From positions 310,001 through 374,000 of the forward strand of contig NZ_JAJOLP010000001.1 in the NCBI RefSeq assembly GCF_021129215.1: a stretch of 64,000 bases of DNA, read 5' to 3'. Numbering within the stretch: the stretch's first letter is position 1; every line of letters starts with the position of its first letter. A model generated the notes under the pieces. That model did not search any database, was not told where the DNA came from, and saw nothing but the letters and a program-made list of their open reading frames with translations. Positions 1 through 64,000 of this stretch are shown piece by piece. The stretch comes from Agromyces sp. S2-1-8 (GTDB lineage: Bacteria; Actinomycetota; Actinomycetes; Actinomycetales; Microbacteriaceae). Both the position numbers and the translations under genes were made by a program.

Positions 1-558
1 GAGCTGCTCGATCGTCATCGCGATGCACGTGAGGCCCCCATGCTCCAGCACGCTGTTGAGCGGCACGCCGGACATCGCCGACAGCGGGCCCGAAGCCGGA
101 TCGACCGGGTCTGGGCACTCGGGCACCGGCACGATCATGTCGCGCGGGAAGCTCACGACCTCGACGTGCGAGTGGTCCTGCGAGACATGCAGCAGCATGT
201 TCACGTCGTTGAGAATGCCCGAATCCTCTTCGGGGTCGCCGAAGGAGCCGTCGGCAGGGCGCTTGTCGCTGCCGACGAGCAGGAAGTTGAGGCCGCCGTC
301 CATCGCACCGATGTCGGGCACCCCCGCGAGCATGTCCTCGCTCGCGAGCGAGGCACCCTGCTTGACCGAACCGACGAGGTCGACGGCCGCGTAGGCGGCC
401 ACCGCGGTCGCGCTCACCGCCACCACGGCGACGACGGATGCCACGAGCTTCAGGGTCGCGCGCGGCCCGGTGTGCCGCGGCAGGCGCCCGTGACGCGTCG
501 GCTCGGGCGCGCCGACCGGCGCCGCGGCGTCGCCCGGCTCCTCGGTCTGGTGCTCCAC
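1..558 (-). CDS. LytR-CpsA-Psr (LCP) family protein, C-terminus cut by window edge
   Basis: LCP enzymes move glycopolymers from undecaprenyl-phosphate carriers onto peptidoglycan at the outer face of the membrane. Only about the first 186 residues are in the window. A short Arg/Pro-rich cytoplasmic tail is followed by one hydrophobic anchor (about residues 33-55). The start of the LCP fold shows FLLVGSDKR near residue 80 and, further on, VVSFPRDMIVPVP; these correspond to the family GSDxR and SxPRD motifs that hold the lipid pyrophosphate. The GTG start is chosen for the GGGAGGGG Shine-Dalgarno 5 bases upstream, with a TAGACT box before it. The polymer transferred cannot be told from this fragment. 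Confidence 0.85.
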   Translation of the reverse strand, partial: MEHQTEEPGDAAAPVGAPEPTRHGRLPRHTGPRATLKLVASVVAVVAVSATAVAAYAAVDLVGSVKQGASLASEDMLAGVPDIGAMDGGLNFLLVGSDKRPADGSFGDPEEDSGILNDVNMLLHVSQDHSHVEVVSFPRDMIVPVPECPDPVDPASGPLSAMSGVPLNSVLEHGGLTCIAMTIEQL

Positions 559-580
559 GTCGTCCCCTCCCGACCACACG

Positions 581-586
581 AGTCTA
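581..586 (-). promoter_or_regulatory. -10 box (TAGACT) of the LCP gene
   Basis: TAGACT on the minus strand lies 22 bases before the GTG start of the LCP gene, leaving a leader of about 15 bases that holds the Shine-Dalgarno. No clear -35 box is visible. It abuts a small hairpin that could end the upstream HAD gene. Confidence 0.45.
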
Positions 587-589
587 TTT

Positions 590-607
590 GCCGCGCCCCC
601 ACGCGGC
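590..607 (-). terminator. Hairpin after the HAD phosphatase gene
   Basis: GCCGCG and CGCGGC form a 6-bp stem with a 6-base loop, 18 bases past the stop codon of the HAD gene (minus strand). There is no long T-run, only AAATAG. It may be a weak terminator. Confidence 0.35.
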
Positions 608-624
608 CTGTGCGTCTTCCCCGG

Positions 625-1455
625 TCAGGGCAGCGTGTCGAGGATCGACGCGAGTCCGGCCTCCTCGACGGCGCCGGTCACCTCGCCGGCCGCCGCCCGC
701 ACCTCATCGGGCGCCTGGCCCATCGCGACCGCGCGACCGGCGGCCCCCGCCCAGGCGAACATCTCGAGGTCGTTGCGGCCGTCGCCGACGGCGAGCACCC
801 GGTCGGCCCGGGCCCCGAGCCATCCGCGCACCCGTTCGAGCGCGGTCGCCTTGTTGACCCCGTCGGGCGCGATGTCGAGCCACGCCGTCCACCCGATCGC
901 GTAGCTGACGTGGTGCAGGCCCATCTGGTCGACGATCTCGAAGAACTCGTCGAGCCCGTGCTCGAGGCTCGTCACGACGACGCGGGTGGCGCGCTGGTCG
1001 AGCAGTTCGTCGAAGACGACCTCGCGGGCGTTCTCGAGGTTCCACTCGGTCATGCCCGCGGTGTAGAGCCGGTATCCGTCGGGGAGTTCGACCATGAACT
1101 TGCCCGACGGCAGGAACGCCCGGATGCGCTCCAGCACCGCGGTCGGGTCGAACGTCTCGACGTGCTCGCGCGAGTACCCGCCCTCGGCGGTGTCGTCGCG
1201 GCGCATCGTGATGGCGCCGTTGGCGCACACCACGTACTCGGGCGTGAGCCCGAGCTGTTCGAGCACCGGCCGCGTCGTCGCCCACGAGCGACCGGTCGCG
1301 AGCGTGACGAGGTGGCCCCGGTCGGCCGCAGCGGCCACGGCGTCGGCGACGAGATCGTCGATCGTGCCGTCTTCGTGCATGATCGTGCCGTCGACGTCGA
1401 GCGCGACGAACCACTGGTCAGCCGCGATCTCGCTCGCCGTCGCCTGCTCGCTCAT
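625..1455 (-). CDS. HAD superfamily (Cof-type) sugar-phosphate phosphatase
   Basis: A 276-residue Cof/HAD IIB hydrolase, a cytoplasmic Mg-dependent phosphatase family usually acting on sugar phosphates or flavin phosphates. Motif I is [13 protein letters not shown] near residue 18 (nucleophile and acid Asp pair), a conserved Lys lies in [11 protein letters not shown], and motif IV is [11 protein letters not shown] near residue 225. The ATG overlaps the serS stop as ATGA, so the two are translationally coupled. Reading further upstream would run into serS in another frame. The substrate cannot be assigned. Confidence 0.85.
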
Positions 1456-2720
1456 CGCGCGACGGGCTCGAATCGCTCGAGGCCGCCGAGATAGCCCCGC
1501 AGCGCCTCGGGCACGATCACCGAGCCGTCGGACTGCTGGTGCGTCTCGAGGATCGCGACGATCCAGCGGGTCGTCGCGAGCGTGCCGTTGAGGGTCGCGA
1601 CCGGCGCGGTCTTGCCGCTCTCGGTGCGGTGGCGGATGTCGAGGCGGCGGGCCTGGAACGTCGTGCAGTTCGAGGTCGAGGTGAGCTCGCGGTACGCGTT
1701 CTGCGTCGGCACCCACGCCTCGATGTCGTACTTGCGTGCGGCGCTCGAGCCGAGGTCGCCCGCCGCGGTGTCGATGACGCGGTACGCGAGCCCGAGGCTC
1801 TGCAGCATCTCCTCCTGCCACGCGAGCAGGCGCTCGTGCTCGGCCTCGGCCTCGGCCGGGTCGATGTAGGTGAACATCTCGAGCTTGTTGAACTGGTGCA
1901 CGCGGATGATGCCGCGCGTGTCCTTTCCGTGCGAGCCGGCCTCGCTGCGGTAGCAGGTCGACCAGCCGGCGTACCGGATCGGGCCGTTCGACACGTCGAT
2001 GATCTCGTCGGCGTGGTAGCCGGCGAGCGCGACCTCGCTCGTGCCCGTGAGGTACAGCTCCTGCTCTGGCAGGTAGTACACCTCGTCGGCGTGGGCGCCG
2101 AGGAACCCGGTGCCGTTCATGATCTCGGGACGCACGAGCGTCGGCGTGATGAGCGGGGTGAACCCTGCGGCGATCGCGCGGTCGAGGCCCATGTTCATGA
2201 GGGCGAGCTCGAGGCGGGCGCCGACGCCCTTGAGGTAGTGGAAGCGCGCGCCCGACACCTTCGCGCCGCGCGGCATGTCGATCGCGTCGAGCAGCTCGCC
2301 GATCTCGAGGTGGTCGCGCGGCTCGAAGTCGAACGCGGCGATCTCGCCGACCTCGCGCAGCACGATGTAGTCGTCCTCGCCGCCGGCGGGCACGCCGTCG
2401 ATGACGATGTTGCCGAGCTTCTGCACGGCGAGCGTGAACTCGGCCTCGGCGTCGCTCACCGCCTGGTTCGCGGCCTTGACCCGCGCCGCGAGCTCTTGCG
2501 CCTGGGCGACGAGCGCGGCCTTCGCGTCTTTCGGGGCCTGGGCGACCTGCTTGCCGAACGCGTTCTGCTCGGCGCGGAGCGTCTCGAAGACGGTGATCGC
2601 GGTGCGGCGCGCCGAATCGGCGGCGACGGCCTCGTCGACGAGCGCCGAGGACTCGCCACGGAGCTCCTGCGAACGCTTGATGAGGTCGGGGTTCTCGCGG
2701 AGCAGCACGGGGTCGATCAC
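1452..2720 (-). CDS. serS: Serine--tRNA ligase
   Basis: Seryl-tRNA synthetase (422 residues, normal for the bacterial family) charges tRNA-Ser in the cytoplasm. The N-terminal coiled-coil arm covers about residues 1-105. The class II catalytic core shows motif 2 around [16 protein letters not shown] and motif 3 with [17 protein letters not shown] near the C-terminus. The GTG start giving [15 protein letters not shown] matches the usual family start (MIDxxxLR). An ATG 24 bases upstream is less likely because a TAGACT -10 box lies just 7 bases before the GTG, which suggests a leaderless mRNA beginning at the GTG. Confidence 0.97.
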
Positions 2721-2727
2721 CCGAGCA

Positions 2728-2733
2728 AGTCTA
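2728..2733 (-). promoter_or_regulatory. Leaderless promoter -10 box of serS
   Basis: TAGACT on the minus strand is separated from the serS GTG by 7 bases, so transcription would start at or next to the start codon. No Shine-Dalgarno is present. The divergent lipid kinase gene has the same arrangement 74 bases away. Confidence 0.6.
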
Positions 2734-2781
2734 GCCCGCGGCATCCACGGGTCTTCAGCGAACTCCCGCGCGCAGGTGCCG

Positions 2782-2787
2782 TACCGT
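2782..2787 (+). promoter_or_regulatory. Leaderless promoter -10 box of the lipid kinase gene
   Basis: TACCGT is followed by 7 bases and the GTG start at 2795, with no Shine-Dalgarno between. This is the same spacing as at serS. Confidence 0.5.
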
Positions 2788-2794
2788 TGGCAGT

Positions 2795-3802
2795 GTGACG
2801 GCCCAGCACCAGACCAGCGCGGATGGCTCGGAGCCGCGCCCGCGCGCGGCGGTCATCAGCAACCCCACGAAGTCGGGGGTCGATGCGCTCCGCGCCGCCG
2901 TCGAGCGCGCCGAGGAGCGGCAGGGGTTCGCCCCGTCGCTGTGGATCGACACCACCGAGGACGACCCGGGCAAGGGCATGGCCCGCGAAGCGGTCGAGGC
3001 CGGCGCCGACCTCGTGATCGCGGCCGGCGGCGACGGCACCGTGCGCTCGGTCGCGGCCGGGCTGCGGGGCACCGGGGTCCCGATGGGCATCGTGCCGCTC
3101 GGCACGGGCAACCTGTTCGCGCGCAACCTCGACATCCCGGTGAACGACGTCGACGACGCCGTGGTGCTCGCGTTCGCCGGGCTCGACCGGGCGGTCGACG
3201 TGCTCATCGCCCGCGTGCGTCGGCCCGACGGCAGCACGGAGGCGCACGCGTCGCTCGTGATGGCGGGCATCGGCATCGACGCGACGATGATCGCGAACAC
3301 GAATCCAGACCTCAAGAAGAAGGTGGGCTGGCTCGCCTACGTCGACGCGGGCCTGCGGGCGCTGCCGAACTCGGAGCCGTTCCGCATCGTGCACCGCCTC
3401 GACGGCGGCCGGCACCACCGGTCGAGGGTGTCGAGCATCCTCGTGGCCAACCTCGGCTACCTGCCGGGCAACCTCGAGCTCATCCCCGACGCCGAGATCG
3501 ACGACGGCCGCCTCGACGTCGTGCGGCTGCAGCCGCGCAACCTGTTCGGCTGGCTGTTCGTGTGGCGTGTCATCGCGTGGGAGAACCGGGTCATGCGCAA
3601 GACCGCGATCGGCCGGCAGGTGCTCGACCTCACGGGTGGCAACCGCCGGCAGGTCGTCGCGTACTCGCGTGGTCGCAACGTCGACCTCGCGATCGAGGGC
3701 GGGCCGCAGGAGTTCGAGATCGACGGCGACGAGTTCGGCACCGTCGTCGCGGCGCGGTTCGAGGTCGACCCGGCGTCGCTCGTCGTGCGCGTGCCGCGCT
3801 GA
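2795..3802 (+). CDS. Diacylglycerol kinase family lipid kinase
   Basis: 335 residues of the DagK/YegS/DgkB-type lipid kinase family, cytoplasmic enzymes that phosphorylate diacylglycerol or related lipids at the membrane. The catalytic domain shows [17 protein letters not shown] near residue 75 (nucleotide-binding GGDGT) and [15 protein letters not shown] near residue 105, both diagnostic. The C-terminal beta-sandwich continues to about residue 325. The GTG start is preceded by TACCGT and 7 bases, as in other leaderless genes here. The exact lipid substrate is unknown. Confidence 0.9.
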
Positions 3803-3812
3803 CCGCTCCGGT

Positions 3813-3839
3813 GGTCGAGTAGCGAAGCGAGTCGAGACC
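3813..3839. repeat. Dispersed imperfect palindrome (GGTCGAG...TCGAGACC type)
   Basis: A 27-bp element starting GGTCGAGTAGCG and ending GTCGAGACC lies between the convergent lipid kinase and MFS genes. A related 31-bp copy is at 25216-25246, and half-copies (GGTCGAGTAGCG or its complement) flank the repeat at 39919-40143. It looks like a REP-type intergenic repeat. Confidence 0.6.
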
Positions 3840-3840
3840 C

Positions 3841-5424
3841 TCAGCCGAGCATCGATCCCTCCGCCGACGAGGAGGCCTTCGGGTCGGGGAGCCGACGCAT
3901 GCGCAGCGCGTTCAGCACGCCGAGCAGCCCCGCGAGGATGGGCACGATGAGCGCGACCTGCAGGGCGATGAACCGCGAGTCGGTGTTGATGCGCAGGATC
4001 TCCTCCTGCACGGCTGGCGGCTGGTCGACGAGGAGCTCGGCGAGCCCGGTGTCGGTCATGATCTCGGCGTCCTCCTCGAGGACGGTCGAGACCTGCTGCG
4101 CCTCCTCGGCGCTCAGCACCGTGCTCGACTCGGCGCTCGCCGTGAACGTGAACGCGAGCGTCGCGAGCATGATCGCCCCCGCGAAGGCGAGTCCGAACGA
4201 GAGACCGAACGAGCCGGCCGCCGAGTTGACACCCGCCGCCTCGCTGACCCGCTCGTCGGAGATCGGCGACAGCGTGTAGTTGTTGAGCTGCGAGACGAGC
4301 AGGCCGAGGCCGCATCCGGCGACGATGAGCGGCAGCGTGAGGTACCAGCCCGAGTCGGCGATCGGCACGATCGGCACGAGCACCCCGACGCCCACGACGA
4401 CGAGGGCGAAGCCCCACAGGATGATGCTCGCCGGCCTGCGTCTCAGCCCGCGGCCGGCCAGCAGGGCGACGACGAACATGCTGAGCGAGAGCGGCGCGAT
4501 CGAGAGCCCGGCCTGCAGCGCGTTGTACTCGAAGACCATCTGCAGGTAGATCGGCAGCACGATCATGGTGCCGCCGAGGGCGATCTGCTGCAGCAGCTGC
4601 CCGCTCGCCCCGGTGCGGAACATCTTCGACTCGAAGAGGGCCGGGTCGAGCAGCACGGGCTTGCCGGCGCGCTTGCGGTTGCGCAGCCAGAAGACGAGGA
4701 GGCCGAGGCCAAGCACGCCGATGCCGATGATGAGGCCGACGTAGCCGCCGCCCTCCTGCCAGACGAGGATGCCGGTGACCACGCCCCCCATTCCGATGAT
4801 CGAGAGCAGCGCGCCGACGATGTCGACCGACCGATCGCCGTGATACGGCACATCCTTCACGAGCCCGATGCCCGCGAGCACCACGGCGATGATGAGCGCC
4901 TCGAGCGCGAAACCGACCCGCCACGAGAGGAAGGTCGTGATGAACCCGCCGAGCAGGGGCCCGACGGCGGCGGCGATCGCCGCCGAGGCGCCGACGAGCG
5001 CGTACACCCGCTTCTGGTGGTCGCCCTCGAAGTTGCCGTGGATGAGCGACTGCATCGCAGGCAGCAGCAGCGACGCGCCGATGCCGCCGATCACCGCCCA
5101 GAAGATGATGATCGCGGTGAGGTCCTGCGCGAACACCATGGCGATCGCACCGATCGCGTAGCCGAGGAGGCCCAGGACGTACGCGAGCTTCCGGCCGATG
5201 AGGTCGCCCGTCTTGCCGCCGATGAGGATGAACGCCGCCGAGACGAGGGCCTCGAGCGCGATCGCGCCCTGCACGCCGCTCACCGTGGTGTCGAGATCGC
5301 GCACGACCGCGGAGATCGACACGTTCATGAGCGAGGTGTCGACCACGAGCACGAACATGGCCATCGCGAGCAGGAGCGCGAGCTTGCCGTTGAACCGCCC
5401 TTCGGCGGTGCCGCGAGAGTCCAT
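3841..5424 (-). CDS. MFS transporter, DHA2-type (14 TM) drug exporter-like
   Basis: 527 residues with about 14 hydrophobic segments, the size and layout of the DHA2 proton-driven exporters (EmrB/QacA-like). Transmembrane helix 1 carries LVVDTSLMNVSI, the DHA2 motif with an Asp. The loop between TM2 and TM3 has GGKTGDLIGRK, the MFS motif A. A large extracytoplasmic loop (about residues 425-485) is rich in Ser/Glu. The C-terminal tail is short and charged. Start at the ATG giving MDSRGTAEG; no strong Shine-Dalgarno is seen. Substrate unknown. Confidence 0.88.
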   Translation of the reverse strand: MDSRGTAEGRFNGKLALLLAMAMFVLVVDTSLMNVSISAVVRDLDTTVSGVQGAIALEALVSAAFILIGGKTGDLIGRKLAYVLGLLGYAIGAIAMVFAQDLTAIIIFWAVIGGIGASLLLPAMQSLIHGNFEGDHQKRVYALVGASAAIAAAVGPLLGGFITTFLSWRVGFALEALIIAVVLAGIGLVKDVPYHGDRSVDIVGALLSIIGMGGVVTGILVWQEGGGYVGLIIGIGVLGLGLLVFWLRNRKRAGKPVLLDPALFESKMFRTGASGQLLQQIALGGTMIVLPIYLQMVFEYNALQAGLSIAPLSLSMFVVALLAGRGLRRRPASIILWGFALVVVGVGVLVPIVPIADSGWYLTLPLIVAGCGLGLLVSQLNNYTLSPISDERVSEAAGVNSAAGSFGLSFGLAFAGAIMLATLAFTFTASAESSTVLSAEEAQQVSTVLEEDAEIMTDTGLAELLVDQPPAVQEEILRINTDSRFIALQVALIVPILAGLLGVLNALRMRRLPDPKASSSAEGSMLG

Positions 5425-5500
5425 GGCTCACTCAAGCACACCCGCGGCCGGGCCGGAAGGGCCCGCTCCGGTTCGAAGCGGTCCGAAACGGCGCGCAGAC

Positions 5501-5536
5501 GGGGGCGGGGCCGGCCGGCCGGCCGGTCCCGCCCCC
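5501..5536 (-). terminator. Strong GC hairpin ending the GH89 gene
   Basis: A 16-bp stem (arms 5501-5516 and 5521-5536, GGGGGCGGGGCCGGCC against its near-complement with one G-T pair) and a 4-base loop, 15 bases past the stop codon of the GH89 gene. No T-run follows, as is common for actinobacterial terminators. Confidence 0.7.
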
Positions 5537-5550
5537 GGTTCGCGCCTGCG

Positions 5551-8298
5551 TCAGCCGCAGGTCACGATCGCGTCGGCCCAGTCCGCGCGGTCCCACCATT
5601 CGGCCTGGCCGGCGGGCGAGCCCGCCGCGTTCGGGTCGACCACGAGCTCGAGCCGCTCGACACCGGTGACGTCGACGTCGACCTCGGCGGCCAGCCCCTT
5701 CGTCATCGCGCCGCTGTCGTAACGCACCTCGCCGTCGGCGACGACCCGGAAGATGACGTTGGGCGATGCCCCCGCCTTGTTCATGATGTCGTCGATGCCC
5801 ACGACCGCCGCGAACGCCGAGCACTGCCCGCCGAGGTTGAATCCGATCGTGGTCGGCGAGTTGACCCCGAGCCCCTTGCCGTACTCGACGCCGGCGAGCC
5901 GGATCGGCTTGCCGTCGCCGTACGCGGCCTCGCCGATCTCGGTGTCGCGCTCGATCGGCCCGTAGGCCGCGTTGAGCGACACCAAGGCGAACGGCAGGTC
6001 GGAGAGGAAGTGCTCGCCCGCCGTCGGCGGCTCGGGCACGTCGGGCACGGTCGCGTCGTGGGCCTCGACCGCGCGTCCGGCGAGCTCGACGATGTCGCCC
6101 TCGGGCTCGGTGAGGAACGCCGAGGTGTCGGTCGACGCCGTGAACTCGGCGCCGACGGCGTACCAGTCGATCGACGCCGGGGCCCTGCCGGTGTCGAAGG
6201 CCGTCTGGATGCTCGCGAAGAACCGCTCCCACCGGTCCTTGTAGTAGGTGCTGACGAGACCCTGCCACTCGCGGTTCGCGTAGTCGTTGAGGCCGGCGTC
6301 GACGGCGCTGCGGTCGCCCCACGTCGTGACGATCGACCGCGCGTCGAACTCGAGCCGGTCGGCCTCGGCCGCATCGGCGCCCGCGGCGCGTGCGTCTGCG
6401 ATCCAGCGGCCGAAGAGCGTCTGCGGCTGCGTCGCGACGATCGCGTCGAGCAGGTCCATGTTGCCGAGCCACTCCTCGCTGAGCCCGGTGAAGGCCGCCC
6501 GGTCGCGCATGCCGTAGGCCTGCTGCAGCTGCGGCAGCAGCACCCGCGAGGTGTTCGAGGTCACCTGGCGCGCGACATCCATGAGGTCGTACCGGTAGCT
6601 CGCGTTCCCGCCCGCGGCGGGAGCGGCGGCGAGCAGGTGGTCGAGCGCCTCGGCGAACCGGTCGGGGTCGTACGAGAGGCTGCCCGGCGACCAGGTCGCC
6701 GCGGCGCTCGCCGACAGCGACGGGCGGGCGCCGTAGAGCCCGTCGTGCGCCTCGCTGTAGCCCTCGTTGTCGGGCAGGGTGTAGGCCGTCTCTGCGAGAA
6801 TGCGCCAGGCCGCCTTCAGCTCCGGGTCGTCGACGCCGTACCGGCGCTCGGTCCAGGCGTCGAACCACGCGTTCACGTCGACGGGGCCGTCGCGCCACGC
6901 GAGACCGGCGAAGAAGTCGATCGCGGCAGGGTTGTTGAGTCCGCCCTCCGGCAAGGCCGCGATGCCGTCGACGCGGCTGCCGTCACGGTTCAGCCACTCG
7001 TCGAACAGCTCGTTCCACTTCGCGAGCTCGGCACCCATCGTCGTGTGCCCGCCGAAGTTCCAGATCGTGCCGAACGCGTACGGCACCCCGCTCCACTTGG
7101 CCTCGAGGTCGCCGCGCGCCCAGCGGTCCGACAGGCCGTCCACGATGAAGGTCGTCTCGGGATCCACCGCAGCGGCGACATCCTCGGGCGGGTTGTTCTG
7201 CCAGCCGAGCAGCACCCAGGTCGCCCCGGGCTGCGCCGTCTGCAGGGCCGTCTCGATCGCGCGCGTCGCGGCGGGCACGTCGACGCTGCCGCGGCGGCCG
7301 CCCTCGTGCAGCACGTCCATCTTGTACGCGTTCGAGGCGCCCAGCTTCTCCTCGGATGCCTCGTAGAAGGCCTCGGCGACCGCCGGGAACACGGCCGAAT
7401 TCGGGTCGAGCCAGCCGGGGCGCTGGAACCCGACCCAGCCGCCCTGCGGCTCGACGCGCGCGTCGGCGTTGCGGTCGGCGAAGTCGGTCGGCACGGTGCC
7501 GAAGTACCCGGGCAGCACGGGGGTCATGTCGAGCTCGCGCAGCCGGTCGGCGATCTTGCGACCGAGTTCGGTGCGCTCCTCGAGCAGCGCCTCGCTCGTG
7601 CCGGCCGGATAGCCCGACATGTTCTGCAGCAGCCACCAGGGTTGGTGACCCGGCAGCGGGGTCCACGCGCGGGCCTCCTCGGCCGAGTAGCCGAACTGCT
7701 CGAGCACCTCGGCGTAGACCGCTTCGGAGCCGACCGGCATGAACACCTCGTTGAAGCCGAGCGCGGCGAGTTCGTCGATCTCGCGCTCCCACTCGTCCCA
7801 GGTGCGGTAGGCGCCGGTGTAGCCGTCCTCGGTGTCGTTGCCGTAGAACCGGTGGCTGACGTTCGACGTCGCCGTGATCGGCTCGGCGGGCAGGGGCAGC
7901 GCCGCCTCGGGGTCGAGGTTGCGCACGTTCCACGAGACCGACTGGCCGATCGTGGCGAGGTAGGCGTTGACCCCGGCGATCGCCGTCGCCGAGTCGGTCG
8001 CCGCAACGCGCACGTGGTTGCGCTTCGAGGTGATCTCGTAGGCGTCGGCGCCGTCGGCGGACTCGAGCATCGCGAGATCGAACCCGTCGGATGCCTCGCC
8101 GAGCAGCCGCTCGACGGCGTCGCGCGCGGGCTCGAGGCCCGGCGCCGTCTTGGGCGGCACGTCGAGCTTCGCGTCGCGGGCAGGAGGCTCGGCGTTCGCC
8201 GCGCCGGCGGTGCCGGTCGTCAGCAGGAGTGCGGTCGCGATCGTGGCGAGCGGAGCGAGGGCCGCTCGTCGACGTCGTCTGGGCGTTGGGTGCATCAT
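5551..8298 (-). CDS. Secreted GH89 alpha-N-acetylglucosaminidase with C-terminal NPCBM module
   Basis: 915 residues. A signal peptide (RRRRR then ALAPLATIATALLLT, cleavage near residue 34) precedes an NAGLU N-terminal domain, the GH89 catalytic barrel (for example RFYGNDTEDGYTGAYRTWDEW, PWWLLQNMSGYP and NAYKMDVLHEGG) and the all-helical C-terminal NAGLU domain. The last ~140 residues (from about 770) form an NPCBM sugar-binding module (YGKGLGVNSPTTIGF, NVIFRVVADGEVRYDSG). GH89 removes terminal alpha-linked GlcNAc, as in heparan sulfate or mucin glycans, here outside the cell. The first of two adjacent ATGs is chosen, with GAAAGG about 7 bases upstream. It is divergent from a ROK regulator and shares a palindrome-containing promoter region with it. 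Confidence 0.88.
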   Translation of the reverse strand: MMHPTPRRRRRAALAPLATIATALLLTTGTAGAANAEPPARDAKLDVPPKTAPGLEPARDAVERLLGEASDGFDLAMLESADGADAYEITSKRNHVRVAATDSATAIAGVNAYLATIGQSVSWNVRNLDPEAALPLPAEPITATSNVSHRFYGNDTEDGYTGAYRTWDEWEREIDELAALGFNEVFMPVGSEAVYAEVLEQFGYSAEEARAWTPLPGHQPWWLLQNMSGYPAGTSEALLEERTELGRKIADRLRELDMTPVLPGYFGTVPTDFADRNADARVEPQGGWVGFQRPGWLDPNSAVFPAVAEAFYEASEEKLGASNAYKMDVLHEGGRRGSVDVPAATRAIETALQTAQPGATWVLLGWQNNPPEDVAAAVDPETTFIVDGLSDRWARGDLEAKWSGVPYAFGTIWNFGGHTTMGAELAKWNELFDEWLNRDGSRVDGIAALPEGGLNNPAAIDFFAGLAWRDGPVDVNAWFDAWTERRYGVDDPELKAAWRILAETAYTLPDNEGYSEAHDGLYGARPSLSASAAATWSPGSLSYDPDRFAEALDHLLAAAPAAGGNASYRYDLMDVARQVTSNTSRVLLPQLQQAYGMRDRAAFTGLSEEWLGNMDLLDAIVATQPQTLFGRWIADARAAGADAAEADRLEFDARSIVTTWGDRSAVDAGLNDYANREWQGLVSTYYKDRWERFFASIQTAFDTGRAPASIDWYAVGAEFTASTDTSAFLTEPEGDIVELAGRAVEAHDATVPDVPEPPTAGEHFLSDLPFALVSLNAAYGPIERDTEIGEAAYGDGKPIRLAGVEYGKGLGVNSPTTIGFNLGGQCSAFAAVVGIDDIMNKAGASPNVIFRVVADGEVRYDSGAMTKGLAAEVDVDVTGVERLELVVDPNAAGSPAGQAEWWDRADWADAIVTCG

Positions 8299-8368
8299 CG
8301 GGCCTTTCGCCGGTCGTTCGGATGCGGCGCGGATCGCGCCGCCATCCCGACCCAATCAGACCTCCGAC

Positions 8369-8393
8369 CTTTACGCAAGGTCTTAACGTAAAG
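8369..8393. promoter_or_regulatory. Inverted repeat between GH89 and ROK regulator genes (probable ROK operator)
   Basis: Perfect arms CTTTACG (8369-8375) and CGTAAAG (8387-8393) with an 11-bp spacer. It is AT-rich against its surroundings and sits between the divergent starts at 8298 and 8428, just upstream of a TAAACT -10-like box (8401-8406) of the ROK gene. The position fits a site where the ROK protein controls both genes. Confidence 0.6.
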
Positions 8394-8427
8394 TCTCGGC
8401 TAAACTAATCGCCGGAACGGAGGCCGC

Positions 8428-9651
8428 ATGAACGACCCGATCGTCGGCACCGCACGACTCAAGCGCTACAACACCGCGAGGGTGCTCGACGAGCTGCGCT
8501 CCGGCGGCGAGCCGGTGCGCATCGTCGAGATCGCGGAGCGCACCGGCCTCACCCGCTCGACGGTCGCCACGATCATCGAGGAGCTCGACGCCGACGGCTG
8601 GCTGCGCCGGCACGACCCGCTCGGCGCCCTCGGGCGGCCGGCAGCGCGGTTCTCGGTGACGCCCGAGCGCTTCCACGTGCTCGGCGTCGACATCGGACTG
8701 CACCGCGTCGTCGCCGAGGTCGCCGACGCCGCGGGCGCCGTGATCGCCGAGGCGAACGCCCTCCACGAGGTGCACGACGGCCGCGAGCTGCTGCGCCTCG
8801 TCAACGCGACCGTCGACCGCGCCCTCGCCGCGGCGGCCCTCGAACGCGGCGGCATCGCGGCAGTCTCGGTCGCGAGCGTCGGCATGATCGACCGCGCCGA
8901 GGGGCGCGTGCGCGTCATCCGGGGCATCGACGCGTGGACCGACCTCGACCTGACCCGCGAGCTCGGCCGCGGGTTCGGCGTCGACGTCGACCTCGACAAC
9001 GACGCGAATCTCGCCGCCCTCGCCATGTCGGAGCTCGACGACTGCCCGCCGTCGTTCCTGACGGTGCAGTGGGGCGAGCGGCTCGGCGCCGGCCTCGTGC
9101 TCGACGGTCGGCTCTACCGCGGCCCGCTCGGAGCCGCCGGCGAGATCGGCGCGCTCATGGTGACCGACCCGTGGAGCGGCGAGCGCGCGACGCTCGAGGC
9201 CGTGGTCGGCGCCGAGCACATCGACGAGATCGCCCGGCTCGTCGCGGCGAGGGACCCGTTCACCCGACTCGCCTCCGAGCTCGGCGCTGAGGCCGCCGCC
9301 GCCCACGTGTTCGAGCGGGCCAACGACGGCGAGCGCGCGGCCACCGAGATCGTCGACCAGCTCGCCGACGTCGCCGCGCGGGCGCTCGCGCCGATCCTGC
9401 TCGCGCTCGACCTGCACCGGGTCTACGTGACGGGCGGCATCGCGCGCGGCGGCGATGTGCTCACCGCCGCCCTCGAACGACGGCTCACCGCGATCGGCGC
9501 CGCACCGATCGAGGTGCGGTTGTCACCGTTCGCCGAGAACACGGTGGTGCGCGGCGCCGTCACCGCCGCCGTGCGGTCGGCCTGGGAGTCGGCGCTCGAC
9601 GGCGGCCTCGGCTCCGACGCGCGCACGAGGGCGCGGAGTTCCGCCCGCTGA
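8428..9651 (+). CDS. ROK family transcriptional regulator
   Basis: 407 residues of the NagC/Mlc/XylR-like ROK group. An N-terminal winged helix (TGLTRSTVATIIEEL near residue 45) is followed by the actin-like ROK fold: VLGVDIGLHRVVAEV (phosphate-loop region), DNDANLAALAM, and GERLGAGLVLDGRLYRG. The Cys-rich zinc motif CxCGxxGC of ROK sugar kinases is absent (GEIGALMVTDPWSGERATLE instead), so this is a regulator rather than a kinase. ATG start with a CGGAGG Shine-Dalgarno (8418-8423). It probably senses GlcNAc or a related sugar and controls the divergent GH89 gene; the ligand is inference. Confidence 0.88.
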   Translation: MNDPIVGTARLKRYNTARVLDELRSGGEPVRIVEIAERTGLTRSTVATIIEELDADGWLRRHDPLGALGRPAARFSVTPERFHVLGVDIGLHRVVAEVADAAGAVIAEANALHEVHDGRELLRLVNATVDRALAAAALERGGIAAVSVASVGMIDRAEGRVRVIRGIDAWTDLDLTRELGRGFGVDVDLDNDANLAALAMSELDDCPPSFLTVQWGERLGAGLVLDGRLYRGPLGAAGEIGALMVTDPWSGERATLEAVVGAEHIDEIARLVAARDPFTRLASELGAEAAAAHVFERANDGERAATEIVDQLADVAARALAPILLALDLHRVYVTGGIARGGDVLTAALERRLTAIGAAPIEVRLSPFAENTVVRGAVTAAVRSAWESALDGGLGSDARTRARSSAR

Positions 9652-9659
9652 GCGCGGGC

Positions 9660-10670
9660 TCAGCTCGACTGCGTCGATCTCGCCGCAGGACGGCGCAGCG
9701 CGCGGTGCGCCTCGTGCACGACGACCGCGACGACCGCCGCGACGACCGTGAGCGCGATGGTGCCGATGACCGCCTGGGCGAACTGGCCGCGGGCCATCGC
9801 GTCGAGCTGCGCCTGCTGCGTGTCGTCGACGACCATGCCGTTGCCGTCGACCACGATGCCCGAGTTCAGCACGATGGTCTCCTGGATCGCGCCGATCAGT
9901 CCCGGCATCGCGATGAGGCCCGCCGCGGCGATCGCGACGAGCGCCCACCACGCGGCCGAGCGCGCGAACCCGTTTCGCGGGGAGTCCGCCTCGCAGAGCC
10001 GGGCCGCCATCGCGGTCACGACGACGAGTCCGACCCCACCCGCCATGAGCAACGACGGCGACATCGCCCAGCCGAGGGTGCGCAGCAACTGCGCAGTGGG
10101 ATCTTCGGCCGGTGACGGGCTCGCGTACCAGCTCGTGTCCGCGTTGGTGAGCCAGCTCAGCCAGGCACCGATCACGGTGACCGCCCCGGTGACGGCCCAC
10201 CCCGCAGCGAGCCACACCCAGGTACGGCGTCCGAGCGGCTCTGCCGCGGGCTCCGGCGCTGGACCGAACCCATCGTCCTCGTCGGGCATCCCCGTGTGGA
10301 CAGGTGCGGAATCGAGCGGGTCGCGCCGCACTGGATCCGAGCGGCCGGAGTCGTCGTCGCGCTCGAGGTCCGCCGCGTCGTCGCGATCCGGTTCGAGCAC
10401 CGCGAACAGGTCGAGTTCCTCGTCGGTGTCGCGTTCGACCGGCACGCTCTCGGCCGGGGATGCGACCGATGCCGTGCTCGCCGCCGACGACGCCTCCGAG
10501 ACGATCGGTGCCGCGGTGCCGGACGTCCCAGTGCCCGACGCCGTCGCCGCGACGGTCGGCTCGACGCCCTGCGCACGGCCCGCGGCCGAGGCATCCGCCC
10601 CGTGCCCGTCATACCCGCGCTGGAACCGCGCGTCGTAGCGAGGGTCGATGCCCTCGCGTGCCCCGGTCAT
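9660..10670 (-). CDS. Hypothetical membrane protein with long disordered N-terminus
   Basis: 336 residues, function unknown. Residues 1-155 are low-complexity, rich in Ala/Thr/Ser then Asp/Glu (EELDLFAVLEPDRDDAADL), probably cytoplasmic. Three or four membrane segments follow (near 165-185, 215-235, 250-270 and 305-325). Segments 2-3 flank a short charged loop, and an extracytoplasmic stretch (about 272-303) contains VDGNGMVVDDTQQAQLDAM. It ends with a basic tail. ATG start with an AGGGGG Shine-Dalgarno. It converges on the ROK gene with only 8 bases between stops. Confidence 0.75.
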   Translation of the reverse strand: MTGAREGIDPRYDARFQRGYDGHGADASAAGRAQGVEPTVAATASGTGTSGTAAPIVSEASSAASTASVASPAESVPVERDTDEELDLFAVLEPDRDDAADLERDDDSGRSDPVRRDPLDSAPVHTGMPDEDDGFGPAPEPAAEPLGRRTWVWLAAGWAVTGAVTVIGAWLSWLTNADTSWYASPSPAEDPTAQLLRTLGWAMSPSLLMAGGVGLVVVTAMAARLCEADSPRNGFARSAAWWALVAIAAAGLIAMPGLIGAIQETIVLNSGIVVDGNGMVVDDTQQAQLDAMARGQFAQAVIGTIALTVVAAVVAVVVHEAHRALRRPAARSTQSS

Positions 10671-10701
10671 CGTCGACCCCCTCCGTGAGCCCGCGCCGCC
10701 G

Positions 10702-11664
10702 TCAGGCGCCGTCGGGTTCGCCGCTCAAGAGCCCGCGCAGCCAGTCGCGGGCCTCGATGAAGATCTCGTCATCGTACTTCGAGTGGTACTCGATCTCGCG
10801 CCGGTCGGCGCGCGGATAGGAGCCGAGGAAGATCACCTTCGGCGAGTAGCGGCGGAGGCCGAGCAGCGCGTCGGCGACCCGCTCGTCTTCGACGTGCCCC
10901 TCGAGATCGATCACGAAGCGGTACCGGCCGAGCGCGTCGCCGATCGGCCGCGACTGGATGAGCGAGAGGTTCACGCCCCGCGTCGAGAACTGCTCGAGCA
11001 TGTCGAGCAGCGCGCCCGGCTCGTCGTCGGGCAGTTCGACGATGAGGCTCGTCTTGTCGGCGCCCGTCGGCGCCGGGACGACGCGCGACCGGCTCACGAG
11101 CACGAAGCGGGTCACCGCGTTGGGGTTGTCGCCGATGTCGCGGGCGAGCACGTCGACGTCGAGGTGCTCGGTGATGCCGGGCGGGGCGACGGCCGCGTCG
11201 GCCTGCGCCGATTCGAACAGGGATGCCGCGGCCTGCACGTTGCTCGTCGCGGGAATGTGCCCGTGGTTCGGCAGCTCGCGCTCGAGCCAGCCGCGCGACT
11301 GCGCGTACGCGACGGGGTGGGCGTTGACGACCCGGACCTCGGCGAGCGTCGTGCCCGGGCGGGCGACGAGCACGAAGTTGACCGGCACGAGGTACTCGCC
11401 GACGATGCGCAGGCCGGGCACGGTCGCCAGTGCGTCCTGCGTGGCGCTCACTCCCCCGTCGATCGAGTTCTCGATCGCGATCATCGCGGCCGTCGAACGG
11501 CCCTCGACGACGTCGGCGAGCGCCTCGCCGACGTTGTTCACCGGGCGCCAGTGCTTGCCCGCCGCCTCGGGCACCTGCTTCAGCGCCGCCTCGGTGAAGG
11601 TGCCCGCCGGCCCGAGATACGAGTACGTCTCGTGAGGGGGCGTCGCCGAGGCATCCGTCGTCAT
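10702..11664 (-). CDS. pheA: Prephenate dehydratase
   Basis: 320 residues. Converts prephenate to phenylpyruvate in phenylalanine synthesis, in the cytoplasm. The catalytic domain starts at YLGPAGTFTEAAL (typical family start) and has the NAVTRFVLVSR motif near residue 165, whose Thr-Arg-Phe is catalytic. A C-terminal ACT domain (about 185-265, GVNLSLIQSRPIG, matching the family ESRP site) binds phenylalanine for feedback control. There is no chorismate mutase domain, as in other actinobacteria. The ATG is preceded by TAGGCT and 6 bases, so it is probably leaderless. Confidence 0.95.
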   Translation of the reverse strand: MTTDASATPPHETYSYLGPAGTFTEAALKQVPEAAGKHWRPVNNVGEALADVVEGRSTAAMIAIENSIDGGVSATQDALATVPGLRIVGEYLVPVNFVLVARPGTTLAEVRVVNAHPVAYAQSRGWLERELPNHGHIPATSNVQAAASLFESAQADAAVAPPGITEHLDVDVLARDIGDNPNAVTRFVLVSRSRVVPAPTGADKTSLIVELPDDEPGALLDMLEQFSTRGVNLSLIQSRPIGDALGRYRFVIDLEGHVEDERVADALLGLRRYSPKVIFLGSYPRADRREIEYHSKYDDEIFIEARDWLRGLLSGEPDGA

Positions 11665-11712
11665 GCGCCAAGCCTAACGAGCGGGGCGGGAGCCGACTGC
11701 GATACTGCCCAC
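11665..11712. promoter_or_regulatory. Compact divergent leaderless promoters of pheA and the DUF445 gene
   Basis: Only 48 bases separate the two start codons. The minus strand has TAGGCT (11676 to 11671) 6 bases before the pheA ATG. The plus strand has GATACT (11701-11706) 6 bases before the GTG of the DUF445 gene. Neither gene has a Shine-Dalgarno. Confidence 0.55.
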
Positions 11713-12999
11713 GTGGAGACCGCGGCGATCACGAGGGCCGTGCCGGGCGATGCGGAGCGGCGCATCGCGCTGCGCCGTATGAAGCGCGTCGCGACGAGCC
11801 TGCTCGCGGTGGCCGCCGTCGTGTTCGCAGTGTCGTTCGCCCTGCAGGACGAGATCGCCTGGATGGGCTACGTGCGCGCCGCCGCCGAGGGCGCGATGGT
11901 CGGCGCGATCGCCGACTGGTTCGCGGTCACGGCGCTGTTCCGTCATCCGCTCGGACTGCCGATCCCGCACACGGCGATCATCCCGCGGCGCAAGGACGAG
12001 ATCGGGGCGAGCCTCGGGGCCTTCGTCGAGCACGAGTTCCTCTCCGACGAGGTCGTGCTCGGCAAGCTGCGCTCGATCGGCATCTCGCGGCGGGTCGGCG
12101 GTTGGCTCGCGGCGCCCGAGAACGCCGAACGGGTGACCGCCGAGGCCTCCGTCGCCGCACGCGGCGTGCTCACGATGCTCGGCGACGACGACGTCGAGGA
12201 CGTGATCGAACGCCTCGCCCGCCGCCACCTGTTCGAGCCCGAGTGGGGGCCGGCGATCGGCCGCATCGGGGCGCAGCTCGTCGCGGCCGACCAGCAGCGC
12301 GCCGCCGTCGACGCCGTGCTCGAGAAGGCCGAGTCGTGGCTCGCCGGGCACCCGGAGGCGTTCGGGCGCATGGTCTCCGAGCGGCTGCCGCGGTGGGTGC
12401 CGGGCTTCGTCGACCGCCTCGTCGACGACCGCGCGCATCGCGAGGTGCTCGCCTTCGTGCGCGCGGTGCGCGCCGACGACGCGCACCCGCTGCGCCTCGC
12501 GATCGACCGCTACCTCGCGGAGCTCGCCGACGACCTGCAGCACGACCCGGCCATGATCGCCCGGGTCGAGCGGCTCAAGGCCGAGCTGCTCGCGAGCCCG
12601 CGCGTGCGCGAGTTCGCGGGCGAGGCGTGGGCCGCCGTGAAGGCGACCCTCGTCGACGGGCTCGCCGACCCCTCGAGCGAGCTGCGCACCGGACTGCGCG
12701 CGGCGATCGTCGAGGTCGGCACCCGCCTCGCGACCGACGACCCCCTCGCGGCGAAGGTCGACGACTGGGTGACGGATGCCGCGGCCTACGTCGTGCGCAA
12801 CTACCGGCACGAGATCGCCGGCGTCATCACCGAGACCGTCGAGCGCTGGGACCCGCGCGAGACGACCGAGAAGCTCGAGCTGCAGGTCGGGCGCGACCTG
12901 CAGTTCATCCGCATCAACGGCACGGTGGTCGGCGCGCTCGCGGGCGTCGCCATCTACGCGGTCGCGACGGGCGTGCACGCGCTCGCCGTCTCGATGTGA
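11713..12999 (+). CDS. DUF445 family membrane-anchored protein
   Basis: 428 residues matching the DUF445 (YjiN-like) family, whose function is not established. A membrane segment near residues 25-45 (TSLLAVAAVVFAVSFAL) and the family signature AAAEGAMVGAIADWFAVTALFRHPLGLPIPH (split across residues 57-88) are clear. A long helical extracellular or periplasmic region (LGAFVEHEFLSDEVV and several more helices) follows, and a last membrane segment lies at about 405-425. The GTG start at a leaderless position is preferred over the much longer upstream reading frame, which would run antisense through pheA. Confidence 0.88.
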   Translation: METAAITRAVPGDAERRIALRRMKRVATSLLAVAAVVFAVSFALQDEIAWMGYVRAAAEGAMVGAIADWFAVTALFRHPLGLPIPHTAIIPRRKDEIGASLGAFVEHEFLSDEVVLGKLRSIGISRRVGGWLAAPENAERVTAEASVAARGVLTMLGDDDVEDVIERLARRHLFEPEWGPAIGRIGAQLVAADQQRAAVDAVLEKAESWLAGHPEAFGRMVSERLPRWVPGFVDRLVDDRAHREVLAFVRAVRADDAHPLRLAIDRYLAELADDLQHDPAMIARVERLKAELLASPRVREFAGEAWAAVKATLVDGLADPSSELRTGLRAAIVEVGTRLATDDPLAAKVDDWVTDAAAYVVRNYRHEIAGVITETVERWDPRETTEKLELQVGRDLQFIRINGTVVGALAGVAIYAVATGVHALAVSM

Positions 13000-13040
13000 T
13001 GTCCCGGCCGGTGGCGGGCGCAGTCCCATTCCTCAGGTGA

Positions 13041-13063
13041 GTCCCGCCCCATGCGGGGCGGAC
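13041..13063 (+). terminator. GC hairpin after the DUF445 gene
   Basis: CCGCCCC (13044-13050) and GGGGCGG (13055-13061) pair around an ATGC loop, with GT/AC extending the stem past one bulged base. It lies about 42 bases past the DUF445 stop, upstream of the pgm promoter. No T-run. Confidence 0.45.
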
Positions 13064-13127
13064 GCGTCGAACGATCGCGGCCCGTCTGCGGGACGCCCGG
13101 TCCCTCCCGCATCGCGGGGCGCGGTGC

Positions 13128-13133
13128 CAGACT
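13128..13133 (+). promoter_or_regulatory. -10 box (CAGACT) of pgm
   Basis: CAGACT ends 7 bases before the pgm ATG, the spacing seen at other leaderless genes here. The intervening G-run could also serve as a Shine-Dalgarno. Confidence 0.45.
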
Positions 13134-13140
13134 GGGGGGC

Positions 13141-14769
13141 ATGCACGAGCGAGCGGGAACCCCGGCCATCGAGTCCGACCTCATCGACGTGGAGGCGCTC
13201 GTCAGGGCGTACTACGAGCTGAAACCCGATGCGTCGGTGCCCGGGCAGCGCGTCGCGTTCGGCACCTCGGGCCACCGCGGCTCGTCGCTCACGACGAGCT
13301 TCAACGAGCACCACATCCTCGCGACCACGCAGGCGATCGTCGAGTACCGCGCGGCGCAGGGCATCACGGGCCCGCTCTTCATCGGCGCCGACACCCACGC
13401 GCTCAGCGCCCCCGCCCAGACGACCGCGCTCGACGTGCTCGTCGGCAACCAGGTGCGGGTGCTCGTCGACGAGTTCGACGACTACGTGCCGACGCCGGCG
13501 CTCTCGCACGCGATCCTGACCTGGAACAACGACCCCGCGAAGCGCGCGGAGGGCGAGGCCGACGGCATCGTCATCACGCCGTCGCACAACCCGCCGCAGG
13601 ACGGCGGCTTCAAGTACAACCCGCCGCACGGCGGACCGGCCGACAGCGACGCGACCGCGTGGATCGCGGCGCGCGCGAACGAGCTCATCGAGGGCGGGCT
13701 GCGCGGCGTGAACCAGGCCGAGCCGAGCGGCGTCGAGACCTACGACTTCCGCGGCGCGTACGTGGCCGATCTGGCGAGCGTGATCGACATGGAGGCGATC
13801 GCGCGCAGCGGCATCCGCATCGGCGCCGACCCGCTGGGCGGAGCCTCCGTGCACTACTGGGCGGCGATCCGCGACCGATACGGGCTCGACCTCACCGTCG
13901 TGAACGAGCGCGTCGACCCGACGTGGTCGTTCATGACCCTCGACTGGGACGGCAAGATCCGGATGGACCCGTCGAGCCGCAACGCGATGGCCTCGGTCGT
14001 CGCGAAAGCGGGCGCGTACGACCTGCTCACCGGCAACGACGCCGACGCCGACCGGCACGGCATCGTCACCCCCGACGGCGGGCTCATGAACCCGAACCAC
14101 TACCTCGCGGTCGCGATCGAGTACCTGTTCGCGCACCGACCGGGCTGGCGCGACGACGCCGCGATCGGCAAGACGCTCGTGTCGAGCTCGATGATCGACC
14201 GGGTCGCCGCGTCGCTCGGCCGCCGCCTCTGGGAGGTGCCGGTCGGCTTCAAGTGGTTCGTGCCCGGGCTCGTCGACGGCTCGGTCGGCTTCGGCGGAGA
14301 GGAGAGCGCGGGCGCATCGTTCCTGCGCTTCGACGGCACCGTCTGGACGACCGACAAGGACGGCATCCTGCTGTGCCTGCTCGCGGCCGAGATCCGCGCG
14401 GTCACAGGCAGGTCGCCGTCGGAGCTGTACGCCGACCTCGTCGAGCGCTTCGGCGAGCCCGCCTACGAGCGGGTGGATGCCGCGGCGAACGCCGCGGAGA
14501 AGACCGCCCTCGGCCGACTCGACGGCGACGCGATCGCCGCGACTGAGCTCGCGGGAGACCCGATCAGCGCGAAGCTGTCGAAGGCGCCGGGCAACGACGC
14601 CGCGATCGGCGGGGTGAAGGTCGAGACGGCCGAGGCCTGGTTCGCCGCGCGGCCGAGCGGCACGGAGGACGTGTACAAGATCTACGCCGAGTCGTTCAAG
14701 GGGCCCGAGCACCTGAAGCTCGTGCAGGCCGAGGCGAAGCGCATCGTCGACGGCGCGCTCGACGTCTGA
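13141..14769 (+). CDS. pgm: Phosphoglucomutase (alpha-D-glucose phosphate-specific)
   Basis: 542 residues, typical for the bacterial Pgm family. Interconverts glucose 1-phosphate and glucose 6-phosphate in the cytoplasm. The phosphoserine loop is [21 protein letters not shown] near residue 143 (Ser of TPSHNP), the metal loop is [11 protein letters not shown] near residue 300, and the sugar-binding loop is [13 protein letters not shown] near residue 383. The C-terminal phosphate-binding region has [16 protein letters not shown]. Start at the ATG giving [20 protein letters not shown]; an upstream in-frame ATG lies inside the preceding hairpin and is unlikely. Confidence 0.96.
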
Positions 14770-14771
14770 CG

Positions 14772-14792
14772 CCTACTTCAGCGAGAAGTAGG
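14772..14792. terminator. Hairpin between convergent pgm and amidase genes
   Basis: CCTACTTC and GAAGTAGG form a perfect 8-bp stem with a 5-base loop, starting 2 bases after the pgm stop and covering the last codons of the convergent amidase gene. It could end transcription from both sides. Confidence 0.45.
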
Positions 14793-16387
14793 TGACTGAG
14801 CCGCCCGACGCGAGCGCCTCGTCGACGTCCCAGTAGTCGGCGTCCTTCGTGTGGCCGCCGACCCAGATGCGGGTCGTGCCGCCCGAGTGCACGACCCGGG
14901 TCACGACGGCCGTGTGGTCGCGATCGCCCGAGTCATCCCAGTCGAACTGGGCGATGTCACCGACCTTGACGAGGCCGCGCTGCGAGTCGTCGAGCGCGGT
15001 GGCGAGGTCGGTGCGGCCGAGCAGGTAGTCCCGGAGCGCGGTCGAACTGGCCCAGCTCGGCGACATGGCGCCGGTCGCGTGGTCGTAGTACCAGCCGTCG
15101 TTCATCTTCCAGCCGCGGGCGATGAGCGACTGGCTCGTGAAGTTGGCGCAGTCGACACCGCTCAGGACGGTGTACGCGTCGGAGTTGTAGTCGCTCCAGT
15201 GGGCGAGCACGTAGCCGACCTGCGCGTCGATGCGGGGGTCGGTCGTGTAGTTCAGCGTGAGCGCGGTCGGCGCCTCGTTCGTCGACGCCTCGACGATGCC
15301 CGAGAGGTCGCTCGTCGACGCCGACGGCACGTCGACGCCGGCCGCGACCGACGCGGCGGACGCCTCGACGGGGACCGGGTTGCCCGCGGCGTCCGAGAAG
15401 CTCACCTCGACGCCGCCGAGCGAGTCGGCCGACGTCGCCGGCACCGCGAACGTCACGGTGCCCTCGTCGGCCGCGACGATCGTCGCAGCGGTTCCCGCGA
15501 CCGTCACCCCGCCGACCTGGTCGAGTCCCTCGCCGGTCACGGTCACCTTCGTGCCGCCCGTGAAGGGCACCGACGCGGTCGAGAGCCCGCTCGTGATGGT
15601 CGGCCGCTCGTCGGCCAGCGCCGCCGTCGAGACGATCTTGTCGCGGGCCGCCGCCGCCTCCGGCGATGCCGCGCGGACGGTGCTCGTCGAGCCCGGCACG
15701 CCGCCCGCGGTCACGGCGATCGCCGACCCGTCGGGAGCGATCGCCGAGGCGACGGCGCCGAAGGCGGTCACGCCGAACAGCGCGGTCGTCGCGCCGAGCG
15801 CGACGAGCCGGCGCGCACCGCTCGACGGGCGTCGGTTGCGCGCGTGGTCGGCGCGGTGCCGCGGGTGGCGGTCGCCCGGGTCGGTACCGGGCGGGTCGGG
15901 CGTGGCGGCCGTGCCGGCCGTGGTCGGCCGGGCGGGCCCGTCGGCCGGCCCGACTGCACCGTCGCCGTGGCGACGGGACGTCGGCGGGCCCGGGTTACGG
16001 GGAACGGAACCCGGACCCTGCGGCGTCCCGGCGTCGGGAGCCTCCGGATCGGCCGGCGCCGCGTCGGGGGACGCTGCGGCACCGGCCGATGCGTCGCGAC
16101 CGCGCATCGCGGCCACGAATCCGCGACGAGCCTTCGCGGGACGGGAGGGCTCGGCCGTATCGGGCGCGGCCGAGTCCTCCCGGGTGCCGACCGGTTCCAC
16201 CGCGTGCTCGAACGAGTCCCCCTCGCCGTCGCCGTCGACCGTCGCCTCCGCGCCTTCGGCGAGGAGTGCGGGGTCGATCGCGCCCGGCGCGCGGAACGTC
16301 GCGCGCCGGCGCTGCGGCATGGGGGCAGGCGGAGTCTTGGAGATTCGTTTGAACACGGGATGGGTTCCGGTCGGCGTTTCGGGGGAC
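14773..16387 (-). CDS. Exported protein with IPT/TIG domain and amidase-type (Amidase_6) C-terminal domain
   Basis: About 538 residues including the GTG start (start codon 16389-16387). Residues 1-185 are Pro/Ala/Gly-rich and probably disordered. A hydrophobic signal-anchor follows (ARRLVALGATTALFGVTAFG, about 190-212). An IPT/TIG immunoglobulin-like domain (about 265-345, FTGGTKVTVTGEGLDQVGGV) leads to a C-terminal putative amidase domain (about 375-538). The latter has DCANFTSQSLIARGW (candidate nucleophile Cys) and SGDRDHTAVVTRVV (candidate His). Such domains occur in actinobacterial cell-wall or sporulation-linked hydrolases; the actual substrate is unknown. A GGTGAGG Shine-Dalgarno precedes the GTG. 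The long N-terminal tail before the anchor is unusual. Confidence 0.8.
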
Positions 16388-16491
16388 ACGAAACCTCACC
16401 ACGCGAGTTTGTGAGGAACCCTCTCGAACTCTGGGAGGACGATGAGAGCGATCTCCCAACACCCTGCACGCGACGTTGCGGACCCCGTCGT

Positions 16492-16520
16492 CAACTGTTC
16501 TAATAGTCATAGAACAGTTG
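16492..16520 (+). promoter_or_regulatory. Perfect palindrome upstream of the GntR gene (autoregulatory operator)
   Basis: CAACTGTTCT (16492-16501) and AGAACAGTTG (16511-16520) are perfect inverted 10-bp arms around a 9-bp spacer. TAATAG (16501-16506) inside it can serve as a -10 box, with TTGCGG (16476-16481) 19 bases upstream. It ends 16 bases before the GntR GTG. YtrA-subfamily regulators usually bind such sites in their own promoter. Confidence 0.7.
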
Positions 16521-16536
16521 TGAAAGGAGTGTCGCC

Positions 16537-16887
16537 GTGCTGATACGCGTCGACCCCGCGAGCGAGACACCGATCTTCGCCCAGGTGGCCGCATCGGTGC
16601 GGGCGGATGCCGCGGCCGGGCGCCTGCGGGCCGGCGACAAGCTGCCCTCGGCACGCGAGGTCGCCGCCTCGCTCGGCGTGAACCTCCACACGGTGCTGCG
16701 GGCCTACCAGTCGCTGCGCGAGGAGGGCCTCGTCGACATGCGCCGCGGTCGCGGCGCGGTGGTCACCGAGGCCGTCGAACCGCTCGCGCAGCTGCACCAC
16801 GACGTCGCGACGCTCGTCGCGCGTGCCAAAGAGCTCGGGCTCTCCCCCGACACCCTCGCCGCCCTCGTGAAGGAGACGTACCGATGA
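16537..16887 (+). CDS. GntR family transcriptional regulator (YtrA-like)
   Basis: 116 residues, the short YtrA type: an N-terminal winged helix (PIFAQVAASVRADAAAG, KLPSAREVAASLGVNLHTV, YQSLREEGLVDMRRGRG) and a C-terminal tail of only ~45 residues without a ligand domain. GTG start with a GAAAGGAG Shine-Dalgarno (16522-16529). The stop overlaps the next gene as ATGA, so the two form an operon behind a perfect palindrome that is likely its own operator. YtrA-type regulators usually sit beside membrane proteins or ABC exporters they control. Confidence 0.9.
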   Translation: MLIRVDPASETPIFAQVAASVRADAAAGRLRAGDKLPSAREVAASLGVNLHTVLRAYQSLREEGLVDMRRGRGAVVTEAVEPLAQLHHDVATLVARAKELGLSPDTLAALVKETYR

Positions 16888-17894
16888 CCGCATCCGACGA
16901 TGTCCGCACCGCCCGCCGCCGCTACCTCGTGGTCGGCTGCGCCGTCCCGGTCGCGCTGACGCTCGTCGCCGTCGCGCTCATGCTCGCCTGGCTGCCCGAG
17001 ATGCCCGCCACCGTCGCGACGCACTGGAGCAGCACCGGCGAGCCCGACGCCTTCGCCTCGGCGTGGACCGTTCCGGTCGGCACCGCCGTGCTCGGCCTGG
17101 GGCTCACCGCGTTGTTCGCGACGATCATGCTCACGGGCACGCGCGACGGGCACTGGGGCCCGATGATGCGACTGCTCGGTGCCGCCTCGCTGGCCACCAC
17201 CGTGCTCGTCACGGTCGGCATGACCTGGTCGTTCGGCCTGCAGCGCGGCCTCGCCGATCCGCACGACGCCCCGGGCATCGGCCTCCCGATGCTCGTCGCG
17301 CTCCTCCTCGGCGTCGTCGCGGGCGCGGCCGGGTGGTACGCGCAGCCGAACGTCACGACCGGCGCCCGGGCGACCCGGACGATCGAACCGCTCCGACTCG
17401 CCCCGGGCGAGCGTGCCGTCTGGGTGAGCACGACCACGATGTCGCGCGCGGCGATGGTCGCCATCGTCGCGAGCATCGTCGCGCTCGCGCTCGGCACCGT
17501 CGTCGTCGCGGCCACGGGCTCCCCGGCCTGGTGGGTGATGCTCGGCGTCACCGTGCTGCTCGTGCTGCTCGCCGCGACGACGTTCGTCTTCCGGGTGCGC
17601 GTCGACGATCGAGGGCTCACCGTCGCCTCGGCGGCGGGGGTGCCGCGGTTCGGCGTTGCGCTCGACGATGTGGCGTCGGCGGCGGTCACGACGGTCAACC
17701 CGACCGCGGACTTCGGCGGATGGGGCGTGCGGCTCGTGCCGAACGGGTCGTTCGGCATCGTGCTCCGCGCCGGCGAGGCGTTGCAGGTCACTCGCCGCGA
17801 CGGACGTCGCTTCACCGTGACCGTCGACGACGCCGCGACGGCGGCGGCGCTGCTCGAGGCCCTCAGCTCGCGGGTTCGCGGGGCTCGGAACTGA
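16884..17894 (+). CDS. DUF1648 domain-containing membrane protein
   Basis: 336 residues. The N-terminal DUF1648 region has a membrane segment (residues ~15-35) followed by LPEMPATVATHWSSTGEPDAF, the family hallmark. About five more membrane segments lie near 55-80, 95-115, 135-155, 190-215 and 220-240. A soluble C-terminal domain (about 245-330, FRVRVDDRGLTVASAAGVP) resembles a PH-like beta domain. Function is unknown; related proteins are paired with GntR/YtrA regulators or sit in SdpI-like immunity loci. It is co-translated with the GntR gene, and its end overlaps the convergent MFS gene by 32 bases. Confidence 0.82.
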   Translation: MTASDDVRTARRRYLVVGCAVPVALTLVAVALMLAWLPEMPATVATHWSSTGEPDAFASAWTVPVGTAVLGLGLTALFATIMLTGTRDGHWGPMMRLLGAASLATTVLVTVGMTWSFGLQRGLADPHDAPGIGLPMLVALLLGVVAGAAGWYAQPNVTTGARATRTIEPLRLAPGERAVWVSTTTMSRAAMVAIVASIVALALGTVVVAATGSPAWWVMLGVTVLLVLLAATTFVFRVRVDDRGLTVASAAGVPRFGVALDDVASAAVTTVNPTADFGGWGVRLVPNGSFGIVLRAGEALQVTRRDGRRFTVTVDDAATAAALLEALSSRVRGARN

Positions 17895-19197
17895 CGCGGG
17901 CGCGAGCCCGTGCGCGCAGGCCGGCCACGACGAGCGGCAGCAGCACGAGCGCGCCCACGAGGCACACGCCGGCGAACCCGCCGAGGCCGAGCACGAAGCC
18001 GCTGAGGGCCGCCGCGACCGCCGCCGAGAGGTTCATCGCCGCATCGGTCGCGCCCTGCAACGGCACCCGGATCTCCTGCGAGACGGAGTCGGTCACGAGG
18101 GTCGAGCCGCCGATGAGTCCGCACGACCAGCCGAGTCCGAGCAGGCCGAGCGCGAGCGGCACGAGCAGCATGTCGTCGGCCGGCGCGAGGATGCCGATGA
18201 GCGTCGCAGCGGCGAGCACCCCGATGCCGATGAAGATCACCCGCTCCGATCCGATGCGGTCGGCGAGCCACCCGACGATGGGGCTGGCGCCGTACATCCC
18301 GACGATGTGGATGCTGAGCACGACGCCGACCGCCGTCAGCGAGAGCCCGTGCGCCATCATGTGCACGGGCGTCATCACCATGACGCCGACCATGACCGTC
18401 TGCGAGCAGACGATCGCGAGGATGGCGAAGAGCGCACGGGGGTTGCGCGCGGCGATGCGCATCGCCTGCCACGATCCGATGGGCTTCGAGGCGCCGCCCG
18501 CACCGGCCGCTCCGGTCGGCGTCGGGGATGCCTCGTCCGCCCCGGCGTCGCTCGCGAGCCGCCCGGCCTGCGGCAGGCGCAGGAGCGCCGCGACGAGCAG
18601 CGCGGAGAACGCGAACGCGGCACCCGAGAACAGGAAGGGGCCGACGAGCGCCGGCAGCCCGATGGCCTGGCCGACGGTGTCGCCGAGGTCGGAGAGCAGC
18701 GGCCCGGCGACCGAACCGAGCGTCGTCGCCCACAGCACGAGCGACATCGAGCGCGCCTCGAAGCCGGGCGCAGCGACCTCTGTGGCGGCGAAGCGCGCCT
18801 GCAGGCCCGCCGCGGTGCCGGCCCCGAACGCCATGAGCCCGAGGAACACGAGCGGCACGAACCCGCTCACGGCGGCGACGATGACGAGCACTGCGCCGAG
18901 GCATCCGAGCGCGTAGCCCGTGGCGAGCGCGACGTGCCGCCCACGCCCGACGGCGAGCTTCGCGAGCGGGATCGCCGCGATGGCCGCGCCGAGCACGCTC
19001 GACGACTGGGCGAAGCCCGCGAGGGCGACGACGCCGGTGAGTTCGTCGACGAGGAGGGCCGCGACGGCGATGCCCGAGGCGACGCCGACGCCCGCGAGCA
19101 GCTGGTTGACGATGAGGACGGTCAGCGAGATCCCGCGGTGCGGCACCGGCGTCACCCGCGCCGTCGTCGGCTCGGGTGCGCTCGGCGCATCGCTCAT
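17863..19197 (-). CDS. MFS transporter (12 TM)
   Basis: 444 residues with 12 predicted membrane helices and a central cytoplasmic loop (about 205-240, ASDAGADEASPTPTGAAG). MFS motif A in the second half is GWLADRIGSERVIF. The ATG overlaps the stop of the M15 peptidase as ATGA, so the pair is co-translated. No drug- or sugar-specific motif allows a substrate call. Its last 10 codons overlap the convergent DUF1648 gene. Confidence 0.87.
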   Translation of the reverse strand: MSDAPSAPEPTTARVTPVPHRGISLTVLIVNQLLAGVGVASGIAVAALLVDELTGVVALAGFAQSSSVLGAAIAAIPLAKLAVGRGRHVALATGYALGCLGAVLVIVAAVSGFVPLVFLGLMAFGAGTAAGLQARFAATEVAAPGFEARSMSLVLWATTLGSVAGPLLSDLGDTVGQAIGLPALVGPFLFSGAAFAFSALLVAALLRLPQAGRLASDAGADEASPTPTGAAGAGGASKPIGSWQAMRIAARNPRALFAILAIVCSQTVMVGVMVMTPVHMMAHGLSLTAVGVVLSIHIVGMYGASPIVGWLADRIGSERVIFIGIGVLAAATLIGILAPADDMLLVPLALGLLGLGWSCGLIGGSTLVTDSVSQEIRVPLQGATDAAMNLSAAVAAALSGFVLGLGGFAGVCLVGALVLLPLVVAGLRARARARVSSEPREPAS

Positions 19198-20009
19198 CAG
19201 GCGCCGCCGCCCGGTACGCCGAAGAACTCCTCGAGCGTCGTGATGCCCTTCTCGTGCATCTCGGTCGCGAGCGGCACCCCGACGTAGCGGAAGTGCCACG
19301 ACTCGTGCGGGTAGCCCGTGATGTCGACCTTGTCGGCGGGGTAGCGCAGGATGAACCCGAATCGCCAGGCGTTCGCACGCACCCATTCGCCCTCGGCGGA
19401 GTCGTCCATGCACTCGAACGTGCAGCCGCCCTCGGTGCCGATGTCCATCGCGAGGCCGGTCTGATGCTCGGAGTGCCCCGGCGGGGCGGTCGTCGGGTCG
19501 CTGCCGTCGCCGTAGAGCTCGACCTGCGTGTCGTAGCTGCGGTAGGCGCTGTTCGAGGCCAGGTAGAAGTCGGCCTCGTCGGCCGCGGCGGCGAACATCG
19601 CGACGACCGCGTCGGACGCCTCCTGGCGCATCTCGGGCACCCAGCTGTGCGCGACGGGCACCTCGACGAGGTCGTCGGGAACGTAGTCCTGCGGGTTCAG
19701 CGGGCGCACCTGGTTGACGACGACCCAGATGCTGGCGGGGTCGTCGAGCGAGTGCGCCGTGCGATCGAAGGTGTCGACGCTCGCGGGCGGCGGCGCGGTC
19801 GCCGGCGCCGGCCGCGGCGTCGCACTCGCGGAGCCGGATGCCTCGGGGCCGCCGCCGGTGGCGCCGGCCGAGCCCGAACCGGCTCCGGCGACCGCGCCGA
19901 CCACGACGACGCTGATCGCCGCGAGGATCGCGATGAGCACGAGTGCCACGGTCATGCGCCGTCGCTGCACCGCCTCGTCGACGGCGGGAGGATCTGCGGG
20001 TTCGGACAC
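19197..20009 (-). CDS. M15 family D-alanyl-D-alanine carboxypeptidase (VanY-like)
   Basis: 270 residues: a short tail, one membrane anchor (about 20-42, VALVLIAILAAISVVVVGAV), a Ser/Ala/Pro linker and a zinc peptidase domain (about 90-265). The zinc site is visible as SEHQTGLAMDIG (SxHxxGxAxD) and GYPHESWHFRYVG (catalytic Glu and third ligand His). It would trim D-Ala from peptidoglycan stem peptides outside the membrane. GTG start, preceded by TAGAAT and 7 bases, looks leaderless; the ATG 27 bases upstream lies before the -10 box and would not be on such a transcript. Confidence 0.88.
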   Translation of the reverse strand: MSEPADPPAVDEAVQRRRMTVALVLIAILAAISVVVVGAVAGAGSGSAGATGGGPEASGSASATPRPAPATAPPPASVDTFDRTAHSLDDPASIWVVVNQVRPLNPQDYVPDDLVEVPVAHSWVPEMRQEASDAVVAMFAAAADEADFYLASNSAYRSYDTQVELYGDGSDPTTAPPGHSEHQTGLAMDIGTEGGCTFECMDDSAEGEWVRANAWRFGFILRYPADKVDITGYPHESWHFRYVGVPLATEMHEKGITTLEEFFGVPGGGA

Positions 20010-20016
20010 GCTGCCG

Positions 20017-20022
20017 ATTCTA
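20017..20022 (-). promoter_or_regulatory. Leaderless promoter -10 box (TAGAAT) of the M15 peptidase gene
   Basis: TAGAAT on the minus strand, 7 bases before the GTG at 20009, no Shine-Dalgarno in between. Confidence 0.55.
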
Positions 20023-20082
20023 CGCGCGGCGGGCATCGCCGCCGCCCCGGGCGGCGAACACCCACCGCGGCCGCGGCGCTGT

Positions 20083-20094
20083 GAGAGCGCTCTC
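20083..20094 (+). promoter_or_regulatory. LacI/CebR-type operator 1
   Basis: GAGAGCGCTCTC, a perfect 12-bp palindrome touching the upstream side of the TTGACA -35 box. Centre 58 bp upstream of operator 2. Confidence 0.75.
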
Positions 20095-20124
20095 TTGACA
20101 GCAGCAGAGATCGCGTCGTAGAGT
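20095..20124 (+). promoter_or_regulatory. Near-consensus promoter of the cellobiose transport operon
   Basis: TTGACA (20095-20100), 18-bp spacer, TAGAGT (20119-20124). Expected transcription start near 20131, giving a leader of about 90 bases that holds two operators and an AAAGGAG Shine-Dalgarno (20211-20217). Confidence 0.75.
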
Positions 20125-20137
20125 CACCTTCCGAAAG

Positions 20138-20155
20138 TGTGAGAGCGCTCTCACA
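20138..20155 (+). promoter_or_regulatory. LacI/CebR-type operator 2 (perfect 18-bp palindrome)
   Basis: TGTGAGAGCGCTCTCACA just downstream of the expected transcription start. It resembles the TGGGAGCGCTCCCA sites known for CebR/CelR in actinobacteria, so the LacI protein encoded at 25282 is the likely ligand-sensing repressor. Confidence 0.8.
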
Positions 20156-20161
20156 ATAGCG

Positions 20162-20175
20162 AGAGAGCGCTCTCT
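20162..20175 (+). promoter_or_regulatory. LacI/CebR-type operator 3
   Basis: AGAGAGCGCTCTCT, centre 22 bp (two helical turns) downstream of operator 2. Confidence 0.7.
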
Positions 20176-20222
20176 TGTTCCTGCATCATCCCCCATTCGA
20201 CCACGCACACAAAGGAGTGACC

Positions 20223-21542
20223 GTGAAGCTTTCACGACGCACCCGGGGCGCCGTCGCCATCGCCGGCGCGGCATCCATCGCACTGCTGGCCACCGCCTGT
20301 TCGACCGGCGGTGGCGCGAGCGCCGAGGGCGAGGACATCACCCTCACCGTCACCACGTTCGGCACCCAGGGCCTCGAGGGTCTGTACGAGCAGTACGAGG
20401 CCGACCACCCCGGCATCACCATCAAGGCCACCAACATCGACACCGGCGGCAACGCCCTCACCGACTGGCAGACGAAGCAGGCTGCCGGCGCGGGCCTTCC
20501 CGACGTGCAGGCCGTCGAAGAGGGCTGGCTGTCGAAGGTCATGCAGGTGAGCGACTCGTTCACCGACCTGCGCGACTACGGCGCCGACGACCTCAGCGAC
20601 CAGTGGGTCGACTGGAAGGTGAAGCAGGCCACCGACGCCGACGGCCGCATCATCGGCTACGGCACCGACATCGGCCCCGAGGGCCTCTGCTACAACGGCA
20701 AGCTCTTCGAGGAGGCCGGCCTGCCGAGCGACCGCGAAGGCGTGGCCGCCCTCTTCGGCGGCGAGGATGCCTCGTGGGAGAAGTTCTTCGAGGTCGGCAA
20801 GGCCTATCACGACAAGACCGGCAAGGCGTTCTACGACCAGTCGGGCTTCGTCTGGAACTCGATGGTCAACCAGCTGCCCGAGGGCTACTACACCGCCGAC
20901 GGCGAACTGAACGTCGAGGGCAACGCCGAGCTCGAGGCCCGATGGGCCCTGCTCGCGCAGGGCGCGGCCGACGGCCTCTCGTCGAACCAGACCCAGTGGG
21001 ACTGGGGCGGGGGCAAGGCGTTCACCGACGGCTCGTTCGCGACCTTCGTCTGCCCGGGCTGGATGCTCGGCGTGGTCAAGGGCCAGGTCGAGGCCGGCGG
21101 CGGCGACGCCACGACCGGCTGGGACTTCGCCGACGTCTTCCCCGGCGGCGCGGCCAACTGGGGCGGCGCGTTCCTGACGGTGCCGACCACCTCGAAGCAC
21201 CCGAAGGAGGCGGCCGAGCTCGCCGAGTACCTGACGAACGCGCAGTCGCAGGTCGCGGCCTTCCAGGCCGCCGGAACGTTCCCCTCGAACGTCGAGGCGC
21301 AGGCCGACGCCGGAGTGACCGGCGAGAGCGAACTGACCGCGTTCTTCAACGACGCACCGGTCGGCGAGATCCTCGGCTCGCGTGCCGAAGGTGTCGTGGC
21401 CCAGTACAAGGGACCGGACGACTCGGTGATCCAGGAGCAGGTCTTCGGCCCCTCGATCCAGGAGCTCGACTCGGGCAAGGCCGACGGCCCGACCGCGTGG
21501 CAGCACGCGCTCGACCTCCTCGACCAGCTGGTCCAGCAGTAG
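20223..21542 (+). CDS. CUT1 ABC transporter substrate-binding lipoprotein (CebE-like)
   Basis: 439 residues. A lipoprotein signal ends in LLATACSTG (lipobox Cys near residue 25). The rest is a family 1 extracellular solute-binding protein. It would capture cellobiose or other beta-glucosides at the outer face of the membrane and feed the two permeases that follow. The substrate is inferred from the operon (GH1 beta-glucosidase and CebR-type operators), as in the cebEFG-bglC cluster of streptomycetes. GTG start chosen because of the AAAGGAG Shine-Dalgarno 5 bases upstream; an upstream ATG would fall before it. A strong hairpin follows the stop codon. Confidence 0.88.
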   Translation: MKLSRRTRGAVAIAGAASIALLATACSTGGGASAEGEDITLTVTTFGTQGLEGLYEQYEADHPGITIKATNIDTGGNALTDWQTKQAAGAGLPDVQAVEEGWLSKVMQVSDSFTDLRDYGADDLSDQWVDWKVKQATDADGRIIGYGTDIGPEGLCYNGKLFEEAGLPSDREGVAALFGGEDASWEKFFEVGKAYHDKTGKAFYDQSGFVWNSMVNQLPEGYYTADGELNVEGNAELEARWALLAQGAADGLSSNQTQWDWGGGKAFTDGSFATFVCPGWMLGVVKGQVEAGGGDATTGWDFADVFPGGAANWGGAFLTVPTTSKHPKEAAELAEYLTNAQSQVAAFQAAGTFPSNVEAQADAGVTGESELTAFFNDAPVGEILGSRAEGVVAQYKGPDDSVIQEQVFGPSIQELDSGKADGPTAWQHALDLLDQLVQQ

Positions 21543-21561
21543 TCCGACCGGCGAAGTGAAC

Positions 21562-21593
21562 GCGGGCCCTTCGGAACGCTCCGAAGGGCCCGC
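21562..21593 (+). terminator. Perfect 14-bp hairpin between binding-protein and permease genes
   Basis: Arms GCGGGCCCTTCGGA (21562-21575) and its exact complement (21580-21593) with an ACGC loop, 19 bases after the stop and 19 before the next ATG. With no T-run and the operon continuing, it probably gives partial termination or protects the upstream mRNA, favouring excess binding protein over permease. Confidence 0.7.
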
Positions 21594-21612
21594 CTCACGA
21601 GAGGAACCCCGA

Positions 21613-22785
21613 ATGACTTCGACCATCACGCCGCCGGCGGAGGCGGCATCCCCCACGCCCTCGGGCGGCGCGAAGCACGACCGCACCGCGCACCGCACCG
21701 CACTCACCACCCGGCAGCGCCTCAGCCGCTGGGACGTGAGGTACTCCCCCTACCTCTACATCGCGCCGTTCTTCGTGCTGTTCGGACTCGTCGGGCTGTT
21801 CCCCCTCGGCTACACCTTCGTGGTGTCGCTGAACGACTGGAACCTGCTCACCGGCCCGGGCGAGTGGGTCGGCCTCGAGAACTTCGCCGCGGAGCTCCAG
21901 GACCCGCTGTTCTGGAACTCGCTGTTCAACACGTTCAGCATCTTCCTGCTCTCGGCGGTGCCGCAGCTCATCGCGGCGATCGTCATCGCCGCCGTGCTCG
22001 ACCAGAACATCCGCGCCAAGACCTTCTGGCGCCTGTCGGTCATCCTCCCCTACGTCGTGACGCCCGTCGCCGTCACCCTCATCTTCAGCAACGTCTTCGG
22101 CGAGAAGTACGGCCTCATCAACAACCTCCTCACGACGATCGGCGCCGATCCCGTGATGTGGAAGACCGAGACCCTCCCGAGCCACATCGCGATCGCGACC
22201 ATGGTCAACTGGCGCTGGACGGGCTACAACGCGCTCATCCTGCTCGCGGCGATGCAGGCCGTGCCGAAGGACATCCACGAGGCCGCCGCCATCGACGGCG
22301 CCGGCGCCGTGCGCCGCTTCTTCTCGGTCACGATCCCGAGCATCAAGCCCACGATCGTCTTCGTCATCATCACGGCGACGATCGGCGGCCTGCAGATCTT
22401 CACGGAGCCGAAGCTCTTCAACGCGACGAGCTCCGTGCCCGGCGGGCCGCAACGGCAGTACCAGACGACCGTGCTCTACCTCTGGGACCTCGCCTTCAAC
22501 CGGCAGGACTTCGGCAAGGCCTCGGCCGTCGCATGGCTGCTCTTCCTCATCATCGTCGCGATCGGGCTCGTGAACTTCTGGCTCTCGCGGCGCATCGCGG
22601 GAGCCGAGGCGAAGCGCACGAAGCGCAGCACCCGACGCAGGCTCGACGCCCACGCCGCGGCGCGCGCCGAGGCATCCGCCCTCACCGCCCGGGTCGGCGC
22701 CGGAGGCGTGACCGGGGCCATGGTGGCCGAGCCGATGCTCGACGACCCAGATCTCGACGAACCACGTCCGGAGGAACGCGCATGA
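21613..22785 (+). CDS. CUT1 ABC transporter permease (CebF-like)
   Basis: 390 residues with six membrane segments. The MalF-type permease domain holds the EAA loop HEAAAIDGAGAVRRFFSVTIP near residue 222, which contacts the ATPase. The C-terminal ~70 residues are a charged, low-complexity cytoplasmic tail (RRLDAHAAARAEAS). ATG start with an AGAGGA Shine-Dalgarno. It overlaps the next gene by ATGA. The 43-residue N-terminal tail before TM1 is longer than usual. Confidence 0.9.
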   Translation: MTSTITPPAEAASPTPSGGAKHDRTAHRTALTTRQRLSRWDVRYSPYLYIAPFFVLFGLVGLFPLGYTFVVSLNDWNLLTGPGEWVGLENFAAELQDPLFWNSLFNTFSIFLLSAVPQLIAAIVIAAVLDQNIRAKTFWRLSVILPYVVTPVAVTLIFSNVFGEKYGLINNLLTTIGADPVMWKTETLPSHIAIATMVNWRWTGYNALILLAAMQAVPKDIHEAAAIDGAGAVRRFFSVTIPSIKPTIVFVIITATIGGLQIFTEPKLFNATSSVPGGPQRQYQTTVLYLWDLAFNRQDFGKASAVAWLLFLIIVAIGLVNFWLSRRIAGAEAKRTKRSTRRRLDAHAAARAEASALTARVGAGGVTGAMVAEPMLDDPDLDEPRPEERA

Positions 22786-23678
22786 CCGCCACGAAGGCCG
22801 TCGTCACCCGCGACGCGATCAAGCCCGCGCGGTACGACGCACCCCGCAGGCGCTCGCTCGGCATCGAGCGCCGCCCGGGCTGGCTCACCTACACGCTGCT
22901 CGGCGTCTTCTTCGTCGCCGGGGCGTACCCGCTGTACTGGTCGTTCGTCATCGGCTCGAGCGACAAGTCGGCGCTCACCGACACCTGGCCGCCGCTCCTG
23001 CCGGGCGGCCAGTTCTGGACCAACGTCGGCGAGGTGCTCGACACCGTGCCGTTCTGGCTCGCGCTCGGCAACTCGATCATCGTCGCGAGCGTCATCACGC
23101 TCTCGGTCGTGAGCTTCTCGACGCTCGCCGGCTACGCGTTCGCGAAGCTGCGGTTCCGCGGCCGCGAGGGGCTCATGGTGTTCGTGATCGCGACGCTCGC
23201 GGTGCCGACCCAGCTCGGCATCATCCCGCTGTTCATGCTCATGAAGCAGTTCGGCTGGACGGGCACGCTCGGCGCCGTGATCGTGCCGACGCTCGTGACC
23301 GCGTTCGGCGTGTTCTTCATGCGGCAGTACCTGGTCGACGTCATCCCCGACGAGCTCATCGAGGCGGCGCGCGTCGACGGGGCGTCGATGATCAGCACGT
23401 TCTGGCACGTCGGCGTGCCGGCCGCCCGCCCGGCGATGGCGATCCTCGGGCTCTTCACCTTCATGACGGCGTGGACCGACTACCTCTGGCCGCTGCTCGT
23501 CGTGCCGCAGAACCCGACCCTGCAGGTGGCGCTGAGCCAGCTGCAGTCGGCCCGCTACGTCGACTACTCGGTGGTGCTCGCGGGCGCGGTGCTCGCGACG
23601 CTGCCACTGCTGATTCTCTTCATCATCGCCGGCAAGCAACTCATTTCAGGGATCATGGCAGGAGCAGTCAAGGGATGA
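22782..23678 (+). CDS. CUT1 ABC transporter permease (CebG-like)
   Basis: 298 residues, MalG-type permease with six membrane segments. The EAA loop is IEAARVDGASMISTFWHVGVP near residue 193. The C-terminus GKQLISGIMAGAVKG is characteristic of the family. ATG overlaps the previous stop; GAGGAA Shine-Dalgarno. No ATP-binding gene is present, so the transporter must share an ATPase (MsiK-type) encoded elsewhere. Confidence 0.92.
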   Translation: MTATKAVVTRDAIKPARYDAPRRRSLGIERRPGWLTYTLLGVFFVAGAYPLYWSFVIGSSDKSALTDTWPPLLPGGQFWTNVGEVLDTVPFWLALGNSIIVASVITLSVVSFSTLAGYAFAKLRFRGREGLMVFVIATLAVPTQLGIIPLFMLMKQFGWTGTLGAVIVPTLVTAFGVFFMRQYLVDVIPDELIEAARVDGASMISTFWHVGVPAARPAMAILGLFTFMTAWTDYLWPLLVVPQNPTLQVALSQLQSARYVDYSVVLAGAVLATLPLLILFIIAGKQLISGIMAGAVKG

Positions 23679-23704
23679 CCATCGGACTTCGAGAGGACCT
23701 GTCC

Positions 23705-25162
23705 ATGACCGACACGTCGACGGCCCCGGCGCGCGCGTTCCCCGAGACCTTCCTGTTCGGTGCGGCGACCGCCGCCTACCAGATCGAGGGCGCCGCGTTC
23801 GAAGACGGCCGCACCGCCTCGATCTGGGACGCGTTCTGCCGGGTGCCCGGCGCGGTGATCGGCGGCGACCACGGCGACGTCGCGTGCGACCACTACCACC
23901 GCATGCCGCAGGATGTCGCGCTCATGCGCGAGCTCGGACTGCAGACGTACCGCTTCTCGGCGTCGTGGTCGCGGGTGCGCCCCGACGGCGGCCCCGTGAA
24001 CCCCGCGGGCGTCGACTTCTACTCGAGACTGGTCGACGAGCTGCTCGGCGCCGGCATCAAGCCATGGCTCACGCTCTACCACTGGGACCTGCCGCAGGCG
24101 CTCCAGGAGCGCGGCGGCTGGACGGTGCGCGAGACGAGCGACCGGTTCACCGAGTACGCGCTCTCGCTGCACGACGTGCTCGGCGACCGGGTGACCGCGT
24201 GGACCACGCTCAACGAGCCGTGGTGCGCCTCGTTCCTCTCGTACACCGGCGGCGAGCACGCGCCGGGGCATCAGAGCATCGCCGAGGGCCTGCTCGCCGC
24301 GCATCACCTGCTGCTCGGCCACGGTCAGGTGGTGCGCGAGCTGCGGAGTCGCGACGCCGGGCTCGACCTCGGCATCACCCTCAACCACACGGTCGCCGAC
24401 CCCGCCGACCCGAGCGATCCCCGCGACCTCGACGCGGTGCGCCGGCTCGACGGGCAGTTCAACCGATGGTTCCTCGACCCGCTGTTCCGGGCGAGCTACC
24501 CGGCCGACATCGTCGCCGACATCCGCGAGGCGGATGCCGCGGCCGTCGACCGGTTCGAGGCGGCCGTGCGCGACGGCGACCTCGAGCTGATCTCGACGCC
24601 GATCGACGCGCTCGGCGTCAACTACTACCACGGAGACCTCGTCTCGGCGACGCCGCCGGCTCCGGCCGACACCCCGGTGCCGAGCGCCCCCGGCAACCCG
24701 CGCCCGACCCGCAGCCCGTACCCGGTCGCTCGCGACCTCTACAACGTCGAGCGCGGCCTGCCGCGCACGGCGCAGAACTGGGAGGTGCAGCCCGAGGGGC
24801 TCACCCGACTGCTGCGCCGCATCTGGGAGGAATACGCGGCCGCGGCCGGGGTCGAGCTCTACGTCACCGAGAACGGCGCGGCGTACGACGATGTCGTGTC
24901 GACCTCCGGCGGCGCCGCCGTCGTCGACGACGCCGACCGCGAGTCGTTCGTGCTCGCGCACCTCGCGGCGATCCTCGACGCGATCGAGCAGGGGGTGCCG
25001 GTCAACGGGTACTTCTACTGGTCGCTGCTCGACAACTTCGAGTGGGCGTGGGGGTATGCGAAGCGCTTCGGCATCGTGCGGGTCGACTACGACACCCAGG
25101 AACGCACGGTCAAGCGCAGCGGGCACGCGTACGCCCGCGTCATCCGCGACCGGGCGCTGTGA
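23705..25162 (+). CDS. GH1 family beta-glucosidase (BglC-like)
   Basis: 485 residues, cytoplasmic (no signal peptide), hydrolysing imported cellobiose or beta-glucosides to glucose. N-terminal FLFGAATAAYQIEGA is the GH1 signature. The acid/base is in TTLNEPWCASF near residue 175, the nucleophile in LYVTENGAAYDD near residue 387, and the aglycone-side motif YWSLLDNFEWAWGY near 438. Start 23705 is preferred for the GAGAGGA Shine-Dalgarno 7 bases upstream; an in-frame ATG at 23675, overlapping the previous stop, is the alternative. Last structural gene of the operon. Confidence 0.93.
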   Translation: MTDTSTAPARAFPETFLFGAATAAYQIEGAAFEDGRTASIWDAFCRVPGAVIGGDHGDVACDHYHRMPQDVALMRELGLQTYRFSASWSRVRPDGGPVNPAGVDFYSRLVDELLGAGIKPWLTLYHWDLPQALQERGGWTVRETSDRFTEYALSLHDVLGDRVTAWTTLNEPWCASFLSYTGGEHAPGHQSIAEGLLAAHHLLLGHGQVVRELRSRDAGLDLGITLNHTVADPADPSDPRDLDAVRRLDGQFNRWFLDPLFRASYPADIVADIREADAAAVDRFEAAVRDGDLELISTPIDALGVNYYHGDLVSATPPAPADTPVPSAPGNPRPTRSPYPVARDLYNVERGLPRTAQNWEVQPEGLTRLLRRIWEEYAAAAGVELYVTENGAAYDDVVSTSGGAAVVDDADRESFVLAHLAAILDAIEQGVPVNGYFYWSLLDNFEWAWGYAKRFGIVRVDYDTQERTVKRSGHAYARVIRDRAL

Positions 25163-25215
25163 TGGCCGGTCGGCCGAGCGGGCGCGCGGCGCCGCATCGA
25201 GACCACGCACCCGCC

Positions 25216-25246
25216 GGTCGAGGAGCGCGCAGCGCGTATCGAGACC
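25216..25246. repeat. Dispersed imperfect palindrome, second copy
   Basis: A 31-bp element beginning GGTCGAGGAGCGCGC and ending GCGTATCGAGACC, related to the copy at 3813-3839. It lies between the beta-glucosidase and LacI genes. A partial copy (GCATCGAGACC) sits just upstream at about 25193-25203. Confidence 0.6.
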
Positions 25247-25269
25247 GCGGGCCGCGGCGCCACGCGACC

Positions 25270-25275
25270 TAGACT
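25270..25275 (+). promoter_or_regulatory. Leaderless promoter -10 box (TAGACT) of the LacI gene
   Basis: TAGACT followed by 6 bases and ATG at 25282. This gives the repressor its own promoter, separate from the operon it probably controls. Confidence 0.6.
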
Positions 25276-25281
25276 GACGAC

Positions 25282-26325
25282 ATGGCGAAGGATGCCTCGG
25301 GGGGTGCCCCCACGCTCGAGATGGTCGCACGCGTCGCGGGAGTGTCGCGGGCGACGGTGAGCCGCGTCGTCAACGGCTCGCCGAAGGTGAGCCCCGAGGT
25401 CGCCGCAGCGGTCAACGACGCGGTCAAGCGCCTGCGCTACGTGCCGAACCGGGCGGCCCGCTCGCTCGCCAGCCGCTCGTCGAACGCGATCGCGCTCGTC
25501 GTGCCCGAAGACGTCACGACGTTCTTCGGCGACCCGTACTTCGCCGAGATCGTCAAGGGCATCATGAGCCGCATCGACGACAGCGACTACGTGCTCAACC
25601 TGCTCGTCGCCTCGAGCGATCCGCGGCACAAGACGCGTGCCTACCTCGAGTCGGGCGTCGTCGACGGCGCCCTCGTGATCTCGCACCACACGGGCGACGA
25701 GATCGTGCTCGCCGATTCGACGGTGCCGCTCGTCTTCGGCGGCCGCCCGGTCGACGGGCTCGTCGAGGGCGCGACCTACGTCGACGTCGACAACGAGGCG
25801 GCGGCCGAGGTCGGCACGCGCCACCTCATCGATCTCGGCCGGCGTCGCATCGGGTCGATCACCGGTCCACTCGACATGCGCGCGGGCGTCGACCGGCTCG
25901 ACGGGTACCGTGCGGCGGTCAGCGCGGCCGGGCTGCCCGACGACCTCGTCGAGTCGGGCGACTTCACCGCCGAGGGCGCCGCGGCCGCGACCCGTCGGCT
26001 GCTCGACCGGGTCGGCGCTTCCGCACGCGGGAGCGACGGCCCCGGCATCGACGCGTTGTTCGTCGCGAGCGACCTGATGGCGAGCGGCGCCCTCGCCGTG
26101 CTCGCCGAGCGCGGCCTGCGCGTGCCCGACGACGTGGCCGTGGTCGGCTTCGACGACAGTCCCGTCGCGACCCGCACCGCCGTGCCGCTGACGACCGTCG
26201 CCCAGCCGTCGGAGGAGCAGGGCCGCACGATGGCGGAGCTGCTCATCCGCCTCATCTCGGGCGACGACGACGTGCCGAAGCAGACGATCCTGCCGACGCG
26301 CCTCGTGGTGCGCGAGTCGGCGTAG
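25282..26325 (+). CDS. LacI family repressor (CebR-like)
   Basis: 347 residues. The N-terminal helix-turn-helix and hinge (TLEMVARVAGVSRATVSRVV, residues 10-30; PNRAARSLASR hinge near 55) precede a periplasmic-binding-like sugar domain. Its position after the cellobiose operon and the CebR-like operators (GAGAGCGCTCTC) in that promoter suggest it represses the operon until cellobiose or an oligomer binds. No copy of the operator is visible in its own promoter. Confidence 0.9.
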   Translation: MAKDASGGAPTLEMVARVAGVSRATVSRVVNGSPKVSPEVAAAVNDAVKRLRYVPNRAARSLASRSSNAIALVVPEDVTTFFGDPYFAEIVKGIMSRIDDSDYVLNLLVASSDPRHKTRAYLESGVVDGALVISHHTGDEIVLADSTVPLVFGGRPVDGLVEGATYVDVDNEAAAEVGTRHLIDLGRRRIGSITGPLDMRAGVDRLDGYRAAVSAAGLPDDLVESGDFTAEGAAAATRRLLDRVGASARGSDGPGIDALFVASDLMASGALAVLAERGLRVPDDVAVVGFDDSPVATRTAVPLTTVAQPSEEQGRTMAELLIRLISGDDDVPKQTILPTRLVVRESA

Positions 26326-26347
26326 GCCCCGGCGCCCTCGGCACCGG

Positions 26348-27769
26348 TCAGGCCCCGGCGAGCAGCCGCTCGACGAACCAGAAGAGCCCGACCGCGGCGA
26401 CCCCGAGCTCGATCCAGAGCGGCGAGCCCGGCAGCCGGCGACGCAGCAGCACGATGAGCGGGAACGTCACGGCGATGAGCACGAGCTGGGTCAGTTCGAT
26501 GCCCACGTTGAACACGAGCAGAGCGCCGAGCAGGCCCCACGAGAACGGCTCGTCGATGCCGAGCGCACCCGCGAAGCCGACGCCGTGCACGAGCCCGAAG
26601 ACGAAGACCACCGCGACCCGCACCCAGTCATCGCGCGAGAACCCGCGGGGCGGCGCGAGCACCGTCGGCAGCACCGTCACGGCCGTGCGCTCGCGGAGGG
26701 CGAGGCCCCGGCGCGGGCCGGAGCCCGAGGCGCCGCCCGGGTTCGGGGTGGCGCCCGGCCGGGCTCCTGCGGCCGCAGCGACCTCCCCGGTGCTCGCTGC
26801 GTTCCCGCGCCGTCTCAGCAGGCCGTCCAGACCTCCCCGGCTGCGTCGCGACGCCCAGACGCTCCAGAGCGCGACGGCGGCGATCGAGAACGCGATGACC
26901 GGCTCGACGAACGCGGGCGGCACGCTCACGAGCCCGAGCGCGGCGGCGATGAACGTCATCGAGTGCGCCACCGTGAATGCCGTCGCGACCACGACGATGT
27001 CGCGCAGGCGCCTCGCACCGACGATGAGGGCGATCAGGAACAGCAGGTGGTCGGGTCCGAAGAGCAGGTGCTCGGCGCCGAGGATCAGGAACTCGCCCAT
27101 CCGCGAGCCCCAGTCCTGCGTCGTCGTCATCGTCGGGCTCGTGTCGGTGTCGAGGTTCGCGACACCGGCTCCCGAGCCGAGGTCGTAGCTGACGATCGTG
27201 GTCGTCCTGCCGCCCGGTGCCGTTCCCGGGAACAGCTCGGTGCCGATCCGGTAGACGGCGGCGGCCGCGCCGACCTCAGACCGGCAGTCGGCGTCGATCA
27301 CGAGCCGGGCGTGCGGCACGCCGTCGCGGATCGTGATCGCGAACGGTTCGACGAGGGTGTTCGGGCAGGCCGCCCCAGCCGAGTCATCCCCCTCGACCGC
27401 GACCGAGTACCGCGGCAGGACGTACCCGAGCACCGTGTCGGAGTGGCGCTCGAGCACCTCGGTCGTGAGCTTCAGGGGATCGCGGCCCGACGCCTGCACG
27501 TCGGCGTACGCGTCGGCCTCGAACCCGGCGTCGTCCATCGCCCGCGCGCCGTCGGTCGCGAGCAGCACGTACTCGATCTCGAGCACGGTCCGCACGAGGC
27601 CGGGCTCGGGTTCGGTGACGTCGGCGAAGACGGTCGCGGCGTAGCTGTGCGCGGCCGCTGGGTCGGCCGGGGCGAGCACGGCCGACGCGAGTGCCCCGAC
27701 CGCGGCGACCGCGCAGAGGAGCGCACGCACGAGGCGCGCGCTCCCCCTGCGGCGTGGTTCAGGCCGCAC
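26348..27769 (-). CDS. HupE/UreJ family membrane protein with N-terminal exported domain
   Basis: 473 residues. A signal peptide (residues 1-40, RALLCAVAAVGALASAVLA) and an extracytoplasmic region (~41-210) precede a HupE/UreJ_2-type membrane domain. In that domain LILGAEHLLFGPDHLLFLIALIV (split near residues 230-253), TAFTVAHSMTFIAAALG and GLVHGVGFAGALG carry the family His residues thought to bind metal. A Gly/Ala/Pro-rich cytoplasmic loop lies at about 315-365. The GTG start overlaps the end of the phosphoesterase gene by 11 bases, so the pair is coupled. HupE proteins are linked to nickel handling, but this subgroup is uncharacterised. Confidence 0.78.
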   Translation of the reverse strand: MRPEPRRRGSARLVRALLCAVAAVGALASAVLAPADPAAAHSYAATVFADVTEPEPGLVRTVLEIEYVLLATDGARAMDDAGFEADAYADVQASGRDPLKLTTEVLERHSDTVLGYVLPRYSVAVEGDDSAGAACPNTLVEPFAITIRDGVPHARLVIDADCRSEVGAAAAVYRIGTELFPGTAPGGRTTTIVSYDLGSGAGVANLDTDTSPTMTTTQDWGSRMGEFLILGAEHLLFGPDHLLFLIALIVGARRLRDIVVVATAFTVAHSMTFIAAALGLVSVPPAFVEPVIAFSIAAVALWSVWASRRSRGGLDGLLRRRGNAASTGEVAAAAGARPGATPNPGGASGSGPRRGLALRERTAVTVLPTVLAPPRGFSRDDWVRVAVVFVFGLVHGVGFAGALGIDEPFSWGLLGALLVFNVGIELTQLVLIAVTFPLIVLLRRRLPGSPLWIELGVAAVGLFWFVERLLAGA

Positions 27770-30700
27770 CGAGGTCCGCCCAGGCCGGGTGCTTCGCGGT
27801 GCCGGGCGCCTCGCCGCGGGTCCACCACTTGGCGCGATAGAGGCGCCCCTCGTGCTCGACGGTCTCGCCGCCGGTGTAGACCCACGACGCGGTCCAGGCC
27901 CGCACGATGCCCTTCACGGTGCTCACCTCGACCCCCTGCTCGGCCCAGGCGCCGTTCACCTTGCCGTTCTTCGCGGTCGCCCCGGGCGTCGCCCCCTTGG
28001 TCCACCACTGCGCGACGAACACGCGGCCGTCATGGAGCACCCGGTCGCCGGCGACGTACGCGCGGTCGGCGCGCCAGGTCGGCAGCTCTGCGATCGCGAC
28101 ATCCTTCGAGGTCGCCGTGCCGTCGGCGCTGTCCGGGCGGCTCGCCGTCACGGTCACCGCGATCTCGGCGCCGTTGAGCGATCCGTCGACCTGCAGCTGC
28201 GCGCCGGTCTCTCCCGCGAGCTCCTCACCGTCCGCCGTCCAGCGGTAGGCGAAGGCGAGGCCCTCGGCGTCCCACTCGCCCGGCTTCGCGAAGAGGATGC
28301 CGCCGACCTCGGCGGTTCCCGAGACGCTCGGCTGCACGGTGGCGACCGGCGCGGGCTCCTCGACGGTGACGTCGAACTCGGCCGCGGTGTCGTTGCCGGC
28401 GGCGTCGACCGCGAGGTACCGCAACGTGTACGCACCGGCGGCCGGGGGCACGATCGTGCCCGGCTCGAGCGGCACGTCCTCGCCGATGGGCCCCGACGCC
28501 GTGATCGTGAGCTCGACCGAGCCCGAGTCGTCGCCCGCGAGGCCGGCGGGCACCGTGTACTCGGTGCCGACCGTCGCGGTCGCGGCGGGCGCGGGGTCGA
28601 CCTCGACGAGCGGCGGCGTCGTGTCGTTGCTCGTCAGGGCGTGCGCGGCGAGGCGCTCGACCGATGCGGCCGCGAGCGGCTCGCCGAAGATCTTCGCCGT
28701 CGCGATGGTGCCCTCGAAGGGGTACTCGACCGTGCCCGACGACGAGATGTCTCCGCCGACGACGAACGACCGTGCTGCGCCCGTCGGGTTCTGCACCTTG
28801 CCGCCGCCGGTCGCGGTGGCCGTGCCGGCCTCGCGGCCGTCGACGAACACGCGCAGTGCTCCCGACGCGGCGTCGTACGTCGCCGCGATGTGCGACCACT
28901 GCCCGGCGGTGACGGCGTTCTCGGCACGGGCGACGACGTACTTGCCGCCGACGCGCACCCACAGCTCGGGCGAGACCTTGCCCGGCTGCGTGCCGGGCAG
29001 CATCTCGAGGGCCTGCCCCGCACTCTGCGTGTTCGAGATCATGTCGCGCTCGGTCGTGATCGCGGGCACCTTGACGACCGACTCGATCGTGAAGCCGTCC
29101 TCGGTCTCGGCGTAGTCGCCGTCGGACCATGCGATGCGCGAGCCCTGGGCGGAGCTGCCAGTGAACGTCGCGACCTCGGTGCCGAGTGCGGCGTCGACCG
29201 CGATCGGCGCGTTGCCGGCGGTGATGGCGTGCGCCCGCGGCGACCGGTCGACGGGCTTGCCACCGACGTAGTCGAGATCGAGCAGGTCGGCCGCGGGGAG
29301 CGGCTCGAGGAGCCGGGCCAGCTCGGCCGATCCGTTCGCCGCGGTCACGGTGAACGAAGCCTGCGACTGGCGGGCGGCCGCGTCGGTGACGACGTAGGCG
29401 AGCGTGTGCGCGCCCGCCACGCTCGGCGTGAACGTGTACCGGCCGTCGTCGGTGCGCGCCACCTCGACGACACCCCCCGTCGGGTCGGTCACCTCGACGG
29501 CGACCTTCACCCGGCCCGAGTTGTCGACCGCCTGCGGCGCCGGGGCGATGTAGGGCCGACCGACGACCGCGGAGGCACCGGGCGCCGGCCGCTCGGCCTC
29601 GACCTGCGGCGGCGTGGCGTCGATGAGCTTGAGCTCGCGGTTCGCGACGCGGTAGACGTTCTTGTCGCTCAGCGGCGTGCTGTAGATCTCGACGCCGGCG
29701 ATGCGGCCGTCGAGCGTCGCGTCGTCGAGGGTGCCGCTCGCGTTCGCGTCGCCGCCGATCGCCATGTAGCGCGCCGCGGTGTTGCTCGGCTTGACCGGGA
29801 ACGAGACGTCCTCCGTGGTCACCGCCCTGATGCCGTTCACGTAGAGGCGGGCGTCGGTGCCGTCGTACCAGCCGGTCACGTGGTACCAGGTGCCGTACTC
29901 CAGCTCGACCGACGGACGAGGGCTCGAATACCAGAATCCGAGCTCGTACGTCGTGGCCGACGCCGTTCGCACCGCCTCGAGGCCGACGCCGCCGCCCTGC
30001 ATGCCGCCGAACACGTCGACGTATCCGCCGACGGGCTTGTCGATCGCGTCGAGCTTGAACGTCGCGTCGATCGTGAAGCCGTCCTGCAGCTTCGCGTAGT
30101 CGGCGTCGCTCCAGGGCGCGGTCTTGAACGCGGTGGCCGCGTCCTGCTCACCGACCGCGACCTGTGCGCCGAGGTCGGCGTCGTCCGCGACTCGGGCAGC
30201 GCCGCCTGCGGTGAGGTTCCACGCCTTCGGCGAGGCATCCGCGGCCTTGCCGTCGGCGAAGCCGACATCGAGGAGATCGGCGGTCGGCACCTGCTCGCGC
30301 AGGTCGTCGAAGGTGAGCATCTCGGGGTCGAACGGCGGCTCGACCGGGCCGGTCGAGCCGGTCGTCGTGAACCGCGCCGTGAGCGCCGTACCCTCCTTGC
30401 CCCACGCGTTGATCGGGGTGACCCGCACCTCGTACTGTCGCGACGGGCGCAGGTTCCACACCTCGTGGTTGCGGCTCGTCGGCATCGGCAGGTTGTAGAA
30501 CCCCGACCACTGCAGGAAGGTGTTCACGGTCTGCCCGGTCGCGACGTCGACCGTCGTGTAGCGGTACTTGTGCACGATGTCCTGCACGGTGTTCGGAGCG
30601 GGCACGGCCTGCGGGAACGCGACCATCGCCTTGTCCTCGCCGATGCCGTCGACCGTCACCGCGGAGCCCGCCTTCCACTCGGGCGCCTTCGAGAGGCTCG

Positions 30701-32243
30701 CGCGGTGGGTGTTGTTGAGCGGGAAGCGCTCGTCGTACGTCTTCGTCGTGTCGACCGAGTCGGCGACGTCCCACGTCCACGTCTGGTCGATCCACTGATC
30801 GGCGAGCAGGTCGTAGTTCCTGATCGTGACCTTCGAGCCGGTGATCTCGACGACCGCCGTCTGGCGGTTGTTGCCCGCGTCGTCGGGCGTCGTGTCGTTC
30901 GATCGGCTCGTCGGGCTCGTGCCCACGACGCCCGACTCGAACTCGTAGTACGCGAGCGGCGGTGCATTGACGGTCGTGAAGCCCTTGTCGGCCTTGTCGC
31001 CGGCACGGTTCTCCTGGCCCTGCCAGACCGACGTCGGGATGTTCTGCGGCGTGTGGATGTGCCCGCCCCAGACGACCGCCTGCGGGAAGTCGTCGAAGAC
31101 CGACTGCAGGGTGTTGCCGCAACCGCTCGAGAGGCCCGTGCCGTACCACTCGTTCGAGACGTAGTGCGTGCACTGCAGCGGGTGGTGCACGAGCACCATG
31201 ACGGGCTTCGTCGGGTCCTCGGCCGTGGCGGCCGCGAGTCGCTGCTGCAGCCACGAGGCGGCGTAGGCGTAATTGCCCGAGCTCGCCGACGACGGCTTGC
31301 CCGTGACGGGGTCGAGCGTGCCGGCACCCGGCGAGACGGTGATGAAGTGGTAGCCGTCGATCGTGTAGTCGGCGTTCGGCTTCTGGCCGCCGGTGGCCTG
31401 GGTGAACAGGTCGTACGACGAGATCGCGCTGACGTCGTGGTTGCCGAGCGAGGCGACGAGGTCGATGCCGAGGCCGGCCTTCGAGTCGATCGTCGACTTC
31501 AGCCCGGCGTACTCGCTCGCGGTCGCGGTATTCGTCAGGTCGCCCACGAAGAGGGCGGTGCCGACGTTCTCGGCGGCCCAGAAGTCGTACGCCTCGGCGA
31601 GCTCGCTCCAGTTGTTGTGGATGTCGCCGATCGCCGCGAAGCGGATGTCGGGCTCGCCGTCGGCGGTCGCAGGGGCTTCGACGACCGACTCGGTCGACGA
31701 CGGCCCGGATGCCTCGGCGGAGGGCTCCTCGGACGCCGGCGCACCGGCCGGGGCCCGGGTCGCATCTCCGCCGACCGTGACGGTGCGCGTCTCCTCGGTG
31801 ATGCCGCCCTCGGCATCGGTGACGGTGAAGGCGACCGTGTACTCGCCCGCGACGGCGGGCACGAAGCGGTAGGCGCCGTCGTCGCCCGGGCTCACAGCGG
31901 CCACGACGCCGTCGGGGCTCGTGACCGAGACGACGAGGTCGCCGGCCGCACCGGCCCCGCCGGTGAAGACGACGGTGTCGCCGACGACGGCGTCGGTCGG
32001 GCCGGCGATGGCGACGGGCGCGTCGGCCGCGCCCGCTGCGGTGGCGGCCGACTCGGCGTCGCCGTTCGACGGCGCGACGGCCGATGCGGTGGTGGCGGGC
32101 GCGGCCTGCGCCTGGGCAGGCGCGGCGGCGATGCCGGTGAGGAGCAGCGTCGCGGCGGCGACGGAGGTGACCACGAGGGCCGACCGACGCCGGGATCGGC
32201 GGGGAACGGCGGAATCGGACGGGGGGACGGCGGGCTGCGACAC
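27759..32243 (-). CDS. Large exported metallophosphoesterase with LamG, FN3 and CBM5/12-like modules
   Basis: 1494 residues. A signal peptide (about 18-45, ALVVTSVAAATLLLTG) and a PKD/Ig-like domain (~75-160) come first. The calcineurin-like phosphoesterase shows IGDIHNNW (~204), LVASLGNHDVS (~268), VLVHHPLQC (~350) and VWGGHIHTPQ (~393), that is, the full set of metal ligands. Then come a fibronectin III domain (~534-620), two LamG/concanavalin-type domains (~695-790 and ~1030-1195), Ig-like domains, and two C-terminal chitin-binding type 3 (CBM5/12-like) repeats, WRADRAYVAGDRVLHDGR and WTASWVYTGGETVEHEGR. GTG start with a GAAGGA Shine-Dalgarno; the longer upstream frame has none. Probably secreted and bound to polysaccharide; substrate unknown. 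Confidence 0.85.
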   Translation of the reverse strand: MSQPAVPPSDSAVPRRSRRRSALVVTSVAAATLLLTGIAAAPAQAQAAPATTASAVAPSNGDAESAATAAGAADAPVAIAGPTDAVVGDTVVFTGGAGAAGDLVVSVTSPDGVVAAVSPGDDGAYRFVPAVAGEYTVAFTVTDAEGGITEETRTVTVGGDATRAPAGAPASEEPSAEASGPSSTESVVEAPATADGEPDIRFAAIGDIHNNWSELAEAYDFWAAENVGTALFVGDLTNTATASEYAGLKSTIDSKAGLGIDLVASLGNHDVSAISSYDLFTQATGGQKPNADYTIDGYHFITVSPGAGTLDPVTGKPSSASSGNYAYAASWLQQRLAAATAEDPTKPVMVLVHHPLQCTHYVSNEWYGTGLSSGCGNTLQSVFDDFPQAVVWGGHIHTPQNIPTSVWQGQENRAGDKADKGFTTVNAPPLAYYEFESGVVGTSPTSRSNDTTPDDAGNNRQTAVVEITGSKVTIRNYDLLADQWIDQTWTWDVADSVDTTKTYDERFPLNNTHRASLSKAPEWKAGSAVTVDGIGEDKAMVAFPQAVPAPNTVQDIVHKYRYTTVDVATGQTVNTFLQWSGFYNLPMPTSRNHEVWNLRPSRQYEVRVTPINAWGKEGTALTARFTTTGSTGPVEPPFDPEMLTFDDLREQVPTADLLDVGFADGKAADASPKAWNLTAGGAARVADDADLGAQVAVGEQDAATAFKTAPWSDADYAKLQDGFTIDATFKLDAIDKPVGGYVDVFGGMQGGGVGLEAVRTASATTYELGFWYSSPRPSVELEYGTWYHVTGWYDGTDARLYVNGIRAVTTEDVSFPVKPSNTAARYMAIGGDANASGTLDDATLDGRIAGVEIYSTPLSDKNVYRVANRELKLIDATPPQVEAERPAPGASAVVGRPYIAPAPQAVDNSGRVKVAVEVTDPTGGVVEVARTDDGRYTFTPSVAGAHTLAYVVTDAAARQSQASFTVTAANGSAELARLLEPLPAADLLDLDYVGGKPVDRSPRAHAITAGNAPIAVDAALGTEVATFTGSSAQGSRIAWSDGDYAETEDGFTIESVVKVPAITTERDMISNTQSAGQALEMLPGTQPGKVSPELWVRVGGKYVVARAENAVTAGQWSHIAATYDAASGALRVFVDGREAGTATATGGGKVQNPTGAARSFVVGGDISSSGTVEYPFEGTIATAKIFGEPLAAASVERLAAHALTSNDTTPPLVEVDPAPAATATVGTEYTVPAGLAGDDSGSVELTITASGPIGEDVPLEPGTIVPPAAGAYTLRYLAVDAAGNDTAAEFDVTVEEPAPVATVQPSVSGTAEVGGILFAKPGEWDAEGLAFAYRWTADGEELAGETGAQLQVDGSLNGAEIAVTVTASRPDSADGTATSKDVAIAELPTWRADRAYVAGDRVLHDGRVFVAQWWTKGATPGATAKNGKVNGAWAEQGVEVSTVKGIVRAWTASWVYTGGETVEHEGRLYRAKWWTRGEAPGTAKHPAWADLGAA

Positions 32244-32369
32244 GATATGTCCTTCGAGTGACCTGGGCCGGAACGGTGCCACGAAACCGAGCCGAGGTGG
32301 CCGCCGGGTGAACGTGAGGGGACCGCGCGGCGGCGGATTCGCGAGCGGGGCCGGATTCGTCGGCCCGCT

Positions 32370-32386
32370 GCGCACAGTGGGTGCGC
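32370..32386 (-). terminator. Small hairpin after the GntR/UTRA gene
   Basis: GCGCAC and GTGCGC with a 5-base loop, 21-37 bases past the GntR stop and upstream of the large phosphoesterase gene. Flanking GC pairs lengthen it imperfectly. Nothing else is seen in 32244-32406. Confidence 0.3.
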
Positions 32387-32406
32387 GGCCCGGTCGTGGC
32401 CGGGTC

Positions 32407-33129
32407 TCAGCCGGCGTCGGGCAACTCGGCCGTGCCTGCGGCCTGCGCCTCGAACGAGATGGTGTGCGGCAGGTACCGGTCTTCGCCGCACTCGACGGGG
32501 CGCCCGTTCGCGGCGTACGTCTCGCGCCGCACCTGCAGCATCGGGCTCGAGCGTCGGACCCCGAGCAGCCGTGCGTCCTCGCTCGATGCGGCGACGGCCT
32601 CGATGCGGTGGTTGCCGTGCGTGATGACGATGCCGGCGTCGGCGAGCCGTCGCGTGGTCGAGTGCGCATCGTCGGGCATGCGTGCGACGTGCGGCATCAC
32701 CCACGGCGCCCAGGTCGAGCGCTCGACCATGACGTCGCGCCCCTCGAGCGTGCGCACGCGGATCATGTGCAGCACCTCGTCGCCCGTGCCGATGCCGAGC
32801 AGCCGCGCCTCGCGCGGAGTCGCGCGTCGGACCTCCCTCGCGACGACCCGACCGCCCGACGCGCGGCCCTGGGCCTCGGCCCACTGGGTGAACGAGCGCA
32901 TGCGGTCGAACCCCTGGGTCTTCGCCGCCTGCACGAACCAGCCCGCGCCGCGGCGCGACTCGACGAGGCCCTGGCGCGCGAGCGCGGCGAGCGCGCTTCG
33001 CACGACGCTGCGCGAGGAGCCCTGCGCCGCGGCGAGCTCGAGCTCGCTCGGCAGCCGAGTGCCTGCCGGCAGCTCGCCCGACACGATCCGGCGACGCAGG
33101 TCGCCGATGAGGTCGACCGACCCGGTCAC
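32407..33129 (-). CDS. GntR family regulator with UTRA domain (HutC-like)
   Basis: 240 residues. An N-terminal winged helix (LIGDLRRRIVSGELPAGTRL, LAAAQGSSRSVVRSALAALARQGLVESRRGAGWFVQ) is joined to a UTRA effector domain (~75-235, ending VECGEDRYLPHTISFEAQA). The GTG start overlaps the stop of the methyltransferase as GTGA, so it would be co-transcribed with it. Effector and targets unknown. The much longer open frame upstream is antisense-like reading through the methyltransferase and is not used. Confidence 0.86.
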   Translation of the reverse strand: MTGSVDLIGDLRRRIVSGELPAGTRLPSELELAAAQGSSRSVVRSALAALARQGLVESRRGAGWFVQAAKTQGFDRMRSFTQWAEAQGRASGGRVVAREVRRATPREARLLGIGTGDEVLHMIRVRTLEGRDVMVERSTWAPWVMPHVARMPDDAHSTTRRLADAGIVITHGNHRIEAVAASSEDARLLGVRRSSPMLQVRRETYAANGRPVECGEDRYLPHTISFEAQAAGTAELPDAG

Positions 33130-34010
33130 TCGAAGACGACCCCCGCCACCTCGGCGAACCGTCCGCGCATGACGGCGATCGCATCGGGGTGTTCGTCGAC
33201 GAGCACGAACCGGCGGCCGAGGGTCGCGGCGACGGCGCCGGTCGTGCCGGACCCCGCGAAGAAGTCGAGCACCCAGTCGCCCTCGCGGGTCGAGGCCTGC
33301 ACGATGCGCCGCAGGATGCCCTCGGGCTTCTGCGTCGGGTACCCGGTCTTCTCTCGCCCGGTCGGCGAGACGATCGTGTGCCACCAGACGTCGGTCGGCA
33401 GCTTGCCGAGCTCGGCCTTCTCGGGGGTCACGAGGCCCGGCGCCATGTACGGTTCGCGGTCGACCGCGGTCGAGTCGAACCAGTAGCGCTCGGGGTTCTT
33501 CACGTACACGAGGATCGTGTCGTGCTTCGTCGGCCAGCGCCGCTTGGACTTCGCGCCGTAGTCGTACGCCCAGATCAACTCGTTGAGGAAGCACTCGCGC
33601 CCGAACAGCGCGTCGAGCAGCACCTTCGCGTAGTGCGCCTCGCGGTAGTCGAGGTGCAGGTAGAGCGTGCCGTCGTCGGCGAGCAGGCGCCAGGCCTCGA
33701 CGAGTCGCGGTTCGAGGAACGCCCAGTAGTCGTCGAAGCGGTCGTCGTAGCGCAGCAGGTCTCCGCGGATGCGCTCGTAGCGCTTGCCCGCGAACCCGGT
33801 GATCGTGTTGACGGTGTTCGCCGCGCCCGGCTCGGGCTCCGAGTCATCCGCCTCGACCTGCCGCACGTGACGCAGCGACTGGCGCGCCTGCACCCGGCCG
33901 GTGTTGAACGGCGGGTCGAGGTAGATGAGCGTGAACCGGCCGTCGGGCAGGGTGGGCAGCACCGCGAGGTTGTCCGCATGGATGATGCGGTCGGGTTCGT
34001 CGGAGGCCAC
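33126..34010 (-). CDS. Site-specific DNA-methyltransferase (N6-adenine/N4-cytosine type)
   Basis: 294 residues. The catalytic motif IV is IYLDPPFNTGRVQ near residue 30 and the AdoMet motif FxGxG is VLDFFAGSGTTGAVAATLG near residue 250, the beta-class order. No restriction endonuclease gene is adjacent, so it looks like an orphan methylase acting in regulation or a remnant of a restriction system. GTG start, preceded by CAGACT and 7 bases, is probably leaderless. The target sequence cannot be predicted. Confidence 0.88.
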   Translation of the reverse strand: MASDEPDRIIHADNLAVLPTLPDGRFTLIYLDPPFNTGRVQARQSLRHVRQVEADDSEPEPGAANTVNTITGFAGKRYERIRGDLLRYDDRFDDYWAFLEPRLVEAWRLLADDGTLYLHLDYREAHYAKVLLDALFGRECFLNELIWAYDYGAKSKRRWPTKHDTILVYVKNPERYWFDSTAVDREPYMAPGLVTPEKAELGKLPTDVWWHTIVSPTGREKTGYPTQKPEGILRRIVQASTREGDWVLDFFAGSGTTGAVAATLGRRFVLVDEHPDAIAVMRGRFAEVAGVVFE

Positions 34011-34017
34011 GGGCTCC

Positions 34018-34023
34018 AGTCTG
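34018..34023 (-). promoter_or_regulatory. -10 box (CAGACT) of the methyltransferase gene
   Basis: CAGACT on the minus strand, 7 bases before the GTG at 34010, with no Shine-Dalgarno. Identical hexamer and spacing to pgm. Confidence 0.45.
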
Positions 34024-34064
34024 CCAGTCGACCGCTCCGCCGGTTGCGGTAGCGCCCGCCGAAG

Positions 34065-35798
34065 TCAGCCGGCGTGCTCGTGCGCGTGCGCGTCGGCGAT
34101 CTCGCGGCCCGCGGCGGGGTCGGATGCCGCGGCCGAACCGACGACGTCGGCGACGGCGCCGCGCGAGTGCACGACCTGCCCGCCCACCAGCGTCACCTCG
34201 GCGTGCTCGGCGAGGAGGCCCGCTGGGTCGTGCTCGTGCGCGTAGAGGTCGCCCGACCACACGACGAGGTCGGCGTCCATGCCCACCGCGAGTCGCCCGC
34301 GCGACCCCTCGAGATGCCAGGCCCGCGCACCGTGCACCGTGTAGGCCTCGAGCGAGCGGTCGACGCCGACCCGCTCCCCCGCGGTCCAGGCGTCGGTGCC
34401 GTCGAGCGCCGCACGGGTCGCGGCCGAGAAGACGCCGACGAGCGGGTCCATCTCGCCGACCTGCCAGTCGCTCGAGAAGGCGACGGTCGCGCCCGAGTCG
34501 AGGAGGCTCCTGAAGCGCCAGGCGCGGCTCCAGCGCTCTTCGCCGACGTTCTCCATCCACGTGCCGGCGACGAGGTCGGGCGAGCAGTGCCGCGGCTGCA
34601 TCGCCGCGGTGACGCCCAGCTCCGCGAAGCGCGGCAGGTCGTCGGGGTGCAGGCACTCGACGTGCACGACGCCGTGGCGCCGGTCGACCGTGCCGTTCAC
34701 CCGTTGCGCGTGCTCGATCGCGTCGAGCGCCAGCCGGATGCCCGCGTCGCCCGTCGCGTGCGTGTGGGTCTGCAGGCCCAGCCGGTCGAGTTCGGTGACG
34801 ACGCCGACGAGCTCGCGCCCGCCGTTGCCGGCGTAGCTCGGGCGTCCGCGCCGGCCGGGCCGGTTCGCGTAGTCGTCGAGCATGAGCGCGGTGTGCGGCT
34901 CGATCACGTCGTCGGAGTAGAGCTTGATGGGCCCGAGGCGCAGCAGGCCCGCGTCATCCGGGTTCTCGGCCGCGTTCGCGATCGTGTCGCGGAGCGTGCG
35001 CCGGAACTCGCCGTCGGCCCCGACGGGGTGGAAGAGCGCGGCGATCACTCGGGAGCTCAGCACGCCCTCGGCGAGCGCACGCTCGAAGAGCGGAAGCTCG
35101 GCGAGCGGCACCTGCGGCTCGACGACGGTCGTGATGCCGAGCGCGGTCGCCATGCGCATGCTCGACCGCAGCTTGCGGTACCGGCGTTCGGGCGAGTACA
35201 TCGGGATGTCGCGCTGCAGCGCCGCGAGTCCCGCGACGGTCATCGCGCTCGTGTAGAAGTCGGTGACCCATCCGGTCGCCGTGCCGTCGGCGTCGCGCTC
35301 GGCGCGGCCCCAGGCGATCTCGCCGCCGTCGGCGAGGCCGAGCACCTCGAGCGCGCGGCGGTCGAGCCACACCGAGTGCTGGTCGTAGGTCGTCACGAAG
35401 ATCGGCCGGCCGTGCGGGTCGAGGCCGGCCAGGTCGCGCGCGTTCGGCCGGCGGTTCTCGACGACGGCGTACACGGCGTTCTCGGCGCAGATCCACGGCA
35501 GCTCGGGGCGGGCGGCCGCGAAGCCGGCGATGCGCCGGCGCACCTCGTCGAGGGTGTGCGCCCCTTCGAGCGAGACCGCATCGTCGTCGAAGCCGAGCAG
35601 CAGGTGATTGTGGCTGTCGATCACGCCGGGCGTGACGAGCCGGCCGTCGGCCTCGACCGTGCGCCGCGCGGCGGGCGCCTCGGCCGCGGGGCCGACGTAG
35701 GCGATGCGGTCGCCCGTGACGCCGATCGCCTCGGCCCAGGGCCGCGCGGGGTCGAAGGTGCGCACGCGTGCGCCGGTGATGAGGAGGTCGAGGGTCAT
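34065..35798 (-). CDS. Amidohydrolase family protein (YtcJ-like)
   Basis: 577 residues of the amidohydrolase 3 group. Metal-binding elements visible are TPGVIDSHNHLLLGF near residue 60, THTHATGDAGIR (~335), and the late Asp in VAFSSDWQVGEMDP (~465). The C-terminus GRLAVGMDADLVVWSGD is the composite beta domain of the superfamily. These enzymes hydrolyse amides or formamides; the actual substrate is unknown. The ATG giving MTLDLLITGARVRTFDP is the natural start; the frame stays open upstream only into repeat sequence. An APC permease gene lies upstream in the same direction, so a shared substrate such as an amine or amino acid derivative is possible. Confidence 0.85.
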   Translation of the reverse strand: MTLDLLITGARVRTFDPARPWAEAIGVTGDRIAYVGPAAEAPAARRTVEADGRLVTPGVIDSHNHLLLGFDDDAVSLEGAHTLDEVRRRIAGFAAARPELPWICAENAVYAVVENRRPNARDLAGLDPHGRPIFVTTYDQHSVWLDRRALEVLGLADGGEIAWGRAERDADGTATGWVTDFYTSAMTVAGLAALQRDIPMYSPERRYRKLRSSMRMATALGITTVVEPQVPLAELPLFERALAEGVLSSRVIAALFHPVGADGEFRRTLRDTIANAAENPDDAGLLRLGPIKLYSDDVIEPHTALMLDDYANRPGRRGRPSYAGNGGRELVGVVTELDRLGLQTHTHATGDAGIRLALDAIEHAQRVNGTVDRRHGVVHVECLHPDDLPRFAELGVTAAMQPRHCSPDLVAGTWMENVGEERWSRAWRFRSLLDSGATVAFSSDWQVGEMDPLVGVFSAATRAALDGTDAWTAGERVGVDRSLEAYTVHGARAWHLEGSRGRLAVGMDADLVVWSGDLYAHEHDPAGLLAEHAEVTLVGGQVVHSRGAVADVVGSAAASDPAAGREIADAHAHEHAG

Positions 35799-35815
35799 GG
35801 TGCTGGGCTTTCTGC

Positions 35816-35869
35816 GGTGTGCGGTGGAGCGGTGTGCGGTGGAGCGGTGATGCGGTGATGCGGTGATGC
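35816..35869. repeat. Short tandem repeats: 15-bp unit x2, then 8-bp unit x3
   Basis: GGTGTGCGGTGGAGC is repeated twice (phase from 35816/35817 to 35845), followed by GGTGATGC three times (35846-35869). It lies just upstream of the amidohydrolase start, in its leader or promoter. Copy number could vary by slippage. Confidence 0.7.
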
Positions 35870-36216
35870 GGTGGCCGATGACATGGGGCAGCCACCAGCC
35901 ACGGTTCGCCGGACTCCGGGGGCGTTCGGTCCGCCGGAGCTGTGGATTTGTGGACATGTGCGCATCGATCGTGTGGATGTGTGGAATTGTCGACGCGCAC
36001 GCTGTGGACATGTGGACGTGTGGACGCCCTGCGAGAAGCGTCCCCGGCCGGTGCGTTCGCTCCTCGGACGGTGTGGTCGTGTGGGCACGTGGACTCGTCC
36101 CGTGTGGTCATGCGGTCATGTGGTCGCGCTCCCGGCCGAGACATCCCCGACCCGGGCGACGGGATCGCGGAGCCGACGCGGCCGGCCGCCGTGATCCCGT
36201 CGGACCGTGGGGATCC
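35870..36216. repeat. Intergenic region with many TGTGGA/GTGGTC words
   Basis: The 35799-36216 gap (418 bases) between the amidohydrolase start and APC permease stop has no convincing gene. From 35940 to about 36125 the plus strand is filled with TGTGGATTTGTGGACATG, GTGTGGATGTGTGG, TGTGGACATGTGGACGTG and GTGTGGTC words. The motif GTGGATTTGTGGAC and the nearby ATCGATCG also occur in the tandem repeat at 40007-40088. Translations (DLWTCxH, CGHVD) are repetitive and have no homologues I recognise. Confidence 0.6.
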
Positions 36217-37668
36217 TCAGGCGAGGTCGTCGTCCTCGTCGGCGTCGAGCAGGTGTGCCGCGCCGGGGTTCGTGCGCAGGTACAGCGCGTAGTAGAGGAA
36301 CCCGGCGACGATGATCCCCGCCGCGATGCCGAGGCTCAGCCACTGCGCGGGGTCGAGGATCCCGATCACGAAGATCGTCGCGATCGCGGCGAGGGCGACG
36401 ATCGGCGCGATCGGCCAGAGCGGCATGCGGAAGTACGCCGACATCGACGCCCCGGCGGCGGCCTCGCGGTTCGTCTGCCGGCGCACGACGAGCGCGGCGA
36501 GGGCGATGAAGCCGTAGCTGAACGCGAGCGTCGATCCGGTGGCGTTGAGCAGCACGTCGAAGGGCACGAAGCATGCCGCGAGGGCGAGCACGCCCATGAC
36601 GATCGTGGCGACGACCGGCATCTTCGTCGTCGGCGACACCTTCGCGAGCGGGCGGGCGAGCCCGGCCGGCATCGCCTGGTCGCGGGCAGCGGCGAAGAGC
36701 AGGCGGCCCGACTGCAGGGCGATCGCGATGATCGCGTTCACGATCGCGAGTGCGATCGCCACGAGCACGACGATCGTGACGGCATCGCCGGCGCTCTCGG
36801 CGAGGAACGTCTCGACCGGCAGCGCCGCGCCGAAGAGGTCCTCGAGCGAGTCGGCACCGAGCAGGATCGCGGTCAGCGGGATGAGCTCGGCGAGCACGGT
36901 GATGAGCGCGCTCCAGAGCACGGCGCGGGCGATGGTGCGGCGGGCGTTGCGGGTCTCCTCGGCGAAGTAGATCGCGCCGCCGTAGCCGTTGTACGAGAAG
37001 ATGCCCTGCGTGATCGCCAGCACGAGCCCGGCGATGCCGAGCGGAGCGAGTCCGCCCGTCGCGGGGTCGAGCACCTGCGGGTCGAAGAGCGCGGTGATCG
37101 GGCGCTCGACGTTGATGAGCCCCAGCACCGCGAGCAGCACGAGCGCGGCCATCTCGACGAAGAGGAAGGCACCCGTCACCCACGCGTTCGTGCGGATGTT
37201 GAAGCACGCCGTCACGGTCGCGAGCACGATCACGATGAGCGCCGTCCACAACGGGTCGAGCCCCGCGATCGCGACGCCGAGGTAGTCGGCGACGCCGAGC
37301 GCGAAGATCGCCACGATGAGCGGCAGCGTGATGAGGTTGATGAAGAACACGGCCGCGCCCGCTGCCGGCCCGAGCACGCGGTTCACGAGCGAGTAGTCGC
37401 CGCCGGCGATGGGATGCCGCGACCCGAGCTCGGCGTAGCACAGTGCGACGAGCAGGCTGATGACGCCGGCGAGGGCGAAGCCCCAGAAGACGCCGGTGCC
37501 GTAGGTGGCGAGCGCGGCGCCGCCGAGGATGAACACGCTCGAGGCGGGCGAGATGCCCGAGAGGGTGATGAGCACGTTGCCGCCGACGCCGAGCGAACGC
37601 GACAGCTGCGCGCCGTGCGTCGTCGTCGCGGCCGTGTCGAGGGCGGGCGCTGGAGTGGGTGATGACAT
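36217..37668 (-). CDS. APC family amino acid/polyamine permease
   Basis: 483 residues with 12 membrane segments of the APC superfamily. TM1 is LGVGGNVLITLSGISPASSVFI (split near residues 25-46) with the unwound GISP element. FSYNGYGGAIYFAEETRNARRTI near residue 225 is the family's TM6-loop signature. The short C-terminal tail is acidic (LDADEDDDLA). Start at the ATG giving MSSPTPAPALD; an upstream in-frame ATG lies beyond the presumed promoter. Divergent from a TetR regulator with a palindrome between. It likely imports an amino acid or amine processed by the amidohydrolase downstream. Confidence 0.87.
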   Translation of the reverse strand: MSSPTPAPALDTAATTTHGAQLSRSLGVGGNVLITLSGISPASSVFILGGAALATYGTGVFWGFALAGVISLLVALCYAELGSRHPIAGGDYSLVNRVLGPAAGAAVFFINLITLPLIVAIFALGVADYLGVAIAGLDPLWTALIVIVLATVTACFNIRTNAWVTGAFLFVEMAALVLLAVLGLINVERPITALFDPQVLDPATGGLAPLGIAGLVLAITQGIFSYNGYGGAIYFAEETRNARRTIARAVLWSALITVLAELIPLTAILLGADSLEDLFGAALPVETFLAESAGDAVTIVVLVAIALAIVNAIIAIALQSGRLLFAAARDQAMPAGLARPLAKVSPTTKMPVVATIVMGVLALAACFVPFDVLLNATGSTLAFSYGFIALAALVVRRQTNREAAAGASMSAYFRMPLWPIAPIVALAAIATIFVIGILDPAQWLSLGIAAGIIVAGFLYYALYLRTNPGAAHLLDADEDDDLA

Positions 37669-37703
37669 GGGGGTCTCGCTTCGTCGGGGGAACCAAGGCA
37701 TTA

Positions 37704-37721
37704 TTTGACTCAAGTGTCAAA
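37704..37721. promoter_or_regulatory. Palindrome between APC permease and TetR genes (probable TetR operator)
   Basis: TTTGAC (37704-37709) and GTCAAA (37716-37721) around TCAAGT. It is AT-rich and includes TTGACA on the minus strand that could be the -35 of the permease gene. A TetR protein bound here would block that promoter. Confidence 0.6.
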
Positions 37722-37751
37722 GAATGCACCGAGCATGACAGGCCGATCGGT

Positions 37752-37757
37752 TAGTGT
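37752..37757 (+). promoter_or_regulatory. Leaderless promoter -10 box (TAGTGT) of the TetR gene
   Basis: TAGTGT followed by 7 bases and ATG at 37765, without Shine-Dalgarno. Confidence 0.5.
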
Positions 37758-37764
37758 CAAGAAC

Positions 37765-38376
37765 ATGGCCCGACCCCGCAACCAGCACGCCCGGCGCGCG
37801 GCCCTCATCGAGGCGACGTATGCCGCGGGGCGCATGCACGGGCTGCGGTCGCTGTCGCTGACGGATGTCGCGGCCCAGGCCGGCCTCACGCGGGGCGCGA
37901 TCCTCTACTACTACGAAGACCTCGACGCACTGCTCGTCGAGGCCCATGCTGCCGGTGTGGAGCGGTTCTGCGACGATCGCGATGCCGTCGTCGACCGCCT
38001 CGACGACCCCCGTGCGCAGCTCGCCGCCGCCATCGACGGCGGTCTGCCGAGCGGGCCCGATGACGCGCTCATGAGCCTGCTCTACGAGTTCGACGTGCTC
38101 GCCGGCAACTCGCCGCTGCACGACGAGCTCGTGCAGAAGCTCTACCTGCGCCAGCTCGAGACGTACCGTCGCATCCTGGCCGCGGGGCGCACGGCCGGCG
38201 TCTTCACGCCGAACCTCGACGACGACCGGCTCGCGATGACGTTCGTCGCCCTCGAAGACGCGTACGGCCTGCACATCGTCGGCGGCAACGCGCTCATGAC
38301 GGTCGAGACCGCGGCCGCGGCGATGCGGGCGGTCGCGGCGGAACTCGGCTGCCCGACCACCCCGTCGGCCGAGTAG
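37765..38376 (+). CDS. TetR family transcriptional regulator
   Basis: 203 residues. Helix-turn-helix at about 10-55 (RSLSLTDVAAQAGLTRGAIL then YYYEDLDALL); a BetI-like C-terminal domain follows with YLRQLETYRRILAAGRTAGVF. The ATG preceded by NMARPRN is chosen because a TAGTGT box sits 7 bases before it. It is divergent from the APC permease and is likely its repressor, with the palindrome at 37704-37721 as operator. Effector unknown. Confidence 0.88.
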   Translation: MARPRNQHARRAALIEATYAAGRMHGLRSLSLTDVAAQAGLTRGAILYYYEDLDALLVEAHAAGVERFCDDRDAVVDRLDDPRAQLAAAIDGGLPSGPDDALMSLLYEFDVLAGNSPLHDELVQKLYLRQLETYRRILAAGRTAGVFTPNLDDDRLAMTFVALEDAYGLHIVGGNALMTVETAAAAMRAVAAELGCPTTPSAE

Positions 38377-38455
38377 GCGCGCAGCACCGGATCGAGGCCG
38401 GGCTGCTCGACCCGGTGGCCTCGAAACGCTTCGCCGCTCGACCGACCGACCGTCC

Positions 38456-38782
38456 TCAGACGTCGAGGCGGATCGAGCCCTTGAAGCGATCGGACCGCGC
38501 CGGAGGCGCGCCCGCGGCATCCCCCTCGTCGTCGGCGAAGGCGATGCCCTTGTCACCGTCGGGAGTCGGCGCCGGCGTGGGCAGGCGGTTCTGCCGGTCC
38601 ATCTCGACCTGCGCCTCGTACTTGCGCGGCGCGAACACCTCGTCGCCGATCATCATGACGGCGCTGCCCGAGGGCTTGCCCTTCTTGGTCTTGTCGGAGA
38701 GGTCGATCCAGCCGAGCCGCACGGCGACGACGATGACGCCGAGCGCGCCGAGCGCGATCGCGAGCCAGATCCACCAATCCAC
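38456..38782 (-). CDS. Small single-pass membrane protein of unknown function
   Basis: 108 residues. One N-terminal membrane helix (residues 2-22, DWWIWLAIALGALGVIVVAV) and a soluble, charged cytoplasmic part with KTKKGKPSGSAVMMIGDEVF (~30-50). The C-terminus is Pro/Asp-rich and probably disordered. GTG start 6 bases after a TAGAAT box, so probably leaderless. The GDEVFAPRKYEAQ segment recalls small actinobacterial proteins without assigned function. It precedes nothing in its own direction and converges on TetR. Confidence 0.72.
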   Translation of the reverse strand: MDWWIWLAIALGALGVIVVAVRLGWIDLSDKTKKGKPSGSAVMMIGDEVFAPRKYEAQVEMDRQNRLPTPAPTPDGDKGIAFADDEGDAAGAPPARSDRFKGSIRLDV

Positions 38783-38788
38783 CCGGCG

Positions 38789-38794
38789 ATTCTA
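38789..38794 (-). promoter_or_regulatory. Leaderless promoter -10 box (TAGAAT) of the 108-residue protein gene
   Basis: TAGAAT on the minus strand, 6 bases before the GTG at 38782. Confidence 0.5.
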
Positions 38795-38850
38795 GCGGGG
38801 TGACCCTGAGCCTTCCTCGCGAGCCGTCGCTCAGCCGCGACGCGCGACCG

Positions 38851-39900
38851 TCACGGCACCCGGTAGAGCCACTCGCGCGTCGCGAACTTCGTCTCGACGA
38901 GCTCCTCGGCCTCGGCCAGCTCGTCGGCGGTCACGCTGCCCGGCGTCGCCCCGTTGAGCGCGACGAACGTCTGCTTGAGGCTCTCGATGATGGCGCCGCG
39001 GCTGAGCCCCGTCTGCGAGCGCAGCGGGTCGACGCGCTTCGCCGCCGAGGCGATGCCCTTGTCGCTGATCTTCTCGCGACCGATGCGGAGGACCTCGAGC
39101 ATCTTCTCGTTGTCGAGGTCGTACGCCATCGTGACGTGGTGCAGCACTCCCCCGTTGCCGAGGCGCTTCTGCGCGGCGCCGCCGATCTTGCCGAGCGGGC
39201 TCGTGATGTCGTTGAGCGGCTGGTACGTCGCCTCGATCCCGAGGGCGCGCAGGCCCTGCAGCACCCAGTCGTCGAGGTAGGCGTACGACTCGGCGAAGCT
39301 CATGCCCTGCACGAGCTCTGCAGGCACGTAGAGCGAGTAGGTGACGACGTTGCCCTGCTCCATCATCATCGCGCCGCCGCCCGAGATGCGGCGCACGACG
39401 TCGAAGCCGTAGCGCTCGGCGCCCTCGGGGTCGACCTCGTTCCTCACCGACTGGAACGAGCCGATGACGACGGCCGATTCGTCCCACTCCCAGATGCGCA
39501 GGGTCGGCTTGCGGCGGCCCTCGCCGACGCGGGTGGCGAGCACCTCGTCGAGCGCGAGGTGCAGGCGCGGCGGCACGGCGGGGTCGTGCACGACCTCCCA
39601 GTCGTAGTCGGCCCAGCTCGTCGCCTCGGTGAGCGCGCGGCGCACGGCGACCGCGACGGCGTCGGCCGAGAAGCCCAGCATGACGGCGTCCTTGCGGAGG
39701 CGCGCGCCGATCGCGGCCGAGATCTGCTTCGCGTCGGAAGCCGCGGGCAGGCCCTCGAGCGCGGCGTTGATGTCGTCGAGCGCTTCGTCGGGTTCGAGGA
39801 AGAAGTCGCCGGCGACCCGCGGGTTGCGGATCGCCCCGCCGACCACGTCGAAGTCGACGATCACGAGCTTGCCGCCGGGCACCTTGTATTCACCGTGCAT
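38851..39900 (-). CDS. Lipoate--protein ligase-like protein with N-terminal accessory domain
   Basis: 349 residues. The N-terminal ~85 residues (MHGEYKVPGGKLVIVDFDVV, FFLEPDEALDDINAALEGLP) resemble the lipoate ligase accessory domain, which in E. coli LplA sits at the C-terminus. The rest is the BPL/LplA/LipB catalytic fold with RRISGGGAMMMEQGNVVTYS near residue 165, the lipoyl-adenylate loop, and the Lys in LGKIGGAAQKRLGNGG near 235. It would attach lipoate or octanoate to E2 or GcvH subunits in the cytoplasm. ATG 7 bases after a TAGGCT box. Confidence 0.85.
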   Translation of the reverse strand: MHGEYKVPGGKLVIVDFDVVGGAIRNPRVAGDFFLEPDEALDDINAALEGLPAASDAKQISAAIGARLRKDAVMLGFSADAVAVAVRRALTEATSWADYDWEVVHDPAVPPRLHLALDEVLATRVGEGRRKPTLRIWEWDESAVVIGSFQSVRNEVDPEGAERYGFDVVRRISGGGAMMMEQGNVVTYSLYVPAELVQGMSFAESYAYLDDWVLQGLRALGIEATYQPLNDITSPLGKIGGAAQKRLGNGGVLHHVTMAYDLDNEKMLEVLRIGREKISDKGIASAAKRVDPLRSQTGLSRGAIIESLKQTFVALNGATPGSVTADELAEAEELVETKFATREWLYRVP

Positions 39901-39907
39901 GCGGTAC

Positions 39908-39913
39908 AGCCTA
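39908..39913 (-). promoter_or_regulatory. Leaderless promoter -10 box (TAGGCT) of the lipoate ligase-like gene
   Basis: TAGGCT on the minus strand, 7 bases before the ATG at 39900. Immediately upstream lies one arm of the inverted repeat at 39919-40143. Confidence 0.5.
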
Positions 39914-39918
39914 CGGAT

Positions 39919-40143
39919 GGGTTCCGTCGGTCGAGTAGCGCGGGAGCGTCACGGGCTCGGACGCGCCGCGTCAGGCCGACCGCCGGGTGCACTCGCGGGA
40001 AGGCGGCCACAAATCCACAAGTCCACTCGATCGGTGTCCACAAATCCACAAATCCACTCGATCGGTGGCCACAAATCCACAAATCCACACCTGGTGCGGA
40101 TCGCTTGGTCCCGCCGGTGCCGCCTACTCGACCGACGGGACCC
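39919..40143. repeat. 22-bp inverted repeats flanking a 181-bp segment
   Basis: Arms 39919-39940 and 40122-40143 match at 19 of 22 positions in inverted orientation; the core is TACTCGACCGACGG. Each arm lies directly upstream of the -10 box of a divergent leaderless gene (TAGGCT at 39913 and TACGCT at 40148). The arms thus occupy equivalent promoter positions. The core overlaps the half-site of the dispersed repeat seen at 3813 and 25216. Confidence 0.65.
40007..40088. repeat. Tandem 31-bp repeat, 2.65 copies
   Basis: Units 40007-40037, 40038-40068 and partial 40069-40088, each built of CCACAAATCCACAAATCCAC followed by TCGATCGGTG. Copies differ at only one or two positions. It is markedly richer in A/T than the surrounding DNA. 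The complement GTGGATTTGTGGA recurs in the 35.9-kb intergenic region. Confidence 0.8.
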
Positions 40144-40147
40144 TGCG

Positions 40148-40153
40148 TACGCT
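40148..40153 (+). promoter_or_regulatory. Leaderless promoter -10 box (TACGCT) of the histidine phosphatase gene
   Basis: TACGCT followed by 6 bases and ATG at 40160, no Shine-Dalgarno. Confidence 0.5.
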
Positions 40154-40159
40154 GGCGAC

Positions 40160-40804
40160 ATGACGACGTTCTTCCTGGCGCGGCACGGCGAGACCGTCTG
40201 GCACGCCGAACACCGCTACGCGGGCAACTCGGATGTCGCGCTCACGCGCCACGGCCTCGGCCAGGCCGCGGCGCTCGGCGCGTGGGCGGTCGACGCCCGG
40301 CTCGATGCGATCATCGCCTCGCCGCTCAGCCGCGCGCAGCGCTCGGCCGCGCCCGCCGGCGAGACGACCGGCCTGCCGGTGCGCACCGACGCCCGGCTCG
40401 TCGAGATCGACTTCGGCGCCGCCGAAGGCCTGACCCCCGACGAGCTCACCGAGCGGTATCCGGCCGAGTGGGCGGCGTTCTGCGAGGCGCCGGCATCGAA
40501 CCCGTTCCCGGGCGGCGAGACCGGCCGCGCCGGCATCGCCCGGGCGCTGCCCGTGTTCGACGAGCTCGCAGCCGAGTTCCCCGACGGGCGCGTGCTCGTC
40601 GTCGCGCACGCCACCCTCATCCGGCTGCTGTTCTGCGAGCTCGCGGGCATGGACCCCGACGGCTACCGCGACCTGCTGCCCGTGCTCGGCAACTGCAACG
40701 TGACGACGATCGTCTACCCCTGGGCGACGGAGTCGCGCGCGGCGCACCATCCCCGCATCCGACTGCTGGGCTACGACGTGCCGCCCTGGCACGCGGGCAT
40801 GTAG
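40160..40804 (+). CDS. Histidine phosphatase (phosphoglycerate mutase-like) family protein
   Basis: 214 residues. The phosphorylated His is in FLARHGETVWHAEHRYAG near residue 8 (RHGE). The family Arg is in SPLSRAQRSA near residue 61, the catalytic acid is in EIDFGAAEG near residue 87, and the second His is in VLVVAHATLIRLL near residue 153. Dephosphorylates small phosphoesters in the cytoplasm; whether it is a true mutase or a general phosphatase is open. The ATG follows a TACGCT box by 6 bases. Confidence 0.9.
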   Translation: MTTFFLARHGETVWHAEHRYAGNSDVALTRHGLGQAAALGAWAVDARLDAIIASPLSRAQRSAAPAGETTGLPVRTDARLVEIDFGAAEGLTPDELTERYPAEWAAFCEAPASNPFPGGETGRAGIARALPVFDELAAEFPDGRVLVVAHATLIRLLFCELAGMDPDGYRDLLPVLGNCNVTTIVYPWATESRAAHHPRIRLLGYDVPPWHAGM

Positions 40805-40875
40805 CCGCGGCGGTCGGTGGCGCTTCGAGGCGCTCGCCTCGCTCCCTCCTCGGCCCGCGACGGGCCGGAACTCGA

Positions 40876-40912
40876 ACGAGGCGCCACCGGGTGAGTCCCG
40901 GCGGCGCCTCGT
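40876..40912. terminator. Strong bidirectional hairpin between phosphatase and GH20 genes
   Basis: ACGAGGCGCC (40876-40885) pairs perfectly with 40903-40912, and an inner CCGGG/CCCGG stem (40887-40891 and 40897-40901) closes a TGAGT loop. Overall this is a 15-bp stem with one mismatch, lying between two convergent stops (40804 and 40928). Confidence 0.75.
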
Positions 40913-40927
40913 GCGGGGCGACGACCC

Positions 40928-42655
40928 CTACCCCTCCCAGGGCACGTCGGGCGCCTTGTAGTAGCCGATGCCCATCTCGTCCCAGCGGTGGGCCTGCTGC
41001 ACGATGCGGCGTTCGAAGTCGTCGAACGAGCGCACCTCGGGCGCCGACCAGCCGACCTCGGCGATCGCCGGCATGCGCGGGAAGCTCACGAAGTCGGCGT
41101 ACTGCGACACGGGGATGAACTGGTCGAGCGACGTCGGCAGCTTCGTCGAGCCGTAGTAGGCGCGGTCGGCCCAGAGCGCCGCCTCGACGCCCTCGATCTG
41201 CTCCTCGGTCGCGAGCGAGACGCTGCCGTCGGTGCTCGAGGTCACCGAGATCGGGTCCCAGTCGTACGAGCGCTCGAGGTCGACGAGGCCGGCCCAGCTG
41301 AGCCCGTAGGGCACGCTCGCGTCGTACTTCATGTCGAGGTACGAGCGGTCGGCGGGCGAGGCGACGACCGTCGCGCCCTGCGCGAGCGCGTTGCGGAGCT
41401 CCCGCACGTCGGGGCGCTCGTTCGGCGTGCCGATCGAGGCCTGGTCGCCGGCGTCGGCCCACCACTGCATGATGGAGCCCTCGGGCAGCGGCGAGGCGCC
41501 GATCTGGTGCCAGCCCATGACCCGCTTGCCCTGCTCGGCGAGCACCTCGGCGGAGGTCTCGACGTACCAGTCCATCTGCTCCTGCGTGGTCGACGGCACC
41601 TCGTCGCCGCCGATGTGCACGATGTCGGAGGAGCTCTGCTGCGCGGCCTCGGTGAACACGTCCTGCAGGTAGGCGCGCACCTCTTCGCGGCGTTCGGGCG
41701 TCAGGCAGATCGTGGGCAGGCCGACGTCGAAGCCGGAGTACGGCGCGACCGCCTTGCCGTCGCAGTTGATCTCGGGGATCGACGCCTTGGCCGCCATCGC
41801 GTGGCTCGGCCCGTCGATCTCGGGCACGACCTCGATGAAGTGGTCGGCGGCGTACTTCACGATCTCCTGGTAGTCGGCCTTGGTGTAGAACCAGGGCCCG
41901 CCGGTGCCGGGCTTCCATCCGCTCTGCGTCGATGCGCCGACCTGCGTGAGCTCGGGCCGCGCATCGACGGTGAGGCGCCAGCCCTGGTCGTCGGTGAGGT
42001 GCAGGTGGAGCGCGTTGTACTTGTAGAGCGCCATGTGGTCGATGAAGCGCTTCACGTCGTCGACGGGGTAGAACCGCCGACCGACGTCGAGCATGGCGCC
42101 GCGGTAGTCGTAGCGGGGCGCATCGCTGATGTCGACCGACGGGATCGCCCAGGCGACATCGGATGCCTCGGCCGATTCGACCTCGGGCGGCAGCAACTGC
42201 CGGAGCGTGGTCGCGCCGCGGAACAGCCCCTCGGCGGTGTGCGCCTCGAGCGACACGTGCGTTCCCTCGGCCTGGATCGTGTAGCCCTCGTCGCCGAGGG
42301 CGGCGTCGCCGCGAGTCGAGAGCTCGATCGTCGCGCCCCGGGATGCGCCCGCGGCTCGCTGGCCGACGGGGACCGCGTAGCCCGTGGCATCCCTCAGCAG
42401 TTCCGCGAAGCCCTCACCGACCGACGCCGCGCCGTCGTCGAGCGGGTGCACCTTGATGACGGTGCCGGCGCCGAGTTCGACGGGATCCGCGCCCGTCGCG
42501 GCGACGTGCGACGGTTGTGGAACGAGGGCGAGGTCGGCGAGCGGGTCGGCGCCGGCAGCGGAGTCGGCGGCATTCGCCGGCAGGGGCGCGGCGACGAAGG
42601 CGAGCGCACCCACCGCGACAGTGGCGGCGAGTGCGGCGCGGGGCGATCTGGACAT
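40928..42655 (-). CDS. Secreted GH20 beta-N-acetylhexosaminidase
   Basis: 575 residues. Signal peptide (about 1-29, ALAATVAVGALAFVAAPLPANA), GH20b N-terminal domain (~40-160), and a GH20 catalytic barrel from about residue 165. The barrel has DVGRRFYPVDDVKRFID, LHLHLTDDQGWRL, VVPEIDGPSHAMAA and the catalytic pair in IVHIGGDEVPSTT near residue 355 (Asp assists the acetamido group, Glu is the acid). It releases terminal GlcNAc or GalNAc from chitin oligomers or glycans outside the cell. ATG with a GAGGAGGA Shine-Dalgarno. It has its own promoter with TTGACA. Confidence 0.93.
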   Translation of the reverse strand: MSRSPRAALAATVAVGALAFVAAPLPANAADSAAGADPLADLALVPQPSHVAATGADPVELGAGTVIKVHPLDDGAASVGEGFAELLRDATGYAVPVGQRAAGASRGATIELSTRGDAALGDEGYTIQAEGTHVSLEAHTAEGLFRGATTLRQLLPPEVESAEASDVAWAIPSVDISDAPRYDYRGAMLDVGRRFYPVDDVKRFIDHMALYKYNALHLHLTDDQGWRLTVDARPELTQVGASTQSGWKPGTGGPWFYTKADYQEIVKYAADHFIEVVPEIDGPSHAMAAKASIPEINCDGKAVAPYSGFDVGLPTICLTPERREEVRAYLQDVFTEAAQQSSSDIVHIGGDEVPSTTQEQMDWYVETSAEVLAEQGKRVMGWHQIGASPLPEGSIMQWWADAGDQASIGTPNERPDVRELRNALAQGATVVASPADRSYLDMKYDASVPYGLSWAGLVDLERSYDWDPISVTSSTDGSVSLATEEQIEGVEAALWADRAYYGSTKLPTSLDQFIPVSQYADFVSFPRMPAIAEVGWSAPEVRSFDDFERRIVQQAHRWDEMGIGYYKAPDVPWEG

Positions 42656-42703
42656 CGGTGTCCTCCTCGAGCTCGGTGGTAGGGCGTCTCGGGTTCTCTC
42701 CGA

Positions 42704-42733
42704 AAGCTAGCCAGCGCTGATCGAGTCTGTCAA
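42704..42733 (-). promoter_or_regulatory. Promoter of the GH20 gene
   Basis: On the minus strand TTGACA (42733 to 42728), 18-bp spacer, TAGCTT (42709 to 42704), giving a leader of about 45 bases before the ATG. Confidence 0.6.
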
Positions 42734-42759
42734 TAGTCCGATGTTTTCGGTCAGAAACA

Positions 42760-42774
42760 ATCACCAGGGGTGAT
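42760..42774 (-). promoter_or_regulatory. Short palindrome upstream of the GH20 promoter
   Basis: ATCACC and GGTGAT around 3 bases, between the lipase stop (42794) and the GH20 -35 box. Read from the lipase it is followed by TGTTTC, so it could be a weak terminator; read with the GH20 gene it could be a regulator site. Confidence 0.35.
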
Positions 42775-42793
42775 CATTCGCTCATTTTTGCGA

Positions 42794-43639
42794 TCAGTCG
42801 ACCGCGTACCGCTCGTCGAGCCAACGCACGAGGTCGCCGAAGACCTCGGCCCGGTTGGTCTCGTTGAAGGGCTCGTGCCGCGCACCCTCGTACACGATGA
42901 GCTCGACGTCGCGCAGGCCCGACCGCTCGACGTACGCCTCGGCGAGGCGACGCACGCTGCGCTCGCCGCCGACGGCGCACTCGGTGCCGCTCATGATGAG
43001 CAGCGGCAGCTCGGGCGGGAGGCCGCGCGCGGGCCGGCCGAGCAGCCTGAGCGTGTCGGGCAGTCCGAACAGCTTCGGCAACGGCACCTCGGTCGCGTAC
43101 GGGTCGGCCATGAACGCCCGGGCCACCTCGGGGTCGCGGCTGAGCCACTCCATCGGTGTCGGCCCGGTGTGCCCGAAGCGCCTGTTGCTCGGCGAGTGAA
43201 GGTCGAACAGCGTGCGGTAGGCGGTACCGGTGAGCACGAAGCCGTCGTACCGCTCGGGGTGCCGGTTCATGATGATCTGCCCGAGGAACGACCCCCAGGA
43301 CTGCCCGAGGTAGACGAGCGGCAGGTCGGATGTCTCGTGCTCGCGGATCACGCCGGTGAACTGCTCGACCGCATCGATCGCCGCACGCAGGCCGCCCGGG
43401 CCGAGCCGCCCCATGCGGGTGAGGTCGCCGCCGTGCTGCACGTAGCCGGTCTGCCCGTGCCCGCGGTGGTCGTCGGCCCAGACCGAGTAGCCCGCCGCGT
43501 TCAGCACCCCGACGAGCTCGCCGTACCTGCCGATGTGCTCGCCCACGCCGTGCGCGAGCTGGACGACGGCGGTCGCATCGGGCACCCGCCACGATTCGTA
43601 GTGGATGGCGACCCCGTGCGCATCGATGAAGCTCGGCAT
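42794..43639 (-). CDS. Alpha/beta hydrolase, monoglyceride lipase-like
   Basis: 281 residues from MPSFIDAHGVAIHYESW; two ATGs lie 9 and 12 bases further upstream and cannot be excluded, since none has a Shine-Dalgarno. Family features: oxyanion HGVGEHIGRY near residue 35, nucleophile elbow LGQSWGSFLGQ near 108, a lid region (~135-190), acid region LIMSGTECAVGG (~228) and catalytic His in YEGARHEPFNE (~258). It hydrolyses monoacylglycerols or similar esters. The same strand carries the GH20 gene downstream, but that has its own promoter. Confidence 0.87.
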   Translation of the reverse strand: MPSFIDAHGVAIHYESWRVPDATAVVQLAHGVGEHIGRYGELVGVLNAAGYSVWADDHRGHGQTGYVQHGGDLTRMGRLGPGGLRAAIDAVEQFTGVIREHETSDLPLVYLGQSWGSFLGQIIMNRHPERYDGFVLTGTAYRTLFDLHSPSNRRFGHTGPTPMEWLSRDPEVARAFMADPYATEVPLPKLFGLPDTLRLLGRPARGLPPELPLLIMSGTECAVGGERSVRRLAEAYVERSGLRDVELIVYEGARHEPFNETNRAEVFGDLVRWLDERYAVD

Positions 43640-43706
43640 GCCGAACATCATCGCAGGCGGCGCGCCGACCGCAGGGCGGCCGATCGTCCCGAACGAGCGC
43701 GACCCC

Positions 43707-43761
43707 TTGACGGGGGTGATTCCAAAGTGCTCTTATATGAACGTTTGGTGGCGGTAAACGT
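43707..43761 (+). promoter_or_regulatory. Promoter and inverted repeat of the GH31 gene
   Basis: TTGACG (43707-43712) and an AT-rich TCTTATAT (43731-43738) form a likely promoter with a spacer of 18-20 bp. An inverted repeat ACGTTT (43741-43746) and AAACGT (43756-43761) lies at the expected transcription start, fitting a repressor site. No dedicated regulator gene is adjacent. Confidence 0.5.
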
Positions 43762-43790
43762 CACAATCCATCACTTTGAGATTGCGAGCA

Positions 43791-46700
43791 ATGATGCAGC
43801 AACCGTGTACCCGGCCCGTCGGGCCGCCGCGTCGCTTCACCGCACTCGGCCTCGCCGCCCTCGTCGCGATGACGGGCCTCGGCTCGTTCGCGCTCGCGGC
43901 CGGCTCGACACCGAGCGTTGCCGAGGCCGCCTCGAGCGAGCCGACGCCGATCACCCCGAAGAAGGTGAACCCCGAGGTGCCCGTCGACGACACGGGCACC
44001 ACGCTCGGTGCGATCACCGCCGTCGAGCAGGACGGCGCGACCGTCACCCTCGAGGCCGAGCACGGCGCGCTCAGGGCGACCTTCCTCGACGAGCGCACCC
44101 TGCGCCTCGAGGCCACCCCGACCGGCGAGTTCACCGACCCCGCGAACACCCCGCAGGGCGACCCCGCCCGCACGGCGAACATCGTCGTCGGCGAGGACGA
44201 CTTCGACGAGGCATCCGTGACCGTCACCGAGGGCGACACGATCACCATCGCGACCGCGAAGGCGACCCTCGAGATCGACCGCGCCACCGGGCGCACCGCG
44301 CTCGAGCGCGCCGACGGCTCGACCGTCTGGTCCGAGTCCGAGCCCCTCACCTTCGGGCGCAGCTCGACGACCCAGCACCTCGAGGCGGTCGAGGGCGAGC
44401 AGTTCCTCGGCGGCGGCATGCAGAACGGCCGGTCGATCCACACGGGTGCGACCATCAACGTCGCCAAGAACTTCGACTGGGACGACGAGGGCTACCCGAA
44501 CGCGGTGCCGTACTACATGTCGTCGAACGGCTACGGCGTGCTGCGCGACACGTTCGCCGCCGGCAGCTACGACTTCGCGGCGGGCACGACGACGCACGCC
44601 GAGCAGCGGTTCGACGCGTTCTACTTCGTGGGCGACTACGAGGACGCGCTCGACGGCTACACGAAGCTCACCGGCCGGCCGATCATGCCCCCGGTGTACG
44701 CCCTCGAGTACGGCGACGCCGACTGCTACAACCGCTCGAGCCCGACCTACTCGGGTTCGAAGGACCCGGCGAAGCTGAAGACCCCGCAGGCGCTCGAGAT
44801 CGCGAAGGACTTCGTCGAGCACGACATGCCCGGCGGCTGGATGCTCGTCAACGACGGCTACGGCTGCGAGTACCAGGAGCTGCCCGAGACCGTCGACGCC
44901 ATCGAGGCCGAGACCGGCCTCAAGACCGGCCTCTGGACCCAGCGCTCGCTCACGCAGCAGGAGTACGAGGTCGGCGAGGCCGGCATCCGCCTGCGCAAGC
45001 TCGACGTCGCCTGGGTCGGGTCGGGCTACCGGCTCGCGCTCACCGGCTGCGAGGCCGCGCACGACGGCATCGAGCAGTACTCCGACGCCCGCGGCACCTC
45101 GCTCATGGTCGAGGGCTGGGCGGGCGCGCAGCGCTGCGGCATGCAGTGGACGGGCGACCACTCGGGCAACCTCGACGCCGTTCGCTGGCAGGTCTCGGCG
45201 CTCACGGGCGCCGGCAACTCGGGCCTGCCCTTCACGACCGGCGACGTCGACGGCATCTTCGGCGGCTCCGCCGAGAGCTACGTGCGCGACCTGCAGTGGA
45301 AGGCGTTCGCGCCCGCGCTCTACTCGATGAGCGGCTGGGCCTCGGTCGACAAGCGGCCGTGGCTCTACGGCGAGCAGGCGACGGCGATCAACCGCTCGTA
45401 CCTGCAGCTTCGCCAGCAGCTCATGCCGTACATCTACACGCTCGCGGCCGAGTCGCACCGGAGCGGCCTGCCGATGATGCGGTCGCTCGCGCTCGAGTAC
45501 CCGAAGGACCCGGGCGCCTACAGCGTCGAGGCCAACAACGAGTTCCTGCTCGGCAGCGACTACCTCGTCGCACCCGTCTTCACGAAGACGACCGTGCGCA
45601 ACGGCATCTACCTGCCCGAGGGCGAGCAGTGGGTCGACTACTGGACGGGCAAGCTCTACGAGGGCGGCCAGGTGATCAACGGCCACCCGGCGCCCCTCGA
45701 CAAGCTGCCGATCTTCGTGCGCGCCGGCGCGCTCGTGCCGCAGGGCGTCGTCGCCCGCAACGCCTCGTTCGTGCCCGAGGACTCGCCGATCACCCTGTCG
45801 GTGTACCCGCAGGACGAGAGCGAGTTCGCGCTCTACGAGGACGACAAGGTGACCCGCGGCTACGCCGACGGCGAGTCGAGCACCCAGGAGTTCACGGTCG
45901 ACGCGCCGGAGCCCGGCAAGAAGGGCACCGTCACGATCGGCATCGGCGAGCGCGAGGGCGACTACGACGGCAAGGCCGGCGCCCGCCCCTACGTGATCGA
46001 GGCGCACACGGGCTCCGCGCCCCAGAACGTCGCGGTCGACGGCACCGGCCTGAAGAAGGCCGCGTCGCTCGAGGCGCTCGAGGCCGCGGCATCCGGCTGG
46101 TTCTACGACGCCGCCGACGCCGGCGGGGTCGTGACCGTGAAGCTCGCGCCGATCGCCTCCGGCGAGCGCGCCGAGGTCGTGCTGGCCGCGACGAGCGCGG
46201 TCGGCGGGCGCGACGCGGATGCCTCGGCGGCATCGGTCTCGGTCGACCTGGCCGATCGCGTGTTCCAGGGCGACGAGACCACGGTGACGGCGACGTTCCG
46301 CAACACCGGAACCAAGGCGAAGGACGACGTCGTGCTGACGCCGGCCGCGCCCGAGGGCTGGGAGCTCGTCTCCGCGACGGGCGACCGCGCCGGCACCGTG
46401 CAGGCGGGCGGCTCGGCGAGCGCCGAGTTCGTGTTCGAGGTGACGGATGCCGCGGCGGCCGACCGCCAGACCGTCGGCGTCGAGGCGGCGTACACGTCGC
46501 AGCGTTCGCCGCAGACGGTGTCGGGAGCGAACCAGATCTACGTCGCCTACGGCTCGCTCGCGGGCGCCTACAACGCCGACGCGATCAGCGAGATCGCGAC
46601 GGCGAAGGCCGCGAACTTCGACGGCGGCGGCGCGAGCTTCTCGGCCGAGGCGCTCGCCCGCGCGGGCGTCACGCCGGGCTCGACGGTCACCGTCGGCACG

Positions 46701-47597
46701 GGCGACGCGGCGATCGGGTACACGTGGCCGGCGCCCTCGGGTGCGGCCGACTCGGTCTCGCCGGCCGGCCAGACGATCGCGCTCTCGGGCCGGGGCACGC
46801 ACCTCGCGCTCCTCGCCTCAGCTGCGTCGGGCGGCGGGGTGAACCCCGAGCTCGAGCTGCACTACGCCGACGGCAGCGTGTCGAAGCAGAGCGTGTTCTT
46901 CCCGAACTGGCTGCCGCAGGCCTCGGGCCTCGGCGGTGCGAGCGTGGCGATCACCTCGCTCGGGCGCAACAGCGCGACGAACCCGGCCGTCTACGAGTAT
47001 CCGACGTACAAGTACCAGGTGTACTCGAACGTGCTGCGGCTCAACCCCGCGAAGGAGCTCGCCTACGTCGTGCTGCCGACCGAGTCGCGACTGAAGATCT
47101 TCGACTGGAAGGTCGTCGACCAGCCGCTGCCGACGCCCCCGTCGGGCACGGTCTACGCCTCCGACCTGCCGTGGCTGAGCGCCACGAACGGCTGGGGCAT
47201 GATCGGCAAGGACGTCGCGAACAAGGACGCGGCGAGTTCGCCCGACGTTCCGCTCGCGATCAACTACACCGACCCGGCGACGGGCGCGAACCCGACGTAC
47301 GAGAAGGGCCTCGGGGTGCACGCGCTCTCGAAGATCACGTACTACGTCGGCGGGGCGTGCTCGGCCTTCACGGCCGAGGTGGGCCTCGAGGCGCGGTTCG
47401 CCGGCAACGTGATCTTCAAGGTCGACGCCGACGGTGAGAACCGCTACCAGTCGCGGACGTTCACGCCCGGGTTCGCGCCCGAGTCGGTCGACGTCGACCT
47501 CAGCGGCGTGCAGTACGTCGATCTGATCGTCGAGGCGCCCGGCAGCATCAACGGCGCCCACGGCGTGTGGGGCGACGCGAAGTTCACCTGCGAGTGA
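43791..47597 (+). CDS. Secreted GH31 family glycoside hydrolase with NPCBM modules
   Basis: 1268 residues. Signal peptide (about 10-42), GH31 N-terminal beta domain (~65-215), and a GH31 barrel from ~220 with YALEYGDADCYNRSS, GGWMLVNDGYGCEYQELPE (~350) and MQWTGDHSGNLDAVRWQ (~455, candidate acid/base Asp). The proximal C-terminal domain is LPMMRSLALEYPKDPGAY. An NPCBM-associated NEW3 domain (~811-903), an unassigned beta domain (~905-1110) and a C-terminal NPCBM module (~1120-1268, YEKGLGVHALSKITYYVGG) follow. It acts on alpha-glycosides or alpha-galactosides outside the cell. The nucleophile region (WVGSGYRLALTGCEAAHDG) differs from classical alpha-glucosidases, so specificity is open. ATG 43791 is preferred to a TTG at 43776. 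Confidence 0.85.
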   Translation: MMQQPCTRPVGPPRRFTALGLAALVAMTGLGSFALAAGSTPSVAEAASSEPTPITPKKVNPEVPVDDTGTTLGAITAVEQDGATVTLEAEHGALRATFLDERTLRLEATPTGEFTDPANTPQGDPARTANIVVGEDDFDEASVTVTEGDTITIATAKATLEIDRATGRTALERADGSTVWSESEPLTFGRSSTTQHLEAVEGEQFLGGGMQNGRSIHTGATINVAKNFDWDDEGYPNAVPYYMSSNGYGVLRDTFAAGSYDFAAGTTTHAEQRFDAFYFVGDYEDALDGYTKLTGRPIMPPVYALEYGDADCYNRSSPTYSGSKDPAKLKTPQALEIAKDFVEHDMPGGWMLVNDGYGCEYQELPETVDAIEAETGLKTGLWTQRSLTQQEYEVGEAGIRLRKLDVAWVGSGYRLALTGCEAAHDGIEQYSDARGTSLMVEGWAGAQRCGMQWTGDHSGNLDAVRWQVSALTGAGNSGLPFTTGDVDGIFGGSAESYVRDLQWKAFAPALYSMSGWASVDKRPWLYGEQATAINRSYLQLRQQLMPYIYTLAAESHRSGLPMMRSLALEYPKDPGAYSVEANNEFLLGSDYLVAPVFTKTTVRNGIYLPEGEQWVDYWTGKLYEGGQVINGHPAPLDKLPIFVRAGALVPQGVVARNASFVPEDSPITLSVYPQDESEFALYEDDKVTRGYADGESSTQEFTVDAPEPGKKGTVTIGIGEREGDYDGKAGARPYVIEAHTGSAPQNVAVDGTGLKKAASLEALEAAASGWFYDAADAGGVVTVKLAPIASGERAEVVLAATSAVGGRDADASAASVSVDLADRVFQGDETTVTATFRNTGTKAKDDVVLTPAAPEGWELVSATGDRAGTVQAGGSASAEFVFEVTDAAAADRQTVGVEAAYTSQRSPQTVSGANQIYVAYGSLAGAYNADAISEIATAKAANFDGGGASFSAEALARAGVTPGSTVTVGTGDAAIGYTWPAPSGAADSVSPAGQTIALSGRGTHLALLASAASGGGVNPELELHYADGSVSKQSVFFPNWLPQASGLGGASVAITSLGRNSATNPAVYEYPTYKYQVYSNVLRLNPAKELAYVVLPTESRLKIFDWKVVDQPLPTPPSGTVYASDLPWLSATNGWGMIGKDVANKDAASSPDVPLAINYTDPATGANPTYEKGLGVHALSKITYYVGGACSAFTAEVGLEARFAGNVIFKVDADGENRYQSRTFTPGFAPESVDVDLSGVQYVDLIVEAPGSINGAHGVWGDAKFTCE

Positions 47598-47639
47598 GGC
47601 CGGTGCGGGCCGCTTCCCCACGGCCCGCCCCGCACTGAA

Positions 47640-47676
47640 CGGATGCCTCGGCGAGCGCTGCTCGCCGAGGCATCCG
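47640..47676. terminator. Perfect 17-bp hairpin between GH31 and isomerase genes
   Basis: Arm GGATGCCTCGGCGAGC (47641-47656) and its exact complement (47660-47675), extended by a C-G pair, with a 3-base loop. It is placed between two convergent stop codons (47597 and 47688), so it can end both transcripts. Confidence 0.8.
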
Positions 47677-47687
47677 CTCGTTCGGGC

Positions 47688-49337
47688 TCAGAGTTCGACG
47701 CGCCCCACGAGGTTGACCTTCACGCCGAGCCGGTCGAGCATCGCGGCCTTCGCGACGAGGGCCTTGTCGGCGGTGTCGGCGTCGGGCGCGTAGACGAGCT
47801 GGGCGTGGTTGGCCTTGTGCCTGGCCATGAACTGGTCGCGGCTCACCTCGTGCAGCACGACGTGCGCGATCGGCCACTCGGGGTTCGTGGCGTTCTTGCG
47901 ACGGATCGTCTCCTCCTCGGGCAGCACGACGACGGTGGCACGCAGGAGGTCGGCCTGCAGCCGGCCGTCGGCGATGAACACGCGCGAGAGGACCACCTCG
48001 CCGGGCTTCGAGACGCCGTTGACCGTCGATCCGCCCGCCGGGAAGAACACCGGGTCCTGCCGCCACCCCTCGGCGTTCTGCCAGCCGCCGAGGTGCGAGC
48101 CGGGCACGGAGCCCGAGATCTCGTACACCCACACGAACTCGCCCGCGAACTCCTCGCCCCAGCGCACGTCGTGCAGCGTGTTGTCGGGGACCATGCCCAT
48201 CGCCCGCCAGATGCGGTCGGTGATGAGCGCGTCGACCGCGACGCCCTCGTCGGCCTCGTTGAAGTGCGGGAACGCGCGCCCCTCGTGCAGCACGCGCTCG
48301 CCGTCGCGCGACGTGACGGGCGGGCGCTCGGTCGAGTTGAGCAGGCCCTCGGCGAGGTCCGACGCCGGCACGAGGTCCTTCAGGCCCTGCTGGTACTGGA
48401 TGCCGACGGCGTCGAGCCCGAAGTCGTCGGCGATCCGCAGCGCGGCGATGTACATCTTGTACTGCCAGCGCAGCTGCGCCTCGGTGAGCTCGGTCGCCTC
48501 GTCGCTGCCGAGCTTGAACGTCATGCCCCGCTCGACGAGCCAGGCCCCGACCGCGTCGGCCTCGTCGTCGCCGACCGTCAGCATCTCGGCGTAGAGCGCG
48601 GACTGCGAGAGCCGCTCCTTGTAGATGCCGAGCCGGTTCAGCAGCTCGTCGTCGAAGATCGCGTTGTACATGCCCATGCAGCCCTCGTCGAAGACGCCGA
48701 TGATCGCCTTGTCGGCGAGCAGCTCGTCGGCGAGCGCACGCCCGAGCTCGACCTCGGCGGTGTCGGGCAGCTCTGGCAGGGGCCGCACGTGCGACGCGTC
48801 GTGCGTGATCGAGCCGGTCTCGACCCACTCGCGCAGCCCCTGCCGGAACCAGTCGTCGGTGAAGTCGACCGACCAGATCGTCGAGTACTCCCTGCCCATC
48901 TTGGTCAGACCGGCGTTCAGGCCGAGCAGGCCCACCAGGCCGGGCCAGTCGCCCGCGAAGTTCGCGACCGTGAGAATCGGCCCCCGGTGCGTGCGAAGGC
49001 CCGCGAGCACGTGGTGCGAGTACTGCCACACCGCTTCGGCGACGATCAGCGGCGCGTCGACCGGAATGGACTTGAACACCTCGAGCCCCATGCGCTGGCT
49101 CGAGATGAACCCGTGCCCGGTCGCGGGATCGACCTCGTTCGCGCGCACCACTCGCCAACCGAGCTCGCCGAGGGCCGCCGTGACGTCGGCCTCCATGGCG
49201 GCCTGCGTCGCCCAGCCCGCCGTGTTGGCCGACTCGCGCAGGTCGCCCGATGCGATCAGGTAGGCGGTGTTCGGCTCGGCCGCGGGGCGGGCCGCCGGCC
49301 GCGGGAGCGCGTACCGGGTCTGAGCGGTGTCGGTCAT
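47688..49337 (-). CDS. L-fucose/D-arabinose isomerase family protein (FucI-like)
   Basis: 549 residues (E. coli FucI about 591). Family segments: TAYLIASGDLRES at the N-terminus, LIVAEAVWQYSHHVLAGL, ILTVANFAGDWPGLVGLLGLN, GVFDEGCMGMYNAIFDDELL (~residue 220, candidate metal/catalytic acidic residues), YKERLSQSALYAEM, and near the C-terminus FMARHKANHAQLVYAPD (candidate catalytic His). FucI enzymes interconvert L-fucose/L-fuculose and D-arabinose/D-ribulose with Mn2+. Downstream of an FGGY kinase gene and near GH172/GH116/DUF4185 genes, the D-arabinose reaction is the best inference. ATG with a CAGGAGGC Shine-Dalgarno. No aldolase gene for an L-fucose route is nearby. Confidence 0.83.
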   Translation of the reverse strand: MTDTAQTRYALPRPAARPAAEPNTAYLIASGDLRESANTAGWATQAAMEADVTAALGELGWRVVRANEVDPATGHGFISSQRMGLEVFKSIPVDAPLIVAEAVWQYSHHVLAGLRTHRGPILTVANFAGDWPGLVGLLGLNAGLTKMGREYSTIWSVDFTDDWFRQGLREWVETGSITHDASHVRPLPELPDTAEVELGRALADELLADKAIIGVFDEGCMGMYNAIFDDELLNRLGIYKERLSQSALYAEMLTVGDDEADAVGAWLVERGMTFKLGSDEATELTEAQLRWQYKMYIAALRIADDFGLDAVGIQYQQGLKDLVPASDLAEGLLNSTERPPVTSRDGERVLHEGRAFPHFNEADEGVAVDALITDRIWRAMGMVPDNTLHDVRWGEEFAGEFVWVYEISGSVPGSHLGGWQNAEGWRQDPVFFPAGGSTVNGVSKPGEVVLSRVFIADGRLQADLLRATVVVLPEEETIRRKNATNPEWPIAHVVLHEVSRDQFMARHKANHAQLVYAPDADTADKALVAKAAMLDRLGVKVNLVGRVEL

Positions 49338-49386
49338 GGATGCCTCCTGGTGGGTGCTGGACGTCGGTGCTGGTGGTGGTTCGTGG

Positions 49387-50889
49387 TCATGCGCGGCCGC
49401 GCTGCTCGGCGGCGAGCTCGTGCACGACCTCTGCGCTCGCCGCATAGAGCCGCAGGTAGCGGTCGAAGAGCGCGTCGTAGGCGGCCCGCGCGGCGGGGTC
49501 GGGGCGGATCGTGCGGGCCGTCGGGTTCCAGTCGGCGATGACCGGGGGCGTCGCGCCGTCGCGCGAGGCGACCGCACCCGCGGCGAGGAAGGCCGCCCCG
49601 AAGCTCGCCCCGATCGTGATCTCGGGCACCTCCTGCACGAGCCCCGTGGCATCCGACACGATCTGCAGCCAGAGCTCGCCCTGCGTGCCGCCGCCGACCG
49701 CGACGATGCGGCGCAGGTCGGCGCCCGCGGAGCGCATCGTCTCGACGTTGTGCCGCACGCCGAGGGCGGTCGCCTCGAGTGCCGAGCGGTAGAGGTCGCC
49801 GCGACCGTGCTCGAGGGTGAGTCCGGCGATGACGCCGCGGGCGTCGGGGTCCTGGATGGGCGTGCGCTCCCCCGCGAAGTAGGGCAGGGTGACGAGGCCG
49901 CGTGCGCCGGGCCCCGACGCTGCCGCCTCGGCGAGCAGCTCGGGGTAGTCGGAGCCGGTGAGCTTCGCGAGCCACGCGGTCAGGGCGCCCGAGGTCGAGA
50001 GGCCGCCGGCGAGGTTGCGCGTTCCGGGGAAGGCGCCGGCCGTGGTCCACATCGAGGGGGTGCGCAGGGTCTCGTCGCCGGTGGCGATGAGGAACATCGT
50101 CGTGCCGTACATGAGCATCAGGTCGCCGACCCCATGGGCGCCGACGCTCACCGCCTCGGTCCAGGCGTCGATCGTGCCGACGATGACGGGCGTGCCCTCG
50201 GCGATCCCGGTCTCGGCGGCGGCCGACGCGGTCACGAGGCCCGCGAGGTCGCCGGCCCACGCGAGCGGGGGCGCCTCGACGGTCGCCGCGTAGCGCTGCC
50301 ACCACGGCTCGTGCCATGCCTCCGCCTCGACGTCGTAGAGGGGCGAGGTCTGGCTCGCCGACTGGTGGTCGAGCACGTAGGCGCCGGTCAGCCGCCGGGC
50401 GAGCCACGAGGCCGGCATGTAGAGGCGGCGGGCTCGCGCCCATGCTCGGGGCTCCTCGTCGGCGACCCAGGCGATCTTCGCGCCGGCGGCCTGGGAGGTG
50501 AGCTGCGAGCCGCCCACGCGCGCGATCTCGTCGGTGCCGAGCTCACGGTTCATCCGGTCGATCTGCGCGCCGGCCCTCGTGTCGACGCCGTAGAGGATCG
50601 CGGGCCGCACGGGCTCGTCGTCGTCGTCGCAGAGCAGCACGCACGGGCCCATGCCGCTCACGCCGACCCCGACGATCTCGGCCCCGGGCGCACCGCCCCG
50701 GAGTTCGCGGGCGAGCTCGACGAACTCGCGCCACCAGATGCGTCCGTCCATCTCGACCCACCCGGTGCGCGGGCGGTCGACCTCGTGCTGCCGGGTCGCC
50801 GTGGCGAGCAGGGTGCCGTCGCCCGCGACCAGCACGCCCTTGCTGCTGGACGTGCCGATGTCGACCCCCAGGGTGCATCGCACCGACAT
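49387..50889 (-). CDS. FGGY family carbohydrate kinase (candidate D-ribulokinase)
   Basis: 500 residues. N-terminal FGGY domain: TLGVDIGTSSSKGVLVAGDG (phosphate loop), GVGVSGMGPCVLL, ILYGVDTRAGAQIDRMN. The catalytic Asp is in VIVGTIDAWTEAVSVGAHG near residue 235. C-terminal domain: LPYFAGERTPIQDPDARG, IVAVGGGTQGELWLQIVSD. It phosphorylates a keto-sugar in the cytoplasm. Because it is followed by a FucI-type isomerase, D-ribulose (to D-ribulose 5-phosphate) is the likely substrate; L-fuculose or xylulose are alternatives. ATG with a GAGGAGGA Shine-Dalgarno. Its promoter contains the GAAATCGATTTC operator. Confidence 0.88.
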   Translation of the reverse strand: MSVRCTLGVDIGTSSSKGVLVAGDGTLLATATRQHEVDRPRTGWVEMDGRIWWREFVELARELRGGAPGAEIVGVGVSGMGPCVLLCDDDDEPVRPAILYGVDTRAGAQIDRMNRELGTDEIARVGGSQLTSQAAGAKIAWVADEEPRAWARARRLYMPASWLARRLTGAYVLDHQSASQTSPLYDVEAEAWHEPWWQRYAATVEAPPLAWAGDLAGLVTASAAAETGIAEGTPVIVGTIDAWTEAVSVGAHGVGDLMLMYGTTMFLIATGDETLRTPSMWTTAGAFPGTRNLAGGLSTSGALTAWLAKLTGSDYPELLAEAAASGPGARGLVTLPYFAGERTPIQDPDARGVIAGLTLEHGRGDLYRSALEATALGVRHNVETMRSAGADLRRIVAVGGGTQGELWLQIVSDATGLVQEVPEITIGASFGAAFLAAGAVASRDGATPPVIADWNPTARTIRPDPAARAAYDALFDRYLRLYAASAEVVHELAAEQRGRA

Positions 50890-50960
50890 GGCGCTCCTCC
50901 TCGATCACCGTCGTTCGCGTCGTCGCGGACGCTGCGTCCGCGCTCCGGCACTCTGCGGTC

Positions 50961-50989
50961 ACTCTATGCGAAATCGATTTCATGATCAA
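50961..50989 (-). promoter_or_regulatory. Promoter of the kinase-isomerase operon with LacI operator in the spacer
   Basis: Minus strand: TTGATC (50989 to 50984), 17-bp spacer, TAGAGT (50966 to 50961). The palindrome GAAATCGATTTC (50970-50981) fills the spacer. The stretch TGAAATCGATTTCGCATA is identical to the one in the transporter promoter at 63685-63713. Confidence 0.75.
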
Positions 50990-50990
50990 C

Positions 50991-51030
50991 CGCACGGGAT
51001 GCCTCGACCCGGCGCCGATGCCCGTGTGCG
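50991..51030 (-). terminator. Possible terminator of the LacI gene
   Basis: CGCAC-GGG (50991-50998) can pair with CCCGTGTGCG (51021-51030) with a 2-base bulge, starting 9 bases past the LacI stop. Long loop; weak evidence. Confidence 0.3.
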
Positions 51031-51038
51031 GGCCGCGC

Positions 51039-52022
51039 TCAGCCGGCTGCGCGCGCCGGCTGCAGCTCGCCGCGCAGCACGACGGTGCGGGCCGGCTGGT
51101 CGTCGCCGGCGATGCGCTCGAGCAGCATCTTGGCCGCCGTCACGCCCATGTGGCGGGCCGGCAGCCGCACGAGGGTGACCGCGCTCGGCGACAGCGTCGT
51201 GAACGGCAGCGAGCCGACGACCGCGACCCCGAGCTTCGGCGGCGTGAGCCCGTGCTCGGTGAGCACCTGGATCGCGCCGACGCCGAGCAGGTTGTTGCCC
51301 GCGACGACGGCGTCGGGCGGCTCGGGCAGGGCCAGCAGCTCCTCCATCACCTCGCGCCCGCCGTCGACGCGGAAGGTCGAGTAGCGCAGCAGTTCGTCGG
51401 GATCGACGTCGGGGAACTGGCGGGCGACCACCGCGCGCCATCCCTGTGCTCGTTCATAGGCCGTCTCGATGAGCTGCGGGCCCGTGATGCAGGCGATTCG
51501 CCGGTAGCCGGCTCGCACGAGGTGCTCGGTCGCCGCCTGGCCGGCCGTGCGGTTCGCCATCACCACGCCGTCGATGTCGTACCCGGTGCCCCGGTCGACC
51601 GCGACGACGGGGCGGCCCGCCGCCTGGATGTCGTCGAGGTTCGTCGTGTCGGAGGCGGCGGCGAGGATGACCCCGGCCATGTGCTCGGAGATCGCGATCT
51701 GGAGGTAGGTCGCCTCCTTCTCGAGCTGCGAGTCGGTGTTGCAGAGCACGACCGAGTAGCCCGCCTTCTGGGCGACGTCCTCGACGCCGCGGGCGAGCTC
51801 GGTGAAGTACGGGTTCTCGATGTCGGGGATCACGAGCGCGATCACCTCGGACTCCTGCTTGCGCAGGGTGCGCGCCGTGCGATTGGGCGTGAACTTCAGC
51901 TGCCTGGCGGCGTCGCGGACGGCGGCGACCTTCTCGTCGGAGACGGCCACGCCGTTGAACACGCGTGAGACCGTCGCGGGTGACACCCCCGCGAGCTTCG
52001 CCACTTCGTAGATCGTCGCCAT
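51039..52022 (-). CDS. LacI family regulator of the putative D-arabinan regulon
   Basis: 327 residues. Helix-turn-helix and hinge: TIYEVAKLAGVSPATVSRVF (residues 3-22) and PNRTARTLRKQESEVIALV (~45-62). The sugar-binding domain has IPDIENPYFTELARGVEDV, VILAAASDTTNL and AVVAGNNLLGVGAIQVL. Start at MATIYEVAK with an AGGGGC Shine-Dalgarno; an in-frame start 33 bases upstream gives a tail not typical of the family. The same operator occurs beside it (52081-52092), before the kinase (50970-50981) and before the transporter (63694-63705), so it is the likely common repressor. Inducer unknown, probably D-arabinose or an oligomer. Confidence 0.9.
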   Translation of the reverse strand: MATIYEVAKLAGVSPATVSRVFNGVAVSDEKVAAVRDAARQLKFTPNRTARTLRKQESEVIALVIPDIENPYFTELARGVEDVAQKAGYSVVLCNTDSQLEKEATYLQIAISEHMAGVILAAASDTTNLDDIQAAGRPVVAVDRGTGYDIDGVVMANRTAGQAATEHLVRAGYRRIACITGPQLIETAYERAQGWRAVVARQFPDVDPDELLRYSTFRVDGGREVMEELLALPEPPDAVVAGNNLLGVGAIQVLTEHGLTPPKLGVAVVGSLPFTTLSPSAVTLVRLPARHMGVTAAKMLLERIAGDDQPARTVVLRGELQPARAAG

Positions 52023-52048
52023 GCGCCCTGCCCCTGCGCCGGCCCGCG

Positions 52049-52094
52049 TTGACATGCCGGTGAGGCCACTTTACAGTGTTGAAATCGATTCCAA
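52049..52094 (+). promoter_or_regulatory. Promoter of the GH172 gene with LacI operator at the transcription start
   Basis: TTGACA (52049-52054), 17-bp spacer, TACAGT (52072-52077). The operator TTGAAATCGATTCCAA (52079-52094, core GAAATCGATTCC) begins 1 base after the -10 box and covers the expected start of transcription. It differs from the other two operators at one core position (C for T). Confidence 0.75.
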
Positions 52095-52142
52095 ACGCGA
52101 GCGCCGCAGCGCCGCGCCGACACACGAGGAAGTGGTCGCAAC

Positions 52143-53276
52143 GTGAATGCCCCGCACCCGCCGAGTCCGGACCTCTCGTCGATCGCCGCGATCCGGCCGC
52201 TGCAGACGCGGTCGATCTCGCCCGAGAACTTCGACGGGTCGAAGGGCGGCGGCGCCCGCGCGACCGAGGGCACCGGGGCCTCGTGCGCACGCGACCTCGG
52301 GCCGGGGTGGAAGATCTCGCCGAGCGTCGACATCACGGCCGGCGAGACCTTCGACCTCGCCGCGATCGACGGACCCGGCCGCATCACCCACGTCTGGATC
52401 ACGACGCATACCGACAACTGGCGCACGCTGATCCTGCGCGCCTACTGGGACGGCGCCGACGAGCCCGCCGTCGAGGTGCCCTACGGCGACTTCTTCTGCA
52501 ACGGCTGGGGCGTGTTCGCGCAGGTGAACTCGCAGGTCATCGCGGCGAACCCGCACGGCGGCTTCAACTCGTACTGGCCGATGCCGTTCAAGCGGGGCGC
52601 CCGGCTCACGATCGAGAACACCTCGGTCGTCGACGTGCGCGTCTACTACCAGGTCACCTACGAGATCGGCGGCGACTACGCGAGCGACGGCTACTTCCAC
52701 GCCCAGTGGCGCCGCTCGAACCCGCTCGAGGAGCTCGTGCCGCACACCATCCTCGAGGGCATCGAGGGGCAGGGCCAGTACGTCGGCACCTACCTCGCCT
52801 GGGGCGTGAACTCGAACGGCTGGTGGGGCGAGGGCGAGATCAAGTTCTACCTCGACGACGACACCGACCACCCGACGATCTGCGGCACCGGCACCGAGGA
52901 CTACTTCGGCGGTGCGTGGAACTTCGACATCCCGGGGCGGGGCTACACGGCCTACTCGACCCCGTACCTCGGCATGCCCCAGGTGATCCGGCCCGACGGG
53001 CTCTACGTCTCGCAGCAGCGCTTCGGCATGTACCGGTGGCATCTGCTCGACCCGATCCACTTCACGACCGGCCTGCCGAAGGTCGACATCCAGGCCCTCG
53101 GTTGGCGCAGCGGATGGCGCTACCTTCCCCTGCGCGACGACATCGCCTCGACCGCGATGTTCTACCTCGACCGGCCCACCGCCCGCCGACCGAAGACGCC
53201 GACGGCCGACGACCTGGAGGTGCACTTGGGCTCGGCCCCTGTGCCCGACCTGGGCGCGACGCCGCCGCGCACCTGA
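52143..53276 (+). CDS. GH172 (DUF2961) glycoside hydrolase, candidate exo-D-arabinofuranosidase
   Basis: 377 residues, no signal peptide, so cytoplasmic. It starts with RSISPENFDGSKGGGARATEG and WKISPSVDITAGETF, typical of DUF2961. The first jelly roll has GRITHVWITTHTDNWRTLILRAYWDG (split ~75-100), ARLTIENTSVVDVRVYYQV lies near 150, and the conserved CGTGTEDYFGGAWNF near residue 245 contains a candidate catalytic Glu. DUF2961 is now family GH172, whose known members cleave alpha-D-arabinofuranosides or difructose dianhydride. The operator in its promoter ties it to the kinase-isomerase operon and the transporter. GTG start with GAGGAA about 11 bases upstream. Confidence 0.87.
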   Translation: MNAPHPPSPDLSSIAAIRPLQTRSISPENFDGSKGGGARATEGTGASCARDLGPGWKISPSVDITAGETFDLAAIDGPGRITHVWITTHTDNWRTLILRAYWDGADEPAVEVPYGDFFCNGWGVFAQVNSQVIAANPHGGFNSYWPMPFKRGARLTIENTSVVDVRVYYQVTYEIGGDYASDGYFHAQWRRSNPLEELVPHTILEGIEGQGQYVGTYLAWGVNSNGWWGEGEIKFYLDDDTDHPTICGTGTEDYFGGAWNFDIPGRGYTAYSTPYLGMPQVIRPDGLYVSQQRFGMYRWHLLDPIHFTTGLPKVDIQALGWRSGWRYLPLRDDIASTAMFYLDRPTARRPKTPTADDLEVHLGSAPVPDLGATPPRT

Positions 53277-53288
53277 CCGCCGGCATGA

Positions 53289-53315
53289 GGGGCGACGCGC
53301 TCGGCGCGTCGCCCC
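53289..53315. terminator. Perfect 12-bp hairpin between GH172 and VOC genes
   Basis: GGGGCGACGCGC (53289-53300) and GCGCGTCGCCCC (53304-53315) with a 3-base loop, 12 bases after the GH172 stop and 6 bases from the convergent VOC stop (53321). Likely bidirectional. Confidence 0.75.
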
Positions 53316-53320
53316 CGTGT

Positions 53321-53710
53321 TCAGGCGGGCAGCTCGACCCACTGCACGAGCTGCCAGACGAGGCCGTTCGGGTCGGCGAACTGGCAGTAGCGCTCGCCCC
53401 ATGGCTCCGTCTCGGGTGCCGTCACGACGCGGGCGCCGGCCCCCGCGATGCGCTCGAACTCGGCGTCGAGGTCGTCGACCACGAAGACGAGCAGCAGCCC
53501 CTGCCCCGCCGAGCCGGCGATCTCGCTCGGCTTGAAGGTGGCGAGGCCCGTGGCGAGGAAGATCAGGTTCGTGTTCGAGTCGGCGTGGCGGAGCGACACG
53601 AACCCGTCGGCCGCCATGGCCTCCTCGTAGCCGAAGCAGGTCTTGGCGAAGTTCGCCGAGGCGTCGACGTCGGCGACGTTCAGCGAGACGGCGGTCTGGG
53701 TGATGTTCAT
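53321..53710 (-). CDS. VOC superfamily (glyoxalase/bleomycin-resistance-like) protein
   Basis: 129 residues, one VOC domain made of two beta-alpha-beta-beta-beta units: ITQTAVSLNVADVDASANFAK at the start (split), GLLLVFVVDDLDAEFERIAGAG in the middle, and CQFADPNGLVWQLVQWVE at the end. The last contains the Glu/Gln-type metal-site position as Gln. Function within the VOC group is unknown. ATG with GGGAGAA Shine-Dalgarno. Divergent from a TetR gene with two repeats between, so probably its target. Confidence 0.83.
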   Translation of the reverse strand: MNITQTAVSLNVADVDASANFAKTCFGYEEAMAADGFVSLRHADSNTNLIFLATGLATFKPSEIAGSAGQGLLLVFVVDDLDAEFERIAGAGARVVTAPETEPWGERYCQFADPNGLVWQLVQWVELPA

Positions 53711-53733
53711 CGGTTCTCCCGTTCGGTAAACCC

Positions 53734-53765
53734 TGTACAACGTACAGTACCGTCTACAACGTACA
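53734..53765. promoter_or_regulatory. Two direct copies of a 13-bp palindrome (TetR operator candidates)
   Basis: TGTACAACGTACA (53734-53746, perfect palindrome with 3-bp centre) and TCTACAACGTACA (53753-53765) are 19 bp apart. They lie between the VOC start (53710) and TetR start (53799). TACAAT (53762-53767) may be the TetR -10 box. Confidence 0.65.
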
Positions 53766-53798
53766 ATGTTGCGACGGTATTCCGAGGGAGGTCCCGCG

Positions 53799-54521
53799 AT
53801 GCCCAGGCCCCTGATCGACCTGCTCTGGCGCGACCGCCCCGGCGCGACCGCCGGCGGCAGCCGCGGCCCCAGGGCCCGCTACTCCACGGGCGACGTCGTG
53901 TCCCGCGCGATCGCCCTCGCCGACGAAGGCGGCCTCGCCGCGGTCACCGTACGGGCGCTCGCCCAGTCGCTCGAGCTGACGGCGATGTCGGTGTACACCC
54001 ACGTCAACAGCCGCGACGACCTGCTCGTGCTGATGGCCGACCACGCGCACGGGCAGATGACGACGACACCGTTCGGTCGATCGACGTGGCGCACCCGGGT
54101 GCGCCGCCTCGCCGAGGACAACCTCGCGCTGCTGCGCGACCACCCCTGGCTGCTCGGCATCGACGATCCGCGGACCGCCCTCGGCCCCGGCACCATCGCG
54201 AAGTACGACCACGAGCTGCACGCCTTCGACGGCACGTCGATCAGCGACATCCGACGTGATGCGGCGCTGACGTTCGTGCTCGACTTCGTGCGGTCCACGG
54301 CCGCCAGGACGGTGATGACACCTGCGACCGGAGACTTCGGCGAGCTCTGGGAGCAGTCGGTCGATCGCCTGGCCGGCTACCTGGGCGACGACTTCGCACT
54401 CGCGCAGCGGGTCGGTCGCGCGGCCGGTGAGGCGATGGGCGGCCCGCACGACGCCGAGCGCGCGTGGCAGTTCGGGCTGACCCGCGTGATCGCCGGCCTG
54501 GGCGACCTCGACTCGCGCTAG
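53799..54521 (+). CDS. TetR family transcriptional regulator
   Basis: 240 residues. Helix-turn-helix about residues 45-85 (AVTVRALAQSLELTAMSVY, THVNSRDDLLVLM) and a TetR_C-type ligand domain (HPWLLGIDDPRTALGPG). The ATG at 53799 is chosen for the AGGGAGG Shine-Dalgarno; an ATG 33 bases upstream overlaps the promoter. It is divergent from the VOC gene and likely autoregulated. It overlaps the convergent serine hydrolase stop by 4 bases. Confidence 0.87.
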   Translation: MPRPLIDLLWRDRPGATAGGSRGPRARYSTGDVVSRAIALADEGGLAAVTVRALAQSLELTAMSVYTHVNSRDDLLVLMADHAHGQMTTTPFGRSTWRTRVRRLAEDNLALLRDHPWLLGIDDPRTALGPGTIAKYDHELHAFDGTSISDIRRDAALTFVLDFVRSTAARTVMTPATGDFGELWEQSVDRLAGYLGDDFALAQRVGRAAGEAMGGPHDAERAWQFGLTRVIAGLGDLDSR

Positions 54522-55888
54522 GCGGTCCGCGGGTGGAGCCGGCAGTTCGTGTGCAGGTAGCGCGCCGCGCCGCGCTCGACGTCGAAGATCGCCACGGTCT
54601 GCGGGTCCTCCAGCGGGCCGACCGGCGGCATCACGAAGTGCGTCTCGCTGATCGGCAGGAGCTCGTAGGTGATGCGATCGGGCAGGCCCGTGAACGCCGC
54701 CTGCATCGGGTTCAGGTCGACGGTGGCGAACAGCCTGCCGGCCTCGGCGGTGACTTCGAACGCCGTGCCCGGGCGCTCGTAGACGCCGACGTACCTCGAC
54801 GTGTCGAGGACGAGCCCGGGGGCCGGCGCGGGCAGCGGCGGGATCCGACCGAGTCCGAGTTCGTCGAGGATCGCGTCGAACACGTCCCGGTAGAGCGAGT
54901 CGCGCTGACCGCCGTTCGTCAGCAGGACGAGTGCGAGGTCCTCGGCGGGCAGCATGCGCAAGCGGGCGTTCTGCCCGATCGTGCTGCCGTCGTGCGCGTA
55001 CACGGTGCGGCCGCCCCAGTCGCACACCACGAGGCCGAGCCCCCACTCCGGGCCGAACATGTACGGGTCGGGGACCGGAACGCGCGAGGTCGTCATCTCG
55101 CGGATCGCCGCCTCCGAGACGACGCGAGCGCCGTTCGGAGCGATGCCGCCGTGCAGGATCACGTGGGCGAGCGCGAGCACCTCGCCGGCCGTCGAGCTCA
55201 CGTTGCCGCCGGGGCCGTACGCGCGCGGCAGCCGATCGATCGGCGTCGGGATCGGCCCCTCCTCCATCGACCGGATCAGGTGACCGGCTGCCGCGTGCGC
55301 CGGATCGACCTCGGCCGGCCGACTCGTGGTGGCGGCCAGTCCCATCGGGTCGAAGAGGCGGTCGCGCATGATCGCGTCCCAGCGCTTGCCGTCGGCGACC
55401 TCCATGATCCGGGCGAGGATCGCGTAGCCGAGCGCCGCGCTGTACCCGTGGACGGTTCCCACCGGACTGACCTGCGGGGCGTCGGCGACCTGCTCGACCA
55501 TCCGCTCGTAGACGTCCTCCTCCTCGCCGGGGTCGCCGAAGGCCTCTTCGATGCCGTTCGTGTGATCGAGCAGCTGGCGCGGAGTGACTCGTTCCGTCGC
55601 CTCAGGGTCGGCGACCCTGAACCCGGGGAGGAGACTGCGCACGGGTTCGTCGAGGTGCACCGCGCCCTCGTCGACGAGTTGCATGAATGCCAGGGCGGTC
55701 CACGTCTTGGTCAGCGAGCCGCACTGGAAGACGGTGTCCGCCGTCACCGCGACGCCGGAGTCGATGTCCTGGACCCCGTGCACGAGTCCGGTGACCACGC
55801 CACCGTGGAGCAGGCCGACGGCGGCGCCGGGAACCCGGTGCTCGGTGAGGACCTCCGCGATCCGCTCCGCCGCACGTCCGAACTCCAT
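54518..55888 (-). CDS. Serine hydrolase (class C beta-lactamase/esterase-like)
   Basis: 456 residues, no signal peptide visible. The nucleophile Ser is in FQCGSLTKTWTALAF near residue 60 (SxxK), the Tyr in HGYSAALGYAILARI near residue 145 (YxN position is YSA), and the third motif region is VYAHDGSTIGQNA (~310, HxG). A ~110-residue C-terminal domain (YVGVYERPGTAFEVTAEAG) resembles the DUF3471-type beta domain of such enzymes. Family members act as beta-lactamases, esterases or D-aminopeptidases; the substrate is open. ATG chosen at MEFGRAAERIAEVL, 13 bases after the stop of the upstream 85-residue gene; GTG at 55891 is an alternative. Confidence 0.85.
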   Translation of the reverse strand: MEFGRAAERIAEVLTEHRVPGAAVGLLHGGVVTGLVHGVQDIDSGVAVTADTVFQCGSLTKTWTALAFMQLVDEGAVHLDEPVRSLLPGFRVADPEATERVTPRQLLDHTNGIEEAFGDPGEEEDVYERMVEQVADAPQVSPVGTVHGYSAALGYAILARIMEVADGKRWDAIMRDRLFDPMGLAATTSRPAEVDPAHAAAGHLIRSMEEGPIPTPIDRLPRAYGPGGNVSSTAGEVLALAHVILHGGIAPNGARVVSEAAIREMTTSRVPVPDPYMFGPEWGLGLVVCDWGGRTVYAHDGSTIGQNARLRMLPAEDLALVLLTNGGQRDSLYRDVFDAILDELGLGRIPPLPAPAPGLVLDTSRYVGVYERPGTAFEVTAEAGRLFATVDLNPMQAAFTGLPDRITYELLPISETHFVMPPVGPLEDPQTVAIFDVERGAARYLHTNCRLHPRTA

Positions 55889-55901
55889 CACAGGCCCGTG
55901 C

Positions 55902-56159
55902 TCACCGGGCGAGGCCGACGGCATTCGCGGCGTCGGCTTCGAAGTACTCCGTCGTCGCGGCCCGTCCCGCATACGCCTCGAAGAACTCGCGCACCGCGTC
56001 GGCCGAGTCGTGCGCGATGACGTTCACCGCCCTGGTTCCGTCGGTGCTCGCGATCGCGAGCACCCACTTCGCCCCCTTGGGCAGCCGCCCGTGGGCCTTC
56101 TTCAGTGCGCCCCAGAACAGGTCGCCGTCGTCGACGGTCGAGATGGCCATGATGTGCAT
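55902..56159 (-). CDS. Small conserved-type hypothetical protein (85 residues)
   Basis: 85 residues from MHIMAISTVDDGDLFWGAL, with a ferredoxin-like pattern: a beta strand, helix (ALKKAHGRLPKG), beta strand KWVLAIASTDGTRAVNVIA, and helix SADAVREFFEAYAG. Function unknown; the pattern recalls dimeric alpha-beta barrel proteins. ATG with a GAAAGG Shine-Dalgarno 6 bases upstream; the longer open frame upstream is not supported. It heads a two-gene operon with the serine hydrolase. Confidence 0.65.
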   Translation of the reverse strand: MHIMAISTVDDGDLFWGALKKAHGRLPKGAKWVLAIASTDGTRAVNVIAHDSADAVREFFEAYAGRAATTEYFEADAANAVGLAR

Positions 56160-56263
56160 GTCGCGCCTTTCGTTTCCGAATGCCAGAACGCTACGTAGCC
56201 TTTCCATCTGCGTCAACGCCAGATCCCCGAAAACACGCCAATCGTTGCGTGGTACTGTCGTCG

Positions 56264-56278
56264 AACGCAACGTGCGTT
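56264..56278 (+). promoter_or_regulatory. Palindrome upstream of the HTH protein gene
   Basis: AACGCA and TGCGTT around ACG, followed by more GCGTTGC repeats to 56284. It lies between a TACTGT box (56253-56258) and the ATG at 56314, a position fitting autoregulation. Confidence 0.5.
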
Positions 56279-56313
56279 GCGTTGCACTCCGTGAACGACG
56301 ATGGGGACGCGGC

Positions 56314-57225
56314 ATGACCGGTGGCAGGCTCACCCTGCACGAGCGACGATCGATCGCCGAAGGAATGGCCGACGGTCTCGGCTACGCCGAGATCGGCCGG
56401 CGCCTCGGCCGCCCGACGTCGACGATCAGCCGCGAGGTGGCTCGCAACGGCAACGGCCGGTACTCGGCCGGCGCGGCGCACGAGGCGGCAGGGCATCGTG
56501 TGCGCCGCCCCGCCGCTGCACCGGAGCCGCCGACCGAGACCCGCGCGTTCGTCGAGGAGTTCGCGGGCCTGCTGTCGGCCACCGGGATGCCGCGGATGGC
56601 CTCGCGCGTGTTCACCGCCCTCCTGCTCTCCGAGGCCGGAAGCCTCACCGCCGCCGAGCTCGTGCATGGACTGCAGGTCAGCCCGGCGGCGGTGTCGAAG
56701 GCCGTCGGCTACCTCGAGGGACTCGGCCTGCTCCGGCGCGAGGCCGATCGCCGCAGCCGTCGGGAGCGGTACGTCATCGACGACGACGTGTGGTTGCGGG
56801 CGCTGCGCACCGACTCGTCGGCGCACGCCGACGTGGCGACCGGTGCGGCGCGCGGCGCCGCCATCTTCGGGGCGGAGAGCCCCGCCGGCGTGCGACTCGG
56901 CCTCATGGGGCGGTTCTTCGGCGAGCTCACGGAGCAGATCGACGGAATCGACCTGGACGATCCGAAGGCGGGCGACGCGATGACCGTGCTCGCGGCGCTG
57001 GTCCACGCCGATCGGGCGCTCACGGTCGACGAGCTCTCGGGCGCGCTCGGCTGGACGCCGACACGTGCGGCCTCGGCGCTGACGGAGCTCGAGCGACGTC
57101 CCAACCTCGCCGATCCGCTCCTCGTCGGCGTCCAGGGCGAGCGGTACGCCGTCACCGCGCGGCCGGATCGGCTCTCGCAGGCCCAGCGCGCCGCACTGCG
57201 GCCGGCGAGCGGTGCCGCAGGCTAG
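56314..57225 (+). CDS. Transcriptional regulator: IS30-type HTH fused to MarR/GbsR-like domain
   Basis: 303 residues. Residues 5-55 (LTLHERRSIAEGMADGLGYA, then EIGRRLGRPTSTISREVARN) match the HTH_38 domain at the N-terminus of IS30 transposases, but the DDE catalytic domain is absent. Residues ~85-165 form a GbsR/MarR-like winged helix (AAELVHGLQVSPAAVSKAVGYLEGLGLL, split). A third winged-helix-like segment lies at ~225-290 (ALTVDELSGALGWTPTRAAS). It is therefore a DNA-binding regulator with an unusual domain make-up. ATG start with GGGGA upstream. It overlaps the convergent GH116 stop by 4 bases. Confidence 0.75.
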   Translation: MTGGRLTLHERRSIAEGMADGLGYAEIGRRLGRPTSTISREVARNGNGRYSAGAAHEAAGHRVRRPAAAPEPPTETRAFVEEFAGLLSATGMPRMASRVFTALLLSEAGSLTAAELVHGLQVSPAAVSKAVGYLEGLGLLRREADRRSRRERYVIDDDVWLRALRTDSSAHADVATGAARGAAIFGAESPAGVRLGLMGRFFGELTEQIDGIDLDDPKAGDAMTVLAALVHADRALTVDELSGALGWTPTRAASALTELERRPNLADPLLVGVQGERYAVTARPDRLSQAQRAALRPASGAAG

Positions 57226-59708
57226 GCCCGCACCACCTCGAGACCGAACGCGCCCTCGGCGATCTCGACGGCCACGTCGTCATCGGTCACGACGACCGTG
57301 CCGTACCCCGTCGAGGCGACCCACGGCCAACGACCGTTCGCACCGACGTGCAGCGATCCCGTCGCCTCGTCGACGCGCACGCCCGATCGGGCCTGAAGCA
57401 GCGTCCAGCCGGCCATCGCCCTCGCGTAGTGGTCGCCGCACTCGATCTCGTTGTACGGGTTGCGTCGCGAGCCGTCGTGCCGGTTCCACAGTCCGTCGAG
57501 CACGGCCTGGCCCGCGTCGTCCAGGCCCTCGAAGAGGCAGTGCGCGGCGACCTGCGCCTCGATGCCCGTCCAGACCTCGTCGGCGTACCGCGTCGGGACC
57601 TCGGGTCGGCCGCCGTCGGGCCACGAGCACATGAGCAGCCCGACATCGTCGGCCGTGTCGGCGTAGACCCGGTAGGGGTGGGTGAAGTCGGCGAAGCCGT
57701 GCCGCAGGTTCGAGCCGACGACGTGGCGCAGCGCGCTGCGCACGTGCTCGGCGGGCAGGATGTGCCCGAGTCCGAGCTGGTGCGCCCACCACTGCCCGAT
57801 GACCTGGTCGCTCAGGATGCCGGTCAGCCATTGGAAGTCGGTCGGGTCGCCCTCGTCGAGGCGCTGGATGTAGTGCGTGCCGTCGAAGATCGCCTCGTCG
57901 TAGCCGCGCGAGCCCGACTCGAAGCGCGCTCGCGCCTCGGCCGCCGCATCGTCGTCGCCGGCGAGCAGCGCGAGCTCCTCGTACGCGCGCAGCGCCGCGA
58001 GCCACAGCGTGCCCATGAAGGGATTGACCCCAGCCAGGTCGATGTCGTGCGTCGACGGCTGGATGCCGTGCAGCACGCCGTCGCCGTCGGCGTCCCACTT
58101 CTCGGCGATGTGGCGATAGAGCCGCTGGAGCGACGGCCAGCGCCGCTCGAGCCACTCGGCTCCCGCGCCCCGCTGCACGTCGCGGAGCGACTTGAGGATC
58201 GTCGCGAGCATGCCGTCGAGCGCCGGCTCCTCGGGCCCGCCGATCATCTCGTGGGTCATCTGCGGCAGGTACGTCGGTACCCGAAGGCGGTGCGGGATCG
58301 CGCCGTTCGGCGCCTGCATGACGTCGAACTCGGTGTCGCGCATGTCGCGCTCGAGCTCGGGCCAGAGCCCGGCGAGCGCCGCCTCGTACTGCCAGACGTG
58401 CGTGCAGTTGAGCGGGCACGACCCGCCGAACACCCCCGACCACATCCAGGTCGAGGCGCCGAGCGAACCCTCGTATCCGTAGAAGCGGCCGTCGGCGCCG
58501 ATGAAGCAGGTCGGGCTCCGCACGTAGGCGGCCTGGGCGGCGAGGTAGTCGGCCTCGCGCGGCGCGAGGCTCGAGGTCGTGAGGGTCTCGGTCCAGCGCG
58601 AGGTGCGGGCGACGAGGTCGTCCCACCGCTCCTCGACCTCGGCCTGCACGTCGAGCGCATCGCGGTATCGCTGCCCGTAGCCGTTGCCGAGGTAGAACCG
58701 CGACGCGCCCGCCTCGGGGTGCGGCCGGCCGAACTGCTCGATGTCGACGAAGCGGTTCGGGAAATGCCAGGACATCGAGAACCGGATCGTGCGCGACTGC
58801 CCGGGCTCGAGCCAGTACGGCACCCCGACGACGCCGAGCCACGAGCGCCCCGGCGCACTCGCGCCCGAGCCGCCGCGCGGCGCGTTCAACTGCGGGTCGC
58901 CGACGGTCGGCGCGACCTCGAGACGCGAGCGCCCGTCGTTGAGCGCGCGCGAGTCGAGGAAGGCGCGCAGGTGCTCGACGCCGGTGCACCGCGCGAGCAC
59001 GGCCGCGGACGGGTCGTCGGCGGCGAGCACCAGCTGCCCGGCGAGCTGGTCGGACTCGTCGATCGACGGGTTGTCCATCACCACCCGCGACCAGCCCCGC
59101 CCGCGGAGCAGTCGGTTGACGTTGCCGCCGAGCCCCGGGGTGTGCTCGCCGATCGGGGTGATGCCGTCCCACCCGGCGGCGTTCAGCAGCGAGCCCGCGA
59201 GCGTGCCGTGCACCGGGAACTCGCCCGTGTTCGTGAGGGTGAACGAGAACAGCCCGGTCGGCATGCCGCTCGTCTCGACGTCGCCCGGCACCATGGGGTT
59301 CAGCGCCCGCATGGTGACGGCGACGGGATGCCTCGGATCGGAGAGCCCGACCTCGGCGATCGGATACGTGCCGCTGAACCGGGCCGACGCGAAGGTGCCG
59401 AACCGGTCGGCCGCCGCCGACATCCACTCGGGCACGACCGCGTCCGTCGTCAGCGACGCCCCCGGGTCGTCGACGGGGTGCCCCTGCACCATCGAGACGA
59501 CGTCGAGCGGCGGCTCGATCTGCGTGACGCGCAGCCAGAACCCGGTGCCGGGCAGGGCGCCCACGTGGTTCGGCATGCCGTGCAGCTGCCATTGGCGGAG
59601 CGACCCGTCGGCGCCCACGGCGAATCCGCCCGTGCCGATGCCGCCGATCGGCATCGCGAGGGCGGGGACTGCGGTGTGCGGGAGCTCCTGCCGGAGGATG
59701 TCGGTCAT
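57222..59708 (-). CDS. GH116 family glycoside hydrolase, candidate exo-D-arabinofuranosidase
   Basis: 828 residues, no signal peptide. The N-terminal beta domain has ALAMPIGGIGTGGFAVGADGSL at its start (split), a GBA2/DUF608 hallmark. The alpha/alpha barrel has GGSCPLNCTHVWQYEAALAGL near residue 430, whose Glu matches the GH116 nucleophile, and STHDIDLAGVNPFMGTLWLAA near residue 555 with candidate acid/base Asp. GH116 includes beta-glucosidases and glucosylceramidases, but also enzymes reported to cleave D-arabinofuranosides. The DUF4185, GH172 and isomerase/kinase genes around favour the latter. ATG overlaps the preceding stop (ATGA), Shine-Dalgarno AGGAGAGG. Last gene of the transporter operon. 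Confidence 0.85.
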   Translation of the reverse strand: MTDILRQELPHTAVPALAMPIGGIGTGGFAVGADGSLRQWQLHGMPNHVGALPGTGFWLRVTQIEPPLDVVSMVQGHPVDDPGASLTTDAVVPEWMSAAADRFGTFASARFSGTYPIAEVGLSDPRHPVAVTMRALNPMVPGDVETSGMPTGLFSFTLTNTGEFPVHGTLAGSLLNAAGWDGITPIGEHTPGLGGNVNRLLRGRGWSRVVMDNPSIDESDQLAGQLVLAADDPSAAVLARCTGVEHLRAFLDSRALNDGRSRLEVAPTVGDPQLNAPRGGSGASAPGRSWLGVVGVPYWLEPGQSRTIRFSMSWHFPNRFVDIEQFGRPHPEAGASRFYLGNGYGQRYRDALDVQAEVEERWDDLVARTSRWTETLTTSSLAPREADYLAAQAAYVRSPTCFIGADGRFYGYEGSLGASTWMWSGVFGGSCPLNCTHVWQYEAALAGLWPELERDMRDTEFDVMQAPNGAIPHRLRVPTYLPQMTHEMIGGPEEPALDGMLATILKSLRDVQRGAGAEWLERRWPSLQRLYRHIAEKWDADGDGVLHGIQPSTHDIDLAGVNPFMGTLWLAALRAYEELALLAGDDDAAAEARARFESGSRGYDEAIFDGTHYIQRLDEGDPTDFQWLTGILSDQVIGQWWAHQLGLGHILPAEHVRSALRHVVGSNLRHGFADFTHPYRVYADTADDVGLLMCSWPDGGRPEVPTRYADEVWTGIEAQVAAHCLFEGLDDAGQAVLDGLWNRHDGSRRNPYNEIECGDHYARAMAGWTLLQARSGVRVDEATGSLHVGANGRWPWVASTGYGTVVVTDDDVAVEIAEGAFGLEVVRA

Positions 59709-60424
59709 GCCTCTCCTTGCGTGACGGTGATGGGGCTGCGGCGCAGCGGGACGAGCGGCGGCAGCGCGACGCCGACCGCTGCCGCGGTCGGCCAGGCGCA
59801 ACCGACGGCGAGCACGACGAACACCGGCGCGGCGATCGCGAGCAGGACGGTCAGCCAGGTGAGTCCGAGCCAGACGACGGCGGCGGCGGCGGCGACCGCG
59901 GACACGGGGCCGAGCGGCCGGCGCACGACGGCGATGAACGCCATCGCGACGATGCTGCGCAGGCGGACGTCGGCCCGCACGACGCCGACCGGGATCGCGA
60001 CCGCCGCGACGAGCGCGGCGACGACGGCCAGCGCGGTGCCGGCGACGGCGAGCACCTGGAAGGCCACGGATCCGGAGGCCTCGGCGACGACGGCGACGAG
60101 CGCGCTCCACGCCGCCAGCATGCAGGGGGCGACCGCGAAGACCGCGACCACGAGCAGGCGCCGCCCGAAGCCGGGCCGCTCGCCGCCGAGTTCGAAGAGC
60201 TCGGCGCCGAGCCGGTCGACCGCCCAGAGCAGCCCGGGCGCCGCGAGTGCGGCGACGACGATCCAGGTGATCGGCGACGCGGGGCCGAGCACCCGACCCG
60301 CTGCGGCGTAGACGGCGACGACGGCGACGCCGAGCACGGCGAGCGCGGGCAGCGATCGCCACGCCGCAGCCGGCAGCCGGCGCAGCACGGGGTCGACGGC
60401 CGCGCCCGGCTCCACGGCGGTCAT
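59705..60424 (-). CDS. Six-helix membrane protein of unknown function (YesL/DUF624-like at most)
   Basis: 239 residues with about six membrane helices (near 30-50, 55-75, 95-120, 125-150, 170-190 and 195-215) and short basic loops (RRLLVVAVF, VRRPLGPVS). ATGA overlaps at both ends couple it to the permease and GH116 genes, so it belongs to the sugar operon. Similar small membrane proteins (YesL, DUF624) accompany CUT1 transporters for plant or wall polysaccharides, but I cannot confirm the family from motifs. Confidence 0.72.
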   Translation of the reverse strand: MTAVEPGAAVDPVLRRLPAAAWRSLPALAVLGVAVVAVYAAAGRVLGPASPITWIVVAALAAPGLLWAVDRLGAELFELGGERPGFGRRLLVVAVFAVAPCMLAAWSALVAVVAEASGSVAFQVLAVAGTALAVVAALVAAVAIPVGVVRADVRLRSIVAMAFIAVVRRPLGPVSAVAAAAAVVWLGLTWLTVLLAIAAPVFVVLAVGCAWPTAAAVGVALPPLVPLRRSPITVTQGEA

Positions 60425-61326
60425 CCCTTCAACCCGGTCGACGCGACGGACTCGACGATCTGCCGCTGGAACGCGAGGAACACGATGAGCAGCGGCAGCA
60501 CGACCATCGTGATCGCCGCGAAGACGACGACGGCCGGTGCCGCCCCGAAGCCGTTCTGCAGCGTGACGAGCCCGAGCGGCAGGGTCATGTTCTCGGGGCT
60601 CGAGAGGAAGATGAGCGGTCCGAAGTACCCGTTCCACGACGCCTCGAACCCGAGGATGGCGAGCGCGGCGATCGCCGGCGCCGACAGCGGCACGAGCATG
60701 CGGAAGAGGATCCACAGGTGCCCGGCCCCGTCGATGCGGGCGGCCTCGTCGAGCTCGCGCGGGATCGTCTTGAAGTACTGCGAGAGGAAGAAGATCTGGA
60801 ACACGTTGATGAGGGCGGGCAGCCACAGCGAGGCCAGCGTGTCGACCAGCCCGACCTGCCGCATCATGATGAAGATCGGGATGATCACGAGCTGCGCCGG
60901 CACCATGAGCGCCGACAGCATGACGACGAGCAGCAGGCGGCTGCCCCGGAAGTCGATGCGGGCGAACGCGTAGGCGGCGAGGATCGAGAAGATCAGCGCT
61001 CCCGCCGTCGAGACGGCCGCGAGCAGCAGCGAGTTGCCGAACTGCTGGAAGAACGGCATGTAGTCGAGCACGTCGGCGAAGTTCTCGAACGTGAACGGGA
61101 TCGGCAGCCAGCTCGGCGGGCTCGCGAAGGCGAACTCGGGCACCGTGAGGCTCTGCACGATCAGCCACACGAGCGGGGCGATCATGACGATGCCGAACAC
61201 GACGAGCACGATGTCGACGGCGACGCCGCCCGGGGTGCGTCGCCGCGACTTGCGGCGGCCGGTCTTCTCGAGGGTGGCGAGCAGGTCGTCGCTCGGCATC
61301 GGCCGGGCCTGCGGAATGGTCGTCAT
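60421..61326 (-). CDS. CUT1 ABC transporter permease (MalG-type)
   Basis: 301 residues with six membrane segments. The EAA loop is ELDEAARIDGAGHLWILFRMLVP near residue 190 (split), and the C-terminus RQIVESVASTGLKG is typical. ATG overlaps the upstream permease stop as ATGA. The ~30-residue basic N-terminal tail precedes TM1. Second permease of the putative arabino-oligosaccharide importer. Confidence 0.92.
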   Translation of the reverse strand: MTTIPQARPMPSDDLLATLEKTGRRKSRRRTPGGVAVDIVLVVFGIVMIAPLVWLIVQSLTVPEFAFASPPSWLPIPFTFENFADVLDYMPFFQQFGNSLLLAAVSTAGALIFSILAAYAFARIDFRGSRLLLVVMLSALMVPAQLVIIPIFIMMRQVGLVDTLASLWLPALINVFQIFFLSQYFKTIPRELDEAARIDGAGHLWILFRMLVPLSAPAIAALAILGFEASWNGYFGPLIFLSSPENMTLPLGLVTLQNGFGAAPAVVVFAAITMVVLPLLIVFLAFQRQIVESVASTGLKG

Positions 61327-62243
61327 GATTCGTGCACCCACCTTCTCCGGCCGATGAACTGCAGGAGCGTCACACCCATGATGATCACGAAGACGAGGAG
61401 CGCGACGGCGGCCGCGTAGCCCATGTCGAACGCCTGGAAGCCCTTCTCGTACAGGTACATGATGATCGTCGTGGTCGACCCCTGCGGCCCGCCCTTGGTG
61501 ATGATCTGGATCGGGTCGAAGATCTGGAACGCCCCGATGAACGTGATGATCGTCGCGAAGAACAGGGTCGGCGACATGAGCGGCAGCGTGACGTTCCAGA
61601 AGATCTGCCGGCCCGTCGCACCGTCGGTGCGCGCCGCCTCGACGAGTTCGGACGGCACCGTCTGCAGGCCGGCCAGCATGATGATGAAGGTGAACCCGAC
61701 CGTGTGCCAGAGGTCGATGACGATGATCGACGGCAGGGCCCACGCGGGGTCGGCGAGGAAGTTCGGCAGCTCGATGCCGAGCATCGCGGCGTACTGTCCG
61801 ACGTATCCGAACGTCGGGTCGAGCACGTACTTCCACAGCAGCGAGACCGCCGCCCACGAGATCAGGAACGGGAAGAAGATCGCGACGCGGGCGAAGTAGC
61901 CGATGGACCTGCTGATGAGGTTGTTCACGGCGAGCGCCAGCAGCAGGCCCAGCACGAGGTGCGTCACGATCGACGCGAACGCGAAGACGAAGGTGTTCCA
62001 CAGCACCTGCGGAAGCTCGGGGTCGGTGAACAGCTGCTCGAAGTTCGCGAGGCCCACGAACTCGGGCGGCGTCAGCAGGTCCCACTCGAGGAAGGCGAGC
62101 GCGATCGCGAAGACGAACGGCCCCGCGACGAAGACGAGGAAGAGGAGGACGGCGGGGCTGACGAACAGCCAGCCCGCCGCCTCGGCGCGGCGCCGCTGGA
62201 GCAGTGCTCCGGGGCGCCGCGCCGTGATCGTGTCGCTACTCAC
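61323..62243 (-). CDS. CUT1 ABC transporter permease (MalF-type)
   Basis: 306 residues with six membrane segments. WLFVSPAVLLFLVFVAGPFVF opens TM1 (split), and the EAA loop is VEAARTDGATGRQIFWNVTLP near residue 205. ITKGGPQGSTTTIIMYLYEKGF is the usual periplasmic motif. GTG start overlaps the binding-protein stop by 8 bases, with GGAG about 11 bases upstream. Confidence 0.91.
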   Translation of the reverse strand: MSSDTITARRPGALLQRRRAEAAGWLFVSPAVLLFLVFVAGPFVFAIALAFLEWDLLTPPEFVGLANFEQLFTDPELPQVLWNTFVFAFASIVTHLVLGLLLALAVNNLISRSIGYFARVAIFFPFLISWAAVSLLWKYVLDPTFGYVGQYAAMLGIELPNFLADPAWALPSIIVIDLWHTVGFTFIIMLAGLQTVPSELVEAARTDGATGRQIFWNVTLPLMSPTLFFATIITFIGAFQIFDPIQIITKGGPQGSTTTIIMYLYEKGFQAFDMGYAAAVALLVFVIIMGVTLLQFIGRRRWVHES

Positions 62244-63555
62244 TGACCAGCGACTCCAGCTTGTCCTGCGCGGCGTCGAGCGTCGGCTGCGCCTCGCCCT
62301 GGCCCGCGACGATCGTGCCCCAGGCCTCCTCGATGACCTTCTGCGCCTCGGCGCCCTGGTCGATCGACGGGATGGGCGTCGCCCAGCCCATCGCCTCGCT
62401 CAGCCGCACGGTGCCCTCGGGGGCGTTGCCGGTGAACGCCTCGGAGTTCGCGACCGACTCGCGCGCCGGCACGATCGTGCCGCCGATCGTCGCGAAGTAC
62501 TCGCCGGCCTCCTTCGACATGAGGAACTTGATGAAGGTCCAGGCGGCCTGCTTGTTCTCGCTGTTCTTCGTGATGTTCCAGGCATCCCAGCCGACCGGCG
62601 AGCCGTTCTGGGTGTTGGTGGGCCAGTTCACGACGACCGTCTGGTCGACCATGTCCATGTCGCGGACGCCGAGCACCGGCCACCGCCCGCCGTTGAGGGT
62701 GGCGAGCTTGCCCTGCTTGAACGCCGTGTTGCCGTCGAACTGCCCGCCGGGCTTGGGCGCGAGGCCCATCTCGACGAGGCTGCGGGCGAACTCGGCCGAT
62801 TCGACGGCCTCAGGGGTGTTGTAGGTCGGCTCGCTCCAGTCCTGGTTGAAGGTGCTCGCGCTGTTGGTCGTGAGCCACGGCATGACGTCGACGAAGTAGC
62901 CCGAGCCGGCACCGGTGAGGTACGCGCCCGTCTTCTCCTTGATCTGCTTGCCGGCCGCGACGAACTCGTCCCAGGTCCAGTTGCCGTCTTCGGGGATCGG
63001 CACCCCGGCCTTCTCGAACACCGACTTGTTGAGGTACATCGCCATGGTGTTGAAGCCGCCGGGGATGAAGACGGTCTCGCCGTCGGGTCCGGAGGCGTAC
63101 TCCTCGTTGAACTTGACGAGGTTCGGGCTGAGGTCGGCCCAGTAGTCGTCGACGACCTCCTGGTCCTGCTCGATGTACGGCGCGAGGTCGGTGAGGATGC
63201 CCTTCGAGGCGAACAGCCGCTGCCCCTCGGTCGCCACCTGGATGATGTCGATCTTCTGCCCGCCGGCGAGCCGCGTCGCGACCGTCGTGGAGAACGTCGC
63301 CCAGTTGCCGCTCGGAATGCCGACGGCCTTGAGCTTGATGTCGGGGTACTCCTTGTTGAACTCGGCGAACAGGGCGTTGAAGGCCTTCTGCTGGTCGGCG
63401 TCGCCCATGTAGACGAAGCTCAGGTCGCCGCTGTCGGGGCTGCCCTCCGCGCCGCCGCCGCCTCCGCCGCCTCCGGCGGTGCAGCCCGTCATGAGCAGTG
63501 CCGCGGCCGCGATGACCGCGGCGGCCTTGGCGAGACCCTTCATTCTCTTGTGCAT
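62236..63555 (-). CDS. ABC transporter substrate-binding lipoprotein (putative arabino-oligosaccharide)
   Basis: 439 residues. The lipoprotein signal ends in AALLMTGCTAGG (lipobox Cys near residue 25), followed by a Gly-rich linker and a family 1 solute-binding fold (FVYMGDADQQKAFNALFAEF, YLNKSVFEKAGVPIPEDGNW, AWTFIKFLMSKEAGEYFA). ATG with a GAGGAGGG Shine-Dalgarno. It heads the operon binding protein - two permeases - membrane protein - GH116, under a promoter with the GAAATCGATTTC operator. The ligand is inferred from neighbours only. Confidence 0.89.
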   Translation of the reverse strand: MHKRMKGLAKAAAVIAAAALLMTGCTAGGGGGGGGAEGSPDSGDLSFVYMGDADQQKAFNALFAEFNKEYPDIKLKAVGIPSGNWATFSTTVATRLAGGQKIDIIQVATEGQRLFASKGILTDLAPYIEQDQEVVDDYWADLSPNLVKFNEEYASGPDGETVFIPGGFNTMAMYLNKSVFEKAGVPIPEDGNWTWDEFVAAGKQIKEKTGAYLTGAGSGYFVDVMPWLTTNSASTFNQDWSEPTYNTPEAVESAEFARSLVEMGLAPKPGGQFDGNTAFKQGKLATLNGGRWPVLGVRDMDMVDQTVVVNWPTNTQNGSPVGWDAWNITKNSENKQAAWTFIKFLMSKEAGEYFATIGGTIVPARESVANSEAFTGNAPEGTVRLSEAMGWATPIPSIDQGAEAQKVIEEAWGTIVAGQGEAQPTLDAAQDKLESLVSE

Positions 63556-63684
63556 TCGTCCCTCCTCAGGAACTCGACTCGTCGATGAGTCGATGCTGTG
63601 GCCGGGTCAGGAACCCCGGTTCGGTCGGGCTTCGGCCGTGGGCGCCGGCAGGTTCTCGGTTCGCCGTTGACCTCACCTGCGGCC

Positions 63685-63713
63685 AGAGTATGCGAAATCG
63701 ATTTCAAGCGCAA
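63685..63713 (-). promoter_or_regulatory. Promoter of the transporter-GH116 operon with LacI operator in the spacer
   Basis: Minus strand: TTGCGC (63713 to 63708), 17-bp spacer, TACTCT (63690 to 63685). GAAATCGATTTC (63694-63705) lies in the spacer at the same place as in the kinase promoter, and 18 bases across the site are identical. Leader about 120 bases to the ATG. Confidence 0.75.
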
Positions 63714-63770
63714 CGATCGGATGTTTCGAGCCGATGCGGTGGGCGATGACGACGCCCGTCCGGGTCTCGA

Positions 63771-64000
63771 TCACTCCGCCTTCTCGAGCTCGGCCGAGAA
63801 CCAGTACACGTTGTACGGCCCCCAGAGCGAGAGCGCGAAGTAGACCGTGCGCCCGCCGTCGCCGACGTAGCGCGGGTTCAGGTAGGGCGCATACAACCCC
63901 GGATACTCGTCGCCCGGCACGAGCTCGACCGGGTCTCCCCACGGCCCCCACGGCGTCGCGCCCTCGCGCAGGTACGCGTTGCCCGCATCCGAGTAGCTCA
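63771..64000 (-). CDS. DUF4185 (GH183-type) protein, C-terminal 76 residues only
   Basis: Cut by the right edge; only the C-terminal 76 codons are present. They read AYLREGATPWGPWGDPVELV, ALYAPY-type segment YPGLYAPYLNPRYV, and end FALSLWGPYNVYWFSAELEKAE (each part shorter in the protein family signature), which matches the end of DUF4185 proteins. DUF4185 is now GH183, endo-D-arabinanases acting on mycobacterial arabinan. If correct, this is probably the extracellular first step of the pathway, but its signal peptide and catalytic residues are outside the window. Confidence 0.7.
   Translation of the reverse strand, partial: SYSDAGNAYLREGATPWGPWGDPVELVPGDEYPGLYAPYLNPRYVGDGGRTVYFALSLWGPYNVYWFSAELEKAE

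Follow-up and report, generated by a model that had tools for sequence, protein, structure and literature searches.

Gene content and hydrolases of the locus

The window, a stretch of 64,000 nucleotides from the soil actinobacterium Agromyces sp. S2-1-8, holds a D-arabinan-type gene set that spans 47688-64940, its last gene continuing beyond the window end (Table 1). The locus encodes a FucI-fold isomerase, an FGGY kinase, a LacI regulator, a CUT1 transporter and GH172, GH116 and GH183 proteins, and thereby brings together the three hydrolase families, the sugar ABC transporter, the isomerase and the kinase by which a Shimokawa-type cluster is recognized. A sequence-only reading had proposed this gene set together with a palindrome shared by its promoters; we confirmed both and found a fourth palindrome past the window end, before the GH183 gene. 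None of the ten locus proteins scanned scored above the cut-off of an NCBIfam family (for one protein, among the 25 families listed out of 43). The hydrophobic membrane protein encoded next to GH116 matched no Pfam family at E 0.001 or 0.01, and has a 51% orthologue in A. italicus.

Table 1. Features of the D-arabinan-type locus in window coordinates; positions past 64000 lie in the extended sequence, with L006 coordinates in brackets.
Feature	Position	Strand	Remarks
FucI-fold aldose isomerase, 549 aa	47688..49337	-	proposed D-arabinose to D-ribulose
FGGY sugar kinase, xylulokinase-like, proposed D-ribulokinase	49387..50889	-	PF00370/PF02782; one unit with isomerase
Operator GAAATCGATTTC, kinase promoter	50970..50981	.	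81 bp upstream of kinase; within TTGATC/TAGAGT spacer (by eye)
LacI-family regulator, proposed repressor of the regulon	51039..52055	-	PF00356, PF00532/PF13377
Operator GAAATCGATTCC, one mismatch, between divergent lacI and GH172	52081..52092	.	directly 3' of TTGACA-17-TACAGT (by eye)
GH172, proposed exo-alpha-D-arabinofuranosidase	52143..53276	+	PF11175
Insert genes: glyoxalase, TetR, beta-lactamase fold, HTH	53321-57225		
GH116, 828 aa, proposed exo-beta-D-arabinofuranosidase	57222..59708	-	PF12215/PF04685; nearest ExoMA2
Hydrophobic membrane protein, 239 aa, no family assigned	59705..60424	-	4-base overlap with GH116 start
CUT1 ABC permease 2	60421..61326	-	PF00528
CUT1 ABC permease 1	61323..62243	-	PF00528
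CUT1 solute-binding lipoprotein	62236..63555	-	PF01547/PF13416; lipobox LLMTGC in translation
Operator GAAATCGATTTC, transporter/GH116 operon promoter	63694..63705	.	within TTGCGC/TACTCT spacer (by eye)
GH183 (DUF4185), 3' part, proposed surface lipoprotein endo-D-arabinanase	63771..64000	-	PF13810; whole gene to 64940 (L006:3771-4940)
Fourth operator GAAATCGATTTC	64988-64999 (L006:4988-4999)		48 bp upstream of GH183 ATG

The assignment of the truncated DUF4185 gene to GH183 was borne out by its full-length product, which matches PF13810 with 278 bits and the endo-D-arabinanase EndoMA1 (8hhv) with 169 bits and keeps all of the EndoMA1 residues D33, D51, R198 and E243, a conservation of catalytic residues from which endo-cleavage of D-arabinan would be expected. 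Its orthologues carry a lipobox, and a genome search found this one GH183 copy only. The GH172 protein aligns to ExoMA1 (8ic8) over 368 ungapped residues with 811.8 bits and retains Asn253, where fructofuranosidase has Gly; by eye, it has no signal peptide. The GH116 protein scores 347 bits against the D-arabinofuranosidase ExoMA2 (8ic6) and at most 77 bits against every other GH116 protein in the PDB, and so does not keep company with the glucosidases, a placement that would have spoken against the sequence-only reading. Residues E409, H433, R470 and D551 (numbered in the aligned 824-aa stretch; add 4 for the full protein) are invariant in 23 aligned sequences that include six ExoMA2-type loci, and they correspond to the ExoMA2 nucleophile, acid/base residue and pair of His446 and Arg483, as expected of exo-beta-D-arabinofuranosidases of GH116 subfamily 4. 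On these scores and the kept His/Arg pair, we rejected a glucosylceramidase. The protein falls in a clade of its own, in which 9 residues are inserted behind the nucleophile. A phmmer alignment had placed Met opposite Glu431, as if the nucleophile were lost, and this idea was dropped because homologues match the YEGS Glu without a gap before the insertion begins. Homology and the kept specificity residues imply that GH172 would cut alpha-linked and GH116 beta-linked D-arabinofuranose.

A promoter palindrome and its probable LacI regulator

The 4.10 Mb genome contains three exact copies of the palindrome GAAATCGATTTC and one further copy at one mismatch, and all four of these sites lie within the D-arabinan locus, where they precede the kinase, lacI/GH172, the transporter and GH183. 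Its placement is also conserved: a TTGnnn promoter with its 17-bp spacer filled by an operator turns up repeatedly upstream of the kinase, in Agromyces, Microbacterium, Sanguibacter and Streptomyces, and a position within the core promoter is seen from Microbacteriaceae through Streptomyces. Outside the searched core, the base preceding the G is constrained as well (T 65%, G 1% in symmetrized sites). LacI-family regulators such as RbsR, CytR and PurR recognize palindromic operators with a central CG, and the core AATCGATT with its central CG is presumably in keeping with them. The Agromyces protein, in which both the HTH and the sugar-binding domain are present, resembles these three regulators in domain layout and reaches no equivalog cut-off; its nearest NCBIfam families, RbsR and CytR, both stay far under theirs. 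The insert genes were rejected as members of the regulon, having no operator upstream and being missing from the compared stretches of A. italicus and A. cavernae.

Site and regulator travel together. Among 60 Agromyces genomes, a LacI orthologue is found in 17 and the exact site in 18, with both in 15, and 33 of 36 exact sites lie at most 20 kb from a LacI orthologue; the two genomes with LacI and no exact site (G009 and G041) have one-mismatch sites upstream of lacI or the kinase. Across 299 genomes of the family, in which at most seven LacI candidates were scored per genome, LacI was found in 26, the exact site in 40 and both in 19 (Fisher 1e-13, kinship ignored), so that 7 of the 26 LacI genomes are without an exact site, which is present in 21 of the 273 genomes where no LacI was scored. 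Thirty of the best 80 named GH172 loci have a LacI orthologue, and every one of these contains the site at no more than one mismatch (83 sites against 0.4 expected), and the 50 without LacI hold 14 sites against 3.4 expected. This is the pattern of a LacI-family regulator with a regulon of its own, a conserved palindrome in the target promoters co-occurring with the regulator gene, and it lends very strong comparative support to the earlier proposal of a one-palindrome regulon. At the level of sequence comparison, phylogenetic footprinting links site, regulator and targets; binding and repression by the LacI protein, and its response to an inducer, are what we infer.

A probable D-arabinan regulon and its described relatives

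We assign a probability of about 0.8 to the reading that the locus is a D-arabinan utilization regulon, related to that of Microbacterium arabinogalactanolyticum and governed by one LacI repressor. A membrane-anchored GH183 lipoprotein would, given its conserved catalytic residues, cleave mycobacterial-type D-arabinan outside the cell, and the CUT1 transporter would take up the oligosaccharides, from which, in the cytoplasm, GH172 would trim D-arabinofuranose in alpha linkage and GH116 that in beta linkage. The isomerase would then yield D-ribulose and the FGGY kinase D-ribulose 5-phosphate. The LacI repressor is predicted to sit on TGAAATCGATTTCA-type palindromes that lie within the -35/-10 elements, or follow them immediately, in the promoters of four units (kinase-isomerase; lacI/GH172; transporter-membrane protein-GH116; GH183), and to let go once D-arabinose or one of the first products made from it, for example D-ribulose, appears. 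The functional course from polymer to D-ribulose 5-phosphate that had been proposed is supported by homology and residue conservation.

Transport in PUL42 of Dysgonomonas gadei is of the SusCD type. This Bacteroidota equivalent (Al-Jourani 2023, PMC10115798) is unlike the Agromyces locus in transport and control. The closer counterpart is the M. arabinogalactanolyticum cluster MIAR_33170-33320, described as a D-arabinan PUL with a scheme leading to D-ribulose 5-phosphate and induced by D-arabinose and mycobacterial wall extract (Shimokawa 2023, PMC10509167; here and below, statements on these papers and on Watanabe 2019 refer to the parts of their text drawn on). The suggestion that regulated loci leading from the polymer into central metabolism might be undescribed was therefore wrong. 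Both actinobacterial loci have GH183, GH172, GH116, a three-gene ABC transporter, an isomerase and a kinase, and the Agromyces GH172 is a close orthologue of ExoMA1. By contrast, four GH183 genes are described in M. arabinogalactanolyticum and one was found in Agromyces, whose membrane protein is an addition and whose GH116 scores only 347 bits against ExoMA2 and comes from the clade with the insertion. The lone GH183 resembles MIAR_33320 in its position next to the binding protein; that protein was insoluble and its activity not assayed (PMC10509167). It is accordingly uncertain whether the regulon is complete, as had been suggested, and the choice of D-arabinose or L-fucose as the isomerase substrate adds to this uncertainty.

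What seems to be new is not the D-arabinan pathway, which was already known, but its shared control. The main text of PMC10509167 has no occurrence of LacI, regulat, transcription or repressor; in open-licence PMC literature we found no description of a D-arabinan regulator or operator, although mention deeper in papers is possible, nor any occurrence of the operator string. A shared operator that ties one repressor to all promoters of the locus across many genera thus appears to be undescribed. The lacI/operator core is a conserved and probably mobile module around which hydrolases, transporters and sugar outlets vary between genomes. With somewhat better than even confidence, we take the joint view that one undescribed LacI repressor and a promoter-embedded 14-bp operator may form a portable D-arabinose/D-arabinan control module in Microbacteriaceae, Sanguibacter, Promicromonospora and Streptomyces, with swapped hydrolases (two GH116 clades; GH183 secreted or lipoprotein), importers (two CUT1 types or a ribose-type ABC transporter) and outlets (the kinase route, or an oxidative route where the kinase is lost). 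If so, the operator together with the genes around it could tell whether a genome enables growth on mycobacterial wall. Among the literature searched, this is apparently the first specific proposal on how cells turn on the use of D-arabinan, and the operator is short enough for a test by one gel shift. It also offers a search handle for further D-arabinan genes, including uncharacterized GH183 and GH116 clades that may be useful as tools in work on the arabinogalactan and lipoarabinomannan of mycobacteria. A D-arabinose sensor might also be built from the operator.

The sugar specificity of the core and alternative explanations

L-fucose and D-arabinose have the same configuration at the reacting carbons. 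The isomerase has the FucI fold and belongs to a divergent clade annotated as 'fucose isomerase', with 15-18% identity to FucI and the Bacillus pallidus D-arabinose isomerase (1fui, 3a9r); even with a profile, its best PDB sequence match reached only E 0.17. Glu361 and Asp390 are invariant and, by way of FucI motifs, putative metal ligands; His511, invariant in 24 sequences, aligns with a metal ligand by a low-scoring profile match. In the kinase, FGGY domains are present and the best NCBIfam family is TIGR01312 (xylulokinase), where its 288 bits fall short of the cut-off of 380. Five of 16 Agromyces genomes have the lacI/isomerase core but no GH172, and in two, G002 and (judged from 88-98% orthologues) G048, a full oxidative gene set of the L-fucose type lies next to the core, so that isomerase substrate and inducer could be either D-arabinose or L-fucose, or both. 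Partial counterparts of the oxidative set occur in G015. A search of 11 genomes found no kinase orthologue in G002, G003, G005 or G048 and only a 32% match in G015. In Watanabe 2019 (PMC6336799), D-arabinose and L-fucose clusters are each induced solely by their own sugar, and Route III is a non-phosphorylating D-arabinose/L-fucose route; such dehydrogenase and hydrolase genes lie beside the lacI core in G002, G003 and G048 but are absent from the locus in the window.

The core of lacI, isomerase and kinase might on these grounds be an L-fucose or dual L-fucose/D-arabinose system to which hydrolases were added, its isomerase and inducer belonging to L-fucose chemistry. We regard this as unlikely, though worth keeping in view: enzymes of the L-fucose kind can serve D-arabinose too (PMC6336799), the oxidative set of G003 shares its locus with GH172 and GH183, the locus proteins scanned include no aldolase of class II (fuculose-phosphate type), and all nine Agromyces genomes with a LacI of at least 74% identity (S2-1-8 included) also have GH172.

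Two further explanations carry less weight than an L-fucose core. Agromyces is not known to have D-arabinan of its own. The hydrolases could serve to weaken other cells by attacking their D-arabinan, or to clear wall debris, with metabolism secondary. GH183 resembles a surface lipoprotein and would therefore cleave at the cell, and Al-Jourani 2023 (PMC10115798) puts forward, as another possible role, local remodelling of a Gordonia wall that would open the way to the cell contents. We nevertheless consider this improbable, since one operator set unites the endo-enzyme, importer, cytoplasmic exo-enzymes, isomerase and kinase in a layout for nutrition. Least probable is that the palindrome serves another regulator, such as the TetR or HTH protein of the insert, with lacI a bystander: these genes do lie within the cluster, but the sites track LacI in every one of the 30 loci, and the stretches from A. 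italicus (L150) and A. cavernae (L151), without TetR or HTH orthologues, yet carry four sites each.

Locus layout and hydrolases

The window (G000:C1:310001-374000 of a 4.10-Mb genome) holds all but one end of the locus, which extends beyond the window end and whose remainder was taken from L006, the sequence continuing past it. Gene families and palindrome sites confirm the grouping of glycoside hydrolases, transporter, isomerase, kinase and LacI regulator that had been observed from the sequence alone, and few-base overlaps among the reading frames from the binding protein to GH116 point to one operon.

Genes of the locus, in window positions
Feature	Position	Direction	Remark
GH183	63771-64940	leftward	from family search; first gene reading leftwards
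Binding protein, two permeases, membrane protein, GH116	63555 to 57222	leftward	
Four genes without operator	53321-57225		between GH172 and GH116
GH172	52143-53276	rightward	divergent from lacI
lacI	51039-52055	leftward	
Kinase and isomerase	50889 to 47688	leftward	one unit
GH31 with NPCBM domain	43776-47597		1273 aa; adjoins isomerase; without operator

The four genes flanked by GH172 and GH116 encode a glyoxalase, a TetR protein, a serine beta-lactamase-fold protein and an HTH protein; less than 90 bp separates the two hydrolase genes in A. italicus (L150) and A. cavernae (L151), and the stretches L152, L154 and L155 likewise have a glyoxalase/TetR pair close to GH172. The GH31 protein is kept in L151 at 87%, and past the regulon lies a second sugar cluster (L006:7802-17815), with transporter genes for a binding protein and two permeases alongside a GH3 and a further LacI regulator.

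We compared the hydrolases with the Microbacterium arabinogalactanolyticum D-arabinan enzymes ExoMA1 (GH172), ExoMA2 (GH116) and EndoMA1 (GH183). GH183 is probably a surface lipoprotein, because its signal peptide ends in a lipobox-like ALCAC and signal peptides of the eleven relatives listed (68-89%) end, by eye, in a similar way; it retains Asp33, Asp51, Arg198 and Glu243 of EndoMA1, from which endo activity is predicted. As the sequence-only reading had stated, inspection by eye found no signal peptide at the start of either GH172 or GH116. GH172 aligns ungapped with ExoMA1 over 368 residues (811.8 bits) and retains Asn253, the block to fructofuranosides (PMC10509167). GH116 does not side with the glucosidases, scoring 347 bits against ExoMA2 versus at most 77 for every other PDB GH116 and retaining the nucleophile, the acid/base and the His446/Arg483 pair that sets ExoMA2 apart from glucosidase (PMC10509167). 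Judged by sequence, it is not the ExoMA2 orthologue. Two GH116 types appeared when the window was mapped together with 20 stretches from Agromyces and 26 named loci: that of the window (92% in L150 and L151, 70% in L158, 55% in the Mycobacterium MAG L032 and 50% in L060), with 9 extra residues after the nucleophile in the five sequences compared, and the ExoMA2 type, which occurs elsewhere at 32-36%, often between kinase and isomerase. In the Mycobacterium MAG, GH172 stands beside the window-clade GH116 (L032:10001-13563); neither a LacI orthologue nor the operator was found at that locus.

A shared operator and a candidate LacI regulon

The palindrome GAAATCGATTTC occurs at three exact places in the genome and at four with up to one mismatch, every one in this locus, which upholds the proposal of one palindrome, with one variant, shared by the regulon promoters; the reversed-sequence control gave 0 sites. 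Among 60 genomes of the genus, the exact site was found in 18, a LacI orthologue (E <=1e-60) in 17 and both in 15. Of the 36 exact sites, 33 are no more than 20 kb from lacI; the other three come one each from G001, G020 and G026. The two genomes with LacI and no exact site (G009, G041) have one-mismatch sites. Across 299 genomes of the family (LacI at E <=1e-90, up to 7 candidates scored per genome), LacI was found in 26, the exact site in 40 and both in 19; 7 of the 26 LacI genomes have no exact site, and 21 of the 273 genomes without a scored LacI, partly small ones, have it. Related genomes are not independent, and P values are thus indicative.

The pairing extends to other genera. Of 590 named GH172 loci we took the best 80. 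LacI, at 40% identity or more over 250 residues, is present in 30 of them, and each of these 30 has a site that departs from the palindrome at no more than one position; they hold 83 sites in total, where Markov resampling (10 per locus) gives an expectation of 0.4. The 50 loci without LacI hold 14 sites in 13 loci versus 3.4 expected. Some of the latter are possibly real, since in Kribbella they stand just before GH172 (GCAATCGATTTC, before the start at 10001 in L028, L030, L033 and L034, with no LacI orthologue found within these loci). Over 138 sites, symmetrised, the base preceding the core, which lies outside the searched letters, is T in 65% and G in 1%, and the extended consensus is TGAAATCGATTTCA.

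With -35 and -10 elements assigned by eye, the operator fills the 17-bp spacer of the kinase promoter in all four hosts: TTGATCAT-operator-GCATAGAGT in the window, TTGATCAT-operator-GTCTACAGT in Microbacterium helvum, TTGCATCT-operator-GTCTAATCT in Sanguibacter and, with a poorer -10, TTGACGCT-operator-TGCAAGCGT in Streptomyces. At the window's GH172 promoter it directly follows TTGACA-17-TACAGT, as in several relatives though not all; no clear -35/-10 was seen by eye before GH183 in the window. In either placement, within the spacer or directly after the -10, a bound repressor would be expected to block RNA polymerase. Streptomyces loci such as L036, L040, L042 and L046 have the variant GAAATGGATTTC after the TTGACA element of their GH172-side promoters and an exact site before the kinase.

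Taken as a whole, comparison strongly supports a candidate LacI regulon. The suggestion that a regulated locus from polymer to central metabolism may not have been described did not hold: Shimokawa 2023 gives a D-arabinan gene cluster with a pathway scheme, and reports by qPCR that D-arabinose and wall extract raise the GH183 and GH116 genes more than 10-fold and GH172 3.5- and 6.0-fold (PMC10509167), so the pathway is already known in kind. The regulon is new as far as searched. In the main text of that paper "LacI", "regulat", "transcription" and "repressor" each occur 0 times (PMC10509167). Among the papers listed in literature searches, later GH183/GH172 papers included, none was seen to describe the operator, LacI control by D-arabinose or a D-arabinan regulator; the body of a listed paper, a subscription paper, a supplement or a figure label could hold such a description.

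Modularity of the lacI-isomerase core

Isomerase orthologues (E <=1e-30) occur in 16 of the 60 genus genomes, each also with LacI. GH172 is present in 12, the G022 copy having an in-frame stop and its genome no LacI, and GH183 by Pfam in 14, 10 of them strong. GH172 is missing from five genomes in which lacI and the isomerase are present (G002, G015, G018, G041, G048), which counts against a simple D-arabinan story. G002 carries a ribose-type ABC transporter, FucU/RbsD, an aldo/keto reductase, a lactonase-type amidohydrolase, an enolase-family dehydratase, an SDR and FAA hydrolases, with orthologues in G048 (88-98%) and, for those inside its fetched stretch, G003 (92-100%); G015 has partial counterparts, G018 an SDR and a DHDPS-family gene, and G041 a rhamnosidase and a BNR protein. 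In G003 the G002-type set shares its locus with GH172 and GH183, and operators precede both GH183 and FucU.

Watanabe 2019 shows that a dehydrogenase of this kind takes both D-arabinose and L-fucose and that a pentose can be routed to pyruvate and glycolate, though each cluster in that work responded to its own sugar (PMC6336799). Because of these data and the G002-type gene sets beside the lacI core, the module may be a D-arabinose system with two outlets, or in some hosts an L-fucose system.

Trees of LacI (38 rows) and the isomerase (30 rows), in which some branches are long and roots arbitrary, both split Agromyces and put some of its members farther from the window than Microbacterium, Sanguibacter and Promicromonospora, which suggests horizontal movement. 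In the 11 genomes searched for the kinase, no orthologue was found in G002, G003, G005 or G048, the best match in G015 was 32%, and G009 yielded neither isomerase nor kinase. One isomerase orthologue (G025:C1:154376-156007) shows a single internal TGA in the search match, and in G048 a kinase N-terminal remnant of the first 40 or so codons persists behind an operator (L161:14084-14203), the rest of the gene being gone.
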